Assembly: GCA_033398695.1 (NCBI GenBank) | Contig: CM065802.1 | Span: 168,015,965 to 168,079,964, forward strand | Direction: 5' to 3' | DNA: 64,000 bases | Source of the DNA: Orobanche coerulescens | Lineage: Eukaryota > Streptophyta > Magnoliopsida > Lamiales > Orobanchaceae | Shown: one piece after another, positions 1-64,000 of the stretch | Position numbering within the stretch: position 1 is the stretch's first letter | How the letters are laid out: every line of letters begins with the position of its first letter | The notes under the pieces: generated by a model | Databases searched by the model: none | What the model was told of the DNA's origin: nothing | Seen by the model: only the letters and a program-made list of their open reading frames with translations | Translations under genes and position numbers: made by a program

Positions 1-673
1 TGATCTCATCCGCCAATAACCGCATAGGACATATAACCCGCTCACTAACGGGAGAAAGAATTCTATCTTGGTATTCGAGGACTCGCTACTTGCCGTTAAG
101 ATGCACGTCGAGGTTGACCCCCGCCTTAGTTTACAGGGTCGAACTACTCTAATGAAAATCTTGACGTCACAAGCACATCCCTACTAAATCCTCAAGTCGA
201 AGGTTCACGAATACCTATCACAACCTTTCGATTCCGTCATTGATTGTCCTGAGTGAAATCCATGTGACGAATCGAGGGTGAGTCGGTTCGAGTACACTAA
301 TCCAATTAGCATACCTATAACGTGTGCTCCCACTAACCATTAGTGTTCAACAGGCACTCTCCATGTCAAAGAACACGTCATACAAGTCTTCACATAAACT
401 TAACGCCCAGTCAAGTTTCATCGACTTGCGAACGATTAAGTATTTGAGCTATAACCTTTCCAGTGCCGACCCCCTTATCCAATAAGGAGTGGAACGTTTT
501 GCTCTCAAATACACGGACTAGTTTCTATATGTTTATTTATGAGTTAGGAATGCCAGTAACTACCAGTAAATAAAGAAACATTCATTTGCCTTATATAAAT
601 GGTTTACATAATTACAAGTACAATGCCCTCTCTCAACAACCTCTGAGTGGCATTCGAGGGCATACTCCTAACA
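1..673 (-). mobile_element. Partial Ty1/copia-type LTR (P)
   Basis: Read on the minus strand, this begins TGTTAGGAGTATGCCC at base 673 and runs leftward off the window. The preceding chromovirus reading frame stops abruptly at base 674, so 673 is the element edge and bases 674-678 (AATAA) would be one copy of the target duplication. TGTTAG/CTAACA ends and general texture resemble copia LTRs, but no coding part is present, so the superfamily call is an inference. The 5' half and the other target-site copy lie outside the window; solo LTR and full element cannot be told apart. Confidence 0.6.
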
Positions 674-1324
674 AATAACAGTTGACATGCTTAGATTTAG
701 ATGGCACCTTACGAGGCCTTATATGGTCACCGTTGTCGATCTCCCTTACGGTAGGATGACTTATCAGAATCAATCGGCACCGAGTCCGATATGCTTATAG
801 CCGCCCGCGAGAAGGTAGCTTTGATCAGGAGTCATTTGTTGACCGCTCAGAGTCGAAAAAAATCTTATGAAGATAATCGTCGTTGACCATTAGAGTTCGA
901 GGCAGGTGACCACGTTTTGGTCAACGTATCTCCGAGTCGAGGTATCTTCCATTTTGGGAAGCGGGGAAAGTTGAGTCCGAGATTCATTGGACCGTTTGAG
1001 ATTTTAGATCGAGTAGGCAGTTTGGCTTATTGATTGGCCTTACCTACGACGTTGAGCTGAATTCATTATGTGTTTCACATCTCTCAGTTGCGGAAGTAGG
1101 CTGCCGACCCGAGTCACATACTTCAGTTTAATGAAATCGAGATCGTTGATGATCATTTGTATGAGGAGCATCCTGTACGAGTCCTAGAGCGACGAATGAA
1201 ATAGTTGAGGAACAAGGTGATTCCTTTGGTGAAAATTCAGTGTTCTAGACACGGAGTCGAAGAGGCCACTTGGGAAACCGAGGATAGTATGTGGGAGAGT
1301 TATCCCGAATTGTTCGACCCTTAG
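674..1324 (+). pseudogene. Chromovirus pol C-terminus: integrase end and chromodomain, decayed
   Basis: Reads continuously in one frame to TAG at 1322-1324 and aligns codon for codon with the integrase C-terminus of element K on the minus strand (50839 onward): the MAPYEALYG block starts at 701, then the RFIGPFEIL block, then the chromodomain ending EEATWETEDSMWESYPELFDP-like (GVEEATWE visible). There are no frameshifts but nine in-frame stops, most explained by C-to-T or G-to-A changes (CGA to TGA, TGG to TAG, CAG to TAG). In the family this end binds DNA and chromatin marks to direct integration; here it is dead. It belongs to the element whose 3' LTR starts at 1359. Its upstream part is cut off by the LTR ending at 673. 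Confidence 0.9.
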
Positions 1325-1346
1325 TTTCGAGGATGAAACACTTTTT

Positions 1347-1358
1347 ATGGGAGGAGTA
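1347..1358 (+). other. Polypurine tract of element B
   Basis: ATGGGAGGAGTA sits directly before the TGTAATACCC start of the 3' LTR, where plus-strand priming occurs in LTR elements. A decayed AGTTTCGAGGATGAAACA lies just upstream, matching the hairpin seen before the tract in C, D and K. Confidence 0.7.
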
Positions 1359-1689
1359 TGTAATACCCGATTGTAAATTCATTTATTATCATTCAGTAAT
1401 TGTCCCTCAGTAAATTTTCACTTATTAATAATCATTCATCATTCAAGTTCATTCATTTGTTTTCATCGTTGGCGTATTTTAAGCCGTGTACAGTTATCGA
1501 TCGTCATTCAACTCCATTTGAGAATCGAGACGAGAGCTTTTTCATAACTATCGTGATTGGTAGTCTTGTGCTGGAAGTATCATCTATTGCATGTTATTGG
1601 ACTTGATTACATTCATATACTTATGGTATGTCGGATCATTCATCACTTGTAACGAGAAGACGGAGTTGTCGGATTTTGTCATTTCTAGC

Positions 1690-1971
1690 AGTGAGTTACG
1701 GTCGTAACTGATGATTCATTACGGTCGTAACATGCATTCTTGGAATTGGTGTCTTTCTGGACGAAGACAACTTACGGCCGTAAGTCATGCTAGTTACGGC
1801 CGTAAGGAGAAAGGTACGGCCGTATGTTTTGGAGACTACGGCCATAGCATGCATTCGTTTGTGCAGAAAGGTGTTGTCAACGAAGACAACATACGGCCGT
1901 AAGTTCGGCAGGATACGGTCGTAAGTGTTGTTGTTACGTCTGTAAGGTAGTTTTGGTACGGCCGTAACCCG
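1690..1971 (+). repeat. TTACGGCCGTAA palindrome array, first part (LTR B)
   Basis: About ten copies of a 10-12 bp palindrome with consensus TTACGGCCGTAA (variants ACGGTCGT, ACGGCCAT, ACGTCTGT), spaced roughly 20-40 bp. Spacers repeat short phrases (GAAGACAAC twice, CATGCATTC twice). M is inserted inside the array, which continues at 5435. Confidence 0.9.
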
Positions 1972-3639
1972 GACAGTGTAACACCCCAAATTAGGCGGAT
2001 ATTACAGTGCCGTGGATCCCCAACTGGGACCCACTAGGCAAATGAAACTTAATTAATTAAATAATATAATTGTAGTACCGAACCACATTATATCATTAAT
2101 TACTCCGATGAGGAGTTTCAAGTACAACAAACCCAGGAAATACAGAATATATGTATATTTTATATTTAAAATAAAATATACCACACTAAATGAAAATGAA
2201 TATCCAAACAGAAATCTGCAGCGGAAATAAAAATGAAGAAACGGGAATGACTGAAAAGGACTGGGGCACCCTACTAGATTGACTGGGACTCCTCGCCGCC
2301 AATGTTCTCTTCCCGTGCTTTAGCCTTGCCATGACATGAAAACAACATCCCCCAACGGGGTCAGTTACACAGAACAACAATCCTCAAGAGTTGAATAAAC
2401 ACAATCATTATATATCATAGTTATAAAATTAAGCTGAAGAGGGACATCATAGTACGCCCGTAATGGGACGTGCAAGTGCACAAGACGAGTGTCCGGACAC
2501 ACCCGCACTTGTACCTAATTAGTCTCACGGAGGCACGTTACCGTGTGCACAGTCCATTGTGTCGGTAAACCCACCACATGACTATCGTGTGCCCGACTAA
2601 AAATTCCACACATAACCACCCGGCCACGCAATATGAACCCAGAAGGTGATATGAACAAAAGTGACCACGATGAATATTAATAAATAACAATCCGACAAGG
2701 TCAAGAGTGACTCACCGAGATGAAATAATAATGAATAAATGATAGCTCACTGAAATGATTGGAACCGTCATTCCTCGTAAATTGAATGATTAGTTTGATA
2801 ATTACAAGTCTCGACATGAATAATATATCATGAAGGAATTATGAATATGAATGAACAACAACGAAAGGAATGAATATCCTTTTAACCGAGTAATAATCCA
2901 CTTACCTCAATACTAGTGATGAAACGTCCTATCTCGAACAAATTTCCTAAGGAAAATACCGGTCGCTCGAACAACCTTGAATAACATGATTACCACCAAA
3001 TGCTCAATATACGTATCAAGCAAGATTTTAACCAACTCAAACGTCGATCCAACAATAATCAAACTCATTGGGGCATTCTAACGAATACGTTGTAAACATT
3101 CTTCCCTTTAGTTACAACCAACCCCCATAATATCAATACCAAACCTCCAAGGAATGATTCAACCCAACAAAACTCCATTAATGACATCAATAATCCAATA
3201 GAAAACCACAACTCAAGGTTACGACAACATCAATCGGAAACCCCCAAAATAACCAAAGTCAACCACCAATGGTTCTTGAATAAATCCCCCAATATTCATC
3301 AAATCCGAAATATACCCCGATAAATCCATAGGAATATATGTATCTAAGGTAGATAATCTATATCTAACATATTCCAACATAATAGCAAGCTTACACGAAG
3401 AGATCAGAAGTAAAACACTCAAATTCTGAAATTCTAGATTCAAAAAATGTTTACCTTGATTTGATGTGTCGGAGAATATGAGATGATGTTTAATCCGAAT
3501 TATAAGCTTGAATATGTTGATAGATGGATGCAGCTCGAAGAGATCTCTCCAAATCGTCCGAAATCGCCCAAAACCGTCGAGAAGAGGAGGAGAAATGAAG
3601 AAATGACGAAACTGGACTGAACTGTCTTATATATACTAA

Positions 3640-4185
3640 TCCCAGATTAGCGCACGCTAAGCGCTGATATTTAGCGTGCACTAGCGGTTAACCGGGCTGT
3701 CCAGTGAGCTCTAACTGCCTTGGTAGCGTGTGCTAATGCCTTCCAGATAGCGTGTGTTAACCCAAAATGTTAGCGTGCGCTAACTGATGTTGATGCAACT
3801 GGAGTCCAAAACCGCCTGTCCTATGACCTGCTCGCGATAGCATGTGCTACACCCAAAACTCAGCGTGCGCTACACTTACCACTAGCGCACGTTATGATCC
3901 GCTCGTAGTGTGTGCTATGAATTATTCCATTTCAGTCCAGTACCCACTGGACTCTGCCTGATCGACCTTAGCGGGCGCTACACTGATTTCATAGCGCGCG
4001 CTATCCAAACTACTAGCGTGCGCTACTTACCATTCGTAGCATGTGCTACTACAACTTAAATTCAGTCCAGTACCTTTTGGACTGTCTGCCTAAACCATGT
4101 TAGCATGCGCTAAAGCTAAGAGGTAGCATGCACTACCCGTACTCAATTAGCGCGCGCTAAGGAGAGTACGTAGTGTGCTCTACTT
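3640..4185 (-). repeat. TAGCGYRCGCTA palindrome array (LTR M)
   Basis: About sixteen units of a 12-bp palindrome, consensus TAGCGYRCGCTA, separated by 15-40 bp. Two spacers carry CAGTCCAGTACC...GGACT inverted motifs. Many units are eroded at CG steps (TAGCATGTGCTAC, TAGTGTGTGCTATG), as expected for an old, methylated copy. The array lies immediately upstream of the TATA box in minus sense. Confidence 0.9.
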
Positions 4186-4457
4186 CTCACACACAGCCCA
4201 CTACAAAGATGACAATGATGATACGTTCGGCCCGAATCTCCAACCGGGTTGAATGACGAATAATAACTGATACACGATACAATATTACTCTGAACGGTGA
4301 ATACAATGAATGAATATGAATGATGAATGATTTTTAATGAGTGAAAAATTACTGAGTGACAATATACTTGTTGGTCCCCATGAATGATGAAGACTGTCCT
4401 CACTGTACCAACACGAGTCTTTTCTAGCGCGCTTTGTCCTCAATCACGCCCACCTGA

Positions 4458-4539
4458 GAAACTTCCCAGGGGGTCACCCATCCCATAACTACTCCAGACC
4501 AAGAACTCTTAACTTTGGAGTTTCTATGAGATGGATATC
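4458..4539 (-). other. 5S rRNA-like region in Cassandra 3' LTR
   Basis: Second copy of the 5S-like block. Box C is well kept (CTTCCCAGGGGGTCACCCAT on the plus strand, from 4463). Box A is damaged: the plus strand reads CCAAGAACTCTTAACT instead of CCAAGCACGCTTAACT. Confidence 0.85.
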
Positions 4540-5025
4540 AGAAAAGAAGATGCATCTTGTTGGTATGAGTTGTCCAAATCAATTCATTTAACCACTTTCT
4601 AGTGCAGATCTCACAGGTCGAATCGCAAGCCGCGCCTCGCGCATTTTTAAGCCCATGCAGGCAGGATGCTGGACCGAAGCCCAACAATCCCCCTACCAGT
4701 ACCTGCCAGCATCTCACTCCAGAGTCTAGAAACCTCCGCGAACTAGATTTGATCACACAGACCTCTAGTGGCTGGATTCATTCACACAGTCCTCCAACAC
4801 TTGACATCAGCATCTATTCCACCCCCGTTTACTTCCGCTGCACCAATATCTCAGTTCCAGCATACTAGATTTGATCACATAGCCCTCCAGCACCTGACAA
4901 CCTCCACTGCACCAGCATCTCAGTTCCGTCCAAGTGGCAACATATGTTGCATGCCCGCCTCTCAGTTCCAACACTCTGGCAGCCTCTATTTTAGCCTACT
5001 TCGAGGAAATCCGCACCCGTGACCT

Positions 5026-5037
5026 GCTCTGATACCA
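5026..5037 (-). other. Primer binding site of Cassandra element
   Basis: The minus strand reads TGGTATCAGAGC two bases after the 5' LTR end, complementary to the 3' end of plant initiator tRNA-Met, the usual primer for this class. Confidence 0.9.
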
Positions 5038-5127
5038 ATTGTTGGTCCCCATGAATGATGAATACTGTCCTCACTGTACCAACACGAGTCTTTTCTAGCG
5101 CGCTTTGTCCTCACTCACGCGCACCTG

Positions 5128-5210
5128 AGAAACTTCCCAGGGGGTCACCCATCCCATAACTACTCCAGGCCAAGCACGCTTAACTTTCGAGTTTCTATGA
5201 GATGGATACC
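5128..5210 (-). other. 5S rRNA-like promoter region in Cassandra 5' LTR
   Basis: On the minus strand this reads like the middle and 3' half of plant 5S rRNA: AGTTAAGCGTGCTTGG (box A, 5170-5185), then GGATGGGTGACC...CTGGGAAG (box C, 5133-5154). The region is a captured 5S-like sequence inside an LTR, not a 5S rRNA gene; the 5' third of 5S and a T-run terminator are not evident. Confidence 0.9.
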
Positions 5211-5430
5211 AGAAAAGAAGATGCATCTTGTTGGTATGAGTAGTCCAAATCAATTCATTTAACCACTTTCTAGAGTAGATCTCACAGGTCGAATCGCAAG
5301 CCGCGCCTCGCGCATTTTTAAGCCCATGCAGGCAGGATGCTGGACCAAAGCCTAACAATACTGAATGATAATGAATTAATTTACAACCGGGTACTACAAA
5401 CAGTGCAGGCATTATTGTTTTTCGACGAAA

Positions 5431-5530
5431 CATTGTTACGGCCGTATGTAATGGATATTACGTCCGTAAGTCCGTTGACTTGGGAAGTAACGGCCGTAAG
5501 GTGGCAGAGTTACGGCTGTAACTCTGCGCA
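5431..5530 (+). repeat. TTACGGCCGTAA palindrome array, second part (LTR B)
   Basis: Four more units (TTACGGCCGTAT, TTACGTCCGTAA, TAACGGCCGTAA, TTACGGCTGTAA) complete the array split by M. The TATA-like TTATTTAAAGG follows within 10 bp, so the array abuts the core promoter. Confidence 0.9.
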
Positions 5531-7157
5531 TTATTTAAAGGCTTGAATGGGATTTTTGTGCTCATTTCATCACTTCATCATCTTTGTTCCGAGAGAGAGA
5601 TATTGTGGGAGAGATTTTTCATCATCAAACACTTGTGTGTTCGTGTTTAATCATCGTTATCCGTTTGTGAAGCTTGGGAAGTCGATTAACACTAGTTTTG
5701 ACGAATCGAAGAGGTTGGATCTTCAAAGGTAATTTTTTCTCCAAACCTTAGATTTCGATTTTAAGATGGAATATGTTGTTTTGTATGTTATAATCATGAT
5801 ATATGAAGAAGTATACATATGATTATGAGTTTGTATGAATATTCATTGGATTATTGAAGGATTATTTGAAGAACACTTTGAATGTTGATTTGGATTTGGG
5901 GGTTTCGGTTAGATGTGTTGAAATCTCGAATTGTATATTCATATCGGATGATTAATTGTGTTGAAGATGTTTTGTTGGATTGAATCACTCCTGGGAGGTT
6001 TGGTATCGATATAATTGAGATTGGTTGTGAACAATTGAAGATTGGTTACAATGTGTTTGTTATAAAGCCCCAATGAATTTGGATTTGTCGTATCGACGTT
6101 TTGAGTTGGTTGTGATCATGCTTGATTCGTATATTAAGCGGATTGTTGGTATTTTTGTTATTGAAGGTTGTTCGAGCGACCGACATTTCTATTTAGGACG
6201 TTTGTTCGAGGAAGGACTTTCTTCAACGGTATTGAGTAAGTTAATTCTTACTCGGTTAAAAGGATACTCATTCCTTTCGTTGTTTTTAATTCATATTCAT
6301 AATTCATTCATGGTATAGTAATCACGTTGAGACTTGTAATTATCAAACTAATCATTCAATTCACGAGGAACGACAGTTCTAATCATTTCAGTGAGCTATC
6401 ATTCATTTCATTATTATTTCATCTCGGTGAGTCATTCTTGGCCCTTGTTGATTTGTTATTCATTGTTATTCATCATGGTCACTTTTGGCCTTCTGGGTTC
6501 ATATTGCGTGGCCGGGTGGTTATGTGTGGAATATTTAGTCTGGCACACGATAGTCATGTGATCGGGTTCACATGATACAATGGACTGTGCACACGGTAAT
6601 GTGCCTCCGTGAGACTAATTAGGTACAAGGGCAGGTGTGTTCGGACACTCGTCTTGTGCACTTACACATCCCATTACGGGCATACTATGATGCCCCTCTT
6701 CAGCTTGATTTCATAACTAAGATATGTAATTATGGTGGTTGTTGAACTCTTGAGGATTGTTGTTTTGTGTAACTAACACCATTGGGGATTGTTGTTTTCC
6801 GGTCATGGAAAGGCAAAGGCACGGGAAGAGAATTTTGATGGCGAGGAGTCCTAGTGATACTAGTAGGGGACCTAGTCCATCTATTTGTTCATGCTTTCTT
6901 GTTATGTATTTTTCCGTTGCACTTCCATTTGGATTGTTATTTATTCAGTGGTGTATATATTATCTTCACATGAAATATACATGTATTCTGTTCTCATGGC
7001 TGTGTTGTACTTGGAACTCCTCATCGGAGTAATTGATGATGTAATGCGGTTCGCTACTACATTTGTACTATGTAATTCATTAATTTTCACTCGTCTGGTG
7101 GGTCTCAGTCGGGGGTCTACGGCACTATAATATCCACCTAGTTTGCGGTGTTACACC

Positions 7158-7406
7158 ATAAGCCTTTATTGTGACAATAATGGTGCTATTGCACAAGCTA
7201 AAGACCCTAGGTCCCATCATAATTCCAAACATATACTCAGAAAATATCACCTAGTCAGAGTGATCGTCAGACGATGAGTTATTACAATATGCAAAGTAGC
7301 AACGAAAGAGAATGTTGCAGATCCACTTACCAAGCCTCTCTCACAAGGAAAGCATTTTGAGCATGCTAGAGCGATAGGACTAAAAGTCATGAATAAATGG
7401 TCCTAG
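7158..7406 (+). pseudogene. Ty1/copia RNase H C-terminus (element O), one stop
   Basis: In frame from 7158 to TAG at 7404-7406. Visible blocks are LYCDNNGAIAQAKDP (with the catalytic Asp of the CDN motif), SKHILRKYHL, ENVADPLTKPLSQ and the C-terminal GLKVMNKW. This is the end of the copia pol polyprotein. One in-frame TGA follows VRVIVRR, probably from CGA or GGA. The upstream part was separated by insertion of chromovirus B, whose LTR ends at 7155. A purine-rich AGTGGTAGA (7411-7419) and the 3' LTR follow directly, so this is the true 3' end of pol. Confidence 0.9.
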
Positions 7407-7420
7407 TGCAAGTGGTAGAT

Positions 7421-8895
7421 TGTTGGGAATAGTACCCTAGGACATTCGATGTACCTAGATTTGTAATTGTCACATTTAAATAAAGTTATTTGATATCACA
7501 TTTAAATAAAGTTATTTGATATCATTTATTTCTCGTTGATTATTACAATGTGTGCATGTTTTAATATTATAATAATCGAATAATAGTTATTCATGAATAA
7601 TAAGATTATTCAAATGTCCCTGGTATAATCGCGTTGAGTAGAGACTCAAGTGATTAATATACTAGTACAAGTTTGATTGATAATCATCGGATGATTATGC
7701 GTATGGTACAGATTAATCTTATGGGTATTGGTTGGAGAACTAATATTGGACTGACCCGCATTGAGATCACTGCATGGAAATATCATAAGTGAATCTCAAT
7801 ATAATAGTATGTCATTAATTCCTTGAACCTGAGATTATCATAGAGTCCAACATGATAACTGCTATGCCTTGATGTAATCCAACATCATCTGAAACATGGT
7901 GATTATAAAGGTTAGCGATCGAGATTAGTGGGAGTCATGTAGAGGGCAATGAATAATCAAGATAGGGACTTGTCCCTCTCTTTAGTGAGAGAGATATCTG
8001 TTGGGCCCCTCGATAAGTAGGACTGGAGCAAGTGCATGGCTATGCTCAAATGAAGGGTCATCTGTTTCAATCAGTCTACTTAAGATCGAGAAAGCATTTG
8101 AACATAATAAGTATGAAAATCTCCATGACTTAGTTCAAATATGATATCGCGTGACAAAGGGATTTGACACGTTAAAAGGTTTAATGGACTATTAACTTAT
8201 ATTATTTGGGTAATCATATGTCTTGATAGAGACCGCTTATGATTTATTATTTAATAAAGTATTAAATAATTGCCAACATAATATAAGCATTTGGGTCGCA
8301 CATACGACAATTATAGACCAGCAAGAATAAATATCAACTGGGAATAATAAATATAATATTAGATATTATATTTATAAGGCAATTAAAGAATAAGTAATAT
8401 ATATATATAATATTAGATATTATATATATTGTATTATTTAATAAGATGAGGGGTAACTAAGCAAATACTATGTTCTTGAATATAGGGTTTACTTAGTATC
8501 AATATAAGGTCTTGGACAAGGAGTTGTTATAAGAAGAAAATTACACAACCCTAGCCAAGACACAAAAAATTGCCCCCCTTTGCTCTCACGAGACTGGCCG
8601 AAATTCTTCTACCGTAGAAGATTAATATTGGTGTTGTACTATTTATCAATATTATTCGTAAGGATCTAGCAATCCGGCTTGTGGAATTGTCCGTGTGTGG
8701 ATCACCCAAAGAGTAAGGAGATATTCATGTTCTTCTAGTCCGAATCTAAATCTGTTCATCGGATTAAGATAATTCGATTAACCCTCAAATCAAACAATTA
8801 AATTACTGTATGAGATCCTAAATTGGGTTATCTTATTATTTCTTCCGCTGCGTTTTACTCTTAATTTATGTATTCGATGCATGGAAAACCCAACA
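7421..8895 (+). mobile_element. 3' LTR of Ty1/copia element O
   Basis: 1475 bp, with inverted ends TGTTGGG (7421) and CCCAACA (8895), directly after the RNase H stop and a purine tract. It contains a 30-bp direct duplication near 7468-7525 (CACATTTAAATAAAGTTATT twice) and an AT-rich pair of ATATTAGATATTATAT repeats near 8355-8435. TAGAC (8896-8900) would be one target duplication copy; the partner lies outside the window. The LTR lies inside the older F1 LTR. Confidence 0.9.
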
Positions 8896-8998
8896 TAGAC
8901 AACTCCAATTCAAACACGAATAGATCAAACCACACAAACGAATATCATAGTCTTGAACTATGAATTCTAACATCCTCCAAACATCTCAATGATCAAAC
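8896..8998 (-). mobile_element. Fragment of old LTR F1, left part
   Basis: About 100 bp of AT-rich sequence between copia LTR O and element C. It ends with CAAAC (8994-8998), the target duplication of C, whose partner is at 26281-26285, so it is continuous with 26286 onward. By position it is the distal part of the minus-strand LTR whose start is at 27558. Confidence 0.6.
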
Positions 8999-9524
8999 TG
9001 TAATACCCGTAATTTCGATTTCCGGTGATTTCTTTTTTTCGTCGAAAGTCCATTTTGACGAATCGCTCATGACTATTTCATCATTCCGAGAATGATTAAT
9101 TCTGCACTTTTTGTCATCTGATTTCGTTTCGGTGTCGTTTTGTTGAGTTCCATGCTTTTTAGCGACTTTTCCGCACTTGAGTTCGATTCTTGCGAATCTC
9201 GTTCAAAACTGCTGTTTCGAGTTTTCCATATGTCCGTTTAACTTTGTTAGACGTGTTGTGAACTTCTGTTTGGTTATTCGATCACGTATCGTGATTTTAC
9301 GGCGTTTTGGGCTATTTTATAATTTACCCAAAGTTGTGGGTATCCTCATTCGTATTTGTTGTTTTGACCCTTGTCATAGTCGCGTGCGATTAATTGTTGC
9401 ATGGTATTTCTTTTCAGATCGATGTTGTTGTTCGAGAACATTTCGTCATGTTCGTTTCGTGCATTTTCGGGAATTCGAGTCGTCGAGTCTTGGCAGCTAG
9501 GCACTGGCCGGCCACGTGCGGAAG

Positions 9525-9715
9525 GGACCTGCCAGGCGCGCACGAGCGTGACGCACAAGCTGCGCGCACGACCCGGTGCTCGTGCGGCCCTGACTGCACA
9601 TGCACGAGCGAGTGCTCGTGCCCAGTGCTCGTGCGTCCCGGCAGTTTGCTGGCAGTGGACGCGCACGACCCCGCGCACTACTGGCCGTTCGTGCGTGCGT
9701 GCTCGTGCGTTACTG
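9525..9715 (+). repeat. GCACGAGC/GCTCGTGC inverted-pair array (LTR C 5')
   Basis: A GC-rich stretch made of repeated CACGAGC and GCTCGTG arms, for example GCACGAGC-GA-GTGCTCGTGC near 9601-9620, with GTGCGTGC-type alternating runs. It ends a few bases before the TATATAT box, the same position that the other palindrome arrays occupy. Confidence 0.85.
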
Positions 9716-9720
9716 GGCAG

Positions 9721-9727
9721 TATATAT
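9721..9727 (+). promoter_or_regulatory. TATA box of LTR C (5')
   Basis: CAGTATATATGG directly after the palindrome array. The copy in the 3' LTR is at about 23975-23981. Confidence 0.75.
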
Positions 9728-10976
9728 GGTCGGGCAGACGTTTTCTTCACCATTTCTCACTTCGTTCTTCCTCTTCTGCGGCTAGAGACTTCTTGGGCGT
9801 GGAGACATGTCAAGCAACAAATCCACAAAGTTCTTGAGTTCATATCATTGATTGATCATCCTATATCATCCTTTGATCCAGCGAATCAAGGTAATCTCTT
9901 CTTAGAACCCTAGTTTCATGAATTTTGGGATTTTTGCTTTTTTGTCCGATTCGTTCCGTATTGTTGATTAATTTATGATGAGTATGATTAATCTTGGTAG
10001 TATTATTGTGTTTAACATCATTTAATCTATTGTTCTTCGTCAAATCGAAGTATATTTCTTTATTTCCTTCGAATCGACTTTTTGGGGGATTTGTTCTTGA
10101 TTTCGTTTCCATCCATTTTTGATGGATCGATTGTTGTTAAATGATGTTGTTAAACATATCCTATGGATTGTATATCCATATTTCGATTTGAAATTCCATT
10201 TTCGTATTTTGACGGGACGAATCATGTTTTTGGGCATTTTGGGGAAAACACTTGAACTTTCGTCATTTGTTCTTTGAATTCAACGACTTTAAGTCGTGCT
10301 ATGAAATTCATTTCGTTGTTGTTATTTTCCTTTTTAGTTTATTATCGCGAGTTGGCTTTCGGTGGAGTCGGCGGGTTCGTAGTCGGTTCGTGCCTACCTA
10401 CTTCGGTCGATTCTCTGCGTTGTTCTTATTCGAGGCAAGTACCTTGTCCATACTTTTCTTATTTCGTGGATATGATGATTGGTGACCATCTAAATGTGTT
10501 TGTTTGGTTATTTGAAATGAGTTTTCAAAAGATTCGGCTAGCCTCGTTAAAGGCTCACTTTCAAAACGCGTGTGTTTTGTAAATTGTGTGGGTTGTAAGT
10601 GACTACGTGAATTCTTTGGATATGTTTGGTGTTGATGTTGCGCTTGATAACGCGTGTGTGCATATATTATCTCTTTTCGGTGCGTTATGGTTTGACGTGG
10701 TGTTTTGCTAAGTGTTTGATGCCTCTTGGCGAGTTGTTGGATATCATTGGTGTGATATGTTACTTGTGCTTGATTATTTCACGGCCAGCTCGGGAGGGTC
10801 CGACGGGGCCTCGAGTGGGATTCGTGGGTTCGTCCTGATCCTAGGTGACGTGTGGTGCTTGCTTATTTTGCTAGCCAGCTCGGGAGGGTCCGAAGGGGCC
10901 TCGAGTGGGATTTGTGGCTTCGTCCCGGTCCTAGGCGATGCGAGTACGTGTGTATGTTTTGTGAACGTGTTTGCTC

Positions 10977-11300
10977 ACCTCGGGAGGGTCCGACGGGGCC
11001 AATGAGGGAATTCCAATGGCTTCGACCTGGATTCACAAGTGAAACTTCACGAGTGCGTGTGTATGTTTTGTGAATGTGTTTGCTCACCTCGGGAGGGTTC
11101 GACGGGGCCACAGAGGGAATTCCAATGGCTTCGACCTGGATTCACGAGTGAAACTTCACGAGTGCGTGTGTATGTTTTGTGAATATGTTTGCTCACCATA
11201 GGAGGGTTCGACGGGGCCACGGAGGGAATTCCAATGGCTTCGTCCTGGATTCACGAGTGAAACTTCATGGGTGCGTGTGTATTTTATGTCCGTCGAGGAC
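10977..11300 (+). repeat. Tandem repeat, about 108-bp unit, three copies (LTR C 5')
   Basis: Units begin CACCTCGGGAGGGTYCGACG at about 10977, 11085 and 11192 and contain GGAATTCCAATGGCTTCG and GTGAAACTTCACGAGTG. Related but diverged GGAGGGTCCGACGGGGCC units precede them at 10790-10920. Three corresponding units lie in the 3' LTR at 25236-25550. Confidence 0.9.
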
Positions 11301-12022
11301 GCATGACGTGGGTTTTAACCTTGTGTATTATGGTTGGTTTTATTTGTGAAAACAAAACCTTTGTGTTGTGACCCCTGTTGATTTTGGAAAGATAAGGATT
11401 CGGTAATCCTAAATTGTTTTCTATTAAAACTCTCGATGGCATTTTAAACTGTTTTACAAATTATTTCCCTTTATTTTCGATCTTTCGATTTTGGAATGTT
11501 TTACCCAAACTCTTGCCTCGGGAAGTACTTTCCGTTACATTTGGATCTTTGAGGATTCCTGATTATTATTGTTCTTGGAACTTGTATTGTATGGCTCGTA
11601 TTTGCACTTTGTTCTTGCACTAGCAAAACAGTGGAGTTTTGCTAACCCCCGAGTATTCGGGGGGTGGATGTCTGTTTTTGCATTGAGGATTGGGAGCATA
11701 ACACAGGGTCGGCACGAAGGATGATGAAAGATGAACGATACTAATCACACGAGGATCCGTTTGATGTCTTTGGTTTAGTTATAGTTTATTTTTCCTCTGC
11801 AGTATTCTTTCCCGTTGTACGGGAGTGTGTTGTATTCGACCCTTGCGTGGGCATGTATTGTGTTTGAGTTGTATGTATTTATTAAAAGACCAAAACTGTC
11901 TACGGAGTCATTTTTAGCCTTTAAGGCATTGTTGAGTTGTTCGATGTTGTTACCAGCCTGGTAGATCCTTGAGGAAAGGTTCTACGGCGTGTAATATCCC
12001 TGAGCGGATTGGGGGTGTTACA

Positions 12023-14587
12023 TAAATGGTATCGGAGCTTAGGTTGTGGAAACCTAGGCTGTCGGGTTTAGTGGTGTCTGTTGAGTTTTTATCTCGTCAA
12101 ATTTTGTGTGACTGAGTCGTGTCGTGACGCGTCGTCTGAGTTTGTTGGTCGTGATTAGTATCGTGGGGCGATCATCATCTTCGTGCGACATGTGGATGTA
12201 AGTCTCCCTTCGTTGTGTTGTGCCTCGTGTGACACGAGCTATTTGTTTGATCTTGTATTAAGTGATGAAATCTTTATGTAGATTCTCGGTTTCGTGATGC
12301 GTTGTGACTCATGTTTTATTTATTTGAGGAGTGTTGTCATTATTTATGTCCTTTTGACTGTGATATTCGACTGTTGTTTCCGGTAAAAGACAGGTGTTGT
12401 CTTGATTTTGAGCGAGTTGATGCGTGTATTATGATTGTATGTAAGTGAATATTGTTACATGTGATTTTTTAGGCATTCTAGCCTAATAGATTTTCGAAAA
12501 CCTTGAGTATCTTAGAAAATAAAATTCGTGACGTACTTTTAAATGGATTGTATTTTCAAGATGCCTACTAGCGCAACTATCTGTTTCAAAATTCTTCTAC
12601 CTTGAGGAACAAAATATATTTTTTTTCTTTCCAATAATTTTGGAAATGCTTTGCTTAGACCTGAGGGTCGAATATTTTTGAAAGTTTTTCACTAAAAGAA
12701 AAGTGTCCTCATTTTTGTTCAAACGCAAGATGATTTTCAAAGTCTCGACAATGATGTTTGTTCAACGTTTTGTAAAATGATACTCAAGATCAACTGGTGT
12801 TTCCAAACTGTTTTCAAAAGGTGGTTTTCGTTTTTAAAACCCATCATTTCCTGCTTGTGGTCGGAGAAGGTGTGTATGATGTTGGTATTGTTGTTAGGCT
12901 GTTAGAACTCCGAATTGTGATTGAATTGGTGGTGTGAACGTTGAGTCGTTCGCCATGCATATGTTTTGTTAGCCCTTTGTGGGAGGTGTGATGACGATCT
13001 TTAATGTTGTCATTTCGTGGTGGCTTGCGTGTTATCGCACCTGTGTGAGCTGTTAAAGCTTGGGTTTGTACGTTTGTGTACATGTGTGATTGTTTCATGA
13101 TGTTTGTAATTATGTGCTGGTTATTGTTCCGGCCGTTAAGGTCGCCGAACGATACCATCGTTGCTGTAGTGTTTGTGTGTGTATTACTTTACGATGGTAA
13201 TCGTTGTATATGATATGTGTTATGATTCTTTGTTGTGCTGAGTTGGCATCTCCGCTATGTTGTTTTGCGACGTTATGCCCCATTGTATCTAGCATTTGTA
13301 TTTTCGGTATGCCGAGCCGAGGCGTTTCAACCGTGATGTGCTGGGGCATGCACGTGTAAATTGTCCTTCTCATCGGTAACACATTTCAAGTGTGGACTCG
13401 AGGGACACCGAATTCAGTTTTGCGAATTGGCTACCGAGACTTTCGGAGTTCGCGCTTCAGCACAGTTATCAGAATCGGCTTTGAGGCCTTCAAAGGATGT
13501 TTCTTTCGGTTGCTTGTTGTGTCGTCACCTTGATTTCGTTGTTGTGATTTTTGGGGACGACACTTCTTTTAGAAGAGGTCGAATATAATACCCATATTAT
13601 TTTTGGCTTCTGCATTTCCTCTTTCTCAGGTCTATCGACTCGCTCGTGTTCGTTGATACTTTCTGAGCTTGTTCTGTATTTCGGTTTCATCGTTCGAACG
13701 AGCTGTGATCTTGTTTTGGGTCAATCTGTTTATCACTGTGATTTTTCCGAGTTCGGTTCGATTCTTGTGAACCTTGTTCGGAAGTAACATCTTTTGATTC
13801 TACTAATTCTTTTATTCGAAGTGCATCGGATTTGGAACTTCTGTATTTTCGACTCTGTCGACTCATTTATGTTCGTTGACATTTTCTGAGCTAGTCCTGC
13901 CCCTTGCTTTTGATGATCGAACGAGCGTGGTATTGTTTCGGAATAACTCGTTTGTCGTTGTGACTTTTCAATTTTTATTCCCTTTCCTGTGGATCTTATG
14001 TGAATGCAAATGTTGTTGTTTTCACCGGATCATATATTATCTCGAGTCGAGATGTGAACCTTGGAGTTGTTGTTTGAATTTTATTGATTGTTCGATTTTT
14101 GTTGTCTCGATCGTGGTGGTTCGATCGTTTGATTGTTCGGTTTTTGTTGATCTCGTCTCGTGATTGTTGAGCGTTCAGACTCCTTCGAGAAATTAGTCTC
14201 GTTTCGATCTTTCAACCCTTGGGCGGTGGAATTCCATATTTCTTTAGCGTTTGGCTCGCGTTTTGATTGATGAACCATTGGGTTGGTAAATCGTATTGAT
14301 TTTCATTTGTTGTGTTTTGTGATTGTTCGAATAATCGACTTGATTGTACTATCTGTTTGATGACGCTTATCACTTGTTGATTTTATTATATCCCTAACGG
14401 CGACGTTGTGTTGGTCTTCGTGGAGCGTGTTTTCACGCCGTATATTCCTTTGTGTTGCTTGTAACGTTTCTCCGTTGGGCGCAAGTTATGCGTTTCTTGC
14501 GTATCTCGTTGAGTCTTCCTGGCGGGATATCGCTTCTCCCTACTTGTTTTAAGTTTCGGGACGAAACTTCTTTTAAGGAGGTTAGTG
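12023..14587 (+). other. Non-coding internal region of element C
   Basis: 2.57 kb between the LTRs. No reading frame over about 140 codons and no retroelement motif was found on either strand. It is homologous to D's internal part in blocks (GGTATCGGAGCTTAGGTTGT at the start; ACATTTTCTGAGCTAGTCCTG-like near 13880 versus 19620; the 3' end). It closes with the hairpin AAGTTTCG-GGA-CGAAACTT (14551-14569) and purine tract TTTTAAGGAGGTTAG. Confidence 0.85.
12027..12038 (+). other. Primer binding site of element C
   Basis: TGGTATCGGAGC four bases after the LTR end, complementary to initiator tRNA-Met with the single A-to-G variant shared by D, H and K. A TAGGTT-GTGGA-AACCTA stem-loop follows at 12040-12056. 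Confidence 0.9.
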
Positions 14588-14868
14588 TGTAATACCCGTA
14601 ATTTCGATTTCCAGTAATTTCTTTTTTTTTTCGTCGTCCATTTTGACGACTCGCTCATGACCGTTTCGTCATTCCGAGAATGATTGTTTCTGCACTTTTT
14701 GTCATCCGAGTTCGTTTCGGTGTCGTTTTGTTGAGTTCCATGCTTTTTAGCGACTTTTCCGCACTTGAGTTCGATTCTTGTGAATCTCATTCGAAACTGC
14801 TGTTTTGAGTTTTTCGTAAGTCCGTTTAACTTTGTTAGACGTGTTGTGAACTTTGGTTTGGTTATTCT
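14588..14868 (+). mobile_element. 3' LTR of element C, first part
   Basis: The first 281 bp of C's 3' LTR, starting TGTAATACCCG after the purine tract. It ends at the D insertion; the last bases ATTCT (14864-14868) pair with ATTCG (23530-23534) as the D target duplication with one change. Confidence 0.9.
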
Positions 14869-15439
14869 TGTAATACCCGTAATTTCGATTTCCGGTAATT
14901 TCTTTTTTTGGCGGAAGTCCGTTTTGATGACTCGCTCATGACCGTTTCATCATTCTAAGAATGATTAATTCTACACTTTTTGACATCCGAGTTTGTTTCG
15001 GTGTCATTTTGTTGAGTTCCGTGCTTTTTAACGACTTTTCCGCACTTGAGTTCGATTCTTGCGAATATCGTTCGAAACTGCTGTTTCGAGTTTCCCGTAA
15101 GTACGTTTAACTTTGTTAGACGTGTTGTGAACTTCGGTTTGGTTATTCGATCACGTATCGTGATTTTCGGGCGTTTTGGGCCATTTTGTAATTTACCTAA
15201 AGTTATGGGTATCCGCATCTGTATTTGTTGTCTCGATCCTTTTCTTGGTCGCGTATGATTAATTATTGCATTATGTTTTCATTTCGGGTCGTTGATGTTG
15301 TCCGCGAACTTTTCGTCGTGTTCGTTCCGTACATTTTCGGAAATCGAGTCGTCGAGCCCTGGTGGTCGAGCACTGGCCGGACGGTTGCGGATCGGCCGGA
15401 CGTTACGGGTTCGGCCGATGATTGCGGGCACCGCCGGAC

Positions 15440-15745
15440 AGCGCGGGCAGAACCGTGTAGCGCACGCTATCGCCGGAAGATCGCGGCGCTAATCGCGGCA
15501 GGAGTAGCGCACGTTATGCGATCGGCCGACGCACGCTAGCGGGCCGAGGCAGTAAGGCAGTGGGGTACTGGACTCGGGTGGATCGGCAGGTAGCGCACAC
15601 TACTGCCGGACACTACGTACGCTACGACCGGCAGGTAGCGCACGCTACAGCCGAAAGGCTGCGCGCGCCACCTAGCCGAGCATTGTCTCTGGACTGCGGC
15701 CTGGGCCGATAGCGTACGCTAGCTCGGCAGCCTAGCGCACGCTAG
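15440..15745 (+). repeat. TAGCGCACGCTA palindrome array (LTR D 5')
   Basis: About nine units such as GTAGCGCACGCTAT, GTAGCGCACGTTAT, GTAGCGCACGCTAC, ATAGCGTACGCTAG and CTAGCGCACGCTAG, in a GC-rich context. The TATAAAT box follows at about 15756. The region corresponds by flanking alignment to the GCACGAGC array of C. Confidence 0.9.
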
Positions 15746-15754
15746 TCCGGCCCA

Positions 15755-15762
15755 GTATAAAT
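15755..15762 (+). promoter_or_regulatory. TATA box of LTR D (5')
   Basis: CCCAGTATAAATGTGACAG immediately downstream of the last palindrome. The 3' LTR copy is at about 21242-21248. Confidence 0.75.
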
Positions 15763-16857
15763 GTGACAGAGCAGTCACATTTCCTCTCGTTTTTCACTTC
15801 CTTCCTTTTCTGTCCGCGGCTGGCGATTCGGAGGTGACGCAGCCATGTTGTTTAACAACAAATCCTCGAAGTTCTTGAGTTCATAACATCAATCAATCAT
15901 CCTATATCGTCCTTTGATCCAGCGAATCACGGTAAATTTTCTTAGAACCCTAAATTCTTGAATTTGGGGGTTTTTGCGTTTTTGTCCGATTCGTTCTGTA
16001 GTGTTGATTAAGTCATGATGGTATGATTAATCTTGGTAGTATTCTTGTGTTTAACATCATTTAATCCATTGTTTTTCGTCGAATCGAAGTATATTTCTTG
16101 ATTTCCTTCGAATCGACTTTTTAGGGGATTTGTTCTCGATCTCGTTTTTCATCCATTTTTGATGGATCGATTGTGGTTAAATGATGTTGCTAAACGCATT
16201 CTGTGGATTGTATATCCATATTTCAACTTGGAATTCCGTTTTCGGGTTTTGTCGGGAAGAATTGTGTTCTTGGCCGTTTTGGGGAAAACACTTGAACTTT
16301 TGTCATTCGTTCTTTGAATTCAACGGCTTTGAGTCGTGTTAGGGAATTCATTTTCATTGTCGTTATTGTCCTTCATAGTTTATTATCGCGAGTTGGCTTT
16401 CGGTGGAGTCGGCGGGTTCGTAGTCGGTTCGTGCCAACCTACTTCAGTCGATTCTTCGCGTTGTTCTTATTCGAGGCAAGTACCTTGTTCATACGCTTCT
16501 TGTTTTGTGGATATGATGATCGATGGTCGTGTTGGTGTGTTTGTTTGGTTATTTGCAAATGAGTTTTCAAAATATTTGTTTTAGCCTTGTTAAAGGCTCT
16601 CTTTCAAAATGCGTGTGTGTTTTGTGAACGGTGTGTTTTGGGAATTGATTACGATTTGATTATTTTGATCGTTGAGGGCTTTGATGATACCCCTGTTATT
16701 TAAAGTATGGAATCGCCTATTCCGTGTTTGATCTTGTTATTGTGTTTTGAAGAGTTGATAATGATGTCGGATAAGTGGCCATCTCTAGTAAGTATTCTTG
16801 ATGAACTTACATTCTTAGCATATTAGTATTGCATGAGTAACGCGTGTGTGTGTATGC

Positions 16858-16995
16858 TCACTACGGGTTAGATCCGACGGGGTCTCGGTAGGGCTCGACG
16901 AAGCTGTGGAACCGCGAGCTTACTTTTAACCACTACGGGTTAGATCCGACGGGGTCTCGGTGGGGGTCCACGAAGCTGTGGGTCCGCGGTTAATT
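16858..16995 (+). repeat. Tandem repeat, about 70-bp unit, two copies (LTR D 5')
   Basis: Two units starting CACTACGGGTTAGATCCGAC and containing GACGGGGTCTCGGTAGGG. The matching pair in the 3' LTR lies at about 22345-22480. It occupies the place of the 108-bp repeats of C. Confidence 0.85.
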
Positions 16996-17235
16996 GTGGT
17001 GCATTTTGCAAATGTGATTTTATATTGGCATTTCCGGAAATGAGTGCTTTTGAACAGTTTTCATGATTGCATGCATCGATTAAGTGTGTAAGAGGTAAGT
17101 TGTTCGTTTGGCTAGCTTACTTGGCTAGGATGGCACTAGAGTATTTTGTTGTTTGTGTTAAATCCTTTAATTGTGGATTTTGATATTGGAAGACGAACCT
17201 TGTTGTCGTTCTCGTGTATTGTGAGTTGATGAGAG

Positions 17236-17360
17236 TTGGGGCTAAAATCCCAACGGTTTGGTAAAGGTCATTTTACGGATTTGGGGCTAAAATCTCAACG
17301 GTTTGGTAAAGGTCATTTTACGGATTTTGGGCTAAAATCCCAACGGTTTGGCATTTTGGG
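17236..17360 (+). repeat. Tandem repeat, about 47-bp unit, three copies (LTR D 5')
   Basis: GGGGCTAAAATCCCAACGG followed by TTTGGTAAAGGTCATTTTAC, repeated two and a half times. The 3' LTR holds three units at about 22719-22855. Confidence 0.9.
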
Positions 17361-17996
17361 TTTTTGAAAAGTAGGATTTGATAATCCTAAATTGTTTCTA
17401 TTAAAACTCTCGATGGCATTTGAAACTGTTTTATAAATTATTTCCATTAATTTGTGATCTTTCGGTTTTGGAATGTTTTCTCAAACTCTTGCCTCGGGAA
17501 GTACTTTTCATTTCGTTTGGATCTTTGAGGATTCCGGATTTTTATCGTTCGTGGAATGCGAATTGTATGACTCGTATTTTTGCACTTGTACTTGCACTAG
17601 CAAAACAGTGGAGTTTTGCTAACCCCCGAGTATTCGGGGGGTGGATGTCTATTTTTGCATTCAGGTTTTGGAGTATAACACAGGGTCGGCACGAAGGATG
17701 ATGAAAATGATCGATACTAATCACATGAGGAACCGTACATTGTTTATTGGTTCAGTTGTACTTTATTTTCCGCTGCTATATTTTTCCCGTTGTATGGGTG
17801 TGGTTGTGTTTTGACCCCTGCGTGGGTATGAGTTGTATTTGAGTTGTATGTATTTATTGAAAGACCGAATCGGTCTACTGAGTCATTTTAGCCTTAAAGT
17901 CATGGTTGAGTTGTTATATGTTGTTACCAACCTGGTAGATCCTTGAGGAAAGGTTCTACGACGTGTAATATCCCTGAGCAGATTGGGGGTGTTACA

Positions 17997-20353
17997 TAAA
18001 TGGTATCGGAGCTTAGGTTGTGGAAACCTAGGCTGTCGGGTCAGTGGTGTCTGTTGAGTTTTGTCTCGTCGGATTTTGTCTGACTAAGTCGTGTCGCGAC
18101 GCGTCGTCTGAGTTTGTTGTTCGTGATTAGTATCGTGGGGCGATCATCATCTTCGTGCGACCTGTGGATGTAAGTCTCCCTTCTTTGTGTTGTGCCTCGT
18201 GTGACACGAGCTATTTTTATGATTATTTGTTAAGTGACGGAATCCTCTTATGAATTTTGATTTCTTGATATGTGGTTATTTGACCCTCATATTTCGTTCA
18301 TATGAGGAGTTGTGTGCTGGATTGTGCATGTTTAACTTTATTTCTTTTACCCGCTGCGTGAGTTCTTTTGTGATGGCTTTCGGTATGTTACCAACTGAGT
18401 TTTGTTTTGAAAACCGATTCCTTTAACCGAGTTTGTGGCATTATGGCCTTGATCGTTTTGGCGAAATTCTTATGACGGTATTTAGTATTTTTTAAATGGC
18501 TTTTGTAAGTTTTTGAAATATTACCGTCATCGGCCTTTTTGACGTTGTAAATGGTTTTTAGCCTGGTGAGTTCCGGCGCGGGACCCACGGCGCTATAATG
18601 TTTTGTGTAATTACCTGAAATTTTTGGGCATTCTAGCCCATTGAATTATCTTTGAAAACCTTGAGTATCTTAGAAAATAAATTTCGAGACGTACTTTTAA
18701 AATGAATTATTTTCTCGTGGTACATCCAAGGTGCCACAATATGTTTCCAAATTCTTCTACCTCGAGGACCAAAATGTTTTGAGATATTTTCAATGTTTTA
18801 GAAACACTTTTATTTAGACCCGAGGGTCAAATATTCTGAAAGTTTTTACTAAGAGAAAGTGTCCTCATTTTTATCTAATGTGAAATGGTTCTCCAATGTC
18901 TCGATAACGATGTCCCACGTTTATATTTTTTTGAAAAGTAATACTCAAGATCAACCGGTGTTCTTCTAAATTATTTTCAGAATGAGGTTTTCGTTTTTAA
19001 AACCTATCCATTCCCATTTGAGGGCTGGGTAGGTTTGTATGATGTCGCGATGTCATTATGATGTTTGCTCCCGAGTATGATCGAATTGGCAGTGTGAACG
19101 TTGAGTCGTTTTCCACACATTTGTTGTGTTAGACCTCTATGATAGGTGGGATGTTGGTATTGAATATTGTTGCCTCGTAGTGATTTCTGCATTGTCGCGC
19201 ATGTGTGAGCTGTTAGAGCTTGGTTTGGTATGACCGTGTGCATCGGTGATGGTTCTGTTATGTGTCGGTTGTTTAATGTCTTGTTACCTTGCTTCTGTTT
19301 TTGTGAATTTCGTGGACGAGGTCGGAGGTAATACCCGTACTGTTTTGACTTCTGTATTTTCTCTTTCTCCATTCTTGCAACTCGCTCGTGTTCGTTGATA
19401 CTTTCTGAACTTGTTCTGTATTTCGGTTCCATCGTCCGAATGAATTGTGATCTTGTTGTGGGTCGATCTGGTTATCGCTGTGGCTTTTTCGAGTTCGGTT
19501 CGATTCTTGTGAACCTTGTTCTGAAGTGACATCACTTGGTTCTATTAGTTCTTTTATTCGAAGTGGTCGGATTTTGAACTTCTGTATTTTCGACTCTGTC
19601 GACTTGTTTATGTTCGTTGACATTTTCTGAGCTTGTTCTGCCCCTTGCTTTTGTCGATCAAACGAGTGTGGTATTGTTTCGAAATAACTCGTTTGTCGTC
19701 GTGACTTTTCAATTGATATTTCCTTTCCTGCGGATCTTATGGGAATGCACATCTTGTTGTTTTCACCAGAACATATATTGTCTCGAGCCGAGACGTGGAC
19801 CTGGGAGTTGTTGTTTAAATATTATTATCCTTCGTGTTTGGGGCATGATAGATCGATTTTTGTTGTCTCGATCGTTTGATTGTTCGGTTTTTGTTGATCC
19901 CGTTTCGTGATCGTTGAACGTTTAGACTCCTTCATAATTCCCTTAAGTTCGGGAAATTAGTCTCGTTTTCGATCTTCCAACCCTTAGGCGGTGGAATTCC
20001 GTATTTGTTCAGCGTTTAGCTCGCGTTTTGATTTATGAACCGTTGGGTTGGTCAATCGTATTGATTTTCGTTCGTGTGTTTTGTGACTGTTCGGATAATC
20101 GACTTGATTGTACTATCTGTTTGATGACGCTTGTCACTTGTTGGTTTTATTATGTTTCTACCGGTGGCGTTGTGTTGGTCGTCGTGGAGCGTGTTTTCAC
20201 GCCGTATGTCTCTTTGCGTTTCTTGCAGCGTTTCGCCGTCGGGCGCGAGTTTTCAGTTTTTGTGTATCTCGTCGAGTTTTCCTGGCAGGGGATCTTGCTT
20301 CTCCCTACTTATTTTTAAGTTTCGGGACGAAACTTCTTTTAAGGAGGGTAGAA
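17997..20353 (+). other. Non-coding internal region of element D
   Basis: 2.36 kb with no recognisable retroelement protein. Block homology to C's interior (TTCTGAGCTTGTTCTG near 19625, GTTTTTGTTGATC near 19885, TTTCACGCCGTAT near 20191). It ends with hairpin AAGTTTCG-GGA-CGAAACTT (20317-20335) and purine tract AAGGAGGGTAGAA. Confidence 0.85.
18001..18012 (+). other. Primer binding site of element D
   Basis: TGGTATCGGAGC, four bases after the 5' LTR. The same TAGGTT-GTGGA-AACCTA stem-loop as in C follows at 18014-18030. Confidence 0.9.
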
Positions 20354-23300
20354 TGTAATACCCGTAATTTCGATTTTCGGTAATTTCTTTTTTTCGGCGG
20401 AAGTACATTTTGATGACTCGATCATGACCGTTTCATCATTCTGAGAATGATTAATTCTACACTTTTTGACATCGGAGTTTGTTTCAGTGTCGTTTTGTTG
20501 AGTTCCGTGCTTTTTAGCGACTTTTCCGCACTTGAGTTCGATTCTTGCGAATATCGTTCGGCTAACATTTGAGTTTCCCGTAAGTCCGTTTAACTTTGTT
20601 AGACGTGTTTTGAACTTCGGTTTGGTTATTCGATCACGTATCGTGATTTTCGGGCGTTTTGGGCCATTTTGTAATTTACCCAAAGTTATGGGTATCTGTA
20701 TCTGTATTTGTTGTCTCGACCCTTTTCTTAGTCGCGTATGATGAATTATTGCATTATGTTTTCATTTTGGGTCGCTGATGTTGTCCGCGAACTTTTCGTC
20801 GTGTTCGTTCCGTACGTTTTCGGAAATCGAGTCGTCGAGCCCTGGTGGTCGAGCACTGGCCGGACGGTTGCGGGACTGGCCGGACGGTTACGGGTTCTGG
20901 CCGGATGATTGCGGGCACCGGTCGGACGGGCGCGGCAGGAACCGGCATAGCGCATGCTACTGCCGGAAGACTGCGTGCGCTAACTGGCAGGAGTAGCGCA
21001 CGTGCGACCGGCCGACGCACGCTAGCGGGCCGAGGCAGTAAGGCAGTGGGGTACTGGACTCGGGTGGATCGGCAAGTAGCACACGCTACTATCGGACACT
21101 ACATACGCTACGACCGGCAGGTGGCGCACGCTACGGCCGAAAGGCTGCGCGCGCTACCTGGCCGAGCAGTGTCTCTGGACTGCGGCCTGGGCCGATAGCG
21201 TACGCTAGTTCGGCAGCCTAGCGCACGCTAGTCCGGCCCAGTATAAATGTGACAGAGCAGTTACATTTCCTCTCGTTTTTCACTTCCTTCCTTTTCTGTC
21301 CGCGGCTGGCGATTTGGAGGTGACGAAGCCATGTTGTTTAACAACAAATCCACGAATTTCTTGAGTTCATAACATCAATCAATCATCCTATATCGTCCTT
21401 TGATCCAGCGAATCAAGGTAATCTTTCTTAGAACCCTAAATTCTTGAATTTGGGGGGTTTTTGCGTTTTGTCCGATTCGTTTCGTATTGTTGATTAATTC
21501 ATGATGGGTATGATTAATCTTGGTAGTATTCTTGTGTTTAACATCATTTAATCCATTGTTCTTCGTCGAATCGAAGTATATTTCTTGATTTCCTTCGAAT
21601 CGACTTTTTAGGGGATTTGTTCTCGATCTCGTTTTTCATCCATTTTTGATGGATCGATTGTGGTTAAATGATGTTGTTAAACTAATTCTATGGATTGTAT
21701 ATCCATATTTCAACTTGGAATTCTGTTTTCGTGTTTTGTCGGGATGAATTGTGTTCTTGGCCGTTTTGGGGAAAACACTTGAACTTTCGTCATTCGTTCT
21801 TTGAATTCAACGGCTTTGAGTCGTGTTAGGGAATTCATTTTCATTATCATTATTGTCCTTCGTAGTTTATTATCGCGAGTTGGCTTTCGGTGGAGTCGAC
21901 GGGTTCGTAGTCGGTTCGTGCCAACCTACTTCGATCGATTCTTCTCGTTGTTCTTATTCGAGGCAAGTACCTTGTTCATACGCTTCTCGTCTTGTGGATA
22001 TGATGATCGATGGTCGTGTTTGTGTGTTTGTTTGGTTATTTGCAAATGAGTTTTCAAAAGATTTGTTTTAGCCTTGTTAAAGGCTCTCTTTCAAAATGCG
22101 TGTGTGTTTTGTGAACGGTTTGTTTTGGGAATTGATTACGATTTGATTATTTTGATCGTTGAGGGCTTTGATGATACCCCTGTTATTTAAAGTATGGAAT
22201 CGCGTATTCCGTGTTTGATCTTGTTATTGTGTTTTGAAGAGTTGATAATGATGTCGGATAAGTGGCCATCTCTAGTAAGTATTCTTGATGAACTTACATT
22301 CTTAGCATATTAGTATTGCATGAGTAACGTGTGTGTGTGTATGCTCACTACGGGTTAGATCCGGCGAGGTCTCGGTAGGGCTCCACGAAACTGTGGAACC
22401 GCGAGCTTGCTTTTAACCACTACGGGTTAGATCCAACGGGGTCTCGGTAGGGGTCCACGAAGCTGTGGCTCCGCGGTTAATTGTGGTGTATTTTGCTAAT
22501 GTGATTTGATATTGGCATTTCCGAAAATGAGTGCTTTTGAACGGTTTTCATGATTGCATGCATCAACTAAGTGTGTAAGAGGTAAGTTGTTCGTTTGACT
22601 TACTTGGCTATGATGGCACTAGAGTATTTTATTGTTTGTGTTAAATCCTTTAATTGTGGATTTTGATATTGGAAGACGAACCTTGTTGTCGTTCTCGTGT
22701 ATAGTGAGTTGATGAGATTTGGAGCTAAAATCCCAACGGTTTGGTAAAGGTCATTTTACGGATTTGGGGCTAAAATCCCAACGGTTTGGTAAAGGTGATT
22801 TTACGGATTTGGGGCTAAAATCCCAACGGTTTGGTAAAGGTCATTTTACGGGAAGTAAACCTTTGGGGCGGTGACCCCTTTCGTCTTTTGGGTTTTTGAA
22901 AAGTAGGATTTGATAATCCTAAATTGTTTCTATTAAAACTCTCGATGGCATTTTAAACTGTTTTATAAATTATTTCTATTAATTTGTGATCTTTCGGTTT
23001 TGGAATGTTTTCTCAAACTCTTGCCTCGGGAAGTACTTTTCGTTTTGTTTGGATCTTTGAGGATTCCGGATTATTATCGTTCGTGGAATGTGAATTGTAT
23101 GACTCGTATATTTGCACTTGAACTTGCACTATCAAAACAGTGGAGTTTTTCTAACCCCCGAGTATTCGGGGGGTGGATGTCTATTTTTGCATTCAGGTTT
23201 TGGAGCATAACACAGGGTCGGCACGAAGGATGATGAAAGATGATCGATACTAATCACATGAGGAACCGTACATTGTTTATTGGTTCAGTTGTACTTTATT

Positions 23301-23529
23301 TTCCGCTGCTATATTTTTCCCGTTGTACGGGTGTGGTTGTGTTTTGGCCCCTGTGTGGGCATGAGTTGTATTTGAGTTGTATGTATTTATTGAAAGACCA
23401 AATCGGTCTACTGAGTCATTTTAGCCTTTAAGGCATGGTTGAGTTGTTATATGTTGTTACCAGCCTGGTAGATCCTTGAGGAAAGGTTCTACGACGTGTA
23501 ATATCCCTGAGCGGATTGGGGGTGTTACA
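20354..23529 (+). mobile_element. 3' LTR of element D
   Basis: 3176 bp, TGTAATACCCG...GGGTGTTACA, with the palindrome array at 20935-21240, TATAAAT at 21242, donor-like AATCAAG|GTAATC at 21418, and both sets of tandem repeats. It is slightly longer than the 5' copy, mainly from an extra 47-bp repeat unit and the GTAAACCTTTGGGGCGG stretch near 22856. Confidence 0.93.
20935..21240 (+). repeat. TAGCGCACGCTA palindrome array (LTR D 3')
   Basis: Second copy of the D array, colinear with 15440-15745, with local differences including CG decay (TAGCACACGCTACT for TAGCGCACACTACT). Confidence 0.9.
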
Positions 23530-23534
23530 ATTCG

Positions 23535-26280
23535 ATCACGTATCGTGATTTTCGAGCGTTTTGGGCCATTTTGTAATTTACCCAAAGTTGTGGGTATCCT
23601 CATTCGTATTTGTTGTTTTGACCCTTGTCATAGTCGCGTGTGATTAATTGTTGCATGGTATTTCTTTTCGGATCGATGTTGTTGTCCGAGAGCATTTCGT
23701 CGTGTTCGTTTCGTGCGTTTTCGGGAATTCGAGTCGTCGAGTCTTGGCAGCTAGGCACTGGCCGGCCACGTGCGGCAGGGACCTGCCAGGCGCGCACGAG
23801 CGTGGCGCACGAGCTGCGCGGACGACCCGGTGCTCGTGTGGCCCTGACTGCACACGCACGTGCGAGTACTCGTGCCTAGTGATCGTGCGTCTCGGCAGTT
23901 TGCTGGCAGTGGATTCGCACGACCCGGTGCACGACCGGCCATTCGTGCGTGCCTACTCGTGCGTCACTGGGCAGTATATATGGCCGGGCAAACGTTTTCT
24001 TCACCATTTTCTCACTTCGTTCTTCCTCCTCCGCGGCTGGAGACTTCTTGGGCATGGAGACATGTTGTCAAACAACAAATCCATGAAGTTCTTGAGTTCA
24101 TATCATTGATTGATCATCCTATATCATCCTTTGATCCAGCGAATCAAGGTAATCTCTTCTTAGAACCCTAGTTTCTTGAATTTTGGGGTTTTTGCATTTT
24201 TGTCCGATTCGTTCCGTATTGTTGATTAATTCATGATGGGTATGATTAATCTTCGTAGTATTATTGTGTTTAACATCATTTAATCTATTGTTCTTCGTCA
24301 AATCGAAGTATATTTCTTGATTTCCTTCCAATCGACTTTTTGGGGGATTTGTTCTTGATTTCATTTACATCCGTTTTTGATGGATCGATTATTGTTAAAT
24401 GATGTTGTTAAACATATCCTATGGATTGTATATCCATATTTCGATTTGGAATTCCATTTTCGTGTTTTGACTGGACGAATCGTGTTTTTGGCCGTTTTGG
24501 GGAAAACACTTGAACTTTCGTCATTTGTTCTTTGAATTCAACGGCTTTAAGTCGTGCTATGGAATTCATTTCATTGTTGTTTTTGTCCTTCGTAGTTTAT
24601 TATCGCGAGTTGGCTTTCGGTGGAGTCGGCGGGTTCGTAGTCGGTTCGTGCCACCATACTTCGGTCGATTCTCCGCGTTGTTCTTATTCGAGGCAAGTAC
24701 CTTGTCCATACTTTTCTTGTTTCGTGGATATGATGATTGGTGACCATTTAAATTTGTTTGTTTGGTTATTTGAAATGAGTTTTCAAAAGATTCGGCTAGC
24801 CTCGTTAAAGGCTCACTTTCAAAACGCGTGTGTTTTGTAAATTGTGTGGGTTGTAAGTGACTATGTGAATTCTTTGGATATGTTTGGTGTTGATGTTGCG
24901 CTTGATAACGCGTGTGTACATATATTATCTCTTTTTGGTGCGTTATGGTTTGACGTGGTGTTTTGCTAAGTGTTTGATGCCTCTTGGCGAGTTGTTGGAT
25001 ATCCTTGGTTTGATATGTTACTTGTGCTTGGTTATTTCGCGGCCAGCTCAGGAGGGCCCGACGGGGCCTCGAGTGGGATTTGTGGCTTCGTACCGGTCCT
25101 AGGTGACGTGTGGTGCTTGATTATTTTTCTAGCCAGCTCGGGAGGGTCCGACGGGGCCTCAAGTGGGATTTGTATCTTCGTCCCGGTCCTAGGCGATGCG
25201 AGTACGTGTATATGTTTTGTGAATGTGTTTGCTCACCTCGGGAGGGTTCGACGGGGCCACGGAGGGAATTCCAATGGCTTCGACCTGGATTCACGAGTGA
25301 AACTACACGAGTGCGTGTGTATGTTTTGTGAATGTGTTTGCTCACCTCGGGAGAGTTCGACGGGGCCACGGATGGAATTCTAATGGCTTCGACCTGGATT
25401 CACGAGTGAAACTTCACGAGTGCGTGTGTATGTTTTGTGAATGTGTTTGCTCACCTCGGGAGGGTTCGACGGGGCCACGGATGGAATTCCAATGGCTTCG
25501 ACCTGGATTCATGAGTGAAACTTCACGGGTGCGTGTGTATTTTATGTCCGTCGAGGACGCATGACGTGGGTTTTAACCTTGTGTATTATGGTTGGTTTTA
25601 TTTGTGAAAACGAAACCTTTGGGCTGTGACCCGTGTTGATTTTGGAAATATAAGGATTCGGTAATCCTAAATTGTTTTCTATTAAAACTCTCGATTGCAT
25701 TTTAAACTGTTTTACAAATTATTTTCCTTTATTTTCGATCTTTCGGTTTTGGAATGTTTTACCCAAACTCTTGCCTCGGGAAGTACTTTTCGTTACGTTT
25801 GGATCTTTGAGGATTGCTGATTATTATTGTTATTGGAACTTGTATTGTATGTCTCATATTTGCACTTTGTCCTTGCACTAGCAAAACAGTGGAGTTTTGC
25901 TAATCCCCGAGTATTCGGGAGGTGGATGTCTGTTTTTGCATTCAGGTTTGGGAGCATAACACAGGGTCGGCACGAAGGATGATGAAAGATGAACGATACT
26001 AATCACACGAGGATCCGTTTGATGTCTTTGGTTTAGTTATAGTTTATTTTTCCACTGCAGTATTCTTTCCCTTTGTACGGGAGTGTGTTGTATTCGACCC
26101 CTGCGTGGGCATGTATTGTGTTTGAGTTGTATGTATTTATTGAAAGACCAAATCGGTCTACTAAGTCATTTTTAGCCTTTAAGGCATTGTTGAGTTGCTT
26201 GATGTTGTTACCAGCCTGGTAGATTCTTGAGGAAAGGTTCTACGGCATGTAATATCCCTGAGCGGATTAGGGGTGTTACA
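23535..26280 (+). mobile_element. 3' LTR of element C, second part
   Basis: Continues C's 3' LTR after D. It contains the GCACGAGC/GCTCGTGC array (about 23785-23965), TATATA box (about 23975), donor-like AATCAAG|GTAATC near 24147, three 108-bp tandem units (25236-25550) and the GGGGTGTTACA end, followed by CAAAC at 26281-26285. Confidence 0.92.
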
Positions 26281-26285
26281 CAAAC

Positions 26286-27558
26286 AACATGATTAAGATG
26301 TTCTTAACACTTGTGAAAAACAATTCAACAAGGGTTATCAATAACAACATCATACTAACAGCCCTATAATGATAATATTACCAATATCACCACTATCACC
26401 TCAAAAACATCATCAACCTTACTAACATGATGTCTAAACAATAATCAACCACCAATTCATCATGAATTAGGATTAATCAACAAGATTAAATCAATCATTT
26501 AAATATTATGACAATCATCACATAATTCATCATAATTCTATACTAGAATGGTTATAATCCCTCAAGAACACAACCAACAACAATAATCATCTCAAAGCTA
26601 TGTTAATCATCTAACAATCTTAACATAACTCTTCCTAGACATGATTATAACCCCCAAGTATTCTAAAACATCAAGAACAACTCCTCCTCAAGACATAATC
26701 ATCATGTTCTTAATCATAAGTTATAAAAACTCATCAAGAATCATGGTATCCTCCAACCATAAATCAACACACGAAGTAATCAACAACAACAACTTCATAA
26801 TCTCGAGATAAACACAAGATTAAACACATACCTCTTGAAGAAGTGAAGAACAACCTCAAACCATCAAGAAACACTCCAAACTCCAAGTTCCTAAGCTCCA
26901 ATCCAAGTTATGAAGCTACAAAACTAGTTGGAATAGGCTGGAATACACAAAGAAATGTAGAGAGATGATTTCTAGAGGAAGAAATCGAAATTGGATCGTG
27001 AGAAAGTGAAAGACGAAACATGTCTTTATAATCTGCACATCGCATTACGGCCGCTATACAACCCACTTAACGTGCGTTATATGTCTAACGTACGTTATCA
27101 CCTCTACGTAGCGTACTTTAAGATCTGCCAAAACTCAATGCCTCAAAATGAACCATGCATTACGTATGTTATTAGCATAATAATTATGTACGTAATGCTT
27201 CTTGACTTGGATGCCTCGAAAGGCCAACATGATCCAATCGCGTTAGGCCCCACACATCGAAAGTCAGATGCGATCAGATACCCTTTGTTACGTACGTAAC
27301 CAACACGGTTTAACGTACGTAACCTGCCACTCTTAACGTACATAATGTTATGCATGTAGAGTACGTTATGTCCAATATATTTAGCAAAAAAAATCAAACT
27401 CCAAACTCACCAAGCAACATCCAATCGGCAACACAATATTCCGAAATACCCCAATACAATATACATTATATCAATCAAATACAACACTACTTGTACAATT
27501 TCAAATGAATACGTACAACACAACAGTAAAGCGAAAAAAATTACCCCCAGATATTACA
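26286..27558 (-). mobile_element. Old gypsy-type LTR F1, minus strand, right part
   Basis: On the minus strand this LTR starts TGTAATATCTGGGGGTAATTT at 27558, the same start as solo LTR F2 at 39577 (TGTAATATCCGGGGGTAATTT). It contains an ACGTACGT palindrome array (27040-27370), a TATA box TTATAAAG (plus 27025-27031) and a donor-like AAGAG|GTATGTG (plus about 26830) in the same order as the other LTRs. Elements C and O have split it; its far end was not found. No coding sequence is attached. Confidence 0.75.
27040..27370 (-). repeat. TTACGTACGTAA palindrome array (LTR F1)
   Basis: About ten units including CTAACGTACGTTAT, GTTACGTACGTAAC, TTAACGTACGTAAC, ATTACGTATGTTA and ATGTACGTAATG. The array abuts the TATA box on its downstream (lower-coordinate) side. 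Confidence 0.88.
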
Positions 27559-28970
27559 ATTACACTGCAGTTATTGTATAAATATACTGCTTTCATTTTC
27601 TACTTCTACAACCGAACACTACCAATTGGTGCATTCAAATATTTTGGGGCAGCATAGCAGTACATTGAAAGTAGAATATCAGTATAAGATAATCAAAAAA
27701 GCAGAACAATGAGCAGAAGATAAGCAATTTATTGCAAACTAGTTTTATTTTTTATATTATTTTTATTATTATAATACAATGATTTTTTGTTTTTTATATT
27801 TCTAGATATACAATATGCATCTTAAATTATAAATCATAAAAGCACGACTAATATGATATTTTTTTTCCTAAAACAGATAACAAACGAGTAAGTTATTCTA
27901 TTTTAAAAAAAAAGACAAAATGATATAAAATGACAAAAAAGACACTTGAACCTTCAAATGGTGTGTTCCTAACCAAAGAGCAGTGTTCTCACGCCTGGAA
28001 ATTGATGATGTAGCACAATCTACACCATTCTTAGTTTTCTATCTAATGGCCATTATGGGTTTATAGTTCTCACACCAGGGATGGTTCTCACTGGAACTGT
28101 ACCCAATAACCCCAGAGTGACATTTGAAAGCATCTCTGTCTAAGGAAGGGCTGTAGCACAAAATGTACTTCTAAGTAATTGCCTCGTAGATCCTATATTT
28201 GTCTATATGCATAAGCAATTATGTGAAGATGATTCTTATTTGTACAAATGATACATCGAACTTGGAACGAGCATGAAGAAATTAACGATACTTTATTTGT
28301 TGAGTTGTTCTGCCGGATCGGTCGCTCAAGATATTTTGTCTCCTCCTAACCTATCAACACCCATTATCAAATAAACTTATTATTCCTTTATAAGCGCACG
28401 AATAGTAAATGAGGCACTTAGCCTATGAATGGAGTATAAATCTTTTTAGAGCTTTTCACAAATTAAGGTATTGAAATGTTGACTAATTTACCCATGTTTA
28501 TTTAGTAGAATTCTTAAATAAGTCCCCTCTTTATTATACTATATCATAAATAAAAGATGATAGAGAATTAAGATAAACGTTAGAAGATACTATTATGGAA
28601 TCTGCAAAATTGTGTCATTGTAAGGATAGGGTATAATATAGGAACAATCCTGTAAAAATATATAGCAGGACTTATATTTCGTAACAGAATAAAAATATAA
28701 AAAGACTGGTATATTTTAAGGAGTATTAAAGATATCTTTTTAAATTTATCCCTATTTTATAAATTTTATTAATTAACTAAAAGAATGAGAAACTTCTCTT
28801 GCAAACTTGCAGAAATGAATGAATCTAACGAAAGCAACTCAAAGGATACTAATTATTTTATTAGCTAAGATGATATTTTTAAATAACCATATGTACAAGA
28901 CAATCTATTTTTGTCCCAAAATAATTACTTTTAATTTTTTACCTCAAAATATAATTCTACCCTTATGAAT
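27559..28970. other. AT-rich sequence with no recognised feature
   Basis: 1.4 kb. No long reading frame, no LTR ends, no retroelement motif. It holds A/T homopolymers (27905-27915) and short AT-rich direct repeats. It may be unique or heavily decayed flanking DNA, the one place in the window that does not look like an LTR element. Confidence 0.5.
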
Positions 28971-28971
28971 A

Positions 28972-29130
28972 GGGGTGTAAATGAGACGAGACAACTCGCG
29001 AGCTACTCGAGATTGACTCAGTGAACACTCGACTCGAGTAGGCTCGACTCGAACTCGAGCTCGACTCGACATACTAACGAGTCGAGTCGAGCTACCCAAT
29101 ACTCGACTCGATAAGCTCGTGAGATACTCG
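28972..29130. repeat. GGGGTGTAAATGAG...CTCGACTCGAG dispersed repeat
   Basis: Starts TAGGGGTGTAAATGAGACGAG and continues with many overlapping CTCGACTCGAG, GAGTCGAGTCGAG and GAGCTCGACTCGA units. Repeats of this kind, opening GGGGTGTAAAYGAG, are widespread in plant genomes and are often parts of non-autonomous DNA transposons. No terminal inverted repeats or target duplication could be fixed here. Confidence 0.55.
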
Positions 29131-29439
29131 AAATTTTTTATATATAATTAGTTTTTATAATATACTTTGTAAAATATAATATAAAAAATATTAATTGGCC
29201 AGAAAAATAAAAAATTAATAATACATATTAGATTTCTATTTTAAATGAAAAAATAACAAATTATTTGTCAAAAGTTAAAATTACTAGCTAGATAATAAAA
29301 AATCAAAATTATTCTATATTGATTAAGGGTGTTTGAAGTGTTTACACAAGTTAAAAGCAAAATAACTTCTCCCACATCGATAGGGTGCTGTTTACTTTGG
29401 CTCACAAGTGGGTAATAAATTTAAACCAAATCCCTTGCC

Positions 29440-30664
29440 CCACATCGCCCATGTAATTGTTATTGAAACCTTTGAAGATTGTTTACAAAGAGTTTGAGTA
29501 ATTATTTCAATAAATTGTGGTAGATTATTGGAGTTATTGGGTTGCCTTGTGTGTGTGGGTGGGGGGTGGGGGGTAGTGGGTTGTTGTGGTTGTTGAAACT
29601 TCCTTTAGGGGCACTGTTTTTGATGAATTGTCTCAGTCAAGTTTGTTAGAGTGTTTGTTGATTCATTGAAGGATGTCTTGTTCGTGTTAGGATATTTTCA
29701 TTTTTGCTATTGAGACAAGTTAATTCTTGGTTGGTTATGAGGATATTAATCTTTTTGTGTGTTGTACATGTGATGTACATTGTTGTGTTTTATGAATTGT
29801 GATGTAGATTGAGATGATATTTTCGATCATGTCGATCATTCGTTTCTTGAGGAACAATGGTTCTAGGTCCTTGTTTTACCTTCGTTTAACTTCATTGAGT
29901 TGTCTTGATCCTTGTTGGATTCGTTGATTGCTATTATTTTTTCATATCACTTTTGCCATCGTGGCATTCCTAGAGTCATACTTATGTGCCAGTTGGTAAT
30001 GTGTAGGATTTCAAGACGGGTATATATGGCCATGTATAGATGTATACATCGCACTTTCCACGCAGGAGGGGAACTTTTGTAAGAGTAAGACTAATTCGAT
30101 GCATGATCACACGTGTATTTGAGGATTTCGCATATGTTGGTGGCTTGTGAACGGACATGATTCCATCCAGGGCGTATTTTGTCGTCCTTTGAGATATTAA
30201 TTTTGTTGGTTCATATTCATATGATATTCCATATATGTTCAACATATTGAGATATTATCTTTCTAGTCGGTTGAGGCGAAACATGTTTTTATCGGACTTT
30301 AGGTCGAGGGGAGTCTAAGGCACATGAAGTGCATGGTGATGGTGAAGAGTATCAAGGATACTAGTTAGGGGCCGATTTTTCTTGCTTCTGATTATGTTGC
30401 TCTTATAATTATTTTCTGTGTATTGTCCTTTTATGTATTGTATATTTTTGGTATATCCATCTTCATATGTATTATACTTGTGATGATCTTGTGTATTGAA
30501 TGGCGCTGATGGTCAAGTGTTATACAAACTCCTCATCGAAGTATTATGTAGCATAATGTGGTCCGATACTTAGCTATATTATCTTGATTGTGGATGATTG
30601 TGTTGATTAAGTCTCTTTATGGGGTTGTTGATTAAGTAATAGCCACCTAGTTTGAGATATTACA
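29440..30664 (+). mobile_element. Decayed 5' LTR of old chromovirus H
   Basis: The right edge GAGATATTACA at 30664 is followed five bases later by a primer site. Upstream, 29640-30660 aligns patchily with LTRs B and K (GACAAGTTAATTCTTGG; GTGTAGGATTT; GATGTATACATCGCAC; CTCCTCATCGAAGTA; AGCCACCTAGTTTGAGATATTACA). The left edge is unclear and no palindrome array survives. Confidence 0.7.
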
Positions 30665-30669
30665 GAAAT

Positions 30670-30681
30670 TGGTATCGGAGA
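30670..30681 (+). other. Primer binding site of element H
   Basis: TGGTATCGGAGA, complementary to initiator tRNA-Met with a changed last base, placed just after the decayed LTR end. Confidence 0.75.
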
Positions 30682-31189
30682 GTTGTTTTAAATACTTCTC
30701 ATCCGTGTCATTTCTACTTTGGAGTCATTATTGATCGAACCAGTATCAAGAGGCTTTCCTGTCACATTTGACCCGTGCAAGTACTTATCCATGTGCACTA
30801 AATACGGTGTGATCTCGTGTACCATGATTTAATTACAGGCAAGATGAGTTGATTTGTCGGTTGGTCTTTTTGTTGATCTTATTATAGTCTATCATTTTTA
30901 TTCCTATTCACAGTTAATCTTTATGTTGATTTGCTTGGAGTCTATCATTTTGTTGATATTATTAGTTGTTCCTTTTTGTTGATCTCATGCTCATTCCAAC
31001 TTTGAGTCGATGATTCAGAATATGTTTAGCACAGATCATGTAGTTGATCTATTGCTTTATTGTGTTGGAGCATGTGGAATTGTTGTTACATTTGCTATAG
31101 TGTGCTTAATGAATGAACATGAGGTGTGATTGAGCTATGCTTATAATTTGGTTTTATACTTTTAACTATGGAAATAGGTGTTAGAGGAC

Positions 31190-32024
31190 ATGGCAGTGGT
31201 GGGTAGCCCCATCACCTACTCGGGTGGGAATGCTACCATTTCTTTGGTTGCTAATGATTCAGGTTCGGAAAGTCCTACACAAGAATCTGAATAGAACTAG
31301 AGCATGCAGGCCGACCTATTTTTATTTATGCAAGGCATGATGGACCAGACGATCCGATTGATGCAAGACTCATCGGATCATGGTCAGCAGCAGCGAGATC
31401 CCCAGCCACCACCTCAGGTACAGGGTGGGAATTATTAGCGACATCAGCAACCACCCACTTTTGAGGTTTCATATGAACCAGGTCATATTGTTCATTGGAT
31501 CTCAAGACCTTCGAAAAGCTCTTTGACATGGTTGAGTGTCTCGGAGACGATAAGTGGCAATAATGGCTTACTACTTAAGTAGGGTGCTCATTCTTGGTGG
31601 CTCTATGTGAAGTCCACTGACGGTATTTGCAGCTGGGATAAGTTCAAGATACTCATGTTGGATCTATAGTATATGGCCCGTCCCAGAGAGGCCAATTCTC
31701 AAAGTTACTTAAATAGACCCCTCAAAGGATGATGGTGTTTTATCTATTGCTGAGAAGTTCAAGAGCTTTTCCCACTTGCCTCTTCAAAACAGAGGCTGAA
31801 AAGATCAAGTACTTCAGTAAGAGGTTAAAGCTTGGACCGCATATATAGTTAATTAACCACCACTTTACTATGCTGCCTGAGTTCATTGAGAAAGCTCTTG
31901 ATTTTGAGCTTACTTTTGAAGAGATTGCTAACAAGCTGCTGTCTTTTGCTGACAAGAGTTCTGGAAACCAGAACCAACTCGAGGGTAGTCGGGCAATGTT
32001 CGAGAAGCCTTATACTGTCCCAAC
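31190..32024 (+). pseudogene. Chromovirus gag (element H), heavily decayed
   Basis: Shifting frames give blocks that align with K gag: FMQGMMDQTIRLMQ near 31328, QQPPTFEVSYEPGHIVHWI near 31450, AHSWWLYVKSTDGICSWD near 31590, and EFIEKALDFELTFEEIANKL near 31880. Many stops and several frameshifts interrupt it. Gag would build the particle and bind RNA. Copia element G cuts the sequence at 32025, with target copy CCAAC at 32020-32024. Confidence 0.85.
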
Positions 32025-32603
32025 TGTTGTAAAATTAGGTACCTTCGCCGTTAGAAATTTCGCGTAGAGTAACATAGAGTTATCAAAACTCTTTTGCTTT
32101 GCGGAAGCGTAAATAAAGTGCGGAAAATAAACGACAAATGATTTATAGAGGTTCTGCCAATTGTGACTACGTCCACTCTCGTATCTTTTTCTATTGGCTT
32201 AAGATAAACCTTTTCCGCCTTGTCTTCTATCGGTTCGAGGTAAACCGTTACAATCTCGTCTTCTATCGATACGAGATTAACCGTTACACTCTTATCTTTA
32301 TGTCGGTCTAAGATAAACCGTTTTCCTTTTCTATTGGACAAGCAATCAATCTATCTAGATTTATATTAGTACTAGACAAACCTTACTTGGATTTAGATGC
32401 GATTCTAACAATGCCGAATCAACAATCCTAATAACACCGAATCAATCTACAATTCATATTTTCCCTCTCGTGTATAAGTTATCATGTATAAACACTCAAA
32501 ATCTTGACAATATAAGCTTGATTACAACAACGCTAATGTTTCTAACAATATATGACGTATATCAGATTTCCTTCAAGTTGTATTTATTGATACCAAATGG
32601 TTT

Positions 32604-32615
32604 GGTATTTATAGG
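32604..32615 (-). promoter_or_regulatory. TATA box of LTR G (3' copy)
   Basis: The minus strand reads CCTATAAATACC, about 40 bp from the nearest ACGTACGT palindrome. The other LTR has TATAAATATC at about 38214-38224. Confidence 0.7.
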
Positions 32616-32652
32616 CTCAAAGGCTCAACTAGCCGTTAGCTCTTGAATCTTC

Positions 32653-33026
32653 ATTACGTACATTACCTTCTCTTTATTATGTACGTTATGCTTGTTACAT
32701 ACGTTAACTCTTCTTGTAACGTACATTAAGCTATGTGCAGACCAGTCCAGTAGCTTCGTTTCTTCTATTCTGTACGTTATCACTACCTCATTACGTACGT
32801 TATATACATCAGGTATCCATTGCATGCTGACCTACTCCATGATGTCATCCTTCAACGGTTCTTTGTTTTGAATTCATATTCAAATACATTACGTACGTTA
32901 AGTCTCTTTCATTGCGTACGTTAAGTTTGTATTATTGCGTACGTTAACTATTTGTCAAACTCGTCTGCCTTCAGCTGGGATTGTATTACTTATGTCATAC
33001 GTTGCACATTACGTACGTTATACTTG
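32653..33026 (-). repeat. TTACGTACGTTA palindrome array (copia LTR G, 3' copy)
   Basis: About ten units including ATTACGTACGTTAT (twice), CATTACGTACGTTAAG, ATTGCGTACGTTAA, GTTACATACGTTAA and CATTACGTACATTAC. One spacer contains GTGCAGACCAGTCCAGTAG, also found between palindromes of gypsy LTR I. The TATA box lies just below 32650 in minus sense. Confidence 0.9.
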
Positions 33027-33454
33027 TTATTTCTTCACTTCTTTGCTTCTCAGTCCGGCTCGTTTGTCTTTGACTTCTTCGTCTTTTTGTTTTGCTTCAT
33101 TTTTGTTTTTCTTTGATTAACAACTAATCATCAAAACTCAATTATGAATCTGGAATAAAATATTCCAACAATCTCCTCATTTTTGATGATTACAGTTCAA
33201 CATTCTTCAATCGGATAAATCTACAAAATATAAAAATATACAAATTAAAGTTTTCAGCTTTGTCCATTTCATTAGTTTCCATCTTCCCATTTTTCTTTCC
33301 TTCTTATTTGTTCAACTTCTTCTTTTATTCTTTTTCATCTTTTCGATTTTCTCCTTCGTCTTTTCTTGATCGGGATATTTTTTATTTTTCTCGTCATCCT
33401 TCCATGACTCTTTCTCCCACTCTCCTATTCTTCTCCCCCTTTTTGTTATCAGCA

Positions 33455-33492
33455 AAAGTGCACACACACACACATATATATATATATAATTA
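33455..33492. repeat. CA/TA microsatellite in element G
   Basis: GTGCACACACACACACATATATATATATAT in the non-coding tail of G; its length probably varies between copies. Confidence 0.85.
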
Positions 33493-34638
33493 TAGAATCG
33501 GTAATAAAAATTATGATAACATATATGCTGAAATGGGTAAACTCCACATGACAAAACTCTCCCCTTTTAAAAATATAGAACTCCCCCTGAGTTAAATATT
33601 AATAAATAAAATCAAGTTTGATTTTTAAGGATCCAACAAATAGTCGGATTTTCTTTTGAAACATAGACAATATTTGAAATAGTGGTTCCTTTAGGAATCC
33701 AAACCTTTTTAATATTTATCGTCCAATGTGGGCTTTTACAATTCGAAATATGATGCCCAATTTTTAAACATTTATCACAACAGGGTATTTTAAAATTTAA
33801 GGATCCGATTTTATTACTCGATTTGAATCCTAATCCCTGTTTGTTTAAAGAATATTTTTGAACGAAAAGTATTTGTTCAAATTTGTCCTTTCCGCAAGAG
33901 AATTTATTCGTTAAATTTTAAGTTCGTTTTGAACTTTCAAAAGATCATTTCTTAATTTATTTTTAATTTCAAGGCATTTAGAATGATCGATTTTAAAAAC
34001 TTCCTCTTTTTCTTTTATTTTGGAAATTTTAATTTCCAATAATTTATTTTTAGCCTTCAGGGATTTATTATCAACTAAAGCATTTTAAAAATCGGTATGT
34101 AAAAGTTCGAATGCTTCAAAAAGTTCATCTTGAGATGATATACTAACCTGGCTTTCGACGTCGCTTTTGTCGAAAGAGCGAGAATATTTTGATTGAAATC
34201 ATCATCTTCATCTTCATTGCTCCATGTTGCAACGAGTACTTCGTTCTTGGAAGTTGAGTGTAGCGATCACTTTTCTAGAAAAATAATCCTTCTAACTTAA
34301 AGAAGAATAAATAAAATTTTTGTAGTGGAAATACATTTTCAAAAGGCAAATTTAATAATCGCAAGTAATATTCTCGATTCATCGTTAAAACGAAACATAT
34401 CTTGACGTGAAAATAAAACAAATCGAACAATTGTTCGTAAAACATAGTCTTACATAAATAACATTTACTCTCAATCACATGCCACATCGAGCTCCTCAAC
34501 TTGAAAGGGTTAAATAGTGGGGTGAGCTTCCAACTCGCTCAATGTGGAGAGTACGCAATATGTCTACGTTAATTACTATAAGCATGTATAAACAATATGA
34601 CTGATAAATTCTGAAGCCCGTCGGCTAGCCCAAAGGCT

Positions 34639-34750
34639 TTATGCACATTTAAGTGCTTCATACTGATTTACACATTTAAGTGCTTCTGACTGATTGCACA
34701 TTTAAGTGCTTCTAACTGATTGCACATTTAAGTGCTTCTGACTGATTTCA
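34639..34750 (+). repeat. Tandem repeat, 26-27 bp unit, four copies (LTR N)
   Basis: CACATTTAAGTGCTTCTGAC-type units; each contains the short palindrome CACATTTAAGTG (one mismatch). Confidence 0.9.
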
Positions 34751-35255
34751 CGTGCACATATGAGACAATATATAAAGCAATTAAAATAAACAAAAGCGTA
34801 ATAAATCCCCACACCTGGATAAGTGCAGTTCTTGAACTTGAATGTGATGAGATGCTTGACTCGACAATTTTAGGCCCGTAAATTGTTGTTATTATCTTAC
34901 AATTAATAATAATAATAATAATCACTATTATTATAATTTGAAAACATATAATAACTGGGAATAAAATACGAGGTATAGATTAAAATTGAATTATTACTAT
35001 TAATGAATACAATCAATATTTTAATGGCTCGGATAAAAAAAAGACTGGATTTTAATTATTAAAAAGTTGATTGAAGTAAAATTGAAGGGAATAAATATTT
35101 AAGGATTGAAATTGAAGGAGTTATAAAGCTAACTGGGGTTAATCCGTAAGAATTAACTATATGGGGTCTGAAATTAAAGAAATTATAATTCTAATTGGGG
35201 CTAGATTGAGTATTCTAAAACCTGGGGGTGATCAATTGAATTATTGGAAAGGTGT

Positions 35256-35269
35256 TGGGTATAAAAACC
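35256..35269 (+). promoter_or_regulatory. TATA box of LTR N
   Basis: GGGTATAAAAACCC, a TATA box flanked by complementary GGGT and ACCC. Pyrimidine-rich leader sequence follows. Confidence 0.7.
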
Positions 35270-38262
35270 CTTAGCCCTAATAAGTCAGCCACATAACTCC
35301 TCCCGACCCCTTTTTTTCTCCCCCGTCGACCCTCTCTCTCTCTCTCTCAAAATTAAACTCTCTCTGTTACTCTCTGTAACACACACATACACACACATAC
35401 ACACACACAGAGAGACCTACACACACAAACACACACAGACGCGCACACACACGAACCCATAGCGGATTAGACTAGCCGCGACGGCTCCAGGCTATGTCGG
35501 CGGGAGGTGGTTCAATCCGGCGAGAATAATGTGAGGTGGTGGAGGTTCAGTTTTCTGTAAAATTTGGGGGTTTTTGCCTCGGTTCGATTTGGGATCTGAT
35601 TGCGGGTTCGGGCCACGGGTTCAGGCCGCGGGTTCCTATGACATGTAACAGGATCCGAATTTTGGGGGTTGTTGTATGTGGGTTAAATGGGCTGTGGTTT
35701 AGCCGCGGAGGTTGGTGGAGGACCTGGTCCAAGGGCGAAAAGTCGCCGTAAATCAGAGATGGAAAGTGGAATCTGATGGACACAACTCAGGCAAAGGTGG
35801 GTTGAGACATCCGATTTCTGGTTCGGCCGACTGGACAAGGTGATAGGTTTGATTTTGTAAATTTCAGTTTGGCTTTGTTGATTGCCGAGAAACGGCTCAA
35901 TGGTTTAAGGAAGGAATTTCTCCTGGTTTTGCTTATGGGTGAAAGATCTGATTTGTTGGAAGATCTGGGATTGGGTTTAGAAACAGGTTTTGATGTTTAA
36001 CGGTGGTTCTTCAGACTTAAACGGTGGGATTGATACCAGGAAATATTGATTAATATTTACACAACAGAAATTAAGCTATGGTATTATGAGTTTACCTTTG
36101 TTGAGGAAGATGACAAATTGCAGAACGTGAGAATTCAATAAGGGAACGACTGGAGGCAGAGGAAAAAATATCTTTGTGTATTCTGTATTTTGGATGCATT
36201 ATACAGTATTTAGACCATAAATTATTGGGTTTAGGGTATAGTTTATGGGTTTAGGAGAATCCAATTGGGTTAGGAAGAAAGGCTTGGGCCACAAGAATAA
36301 AAATTAAAGTGATCCAAAATAATTAGGCTAAATTAAATAACAATGTTAATATTACTACTAATAATAATAATAAATAATAGGGATAATAATAATCATAGTA
36401 ATAATAATAATAACTAAATAATATTATTATTATTTGACTTGAAAGGAATCTTTTGGTAATTAATATTGTTTAAAATTGACTCGGGCCTACAAATGACGAG
36501 ATGAAATGGTGAATTTAAAATGAGAAAGGAACGAACGAATCACGTGACTTATCATGAATAAGAATGACATAAATGAAATTTGCATGATCATGAGAATGAA
36601 ATGAATTAAACGATAATTTATTCGGGCATTAATTTAATAAAATTAAACATATTTTCTATAATTCACAATAAATGTATATGCGAAATCGGGGCGTTACATT
36701 GAGGCCCGACAGTTTCTAGCAAAGTGGTCAGATTTACTACAGTTTCGAAAATTATTGTTGAATTTCTTCGTTTCTCTCATCTTTATGTCCTTCTTCCTCC
36801 AGTTTAATAAGTTTTGAAACTTATTTATATTTTTGGCATAATATGCCGATTCTTCATCATCTTCATCCACCGGGATTCCTTCATTTCTTGACATCTTAGC
36901 TTTTAAAACCTTTCCTTCAGTTTCGGCTTGGCATTCCGAGATTTAAGAACTATCTCGTAATTTATTTGTTAACCAACGAGGGCACTAAAATAAAGATTAT
37001 TTAAATCTTTCGATTCCATAATTGCAGTTACCGTCCCGTTCCATTCAATAGGTAGCGATCGTAGGATTTGCTTTAGTTTTTCACTACTTGTTAACGGTTT
37101 TCCGAAACAAGTTAATCCATTTGTAATGACCGAGAATTGGTCAAGCGTGTTAGTGATGGATTCTTCACTTTTCATCATAAATAGCTCGTATTCGTGGAGG
37201 AGCATATTTATTTTTCTCTTCTTAACTTGTGATATTCCTTCATGGGTTACCTCGAGTAATTTCCAAATCTCTTTGGCACTATCACACGAAGATATCTAGT
37301 TGTGTTCTTTCAGATTTAAAGTACAATATAATAATTGTGTTGCTTTGCAATTATGGTGGTCGTTCTTCCAATCATTATCATCATATTCTTCGAAAGTTTT
37401 CAGCGTACCGTTGGAATTCATTGGAATTTTCGGACATAGGCAAATTACTTTCCAAAGCTCGATGTCGTAGGCTCGGATGAATACTGACATCTTCTTCTTC
37501 CATGTCATGAAGTTAGATCCGTCAGAGAATGGTGGACGATTTAAGGCAAGACCTCCGACTGGGGCAAATTGAGATGCCATTTGGATCGTTTCTCCTTGGA
37601 TGTTAAGCAGCTTTTAGGATAACCTCTCTGATACCAATTGTTGTAAATTGTGTACCTTCGCCGTTTGAAATTTACGCGAAGTATAATAGAGTTAACAAAC
37701 TCTTTTGCGTTGCGGAAGCATAATTAAATTGCGGAAAATTAACGACATAAGATTTACAGAGGTTCGGCCAATCGTGCCTATGTCCTCTCTTTGTATCTTT
37801 TTCTATAGACTAAAGATAAACCTTTTCCTTGTCTTCTATCGGTCTGAGGTAAACCGTTACAATCTCGTCTTCTATTGATCCGAGATAAACCGTTACACTC
37901 TTGTCTCTATGTCAGTCCAAGATAAACCATTTTCCTTTTCTATTGGACAAGGAATCAACCTATCTAGCTTTCTATTTGTACTAGACAAACCTTACTTGGA
38001 TTTAGTTGTGATCCTAACAATGCCGGATCAACAATCCTAATAACATCGAATCAATCTACAATCTATACCTTTCCTCTCGTGTATAAGTTATCGTGTATAA
38101 ACACTCAAACTCTTGACAATATAATCTTGATTACAACAACGCTAATGTATATAACAATATATGATGTATATCAGATTTCCTTCAAGTTGTTGTATTTATT
38201 GATACCAAATGGTTTGATATTTATATGCTCAAAGGCTCAACTAGCCGTTAGCTCCTGACACT

Positions 38263-38662
38263 TCATTACGTACGTTACCTTCTCTTCATTACGTACGTTA
38301 TGCTTGTTACATACATTAACATCTTTTTGTTACGTATGTTAAGCTATGTGCAAATTAGTCCAGTAGCTTCGTTTCTTCCATTACGTACGTTATCACTACC
38401 TCATTACGTATGTTACATAACTCATGTATACGTTGCATGCTGACCTACTCCATGATGTCGTCCTTCAACGGTTCTTTGTTTGAAATTCATATTCACGTAC
38501 TCATTACGTATGTTACACCATTGTCATTACATATATTAAGTCTCTTTCACTGCGTATGTTAAGTTTGTATTATTGCATAAGTTAACTGTTTGTCAAACTC
38601 GCCTGCCTTCAGCTGGGATTGTATTACGTACATTATATGTTGTACATTACATACGTTATACT
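38263..38662 (-). repeat. TTACGTACGTTA palindrome array (copia LTR G, 5' copy)
   Basis: Second copy of the G array: ATTACGTACGTTAC, ATTACGTACGTTAT (twice), GTTACGTATGTTAA, ATTACGTATGTTAC and decayed forms such as ATTACATATATTAA. More units have lost CG than in the 3' copy. Confidence 0.9.
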
Positions 38663-38815
38663 TGATATTTCTTCACTTCTTTGCTTTTCTATCCGGCTCA
38701 TTTGTCTCCGACTTCTTCGTTGTATTATTTTGCTTCCTTGTTGTTTTTATTTGATTAACAACTAATCATCAAAACTCAATTATAAATGTATGGAATAAAT
38801 TATTTCAACACCAAC

Positions 38816-39576
38816 TTCTTCTAAGCGACTACCTATGATGCCTAAACTAATGGAATTGCAGTACCGAGTGGCCAATTCGGCCACTAATTGCTTCAAAAGT
38901 GGGTAGCAGAGCCATTTCAGCTTCAAGTGTATAAGGCTGGCGATTTCATGCCACACATGTGGCAGTGTTAGCATGGGCTTGATTTTGCCGAGGTGGATAT
39001 GTACGTGCTCCGATGGCTTCGCAAGATCTAGGACAATATGTTGTTCACGATCGTACCACTCCATCCACTTTCGATCATACGACGAAGGTGAATAGAGGGG
39101 TAGTCTGAGCAAGTCAAGTTGGTACATGTGGTATTAGGTCAGGCAAGCTTAGAATTTACGAGTTGAAGAAGGCGATGATCCAGTGGCTAAGATGATTGTA
39201 GTTATCGAGATCCCTTGTTAGCATATGTTTATGGTTTTTGGTACCGCTGCTTTGGATTCTTGTATATCTAAGTCATGCATGGGTAGATTGCATCTAAATA
39301 ATGTTACCTAATGTGAGATGTATGCGATTGGTCTGATGGAAGGAAGAAAGATTTGGAATTGTGAAGTTAAGAACTTCCTGATTCAGATGAATGGTCATGA
39401 GTGGTTGCTAGAGCTGATCGTGGTAGATTTACCGAAAAATGATGTGATTTTGGGTATATATTAGATAGATCGTCATATTACCATCCTTAATATCTGTAAG
39501 TAGATGGTGACTGTCACTTCTGATCATGGTTTGAGTATGTATTTCAGGACAGAAATTCCAGTCATTCCGGGAGACT
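38816..39576 (+). pseudogene. Chromovirus gag end and protease (element H), decayed
   Basis: H resumes after G. A remnant of a zinc knuckle (SCHTCGS) lies near 38955. From about 39140 the linker and aspartic protease align with K: FYELKK, DPVAKM, YAIGLMEGRKIWNCEVKNF, LELIVVDLPKNDVILGI and ILNICK. The catalytic DTGAS motif has become GTAAL and there are several stops (for example LGIY* for LGIDW). Protease would process the polyprotein; this copy is dead. Solo LTR F2 cuts the frame at 39577. Confidence 0.88.
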
Positions 39577-39784
39577 TGTAATATCCGGGGGTAATTTTTT
39601 TTTTTCGTGTTACTGTTGAGTTGTACGTATTCATTTGGAATTGTACAAGTGTTGTTATTTGGACCGATACAATGTATATTGTATTAAAATATTTCGGGAT
39701 CAAAATATTTATACTGGTCGTCGGTTTGGTTTCGTCGTTTGGTTGTTGCTTGGCGAATTTGGAATTTTGGCTAAGTTTATAGCC

Positions 39785-39865
39785 ATAGCGTACGCTACCT
39801 GTGTAGCATTGCGTACGCTAATTTGTTGCGATTACGTACGTTACGCCCTGAGGTTACGTACGTAA
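39785..39865 (+). repeat. TACGTACGTAA palindromes (LTR F2)
   Basis: Four units in 80 bp: ATAGCGTACGCTAC, TTGCGTACGCTAA, ATTACGTACGTTAC and GTTACGTACGTAAT. Both the GCGTACGC and the ACGTACGT cores occur, making F2 intermediate between the two palindrome types. Confidence 0.88.
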
Positions 39866-39930
39866 TGCTGGTAGGTGGTGGGAACCTTCCTCGTGGTCAA
39901 CTTTCGGGGCGAGGGTATCTTTGGGGTATC

Positions 39931-39934
<4 letters not shown>

Positions 39935-39971
<37 letters not shown>

Positions 39972-40753
39972 TGTTGTCAACTTGTGATTCTCTCCCTCAC
40001 GTGATTATTCATGTTATGTGTATATATATATATATATATATTATCCATGCAGCTTACCTTTCTCTCCTTCCCTTCACTGTATCATCTTCTCTCTCTCTTG
40101 TCCTCTCTCTCTCGTTCCCTCTCTTCTCTCCGCTCTCGTTTTTTTTTCTTTCTTCCGATGAGGTAGAGCTTGAGGACGGGCGGCCGGCTTCTCCATTTTC
40201 CGGCGACGGACTGGAGTTGACGACCGGAGGTAGGACTGACGTCTCCGGCGACGACTGAAGCTCGGCGACGGCAGGCGGCTCGCGACCAGAGCTCGGCGGC
40301 GGCCGATCGGAATTTCCGGATCGGAAGGCTGCAAATCCGGTCGAGCTGTTCGTCGACATCTGATTCGAACGGAGAATCCAGCCGGCATTTTTTTTTCTTT
40401 TGGCGAGACGGAGCTCAGGCGCCGGTTCTTCATGGTTTCCGGCCATGGACGTTTCTCCATTGTTTCCGGCGACCGGAGGTGGTTTTTATCTGGAACGGAC
40501 GGCGGAACGGAGGCTTGACAGATTTCCAACGAGGAGTTGCAGGCAGAGATGGAGTCGGGTGAAAACCGGCCATGGACGGAAACGGGCTGGAGTTGGACGA
40601 GGTCCGGCGGTTCAGTTATTCCGGCGGCCGAGTTTTGTTTTCTGACCGGATTCCGGCGAAGGTTGCCCGGCCGATCGATTTTTCCGGGTAAGTCCTTGTG
40701 TTGTGTGTTCTGTGTATATATATATATATATATATAATGTATATAAAGATGTG

Positions 40754-40813
<60 letters not shown>

Positions 40814-40918
40814 CGTGCGGTGTGTGTGTGTGTTGTATATATATATATAATGTGCAGTGGTGTGTGTGTGTGTTGTATATATATATAATGTGCAGTGGTG
40901 TGTGTGTGTGTTGTATAA

Positions 40919-40965
<47 letters not shown>
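39935..40965. repeat. (TA)n and (TG)n microsatellites (LTR F2)
   Basis: TA runs at 39936-39967, 40021-40041, 40717-40736, 40757-40812, 40840-40848, 40878-40886 and 40921-40953, with GTGTGTGTG blocks between the later ones in repeated TATATATAATGTGCAGTGG-type units. The first run sits where the other LTRs have their TATA box. Open frames across 40612-41070 arise only from these runs. Confidence 0.95.
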
Positions 40966-40968
<3 letters not shown>

Positions 40969-41378
40969 ATACGGATAAATACGAGTATAGTATGTGTTCG
41001 TGTTGAAATCGGAATTATCTATTGTGTCGTTTTCGGTCGATATCGTGTTATCGAATGAATTGTATTTCATTCAAGGTTGTTCGAGTGCTTGTGATTGTCG
41101 GAGGACGCCGTTGATCGATTCGTGGTAGGACGTTGATCGTGGAAGGACTTTCTCGCCTTCGGTTTGAGGCAAGTTTTATACTTGTACTGGTCAATGAGAT
41201 TAATGTTATCATGTATGTGTATGAATGTGTGTATCATTTCGAGACTTGGTCTCTTTATGATTTTGTTGATATCAGGTGATTGTTTGATACGATACCCTTC
41301 GGCAAATTATGCCAAATATTATTGTTGTTCGTAAATGGCCGATTTAAGGCATTGCGATATTTGTTGGTAATATATTTG

Positions 41379-41930
41379 TCGATAGCCGGTTCGCGGTATC
41401 GACATATCGATTGTTATTATTGATTGATGTTCCTTTGAGATATTGTTGTTGATAGACGGTTCGCCGCATCGACGTATCGATTGTTGTTATTGATTGATGT
41501 TCCATCAAGATATTTTTTGTGAATCGTCGTTATTGATATCAGTGTTTTTCTATTGATGTCGTTTTGGCCGATTGAAGGCATTGACGTATTCGATTATCAT
41601 CTTCGTTATCGGTAACCGATTAAAGGTGCCGAGACATCCGTTGTATAATTGTTATCGGTTAACCGTTCTGAAGGTAATCGATATATTGAATTGGGATTAT
41701 CAAAGATAATTCCCATCCGTTGTATAATTATTATCGATTGTCCGCTCTAAAGGTAATCGATATATTGAATTGGGATTATCAAAGATAATTCCCATCCGTT
41801 GTCAAAAAGATAATTCCCATCCGTTGTATAATTGTTATCGATTGGCCGTTCTACGGTAATCGAAGTATTGAATTGGGACTGTCGAGGATAGTTCCCATCC
41901 GTTGAATTATTATTGTCGTGTTGACCGATT
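41379..41930 (+). repeat. Two tandem repeat families in LTR F2
   Basis: Two units of about 72 bp (GGTTCGCGGTATCGACATATCG type, from 41379) are followed by three units of about 85 bp (GATAATTCCCATCCGTTGTA type, 41635-41930). Confidence 0.85.
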
Positions 41931-42564
41931 CAAGGCAGCACACTATTATTCTTGTGAACTCGGTAATTTTGTGATCGTTGAAGGTTGAGGATTTCCCGGA
42001 CTGTTGTGTTGTGATCGTTGCTCGTGTTAATAAGTCCTTAGGGATTTTGATCCCAGGATAGTTGTTTTGAATATCGTTGGTCGTGTCGATCTTTCATTAT
42101 TCGTGTGTCATCGTTCACTTGGTGAGTCGTATGATCCGTATTGGATGTGTTATCCATTGAGTTTCGTTGTCATGTTGTATCGTGACATATCCGGAATCAT
42201 ATCTGCGTTCCGATTGGTTATTGTGTAGGATTTTTAGCCAGGCACACCATGGTCATGCGTGGATGTTTCCGCATTGGACCGTGCACACGAGACGTAGTTC
42301 GTGAGGCTAATTAGGTACATTGTCCCACGTATATTTCTGGATTCCGTATACGGGGTGGACATGTGCACGGACACATTTCCAGATCGGGCGTACTGTGATG
42401 TCCATCATTGAGCCATACAATTTTGTTCTTTCATAGTCCATTTAAAGGCGTGGATGTGTTCGACGTTTTGTGGTTAAGCGTTCATACGCCCGAGGGGTAT
42501 GTTCGACAGTCAGGTTTGTTTCTTTGAGATCTGTATTGTGATGATTTATAGCTTCGGGCTGTTC

Positions 42565-42665
42565 GGCTTTCAGGCCATCGTGATATTTTGGCAGCTTCGG
42601 CTGAGGGCTTTCAGGCCATCGTGATATTTTGGCAGCTTCGGCTGAGGGCTTTCAGGCCATTGTTA
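42565..42665 (+). repeat. 41-bp tandem repeat (LTR F2)
   Basis: Two full and one partial unit of GGCTTTCAGGCCATCGTGATA followed by TTTTGGCAGCTTCGGCTGA. Confidence 0.9.
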
Positions 42666-43373
42666 TGTAACGGTATTTCTGTTGGAGCCTTCGGGCATTG
42701 TGATTCTTATTTATTTCAGCGTTGGTTTGGTTTACCTTTGGGTAATGTATTGTTGTGTTCTATATTGATGATCCGCCGTTGGGCACTTATGTTCTAACCT
42801 ATTGAGCAGGTATTGATCATATGCCATGGGCATAGTATTCCACGAATGCTCGATTCTTACTTTGGTTTGTGAGCATCTCGTACTACCATTGTTGTACTGT
42901 TTATTCTGCCTTTGGATGCATATCATGTTGTGCATGTATTTGATATTCATTATTCTGGATGGCTGACCCTGTGGGGGCGGAACATGTTTTCATGTTTTAG
43001 GTACTTGATAGGAGAGAGTTGAGACACAGGGGCATGACGATGGCGACGAGGCATTCGAGCGATACTAGTCCGAGATATTTTGGTGTTCATGTTGGTGAGA
43101 CAGTTGGAGTACTCCAATTTTGTTCAGTCATTGTCGTTTTGTATTATCCGAGCAAGGCTCGTGGATGTTGTTGTATTCTTATTTTGGCCATGTAGGCCCA
43201 TTCTTGTCGTTGAAATTCCATATCGGAATAGTATGTCGGACGTCATAGTAGGGTCTGTGATTTCCTATTTTGGTCAGTTTGTTGTAATTTAGTCGTGTTC
43301 GCCTGGTGGATCACCTGATGTGGGGTCCACGGCACTGTAATAACCCAATGGGATTTGGGGGTGTTACAAGACT

Positions 43374-43458
43374 CATCAGTATAATGAAGTTAATGATATT
43401 TCTAAATTAGGGACGTGTTGGTTATTTGTGTTATAACATTGAGGATCGACATCACGAT
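43374..43458 (+). pseudogene. Continuation of chromovirus H after F2
   Basis: 85 bp aligning with the K protein just after the protease ([21 protein letters not shown]; here ISIMKLMIFLN, stop, GRVGYLCYN). It confirms that F2 is a clean insertion. LTR I ends the fragment at 43459. Confidence 0.8.
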
Positions 43459-43639
43459 TGTAATACCCGAGATCTTTGTTCCAGTTTCGTTGAGTTTTTC
43501 TGCGGATTATCGGATTGGCATTGTCCATATCTTTGGAATGTTGTGCCATGTTTGGGTGTGTCATGAGTTGACACGTGTTTGATTTCTATTCCAGATCATT
43601 TCTTGAGTTTTGACTCATTTCAGTGCAGAGCAAGCTACA

Positions 43640-44003
43640 GCTTGTGGTGTAGCGCGTGCTACTGTGCCATTATTAGCGCACGCAACCGGGTGTGTAGCGC
43701 ACGCTAACTGGCACTCCAGAGGCAGTCCAAGAGATACTGGACTGGACTGGAGTCTCGTTAGTGCACACTATGGTTGGTTGATAGCGCACGCTATCGTCTG
43801 CCTAGCGCACGCTAATTGTTCTCACTAGTGCACGCTACTTGGTAGGTGCAGACCAGTCCAGGAGCCACTCGACTGGATTTGTGACTCGTTAGCGCACGCT
43901 ACGCTTATTGGCTAGCGCTCACTAACAATGTTATAGGCGGTTTGTTTTGGAGAGTTGACCTCGCTAGTGCGCGCTAATGCAGTGTGCTAGCACACACTAA
44001 TAA
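43640..44003 (+). repeat. TAGCGCACGCTA palindrome array (LTR I)
   Basis: About eleven units, e.g. ATAGCGCACGCTAT, CTAGCGCACGCTAA, TTAGCGCACGCTAC and TTAGTGCACACTAT, with spacers carrying CAGTCCA...TGGACTGG motifs and GTGCAGACCAGTCCAGGAG. It ends a few bases before the TATA palindrome. Confidence 0.9.
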
Positions 44004-44027
44004 CTGTCCAGTATAAATACTGGACAG
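44004..44027 (+). promoter_or_regulatory. TATA box at the centre of a 24-bp inverted repeat (LTR I)
   Basis: Arm CTGTCCAGTAT (44004-44014), central AA, then its exact reverse complement. TATAAAT lies at the centre, so the core promoter is itself palindromic. Confidence 0.85.
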
Positions 44028-45004
44028 CAGCGTTAATTCATCATTTCTCACTCTTCTTCATCCCTTTCCGATGGGAGTGAGCTACGGAGGCGATTTTGAG
44101 CGACCTTCTTCTTCAAGCTTCATCTTGGGGTGGATTTATGTATATCTAGCATCATCTAATCATCTCATTGGTCCAAATCAAGGTATATTCTTCTTAGAAC
44201 CTTAGTTTCTTGAATTTGGGGGTCTTCCTTGGTCTTGGTGATTTTAACCCGATCTCATCCGATCGGTTGAGTATTCTTGATTGTCTTGGCCGTGGCTCTC
44301 AGTTTGACAACTCGTTTATTGATTTTGTATCACCCGGAACAATGATTCTTGATTTTCTTGAGAACACTTAGATCCTTATTTTTTTAGGATCGTTTCGGAT
44401 TTCCAATTAGTGTTATTGATTAGTATTAGTGTTATTTTCACAGTATTCGGGGAGCTTCCAAATTCTTGGTCATTCTTGGAAGTTCGAGGGCTATCCGATC
44501 ATGTCTGTTCGTTGTTCGGTTGCTCGTGGTATCGAGGCAAGTATCTTTTCCATACACTTCGTGTTTCGTAGACGCGATTGTTGGTAATTGATTATATATG
44601 GAACTTGAATGTTTTAATGAACCTTCTAAAGGATCGGTATATTCTCGATAAAAAGGGTTCCCTTCAAGATAACTCATATGATTCGTGGATAAATGTGTAT
44701 TTGGAATATGAGTATGTGTTGTATGTTGATAGATGTTATAACCATACTTTGTGAATATAATAGACTGTAATCACATGTCAAGAATTGTGTATCGAATCGT
44801 ATACTTGTTCGGTGGGTATTTGACATGTTGTGATATTAATTGTTACTCCTTTGAAAGAAGGTTGTGATGCTTAATGTTGTTTGGCTTGGCAATTGCTTTT
44901 TGCTGCGTGATTTTTATAAGTGATTGTGCCACCGGGTAAGATTGTTGAATCTCCGGGATTCATACTTGCTAGTATGGATCGGGCGGGACCGTAGGGTTAT
45001 CCAC

Positions 45005-45562
45005 TATCAGTCTGCGGATGAAATGCCATACTGGAGTTCAACTGCATACCCATCGCACGATGAACTGCTTTCCAGAAGTGAGACACGAATCGCCCGTCAC
45101 GATCCGATACAATACTCTTGGGGGTACCATGTAACCGTACAATCTCTTTAATAAACAGTTGAGCCAATCTCTCGGGTCCCTATGTGTATTTAATCTCCAA
45201 AAAGTGGGCTGATTTGGTTAGAGGGTCCACAATCACCCAAATCTTATTCATCCCTCGACGACTCATCGGCAAGCTAGTGATAAAATCCATCGATAAGTCC
45301 TCCCATTTCCACTCGGGAATCGAGAGCGGTTTTAGCATTCCTGCGGGTTGCTGATGCTCAATCCTAACCTATTGATAGGTTAAAAATCTCGAAACGAACT
45401 CTGCAACTTCAGGCTTCATATTCCCCCACCAATAACATTGCTTCAAATCCTTATACATCTTGCTAGATCTGGGTGAATGGAGTACGGGGTAGTATGAGCC
45501 TCTTTCAGGATAGAGTTCCTCAACTCTTCGCCTGCGGGTACACAAACTCGATTCCTGAAGCG
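45005..45562 (-). pseudogene. Chromovirus integrase fragment (element J)
   Basis: Minus strand, aligned with K integrase. Upstream (higher coordinate) is the zinc-binding region (SSKMYKDLKQCYWWGNMKPE near 45440, with CLTCQ changed to FLTYQ so a Cys is lost), then the core (WEDLSMDFITSLP near 45300; IVSDRDGRFVSHFWKAVHRA near 45100). The core reads to the SDRDG aspartate but the catalytic Glu lies beyond the junction near 45005. Stops occur (TAA after FLTYQ). The CACTA fragment at 45563-46342 replaces part of the upstream sequence. Confidence 0.88.
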
Positions 45563-46342
45563 TATCATTTTTACCGATGCCGTACCCGCCGTTGTTAAAC
45601 TTATAATTTACCGACGCCATTACCGACGCCCGTTATTTAATTGATTTACCGATGCCATTGCCCACGACCGGTACGCGGACTTATTTTTTTTCTTTTTTTC
45701 ACAATTAACGACGCCGTTTACCGATGCCATTTACCGACAACCTTACCGATGTCATTTCTGCGTTGGTAAATTTTTATTATTATCTTTTTTCTTTTTTCAC
45801 AATTAACGATGCCGTTTACCGACGCCATTTTGGCGTTGGTAAATTTTTTATTTTATTTTTTTTAAATTAACGACGCCGTTTACGCCATTATCGACGCCAT
45901 TTCGGCGTCGGTAATTTTTTTACACTATCCCACATCGAAAAAAACAGTAGTGTTTTATGTGGTTTATAAACCAAAATCTTTCTCAACCATTTGAAATTGA
46001 ATGGAGGCCGAACTTGACCCTCCCGGACCCAGACCCGACCCGCCCGGACCTGGACCTGACCGAACTTGACCCTCGCCTAAGCCTGGACCTAACCCGCCTG
46101 AGCCCCGCCTAAGCCCGGACGTGACCCGCCTGAGTCCTGACTTGACTTCTTTAGATTTTTTTTTTAATTTAACGACGCCAAAAATGGCGTCGGTAAATGG
46201 CGGCGTCGGTAAAAAATTACCGACGAGCGTTTTTCCAACGTCGGATTGCCATCGGTAATGGCGTCGGTAATTTTTTTACCGACACCATTTTCTATTTTAC
46301 CAACGGCGTTTGGCGTCAGTAAAAACTGTTTTTTTTGTAGTG
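45563..46342. mobile_element. CACTA-derived DNA transposon fragment
   Basis: The right terminus ends ACTGTTTTTTTTGTAGTG at 46342, which on the other strand is CACTACAAAAAAAACAGT, a typical CACTA end. Subterminal DNA is packed with short repeats ACCGACGCCATT, TTACCGATGCC and GGCGTCGGTAA in both orientations. The left end (about 45563) lacks a CACTA terminus and the flanking integrase has lost about 35 bp, so the left end is truncated. The middle has GACCCGCCCGGACC-type repeats and an ATCCCACATCG motif with TATAAA downstream (45931-45975). It contains no transposase, so it is a non-autonomous piece. Confidence 0.8.
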
Positions 46343-48331
46343 GGCCAGGGCTTTCCCTTGAGTTACTCTTCCCGAACTAGAGATAAGAATGGGTCATAAC
46401 CTGCTTTGATCTGATTATATCATCAAGGGATGAGGAAATCTCAAGTGTGCAGAGTTGTCCCTAAATACGCTGTAACCAGACTTCAATTTCCGGCCTCACG
46501 AACTCCAACTGCAATTCTCTCTAAACTGTTAAGCGGGCAAGCATCTGCTCCTATACTGTCTTATGACTCAAGGCATTGGAAATCACATTTGCTTTGCCCG
46601 GATGATAAAGGATCTCGATATCATAGTCTTTGATTAGTTCTAGCCACCTTCTCTACCTCATGTCCAACTCCTTCTTAGTAAAAATGTACTTTAGGCTCTT
46701 GTGATCAATAAAGATCTGACAGGTGACTCCATACAGATAGTGACGCCATATTTTCAAAGCAAACACCACGTTTTCTAGCTCCAAATCATGGGTTGGATAG
46801 TTAACTTCATAGGGTCACAATTGTCTCGATGCATAGGCAATCACTTTCCCTTCCTACATCAGTACACATCCAAGGCCCTATCTCGACGCGTCACTATACA
46901 CCACGAATCCCTCCATTCCTTTTGGTAGAACCAACACAGGTGCTGAAATCAATCGACTCTTGAGTTCATCAAAACATTGCTGGCATGCATCTGACAACAC
47001 ATACTTCTTATCCTTCCTCAATAGGTTAGTCATCGGTTGCACAATCTTGGAAAAACCTTCCACGAACTGTCGGTAATAACCTGGTGGACCCAGGAAACTG
47101 CGAACTTTACGTTCTTCGGAGGTAGCCAGTCTCGGATAGCTTCTGTCTTCTGTGGGTCTACTCTCACCCCTTCGGCTGATATCACATGCCCAAGAAAGAT
47201 AACCTCAGGCATCCAGAATTCACATTTAGAAAACTTCTCATAAAGTTGTTCCCGCCTCAACGCATCGACAACTTGATAGAGATGACGTTCATGCTCTTCA
47301 TGGTCATGAGAGTAAATCAGAATGGCATCTATAAAAACGACTACAAAGTGATCCAGATAATTAATAAAAACCCGATTCATCAACTCCATGAATACCGCCG
47401 GTGTATTAGTCAGTCCAAAAGGCATCACTACGAACTCATAATGCCCATAGGGAGTACGAAAAGCGGTCTTCGAAATGTCAGACTCTCGAATACTCAACTG
47501 ATGATACCCGGACCTAAAGTCGATCTAAGAAAACACAGCAGCTCCCTGAGGTAGATCCAATAAATCATCAATACGAGGTAAAGGATATTTGTTCTTGATG
47601 GTTACCCTGTTCAGCTCACGGTAATCAATACACAAACGCAGAGATCCGTCTTTCTTCCGTATAAATAGCACTCGTGCTCCCCAAGGGGACGCACTAGGTC
47701 GAATATAGCCTTTCTAAGTCAAATCTTCAAGCTGGTCCTTCAACTCCTGCATCATAGTCGGAGCCATATGATACGGTGCTTTCGAAAGCGGGGACGTACC
47801 TGGCTCTAACTCAATAGTAAACTCTACATCACGGTGTGGAGGTAAGCCTGGCAACTCATCTGGAAATACATCTGGATAGTCTCAGACTACCAGAATATCG
47901 GCCAATTCAACTGGTCGATCCACTGTTTTGGTCATGTAACACCAATAACCAATACACCCTTAATTAAGCAGTTTCACTACTTTCATAGCGCTGATAACTC
48001 TCCCGGAACGGCTGGGATTGTCACCCTAAAAAATATACTCAACACCATCGTCAGATGTGACAGTCACTATCCACTTGCGGACGCTAAGTATGGCATCATC
48101 ATGATCCATCCAATCGATACCCAAGATTACATCATCTTTAGGTAAATCGACCACAATTAAGTTTGATAACCACCCACGGTCGTTCAGGCAAATCAGACAG
48201 TTCTGCACTTCATGATTTCCAACAATTCTTCTATCATCGGGTAGACCAATTACATAAGGTTCACAATTGGTAACATGATCTAATTGCAAACGACTCAAAC
48301 AAGAAGCAGATAAAAAGTAGAGTGAAGCACC
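46343..48331 (-). pseudogene. Chromovirus protease, RT and RNase H (element J), decayed
   Basis: Minus strand. It resumes at the protease active site cut by K (48331), then [19 protein letters not shown] near 48130, [20 protein letters not shown] near 47840, and the RT core ([20 protein letters not shown] near 47600; [20 protein letters not shown] near 47400). The RT catalytic motif reads FIDAILIY near 47330: the second Asp of FIDD is lost. A frameshift lies near 47090. RNase H follows (VVYSDAS near 46890, FTDHK-like near 46700). Multiple stops. RT and RNase H would make cDNA; this copy cannot. A 1-bp deletion before the DTGA codons probably predates K. Confidence 0.92.
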
Positions 48332-50004
48332 TGTAACACCCCAAACTAGGCGGATATTACAGTGCCGTGAACCCCCGACTGGGACTCACCAGGCGAATGA
48401 AAATGGATGAATTACACAGGATAAATGTAGTACCGAACCACATTACAACATCAATTACTCCGATGAGGAGTTTCATACAACACACCCAGGATAATACAGA
48501 ATACTTGTATATTTTATATGAAGATAAAATACACAACACTGAATGAGATGAGTATTCAAACGGAATGTCTGCAGCGGAATAAATGAAGGAAACATAAATG
48601 ACTGAATAAATGACTAAAAAGACTGGGCCCCCCTTCTAGTATCATTGAGACTCCTCGCCGTCAACATGCTCTCCTCGTGCCTTTGCCTTGCCATGACCTG
48701 AAAAACAATATCCCCAAACGGGGTCAGTTACACAGAACAACAATCCTCAAGGGTTGAAACTACACAATCATGATATATCCGAAGTTATGAATTATCCTGT
48801 CGAAACATACGCAATCAAACATGCTATATGAATCAACTATCAGTACGGCTCAAGGGAATGGCGCCACACTACGCCCGGGATGGAAATGTGTCCGCGCACA
48901 AGCCACCAACGAGTATCGATCGAATACACGCGTGGTCTTGTACCTAATCAGTCTCACGAAGCCATCAACTCGTGTGCACAGTCCAATGTGAGGCCACCAA
49001 CCAACACACGACTATAATGTGCCCGACATGAAAATCCTACACATACCAACCGGCACGCTAGTATGACCCGGAATGCCACGATATAACAAAAGTGACAATG
49101 AAAATGAATAATGACTCACCAAGATGAAATGATGGTGAAATGAATGACAACTCAATGAAATGATTGGAACCGTCGTTCCTTATGACTGAGGTGATTAATT
49201 GACAATGACAAGTTTTGATACGGTTAATACAATGATGAATGAGTTACGATTATGAATGAACAACAACAAAAAGAATGAATATCCTTTTAACCGAGTAAGA
49301 ATTAACTTACTCAATACCAATGAAGAATGTCCGTCCACGAACAACGTCCTAAGTGAAATACCGGTCGCTCGGACAACCTTGAATAACAATAATTACCAAC
49401 AACCGTTCAATACACGTATCAAGCAACAAAACACGACTAACCCAAAGGTCGAAACAACGATAATCAAACTCATAGGGGCATTCTAACGAATACGTAACCA
49501 ACCACACGACTTCGAAAATATCCAATCCCGAATATATCGAAACCAACACCAAAATGAGTATATCGAACTAACAAAACACTTCAATGATATCAATAATCCA
49601 ATAGGAATCCACAATTCAAGATTACAACATCAATCGGAAAATCCCCAATTAACCGAAGTCAACCCCAAGGGTTCTTGAAATAATTCTGAAAATAGCCATT
49701 AAATCCATAGGAATATATTTATCCAAGGTAGATAATCCATATCTAACATATTCCAATGATAACCCAAGCTTACACGAAGAAATCCGAAGGAAAAACCCAA
49801 AAATCCGAAATTCTAGATCCAAGAGGTTAATACCTTTGATTCGATGTTAAGGAGATGATGAAGTGATGATAATCCAACTCAAAGACTTGAAGATGATGAT
49901 GGATGATAGAAGCTCGAAGAGAACTCTCCAAAATGCCCGAAATCGACCGAAACCGATGAGGGAATGAGAAAGGATGATAAAATGACGAACTCAGGCTAAC
50001 TGTC

Positions 50005-50016
50005 CAATATATAGCC
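50005..50016 (-). promoter_or_regulatory. TATA box of K LTR (3' copy)
   Basis: The minus strand reads GGCTATATATTG, about 15 bp from the last palindrome. The copy in the 5' LTR is at 57722-57733 (CTATATATTAG, one change). Confidence 0.75.
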
Positions 50017-50021
50017 ACTCC

Positions 50022-50578
50022 AGGTTAGCGTGCGCTAGCCCTTGTGCGTAGCGTGCGCTAACGGGTAATTTGGGTAGTCCAGTACCCACTGCGCGCTACG
50101 TACCTTTTTGTAGCGTGCGCTACGGCCATGCCATTAGCGTGCGTTAATACCCATTGTTAGCGGCGCTAACGAATTATGTGATGCCCAGTACTGGAATCCA
50201 GAAACCGTCTGTCCTCTGATCTGACCTCGGTAGCGTGCGCTACACCCAATATTTAGCGTGCGCTATAATATCGATTGCGTACGCTAAATATCACTCATAG
50301 CGTGCACTATGAATTAATCCAGTGCAGTCCAGTAGCCACTGGACTCAACCTGATCCGTCCCTAGCGCGCGCTACTCCACATATTTAGCATGCGCTACTAC
50401 AACCCACTAGCGCGCGCTACTTACCACTCGTAGCGTGCGCTACATATAACTCACCTGCAGTCCAGTACCTTCTGGACTGCAACCAGGGTAACATTAGCGT
50501 TCGCTAATGCTGAGTGGTAGCATGCGCTACCTGTACTCAATTAGCGTACGCTAAAAAGAGTACGTAGCGTGCGCTACT
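50022..50578 (-). repeat. TAGCGTGCGCTA palindrome array (K 3' LTR)
   Basis: About eighteen units, mostly perfect (GTAGCGTGCGCTAC five times or more, TTAGCGTACGCTAA, TAGCGCGCGCTAC). Spacers contain CAGTCCAGTAGCC...GGACT and CTGCAGTCCAGTACC motifs. Confidence 0.93.
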
Positions 50579-50805
50579 CCTCACGCACAGCCCACAACGA
50601 AAATGACAACGATCATAAACACGGCACGAAACTCCAATTAGATTAGTGACGAATGACGATTGATACACGATACAATTACTCTGAATGATGAATACCATGA
50701 TTGAATATGAGTGACAAATGATCAATAATGAGTGAAATTACTGAGTATCAATTACTGAATGATAAATACTGAATGATAATTACTGAATTACAACCGGGTA
50801 TTACA

Positions 50806-50819
50806 TACACCCCCCTTAA
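50806..50819 (-). other. Polypurine tract of element K
   Basis: The minus strand reads TTAAGGGGGGTGTA directly before the 3' LTR. The hairpin AGTTTCG-GGGA-CGAAACT (50823-50840) overlaps the pol stop just upstream. Confidence 0.9.
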
Positions 50820-50838
50820 AAGAGTTTCGTCCCCGAAA

Positions 50839-53800
50839 CTAAGGGTCAAACAACTCGGGGTAATTCTCCCGCATACTATCCTCGGTTTCCCACGTAGCCT
50901 CTTCGACTCCGTGTCTAGACCACTGAATTTTAACCAAAGGAATCATCTTATTCCTCAACTGCTTGATTCGCCGCTCTAAAACTCGTATAGGACGCTCCTC
51001 ATATGAATGATCGTCGGCGATCTCGATTTCATCGAACTGAAGTATGTGACTCGGGTCGGCAACATACTTCCACAACTGAGAGACGTGAAACACATTGTGA
51101 ATTCGGCTTAACGCCGGGGGTAAAGCCAATCGATAAGCTAACTCGCCTACTCGATCCAAAATCTCGAACGGTCCAATGAATCTCGGACTCAACTTTCCCC
51201 TCTTCCTAAAACGGAAGATACCACGACTCGGGGATACCTTGACCAACACATGGTCACCAGCCTCGAACTCTAATGGTCGACGATGGTTATCTGCATATGA
51301 TTTCTGTCGACTCTGAGCGGTCAACAAACGACTCCTGATCAAAGTTACCTTCTCACGGGCGGCTATAAGCATAGCGGGCTCAGTGCCAATTGATTCTGAT
51401 AGGTCGTCCCAACACAACGGAGATCGACAACGACGACCATACAAGGCCTCGTAAGGTGCCATCTTAATCGAAGAATGCCAACTATTATTATACGTGAACT
51501 CGATCAATGGTAGTTGGGCTTCCCAATCGTCTTTCCAATCGAAGACGCATGCCCTCAACATGTCCTCTAATGTCTGAATAGTCCTCTCTGACTGCCCGTC
51601 GGACTGAGGATGAAAGGCGGTACTGAGATTAAGCTGAGTTCCCATAGCACGATGAACTGATTTCCAAAAATGCGACACAAACCGTCCATCACGATCGGAA
51701 ACGATACTTTTAGGAGTACCATGCAGTCTCACTATCTCTTTGATAAACAACTGGGCAAGTCTCTCGGGACCCCACGTATCCTTAATCTCAAGGAAATGAG
51801 CCGATTTAGTTAAGCGGTCCACAATTACCCAGATCGTATTCATGTCACGACGACTCGTCGGCAAACTCGTGATGAAATCCATAGAAATGTCTTCCCACTT
51901 CCATTCTGGAATAGGGAGAGGTTTCAGCATACCCGCTGGTCGCTGATGTTCAATCTTAACTTATTGACAAGTTAAGCATCTCGAAACAAATTCTGCGACT
52001 TCTCGCTTCATATTACTCCACCAGTAATTTTGTTTCAAGTCCTTATACATCTTGCTAGACCCCGGATGAACAGAATAAGGGGTAGCATGAGCTTCTCTCA
52101 AAATCGAGTTTTTCAACTCGTCATCCGCCGGTACGCACAACCGATTCTTGAATCTCAAAAGTCCATCCTCGTGGACCATGAATCCAGGGGCTTTCGCCTG
52201 AGCCACATCCTCACGGATGCGCAACAATGATTGGTCTGAAACCTGCTTCTCTCTGATTGCCTCCTCAAGTGACGATGAAATATCTAACATACAAAGCTGT
52301 CCTTGAACTCACTGAAGCCAGACCTCGATCTCGGGTCTAAGGAATTCCTGTTGAAGTTCCTTCTGAACCGTTAAACGAGCAAGAATCTGCTCCTGAATGG
52401 ACTTACGACTCAAGGCGTCGGCGACAACGTTCGCTTTGCCCGGGTGGTAAAGGATCTCAATATCATAATCTTTGATTAATTCCAACCACCATCTATGTCG
52501 CATATTTAACTCCTTCTGAGTAAATATATACTTTAAACTCTTATGATCGGTGAATATCTGACAGGTAACGCCATAAAGATAATGACGCCAAATCTTCAAA
52601 GCGAACACCACGGCTGCTAGCTCCAGGTCGTGGGTCAGATAATTAACCTCGTAAGGTCTCAATTGCCGTGAAGCATAGGCAATAACCTTTCCATTCTGCA
52701 TGAGCACACATCCGAGACCTTGTCCGGACGCATCACTATAAACCACAAATCCTTCCGTCCCCTGCGGCAAGGAAAGTACAGGTGCTGACATTAACCGGCT
52801 CATGAGTTCCTCAAAACTCCGCTGACACGCGTCGGACCACGTGTATTTCTTATCCTTCCGTAAAAGGTTCGTCAAGGGTTGAGCGATTCTAGAAAATCCC
52901 TCTATTAAGCGCCGATAATAACCCGCTAATCCGAGAAAACTTCGGATTTCCTTAACATTCTTCGGAGGTAGCCAATCTCGAATAGCCTCCGTCTTCTGAG
53001 GATCGACACGAACTCCGTCGGATGAAATTACGTGTCCAAGAAACGTCACTTCGGACATCCAGAATTCACATTTGGAAAACTTCCCATAAAGTTGCTCTTG
53101 TCTCAACACGTCGAGAACCTGATGAAGGTGAAACTCGTGTTCCTCCCGGTCACGAGAATAAATCAAAATGTCATCAATGAAGACAACCACAAATTGATCC
53201 AAAAAGTCGATGAAAACCCGATTCATTAACTCCATGAATACCGCAGGTGCATTAGTTAAACCAAACGGCATTACCACGAATTCATAATGACCATAACGTG
53301 TTCGAAACGCTGTTCTCGCGATATCCGACTCTCGAATTCGCAACTGATGATATCCAGATCTTAGGTCGATCTTGGAAAATACTGAAGCTCCCTGAAGTTG
53401 ATCTAAAAGATCATCGATACGGGGTAGAGGATATTTATTCTTGATCGTCACCCGGTTTAATTCTCTGTAATCAATACACAAGCGGAACGAACCATCCTTC
53501 TTCTTGACAAATAAAACTGGTGCTCCCCACGGGGACGCACTCGGTCGGATATAACCTTTCTCGAACAACTCCTCAAGTTGGTTCTTTAACTCCTGCATTT
53601 TGGTCGGGGCCATCCGGTACGGTGCCTTCAATATCGGGGACGTACCAGGCTCCAACTCAATCGTGAATTCCACATCTCTCTGTGGAGGCAAACCAGGTAA
53701 CTCGTCTGGAAAAACATCGGCATATTCCCTCACTACCGGAATGTCCGTCAACATTACTGGTGATTTCTCGGTTTTAGTCATATAGCACCAATAACCAACA

Positions 53801-55554
53801 CACCCCTGATTGAGTAATCTCACTGCTTTCATCAAATTAATGACCTTACCAGAACAGCCGGGATTACCTCCCTGAAACACACATTCAACCCCATCGTCTG
53901 AAATGATAGTGATCATACGCTTACAGACACTAATGATGGCATCATGACGATCCATCCAATCAATACCCAGAATGACGTCGTCTCTAGGAAAATCTACTAC
54001 GATTAGGTCTGCTAGCCATACACGGCCATGAAGCTGAATCGGACAATTCTGAATCTCACGATTTCCGATAATTCTTCTACCGTCAGGTAGACCAATGACA
54101 TAAGGCTCACAACTAGTAGCACTACCCAGACGTAGTCTACTCAAGCATAACTCGGAAATGAATGAATGCGATGCACCAGTATCAAAAAGGGTACACACAG
54201 GTTGAGATAGAATATCGAGTGTACCTGATATCATCCGGGCCTCTGGATCGTCGGTCTTCTTCATCTCATAAATTCGGGGCTTGCCGGCCCCCGAACCGGA
54301 CGCTCCCGTCTCGATAGCTCTTAGCTCCGCCTTTAGCTCTGTCGTCTTGAGCAGCCACCGAGTGGCCTGATTACGCACCGCTGAATGTCCTGGGGCCTGA
54401 GATGACGCCGGAGTGGGTTTAGAGTCCCTTCGGCAAAACGGGCCCTATGCCCGGCAATCCTGATTGTGGCACGTGATGATCGCCGGATATTTGGTGCTGA
54501 TATGGCCCTGTTCCTCACAGTTGAAACAGGTGATGGCCGAACTGGCCGCTCGTGACTGAGATTCCGCAGGTTTAGACGCCAGGGGAGGTCGCTCAGAAAA
54601 AGTAGAGCCCGCACGTGGTTTCTTGAAAGTGGCCTGGCTCCCATCAGACTGATTACGGTTCTTGGACTTCTTGCTAGCAGATGAAGGTTGCTACTTAGCA
54701 ATCTCCTTAGCAGTAAGCTCATAGGTAAGAGCTTTCTCAATGAATTCGGCCAACGTGGTGCAATTATGATTGAGCAGCTGTAGTCTCATACGGGGTTTCA
54801 GCCTCTTGCTGAAATACTTGATTTTGTCCGCCTCAGAGTGAATGATAGACGAGGCGAACGGAAGAAGTTCCTGAAATTTTTCGGCGATGGCGAGAACATC
54901 ATCATCCGCCGAAACGTCGGGAGTGAGTAATTCCGACAACTTGGCCTCCCTGAGTGGGGCCGGATAGTACCTCTCCATCATGAGAGTTTTGAACTGATCC
55001 CAAGTACATGATCCGTCCGTGGGCTTCAACGATAACCACCATCAATGAGCGCTCTTACCAAGGTAGTAAGCCGCAACTGAAACTTTATGCCCTTCAGGGC
55101 AATCCACCATAGCAAATAACTTATCAAAATGCTCAAGCCAATGAACAATATCCGCCGGCTCAGATGAGCCCTCAAAGGTAGGTGGTCGCTGGCGAGAGAT
55201 ATCGCTAATGATATTGCTTACACCCCTCTCTTGCCTCTGAGGTGGCGGCGGAGGAGCCTGTTGATTTTGAGTAGTGGAGTTATGCATCGCCTCCATTAGT
55301 TGTGCCATCTGAGTCATTTGGGCCATCATGCCCTGCATAAAAGCCAGTGGGTCAACTCGAACACCCTCTGACTGAGCTGTGTCCCGGGTACGGCTCCCTG
55401 ATAGCGAATGATCACGTCTAGGCGAATGAGTGGCAGCGTCACTGCTCGATGAGTTAGCATTATTCCTAGCATTCGTACGTGTATTCACACGAGCCCTCGG
55501 GATTCGGCCCGCTCCACGGCCTCGTCCTCCACGTCCTCTTCTTGCCCTCTCCAT
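50839..55554 (-). pseudogene. gag-pol polyprotein of element K (five stops, otherwise in frame)
   Basis: One frame from ATG 55554 (Arg/Gly-rich start MERARRGRGG) to TAG at 50839. Order: gag (PPTFEGSSEPADIVHWLEHF near 55170; FIEKALTYELTAKEIAK near 54700), zinc knuckles, protease (FDTGASHSF, Asp at about 54183), RT (FIDDILIY at about 53170-53181), RNase H (VVYSDAS near 52734; FTDHK near 52550), integrase (zinc region before CLTCQ at about 51965; core MDFITS, SDRDGRF and a Glu giving DD35E spacing), and a C-terminal chromodomain (GVEEATWETED). In-frame stops lie at 55042, 54691, about 54447, 52309 and 51961. Three small deletions wreck knuckle two, and knuckle one ends Tyr instead of Cys. The enzymatic motifs are otherwise intact. 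A stretch of about 490 bp separates the 5' LTR from the ATG. Confidence 0.95.
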
Positions 55555-56032
55555 ACTGAAGTAGGAAAGTCACACGATGATTATATTCCCCGCATGAATA
55601 TCACATTATGATTATGGCATGAGATGATGAAAATGAGCATACGCGCTCTAACACAGTGATTACATGAATGATTAACTGACGTGACATGATTATCTGATGA
55701 AATTACTGAAATGATTATCTTGAACAAGTTAACATGATTTATGATTTGATCTTCCAGATCAACAACCGAGTAATGAAATGAATTGAGTGATTAATGAGTT
55801 AGCCTGACCGTCCTGGTCAAAATGACAATGATGATTGAGGATTGTTAACTGATGAATTATGAATGAATGATTATTGCCAGAAATTATACCATGGCATTAG
55901 AAATCTTACAGTTCTTGGTCTGATTGGCTCGGCATTTGCACAGGTCACACGTGACGCGAAAGTCCAATGATACTAGTTCGATGACGATGATTTCAAATGA
56001 GACATGACTTGGAGGGTAGTATTCAAAACCAC
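55555..56032 (-). other. 5' untranslated leader of element K
   Basis: About 480 bp between primer site and gag ATG. AT-rich with many TGATTA/TCATTA repeats; no short gene or stem-loop like that of C and D was recognised. Confidence 0.7.
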
Positions 56033-56044
56033 GCTCCGATACCA
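56033..56044 (-). other. Primer binding site of element K
   Basis: The minus strand reads TGGTATCGGAGC four bases after the 5' LTR end, complementary to initiator tRNA-Met with the same A-to-G variant as C and D. Confidence 0.92.
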
Positions 56045-56048
56045 ACTC

Positions 56049-58539
56049 TGTAACACCCCAAACTAGGCGGATATTACAGTGCCGTGAACCCCCGACTGGG
56101 ACTCACCAGGCGAATGAAAATGGATGAATTACACAGGATAAATGTAGTACCGAACCACATTACAACATCAATTACTCCGATGAGGAGTTTCATACAACAC
56201 ACCCAGGATAATATAGAATACTTGTATATTTTATATGAAGATAAAATACACAACACTGAATGAGATGAGTATTCAAACGGAATGTCTGCAGCGGAATAGA
56301 TGAAGGAAACATAAATTACTGAATAAATGACTGAAAAGACTGGGGCCCCCTTCTAGTATCATTGAGACTCCTCGCCGTCAACATGCTCTCCCCGTGCCTT
56401 TGCCTTGCCATGACCTGAAAAACAATATCCCCAAACGGGGTCAGTTACACAGAACAACAATCCTCAAGTGTTGAAACTACACAATCATGATATATCTGAA
56501 GTTATGAATTATCCTGTCGAAACATACGCAATCAAACATGCTATATGAATCAACTATCAGTACGGCTCAAGGGAATGGCGCCACACTACGCCCGGGATGG
56601 AAATGTGTCCGTGCACAAGCCACCAACGAGTATCGATCGAATACACGCGTGGTCTTGTACCTACTCAGTCTCACGAAGCCATCAACTCGTGTGCACAGTC
56701 CAATGTGAGGCCACCAACCAACACACGACTATAATGTGCCCGACATGAAAATCCTACACATACCAACCGGCACGCTAGTATGACCCGGAATGCCACGATA
56801 TAACAAAAGTGACAACGAAAATGAATAATGACTCACCAAGATGAAATGATGGTGAAATGAATGACAGCTCAATGAAATGATTGGAACCGTCGTTCCTTAT
56901 GACTGAGGTGATTAATTGACAATGACAAGTTTTGATACGGTTAATACAATGATGAATGAGTTACGATTATGAATGAACAACAACAAAAGGAATGAATATC
57001 CTTTTAACCGAGTAAGAATTAACTTACTCAATACCAATGAAGAATGTCCGTCCACGAACAACGTTCTAAGTGAAATACCGGTCGCTCGAACAACCTTGAA
57101 TAACAATAATTACCAACAACCGTTCAATACACGTATCAAGCAACAAAACACGACTAACCCAAAGGTCGAAATAACGATAATCAAACTCATAGGGGCATTC
57201 TAACAAATACGTAACCAACCACACGACTTCGAAAATATCCAATCCCGAATATATATAAACCAACACCAAAATGAGTATATCGAACTAACAAAACACTTCA
57301 ATGATATCAATAATCCAATAAGAATCCACAATTCAAGATTACAACATCAATCGAAAAATCCCCAATTAACCGAAGTCAACCCCAAGGGTTCTTGAAATAA
57401 TTCCGAAAATAGCCATTAAATCCGTAGGAATATATTTATCCAAGGTAGATAATCCATATCTAACATATTCCAATGATAACCCAAGCTTACACGAAGAAAT
57501 CGGAAGGAAAAACCCAAAAATCCGAAATTCTAGATCCAAGAGATTAATACCTTTGATTCGATGTTAAGGAGATGATGAAGTGATGATAATCCAACTCAAA
57601 GACTTGAAGATGATGATGGATGATAGAAGCTCGAAGAGAACTCTCCAAAATGCCCGAAATCGCCTGAAACCGATGAGGGAATGAGAAAGGATGATAGAAT
57701 GACGAACTCAGGCTAACTGTCTAATATATAGCCACTCCAGGTTAGCGTGCGCTAGCCCTTGTGCGTAGCGTGCGCTAACGGGTAATTTGGGTAGTCCAGT
57801 ACCCACGGTCCGAACACGGTAGCGCGCGCTACGTACCTTTTTGTAGCGTGCGCTACGGCCATGCCATTAGCGTGCGTTAATACCCATTGTTAGCGTGCGC
57901 TAACGAATTATGTGATGCCCAGTACTGGAATCCAGAAACCGTCTGTCCTCTGATCTGACATCGGTAGCGTGCGCTACACCCAATATTTAGCGTGCGCTCT
58001 AATATCGATTGCGTACGCTAAATATCACTCATAGCGTGCGCTATGAATTAATCCAGTGCAGTCCAGTAGCCACTGGACTCAACCTGATCCGTCTCTAGCG
58101 CGCGCTACTCCACATATTTAGCGTGCGCTACTACAACCCACTAGCGCGCGCTACTTACCACTCGTAGCGTGCGCTACATATAACTCACCTGCAGTCCAGT
58201 ACCTTACGGATCGCAACTGTGGTAACATTAGCATGCGCTAATGCTGAGTGGTAGCGTGCGCTACCTGTACTCAATTAGCGTACGCTAAAAAGAGTACGTA
58301 GCGTGCGCTACTCCTCACGCACAGCCCACAACGAAAATGACAATGATGATAAACACGGCACGAAACTCCAATTAGATTAGTGACGAATGACGATTGATAC
58401 ACGATACAATTACTCTGAATGATGAATACCATGATTGAATATGAGTGACAAATGATCAATAATGAGTGAAATTACTGAGTATCAATTACTGAATGATAAA
58501 TACTGAATGATAATTACTGAATTACAACCGGGTATTACA
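56049..58539 (-). mobile_element. 5' LTR of element K
   Basis: TGTAACACCCC (56049) to GGGTATTACA (58539), 2491 bp, minus sense, adjoining the primer site. It holds the undeleted palindrome array. Confidence 0.95.
57740..58308 (-). repeat. TAGCGTGCGCTA palindrome array (K 5' LTR)
   Basis: Colinear with 50022-50578 but with one additional unit (GGTAGCGCGCGCTACG near 57820) in the stretch deleted from the 3' LTR. The TATA box follows at 57722-57733 in minus sense. Confidence 0.93.
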
Positions 58540-59218
58540 GCACCAGTATCAAAAGAACACAGACTGTCTGAGATCGGATCTCGAGAGTACCTGCAATCAT
58601 GATGGCTTCGGGATCGTCGGCCTTCTTCATCTCGTAAATCCTAAGTTTTGCAGTTCTGGCACCAGATGTACCAGCTTGGTTTCCACGGCCCATCCCTCTA
58701 TTCACCCCGGTAGTCTGATAAGAAGCGGATGGAGGTACTCAGTCCTGGTAAGAAGATTGAACTGGAGCATGAGATGCTACTGGATCACGTCCCAATCCAT
58801 TCCTGCAATAACGAGCATGATGCCCATTATTCCCACAACTATGGCATGCGACGGCCGGCTTCGGGCATTTGGAGCTGATGTGCCTTTGGTACCCACAGTT
58901 ATAGCACACAATAGATGAGTTGACTGCTCGAGGGTGCGATCCGGCTGGCTTCGATGCCATGAGTGGTCGATCAGAAGGGTTTGGCAAGGGCTAGGGCTTC
59001 CTGAATGTCCCCCAGTTACTTTCAGTCTGGTTCTGGTTCCTGTATCTTTTGTTGTTGGACTGTGGTTGCTTCTTAGAAGTCTCCTTCGCGGTGAGTTCGT
59101 ATTCCAAAGATTTCTCGATGAGCTCCGGTAGGGTCGTACAGTGGTGGTTCAACAACAGCATTCTCATTCGGAGTTTAAGCCTCTTGAGAAAATATTTGAT
59201 CTTATCAGCCTCCATTCT
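58540..59218 (-). pseudogene. Chromovirus gag C-terminus and protease start (element J)
   Basis: Minus strand, the upstream part of J separated by K. It carries two well-kept CCHC zinc knuckles, CYNCGYQRHISSKC and CHSCGNNGHHARYC (58800-58890), and upstream the gag segment EADKIKYFLKRLKLRMRMLL and ELIEKSLEYELTAKE (59200-59085). A TAG interrupts near 58993. At 58560-58540 it enters protease and meets K inside the DTGA codons. The rest of J's gag and its 5' LTR are missing: at about 59216 the sequence passes into plus-strand copia RT. Confidence 0.9.
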
Positions 59219-60086
59219 AAATTTCTTCCTAGGATTGCAAGTAAAACAGATGGAAAATGGAATTTTCATCAACCAAGCCAAATATACCAAAGATTTAATC
59301 AAGAGATTTGGAATGGAATCGGCCAAGTCAGCAAAAATTCCTATCAGCACAAGCACACACCTAGATGCAGATGAAGAAGGATTATCAGTGGATTCAAGCC
59401 ACTATAGAGGACTAATTGGATCACTTCTTTATCTGACTGCAAGCAGGCCAGACATTTCATATGCTGTAGGAGTATGTGCACGATTTCAGTCCAAACCCAA
59501 ACAGTCACACCTCGAAGCAGCTAAGAGGATCATAAAATATCTTAAGTCTACCATTAATGTTAGATTATGGTATCCTAAAGATAACAACTTTGAGTTGTCA
59601 GGATATTCAGATGCAGATTTTGCAGGATGTAAGATTAATAGGAAAAGCACGAGTGGAACGTGCCAGTTTCTAGGAACCAGACTGATATCCTGGTTTAGCA
59701 AGAAGTAGGTATCTAAATCTATCTCAACAATAGAGTCAGAATACCTAGCTACAGGTAGATGTTGTGCCCAGATTTTATGGATCAGACAACAGTTAAGGGA
59801 CTACAACATCATTGCAAATGAGGTGCCAATATGGTGCGACAACAATAGTGCAATTGCAATCACCAACAACCCAGTATTGCACTCAAGGACGAAGCACATT
59901 CATGTTGAACATCATTTCATAAGAGATCATGTGCTTAATAAGAGAGTCAGAGTAGAAAGAGTCAGCACAGAATACCAGATTGCTGACATATTCACCAAAC
60001 CTCTACCAGAAGAAAGGTTTTTGGTGCTGAGGAGGGAACTTGGATTACTAGATTGGGAATGTAGTACAGACGATAAAGCTCACTGA
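59219..60086 (+). pseudogene. Ty1/copia RT end and RNase H (element L), one stop
   Basis: One frame: FFLGLQVKQMENGIFINQAK (RT thumb side, after the missing YVDD), SRPDISYAVGVCARFQ, then RNase H with DADFAGCKINRKSTSGTC, STIESEYLATGRC, WCDNNSAIAITNNPVLHSRT and DIFTKPL. It ends at TGA 60084-60086. A single TAG at 59706-59708 interrupts after WFSKK, consistent with CAG to TAG. The catalytic acidic residues of RNase H are visible. The 5' edge at about 59216 is an abrupt junction with the minus-strand gag of J. The type is SIRE/Maximus-like judging by what follows. Confidence 0.93.
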
Positions 60087-60541
60087 AGCAGATCAGACGA
60101 AGGACGAACTAAGCTGACCACAGGCATCAGACCCTACCTGAAGCAGACAAGAAGAGTTACCTGATGCAGAGCAGTCAAACAGTCAAATGGTCAACCAACT
60201 AAGTTTTCTAATTTTGACCGACTCGTGAATATTTTATTATTATTTATTTACACATGACAATCTCATGTTCACATGTTTACATGATGATACGCTCGCACGC
60301 TTACACGTTCACACGACCCCACCAATTCAAATTAAAATATTCCAGCCATCATATATTTTTAAAATTTGAACCGACTCAAAATTAATTTAATATTAAAATT
60401 CCAAACGTCGTTTCAATTTTCCTTCTAAAGACGAATAAGTCATTTTCACTTTACCTTCTTCAAGATTATAAACCCAAGTTTTCGAGAACAAAAATTCTTT
60501 CGAACTTTCAATACACTCAGAAAACTTTTTCGTGTGCAGAA
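60087..60541 (+). other. Spacer between RNase H and the next ORF (element L)
   Basis: 455 bp non-coding, with GCAGA-rich sequence (60096-60180) then CACATG/TTCACA-rich and AT-rich sequence. No LTR end or purine tract was found, which argues that the element continues into the next ORF rather than ending here. Confidence 0.6.
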
Positions 60542-61610
60542 ATGGAATCATATTTTGAAGGAGTGAATCTGAAGGCGGTGAAGGACCAGATAATTTTCTC
60601 TCTGGTAGTCGATTTCGAGGGGCTGCTCAAAACCAATATGGACAATGATGTGTGTCACCATATCAGATCGATGAAGACGAATGGGATTTACTCATTTTGG
60701 ATATCAGCCCTAAATATCTCTTCAAAAAGGCTGTTATCGCTTTCTACAGAGAAGCTAGAGTTCTCGAATCGGGCATTAGGAGCTCAATTTTTGGACTTCA
60801 AGTGGATATCACTCCGCAATCGATGGAAAAGTTTTCGGGATGAAATCTCATGGAATGGTTGTCAAATCCCTGAAGCAAAGCGCAGCTGACACGTGGCTGA
60901 AGGTCAAGGCTCACGAGCAGCCGTCAAAGTTAAAGCTGACCGCCAAAACAAGCGAGCTGAGGAAAGAGTATCGCTATGCGTTGGATATTACCAACAAAAT
61001 AGTGATGGGGATGGCGGGTAGCTACGACCAGTTGTCGTCAGCCAAGTTTATGGTGCTGGGAGTACTAATTCAGGATGAACCCATTGACTAGGCTAACTAC
61101 ATTTTCAGGCAACTAGTTCGCGAAGTAAACAAGGCCCAATGGTTAGATGACGAGAAAAGATTCAAATCCAAGTCGGCCTTTGGGATGCAAATAAGTTGGA
61201 TTTTGGAGCAGTTAGGTGTGGCGAAGGGAAATGCTGACCCATTCCACATCAACAAGAGACATGGTCACTTGGACCAAGAGACTCTAAGAAGATTAGGCGG
61301 AGAGAGAAAAGTAGCTAAATTGCTAAGGGAAATCTTTGTAGAGCCAACTCCCTACAGATATCCATTAAGCTCAGACGAGTCTGATGGAGAGCAAACTGCA
61401 GCCTGCGACTAACCTGCAGACCAGTCTGATTCAGTTTCAGACAACACCCCAATTGCCTTCCGTTTCAAGAGAAGGGGACCAGCCCCTGGAGAGCCACCGG
61501 TGATTCATTCTTCACCAGAACCATCCCCCAAGAGGCCCAGGCGATTAGAATTTGAAGAGGAGGAGCAGCCAGATTACTCATCCACTCCTGCACCAGATCA
61601 CATAGAGGAT
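60542..61610 (+). pseudogene. Extra (env-like position) ORF of copia element L, decayed
   Basis: Starts ATG 60542 (MESYFEGVNLKAVKDQ). Two frameshifts (near 60650 and 60840) and two stops (TAG 61089 in PID*ANYIF; TAA 61410) break it. Blocks: DEDEWDLLILDISPKYLFKK, DTWLKVKAHEQ, LSSAKFMVLGVLIQDEPID, FRQLVREVNKAQW, and a Pro/Glu-rich tail (PEPSPKRPRR; EFEEEEQPDYSST). I see no signal peptide or clear membrane segment. Its place after RNase H matches the additional ORF of SIRE/Maximus copia elements, often called env-like; homology to that ORF is my inference. Near 61620-61680 it joins integrase sequence. Confidence 0.6.
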
Positions 61611-61639
61611 CATCCTGCTCCCTCCAGCCTAAAAACTCA

Positions 61640-62740
61640 AATGGTTCTTGTTCTAACCCCTCATTTTATGAGACCATCATTCAAGCCAGTCCAGCCTACA
61701 ACCCTCACCACAAGGATCTTAGATCTACTACATATGTATCTATTTGGTCCTAAGCCAAGGACACTAAGTGGCATAAAGCATGCACTAGTAGTAGTGGATG
61801 ACTATTCAAGGTACACTTGGATTATCTTCGTGTACAAGAAAAGTGAAAGCTTAACCAAGCTACCTGAGCTGCTGAGAAAGATTCAAAATGAGAAATCCCT
61901 CTCCATCATTAAGATCAAATCAGACAAAGGAGGAGAATTTCTCAACAAGGCGATCACTGATTATAGCGATCCGAATGGAATCCAAAGATGAGCTTTACTC
62001 ACGTGACCCCCAGTAATGATGTTCCGAAAGAAGAAACAGAACCCTGAAGGAAGCAGCCAAGTCCATGATTGCAGAAGCAGACCTACCCAAGAGGTTCTGG
62101 GCTAAAGCTGTCAACACAGCTTGCCATACTCAGAACAGGAGTATGATAGTAGGGAGACATCGCAAAACTCCCTATGAGGTTTGGAATAATAGAACTCCTA
62201 GTGTTGCTTACTTTCATATTTTTGGTTGTAAGTGTTTGATCCACAACAATCGTAAAACACAACTAAATGCCTTCGATTCTAAAACTGATGATGGTCTCTT
62301 TATGGGATACTCACAAAGAAACAAGGCATATAGAGTCTTTAACAAAAGAACCTTAGTTGTGGAAGAAACACCCCATGTTGTATTTGACGAATCTACTGTT
62401 GAGTACAGAAACCAAGTTGAGCTAATTGAGGATAAGCTCAGATCAGCAACCCTCAAAGAAGTCATTGTATATGACACAGGAATGGTGGACTCATCTGCAG
62501 ATCAGCCCAATAACCCAACTGTAGCTGCTGAAGACCCAACTGCAGATCAGATAGGAACACTAAACCTACCTGATCCAGTTGCCGCTGATGAAGACTCATC
62601 TGTTGCTGATAAAGACTCATCTGCAGACCAGACCAGATTCCAACCTGCAGATGACAAGACTGTAGCTGATCCAGTTGCAGACCAAGGAGACCAGATCCAG
62701 GCTGATGCAGACAGAGCGGAAATTCACCAGAGCAATCCTA
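61640..62740 (+). pseudogene. Ty1/copia integrase fragment, broken
   Basis: SFKPVQPTTLTTRILDLLHM opens the core. The first catalytic Asp is Tyr (HMYLFGP instead of HMDLFGP). VVVDDYSRYTWIIFVYK and IKSDKGGEFLNKAITDY (second Asp present) follow. A frameshift region at 61985-62060 destroys the catalytic Glu block. The second frame then runs AEADLPKRFWAKAVNTACHT, TPYEVWNNRTPSVAYFHIFG, DDGLFMGYSQRNKAYRVFNK and VEETPHVVFDESTVEYRNQV, and ends in an Asp/Ala-rich linker (ADQ repeats). LTR E cuts the frame: the apparent ATG-TAA end is made of the LTR's first bases. Its position after RT-RNase H is out of normal order. Confidence 0.92.
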
Positions 62741-64000
62741 TGTAATATCCGCAATTTCGAATTTCGGTAATTTTCTTTTTTTCGGAGGAAGTTTGTTTTC
62801 ACAACTCTATCATGGCCGTTTTGTCATTCCGAGAATGATTAATTCTGCACTTTTTGTCATCCGAGTTCGTTTTGGTGTCGTTTTGTTGAGTTCCGTGTCC
62901 TTAATCGACTTTTTCACGTGGGAGTTCGACTTGGTAAAGTCACCATTAATTCTTGGAAACTCCAAAAATTTTGAATCTTTGCAACATTATAGAGAATCAA
63001 GTTAGCTTTCCAATGGTTCAAATGGTGAGTCAATCGGAGTCCATACGAAGGAGTTATGGTCGAAATAGCGAAGACTGCACGGTGTGCCTTTTTGGTGTTG
63101 AAGGGGGCTGTACCGTGTGCCGCGGCACACTCAGGCTGTGCCGCGGCACTAAGCTGATACCTGGGCGTTTTTGGTGGCCCTGGGCCGCGGCACACTTGTC
63201 CTGTGCCGCGGCACACGGGCTTTTTCTGCGTTTTTTAGCAGATTTGCGAGGAGAAAAACTTCATTTTTTCTCCTCTCTTCTTCCACCTTCATCTTAGGCG
63301 ATTGTGGGCGATTCTTGGGCGATTTGAGTGCTCCAAAACTTGTAGAGATCATCTACCTCAAGTCTTGTTGTAGATTTTCGACCTCTACTTGAATCCTTCA
63401 TCCAAATCAAGGTATATTTCTTGATTATCCTTCAAGTTGACTTTTTGGAGAAATTGTTCTTGATTTCGTTTCTAATCCGATTTTGATACATCGATTGGTG
63501 TAGTATGATGTTATTAATCATGTTCTATGGGTTGTATATCCATATATCAAGTTTGTTTAACTCGATCGACGATTCGAGTGTTCTTGGGAATTATTGAACA
63601 TTTAGTGTTCGATTAAATGTCCCAATGAGTTTCCCTTCGATAGTTTGTTGGGATTTCCGTTGTTTTGGCCTTGATTCTCGTCGTAACCATGTGTTATTGT
63701 TACTTCCGGAGGTTTATAGGTGTCCGAGGATTCCGATGTTGAATTCCATTTGGTGATTGATGATTCGTGTGGTGTTATTCTCGTAATACTCATGGTGCTA
63801 TCGCGTTCTTGATATTGTTCGGGGGTTCGGGGCTATTCGACCGCGTCCTATCCGTCGTCTCGTTGCGATTGTAATTTCTAGGCAAGTACCTTGCCCATAC
63901 TTTTCTTATTTTGTGGATATGATGATCGGTGATCGTATTAGTGTGTTTGTTTGGTTGTTTGAAATGAAGTTTCAAAAGATTTCGGTTTGGCCTCGTTAAA
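62741..64000 (+). mobile_element. Partial LTR E (C/D family), runs off the window
   Basis: TGTAATATCCGCAATTTCG at 62741, then blocks identical to C and D LTRs (TCATTCCGAGAATGATTAAT; TTTTTGTCATCCGAGTTCGT; GGCAAGTACCTTGCCCATAC near 63881). It holds GTGCCGCGGCAC palindromes (63115-63214) and a donor-like AATCAAG|GTATAT at 63412. Bases 62736-62740 (TCCTA) would be one target copy. The LTR end and internal region lie to the right of the window. Confidence 0.9.
63115..63214 (+). repeat. GTGCCGCGGCAC palindrome array (LTR E)
   Basis: Four units in 100 bp: GTGTGCCGCGGCACAC (perfect 16-bp palindrome, 63115-63130), GTGCCGCGGCAC (63137-63148), GGGCCGCGGCACAC (63182-63195) and GTGCCGCGGCAC (63203-63214). 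Same position as the arrays of C and D, but a different sequence. Confidence 0.93.

Follow-up and report, generated by a model that had tools for sequence, protein, structure and literature searches.

Recurrent 12-bp CpG palindrome arrays in the U3 region of LTRs from Orobanche coerulescens as a candidate promoter module

LTRs and palindrome arrays in the window

The window, i.e. the whole stretch of DNA analysed, comprises 64,000 nt of Orobanche coerulescens (assembly GCA_033398695.1, contig CM065802.1, positions 168,015,965-168,079,964, forward strand), and the arrays described here together occupy 4848 of its 64000 bp. LTRs, arrays and coding remnants are as follows (window coordinates, strand, feature).

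1359..7155, +, LTR B, split by solo LTR D
1696..1967, +, first part of array B, 10 units TTACG-GC-CGTAA, mostly at 22-bp pitch
1977..5398, -, solo LTR D, sitting in a block gap of array B, with a TRIM-like insert at 4368-5359
3648..4182, -, array D, 18 TAGCG-CA-CGCTA-type units, with TATA near 3635, 24 bp past the start of the last unit
5436..5521, +, second part of array B, 4 units, followed near 5532 by TATA-like TATTTAAA (22 bp past the start of the last unit)
8999..12022, +, 5' LTR of element C
9500..9720, +, array C5, irregular GCACG/CGTGC half-sites
14869..17996 (end approximate), +, 5' LTR of element E, which is itself inserted in the 3' LTR of C
15458..15744, +, array E5, TAGCG-CA-CGCTA type; TATAAATG at 15756
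20354..23529, +, 3' LTR of element E
20948..21230, +, array E3; TATAAATG at 21242
23755..23960, +, array C3, irregular, in the 3' LTR of C resuming past the E insertion
27045..27368, -, array G1, 10 units of the TWACG-TA-CGTWA type, in an LTR fragment with sense start at about 27558; TATAAAGA at about 27030
32654..33020, -, array F3, 11 TAACG-TA-CGTAA-type units within the 3' LTR (about 32025-33170) of Copia element F
36969..37295, -, Copia-type gag fragment (Retrotran_gag_2) in element F
38266..38658, -, array F5, 12 units within the 5' LTR (about 37639-38810) of Copia element F
39786..39865, +, array G2, 4 units, in LTR 39577-43368
43626..43999, +, array I, 12 TAGCG-CA-CGCTA-type units within an LTR that begins at 43459; TATAAATA at 44012
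50026..50576, -, array K, 16 units and a damaged one, in LTR 48332-50805; TATA at about 50013
50839..54444, -, pol frames of the K-M element (RVT_1, RNase H, protease, integrase C-terminus)
57743..58310, -, array M, 18 units, in LTR 56049-58539; TATA at about 57730
63117..63214, +, array N (GCCGCGGC, labelled E in the original prediction), 4 units GTGCC-GC-GGCAC at 21-bp pitch, in an LTR from 62741 that is truncated by the window end

B, D and C3 are each broken up by later insertions. The K-M element is of Gypsy type (RVT_1, RT_RNaseH, RVP_2), and its integrase C-terminus gave a weak Chromo match (E 0.00088; 19.6 bits, under the cut-off of 25.1); PF00385 is present in some of the at least 120 relatives listed. 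Its long LTRs would fit a Del/Tekay chromovirus. Upstream of LTR B lies an integrase end resembling that of the K-M element, and element F was assigned to Copia by its gag match. Most array carriers look like Gypsy-type elements.

Units were called by similarity to the family consensus with at most 4 mismatches, a few E units being set by position, so that divergent units may be overlooked. Recurrent 12-bp CpG palindromes or near-palindromes were found in the U3 of LTRs B, D, E (2 copies), F (2), G (2), I, K, M and N, forming arrays of 4-18 units and about 80-570 bp (predicted: about 4 to 18 units and 80-550 bp); B, D, E, F, G1, I, K and M hold 9-18 units, and G2 and N hold 4 each. When the best palindromic CpG 12-mer (at most 2 mismatches) was counted against 200 dinucleotide shuffles per array, recurrence exceeded every shuffle in 11 of the 14 LTR copies scored (array against shuffle maximum: B 13 v 2, D 15 v 3, E5 6 v 5, F3 10 v 4, F5 11 v 4, G1 8 v 2, G2 3 v 2, I 11 v 3, K 16 v 4, M 18 v 3, N 4 v 3). 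E3 equalled the shuffle maximum (6 v 6), and C5 (4 v 5) and C3 (3 v 4) remained below it. Arrays are absent from two complete LTRs, a Copia-type 3' LTR at about 7420-8895 and a solo LTR at about 34259-36699, and from a partial LTR with its end at about 30669. Most of the LTRs named in the original prediction do carry a genuine array.

The original prediction had also proposed a comparison of palindrome density with shuffled LTRs. When near-perfect palindromes with a CpG (5 of 6 pairs) were simply counted against 200 shuffles per array, only 5 of the 14 copies (B, G1, G2, K, M) exceeded all shuffles, which speaks against the original reading; D, F3, I and N equalled the shuffle maximum and C5, C3, E5, E3 and F5 stayed below it. 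The two counts together indicate that one repeated near-palindrome, more than palindrome density, is the distinctive trait. Over the whole window, 176 near-perfect CpG palindromes were present, compared to 105.8 ± 9.8 after shuffling (40 shuffles, highest 123).

Unit design, spacing and sequence change

Apart from N, and with a weak fit for C, all array units conform to NNRCGNNCGYNN, or RCG-N2-CGY. They are variants of one design and not mutually independent sequences, and the proposal of an individual palindrome for each LTR is half right. RCGNNCGY matches fall inside arrays in 90 of 101 cases in the window, an enrichment that is partly circular because the pattern was derived from the arrays themselves. 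Among six CpG-CpG distances tested, that of 2 bp was enriched 12.9-fold in arrays, followed by 0 bp (5.9-fold). Each unit is a quasi-palindrome of fixed orientation, the sense centre of TAGCG-type units being CA in 57 of 83 and TG in 3 of 83. In the unit logos, information is concentrated in 12 bp; the flanks carry about 0 bits in D and M and little in most other arrays, with up to 1.2 bits in F and 0.9 bits in B.

The pitch of the units is nearly fixed. When each family was represented by a single array (B, M, I, E3, F5, G1, G2, N), 53 of 76 adjacent spacings measured 21-24 bp, 33 of the 76 being exactly 23 bp, 9 at 50-55 bp and 5 at 64 bp. The mode in B is 22 bp and the short spacing in N is 21 bp; in C, where half-sites are irregular, a 23-bp period was not detected. 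The layouts of F and G1 resemble each other marginally beyond permuted spacings (p 0.03-0.04), and no sharing beyond permuted spacings was found for six other cross-family pairs (p 0.15-0.86).

An array position directly upstream of the TATA box, as had been predicted, was observed in most families, and five array types show a TATA register. Measured from where the last unit begins, the TATA box follows at 22-26 bp in B, D, K, M, E5, E3, I and G1, and at 52 bp in F3 and F5. The TATA of G2 is located within a TA microsatellite, out of register, and no TATA-like box was found after array N in its truncated LTR.

A second motif, TACTGGACT, occurs in 13 exact copies in the window, all 13 within arrays and in sense orientation, and its centre always lies 20-21 bp ahead of the following unit (13 of 13). 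It is carried by Gypsy-type LTRs and by those of Copia element F, at the following positions, and is absent from the B, G and N arrays.

3934..3942, -, array D, in a block gap; another at 4064-4072
15566..15574, +, array E5
21052, array E3
32744, array F3
38357, array F5
43735, array I
50076, 50326 and 50459, array K
57793, 58060 and 58193, array M

Near-fixed pitch, TATA register and TACTGGACT had been overlooked in the original prediction.

A comparison of D with M revealed non-CpG changes at 7/130 positions in units, 96/287 in spacers and 337/1633 in the rest of the LTR (Fisher 3e-11 and 3e-6), and 0, 10 and 38 gap events. In this single LTR-pair comparison the units are constrained, which indicates selection. 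Between paired LTR copies (K/M, E5/E3, F5/F3), units changed at 12/283, spacers at 33/681 and the rest at 171/4938 positions, the unit rate not differing from that of the rest (p 0.50) or of spacers (p 0.74); the units thus decay normally and are not mutation-cold. The stretch from array to promoter has diverged between C and E: between C5 and E3, its windows are 45-62% identical, while nearby flank windows are 77-93% identical.

Relation to known promoter repeats

Short repeated, factor-bound sites near a transposon promoter are known from the U3 repeats of Tnt1 and Tto1 and from the subterminal 12-bp TnpA sites of En/Spm, which are bound by an element-encoded protein. In contrast, no frame of at least 200 aa is listed in the K-M interval apart from the two pol frames. 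A 2016 Genome Research study of maize Sireviruses reportedly linked small RNAs to a palindrome region that varies and lies in the regulatory portion of the LTR.

The original prediction could name no established LTR feature comparable to these arrays, a statement that does not stand: the RM boxes of Sireviruses are such a feature, being described as palindromic, mostly CpG-island-forming, high-copy repeats that precede the TATA box of the LTR and whose consensus varies by element (Bousios et al., 2010; PMC2829016). Among the Ty1/copia elements compared there, Sireviruses alone possess them, the core being CGG-CCG in 12 of 13, and a symmetry of Tnt1 box I is also mentioned (PMC2829016). Units in the window are similarly palindromic, the oriented centre aside, and high in copy with one consensus per element (C being irregular), and the arrays lie in the upstream half of the LTR with the TATA box shortly after, except in G2 and N. 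As to the CpG-island trait, CpG observed/expected ranges from 0.83 to 1.88 and GC from 0.36 to 0.69 across the arrays, GC being below 0.5 in F and G1. In contrast to RM boxes, the K-M carrier is of Gypsy type and not a Ty1/copia Sirevirus, CGG-CCG occurs only in the B consensus (ACGGCCGT), with CCG-CGG in N, and D, E, F, G, I, K and M show RCG-N2-CGY without it. The window arrays also differ in near-fixed pitch, TATA register in most families and a placed second motif; the main-text parts of the RM-box account consulted make no mention of a fixed pitch or a second motif (PMC2829016). Relative to RM boxes as described in those parts, Gypsy carriers, the RCG-N2-CGY core and rigid spacing are new.

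Palindromes of maize Sireviruses, with the Copia motif given as CACCGGACNNNGTCCGGTG (PMC10760457), belong to Copia elements of maize, whereas the window arrays sit mostly in what appear to be Gypsy-type carriers. For Del (Tekay) LTRs, a variable 5' CpG island was described in grasses and none in the sampled eudicot group (Cruz et al., 2014; PMC4029996); the word 'palindrome' has 0 matches in the main text of that paper, and its Del-island passages define no units.

A proposed enhancer array and its alternatives

That the arrays form a functional module, as originally suggested, is supported by constrained units with free spacers between D and M, by the near-fixed pitch and by the TATA register in most families. 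On balance, we lean towards the arrays acting as an upstream enhancer for a dimeric, sequence-specific host DNA-binding factor, and of the three suggestions made originally (dimeric-factor binding array, CpG-methylation platform, alternating purine-pyrimidine DNA) we infer the first to be the best. Each 12-bp site would consist of two half-sites, RCG and CGY, flanking a 2-bp centre and putatively occupied by a dimer of the candidate host factor, or of a family of related factors. At a pitch of about 23 bp, or about two helical turns, adjacent dimers could contact each other or stack, and with the TATA box one pitch downstream in most families, we propose that binding is cooperative and feeds directly into initiation. 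A second putative factor would sit on TACTGGACT at the block head, at a fixed distance. The half-site differs among families and the promoter stretch is wholly different between otherwise similar LTRs, probably to follow factors or tissues and to evade silencing. Weighing against this reading are the plain palindrome count, the missing 23-bp period in C, the missing TATA register in G2 and N with the 52-bp distance in F, the absence of TACTGGACT from B, G and N, the largely unshared layouts across families, and the folding of array RNA.

More speculatively, and with rather more doubt than confidence, Copia and Gypsy elements of one plant may follow the same strict promoter rules built on two motifs (dimer sites of 12 bp spaced at 23 bp, a TATA box in register, and TACTGGACT 20-21 bp ahead of the block), through cassette exchange or convergence, the array units switching half-site together as the trans-acting factor changes, in an arms-race or niche-switch module common to both superfamilies. 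If so, what was described as an LTR feature of Sireviruses would be a promoter module of wider occurrence among plant retrotransposons, perhaps one that can be exchanged, and its spacing rules would be exact enough to help in fishing for the host factor. It would provide a testable account of when and where retrotransposon families are transcribed, explain fast evolution of the promoter region despite a stable layout, and make LTR promoters easy to predict.

It is unlikely, though worth weighing, that the palindromes instead act in the transcript, pairing into hairpins for dimerisation or packaging or as a source of small RNAs for host silencing. Silencing by hairpin small RNAs has been proposed for maize Sireviruses, where small RNAs are in excess at palindrome-rich LTR regions (PMC5311732; PMC10760457). 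For most arrays, RNA of either strand outfolds its dinucleotide-shuffled versions (sense z of -8.8 in B, -3.0 in D, -3.8 in I, -3.5 in E3, -3.7 in G1, -4.0 in G2, -9.9 in K, -6.2 and -8.2 in two calculations for M, and -13.2 in N), and sense folding is the stronger in N, F3, C5 and C3. However, good folding is expected of any row of self-complementary units, and the Copia array (F5 -0.3, F3 -2.6) and the C array (-2.0, -1.0) fold little. Moreover, the fixed sense centre CA sets C against A in sense RNA, a mismatch, and allows G-U pairing in the antisense strand; antisense folding is the stronger in K (-18.5 against -9.9), M (-16.2 against -6.2), D and I. TATA register and the fixed distance of TACTGGACT are left unexplained by RNA pairing.

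A CpG platform, on which clustered unit CpGs switch the promoter through methylation or its absence and CG-methylation readers bind, appears quite improbable. Units often hold two CpGs 2 bp apart, CpG observed/expected (up to 1.88) is higher in 11 of 14 arrays than outside them (1.04), 16 of 18 changes at unit CpG sites between D and M are transitions, and the grass Del-lineage LTRs with their variable 5' CpG island (PMC4029996) offer a parallel. In contrast, D (1.03), I (0.90) and N (0.83) show no CpG excess, GC is just 36% in F, and the outer TA/TA positions, CpG-free and among the most constant in D and I, are not needed by a CpG counter.

We regard as very improbable, and as already disfavoured, a neutral satellite in which a 23-bp unit spread by slippage or unequal exchange, spacers drifted and recent turnover mimics conservation. 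Tandem Repeats Finder did report 22-23 bp periods in several arrays, and copy number varies from family to family. However, neighbouring spacers look unrelated by eye while units are alike, units are constrained between D and M yet not between paired LTRs, and second motif and TATA box stand at fixed distances; gene conversion confined to 12 bp is unlikely.

To a DNA-shape element (Z-DNA or cruciform) in place of a binding site we give hardly any credence, as loop-less 12-bp palindromes make poor cruciforms and the purine-pyrimidine alternation originally suggested is not general, being missing from ACGGCCGT (B), GCACGAGC (C) and GCCGCGGC (N), although GCGCACGC and ACGTACGT do alternate across 8 bp.

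Recurrent palindromic units ahead of LTR promoters

Nested LTR retroelements pack the plant DNA of the window, as judged from self-comparison, LTR ends, primer-binding sites and protein families, and candidate arrays, i.e., rows of 12-bp CpG-containing near-palindromes (units) upstream of the TATA box, were located in fourteen LTR copies (B, D, C5, C3, E5, E3, G1, F3, F5, G2, I, K, M and N; 5 and 3 denote the 5' and 3' LTRs of one element, and N is the GCCGCGGC LTR of the original prediction). In 11 of these 14 copies, the best palindromic CpG 12-mer recurs above all 200 shuffles, while E3 ties and C5 and C3 fail. The plain palindrome count exceeded all 200 shuffles in only 5 of the 14 copies, so that the anticipated enrichment over shuffled LTRs holds for one recurring 12-mer more than for palindromes in general. 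A scan of the window LTRs, in which the value for B was disregarded since its span includes the nested solo LTR D, showed no array in two complete ones, located at around 7420-8895 and 34259-36699. The feature is therefore frequent rather than universal.

Unit selection combined similarity with manual picking and required a separation of at least 10 bp; a damaged unit of K (sense position 709) was excluded from the logo analysis and from later unit counts. In unit logos, information is largely confined to 12 bp. The original prediction assigned each LTR its own palindrome, which is the case for N (GTGCC-GC-GGCAC, outside the general consensus NNRCGNNCGYNN), whereas D, E, I, K and M have TAGCG-CA-CGCTA in common and match NNRCGNNCGYNN, as do the units of F (TAACG-TA-CGTAA), G (TWACG-TA-CGTWA) and B (TTACG-GC-CGTAA); C fits in part, with two matches per copy. 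Of the 101 matches to the core RCGNNCGY in the window, 90 fall inside arrays, which occupy 4848 bases (7.6%). The unit is oriented, its centre in sense direction being CA in 57 of 83 cases (CG in 11, TA in 8, TG in 3, other in 4), and a purely symmetric palindrome was thus rejected. Independent CpG decay was also rejected as the source of the CA centre, as TG should then be about as frequent as CA, whereas 57 CA and 3 TG were counted (n = 83).

Adjacent units lie 21-24 bp apart in 53 of 76 spacings from eight arrays, 33 being exactly 23 bp, nine 50-55 bp and five 64 bp; this count excludes D, K, E5 and F3, each a copy or homologue of an array already included, along with C5 and C3, which have no period. 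Spacers keep a length of about 11 bp while their sequence varies, and many arrays consist of blocks of about four units that stand roughly 39-43 or 52 bp apart. Across the inserted solo LTR D, the array gap of B amounts to 53 bp (58 bp with both target copies kept); the joined B sequence used in listings and folding carried 11 surplus bases at this gap. The start of the last unit precedes the TATA box by 22 bp in B, 23 bp in E, 24 bp in D, K, M and I, 26 bp in G1 and 52 bp in F. Among the arrays scored, which were all except those of C, G2 and N show no such register.

The window holds 13 exact copies of a second motif, TACTGGACT, every one of them within an array gap, in sense orientation and with the centre 20-21 bp ahead of the next unit; its carriers are the Copia element F as well as D, E, I, K and M. 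In the same window search, it was absent from G1, G2 and N and had no exact copy in B, where the three large gaps end in ACGAA-containing sequence. The 51-52-bp gaps of D, I and K, and one of the two in M, also contain a similar half in reverse, 20-22 bp away from the unit that precedes it. No layout match emerged across families in general: when eight cross-family pairs were compared with permuted spacings, only G1-F5 and G1-F3 exceeded these, marginally. By raw count, 29 of 78 spacer positions are identical between G1 and F5.

Apparent constraint on units and predicted function

The promoter-proximal module is real and apparently constrained. As diverged copies of a single LTR type, D and M differ at non-CpG sites by 7/130 in units, 96/287 in spacers and 337/1633 elsewhere, with no gap events in units. 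In contrast, the LTR pairs K/M, E5/E3 and F5/F3 (C5/C3 excluded), which differ mainly by post-insertion decay, gave 12/283 in units, 33/681 in spacers and 171/4938 in the rest, i.e., no difference, indicating that units are not mutation-cold. The combined contrast of D-M with paired LTRs gave p = 0.012 for units versus rest and p = 0.002 for units versus spacers. From this one pair of diverged LTRs, units seem to be kept by active lineages.

Protein on DNA is suggested by a 12-bp unit of two half-sites, by its pitch of about two helical turns, by the locked TACTGGACT and by the register of the TATA box, and we lean slightly towards the arrays being an enhancer with predicted binding of a dimeric factor. 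Dimers would sit side by side on the units and feed the promoter. Transcripts of most arrays may also form RNA hairpins, and in N, F3 and C the sense strand folds better. However, folding of F and C scarcely surpasses that of shuffles. For K, M, D and I it is the antisense strand that folds better, alongside the fixed CA centre (folding z-scores from 20 shuffles each in the main run and 40 in a further run).

C5 and E3 are 77-93% identical over C5 sense positions 1-499 and about 825-1521, with lower values beyond, whereas identity is 45-62% in the windows that run from array to promoter. The first 190 bases of N are 80-83% like C and E, and its palindrome is of a third kind. Array and promoter would either be swapped as a cassette or evolve very fast.

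Known LTR features and wider searches

The original prediction knew of no named LTR feature of this kind, but the repeated motif (RM) boxes of Sireviruses, as far as described in the available text of PMC2829016, are the same kind of feature as the arrays. Within a Ty1/copia set, they are reported to be specific to Sireviruses, and a CGG-CCG core occurs in 12 of 13. Grass Del LTRs carry a variable 5' CpG island according to the available text of PMC4029996. In the accessible portions of the literature on RM boxes, Del islands and maize Sirevirus palindromes (2016), we came across neither Gypsy palindrome arrays nor a fixed pitch in TATA register, nor a locked second motif, nor a grammar shared by Copia and Gypsy. 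A search of open-licence papers for Gypsy palindromes upstream of the TATA box surfaced only PMC2829016, which is weak evidence of absence.

Comparisons of family copies cover the LTR copies within the window. A pattern scan of viral_contigs returned two stretches (L001 and L002) resembling phage or bacterial DNA, genome_contigs yielded one bacterial contig (L003), and two more pattern scans gave no match. At the protein level, no relative turned up in viral_contigs. L002 contains, at 12696-12730, two TAGCG-NN-CGCTA palindromes 11 bp apart, probably an unrelated operator.

Retroelements carrying the arrays

Protein-family searches detected a Gypsy pol between K and M, with a weak chromodomain match, and identified element F as Copia by its gag. 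A search for an extra gene in K-M, confined to frames of at least 200 aa, listed the two pol frames and no other. A stretch upstream of B is 85% identical to the K-M integrase end in self-comparison; among the matches listed, at least 120 integrase relatives are 43-70% identical, the named ones coming from many flowering plants. Elements C and E have LTRs of about 3 kb and internal regions of 2.4-2.6 kb without a frame of at least 200 aa and therefore look non-autonomous. LTR ends and similarity, not coding domains, mark D, E, C, G, I and N as putatively Gypsy-type. Further insertions and repeats in the window are as follows.

4368-5359, TRIM-like element within solo LTR D: direct repeats of 321 bp with 96% identity at a distance of about 670 bp; TGGTATCAGAGC, resembling a primer-binding site, on the minus strand
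8999-26282, LARD-like nested elements C and E, E sitting within the 3' LTR of C
34259-36699, solo LTR-like insertion within Copia element F: TTGAG at both sides, no palindrome array
41376-41904, tandem duplications of 70 and 79 bp in LTR G2; long TA and TG microsatellites lie upstream
45560-46340, probable CACTA-type DNA transposon bearing subterminal repeats: repeated TACCGACG/CGTCGGTA (8 in 45401-46400), end resembling CACTACAA
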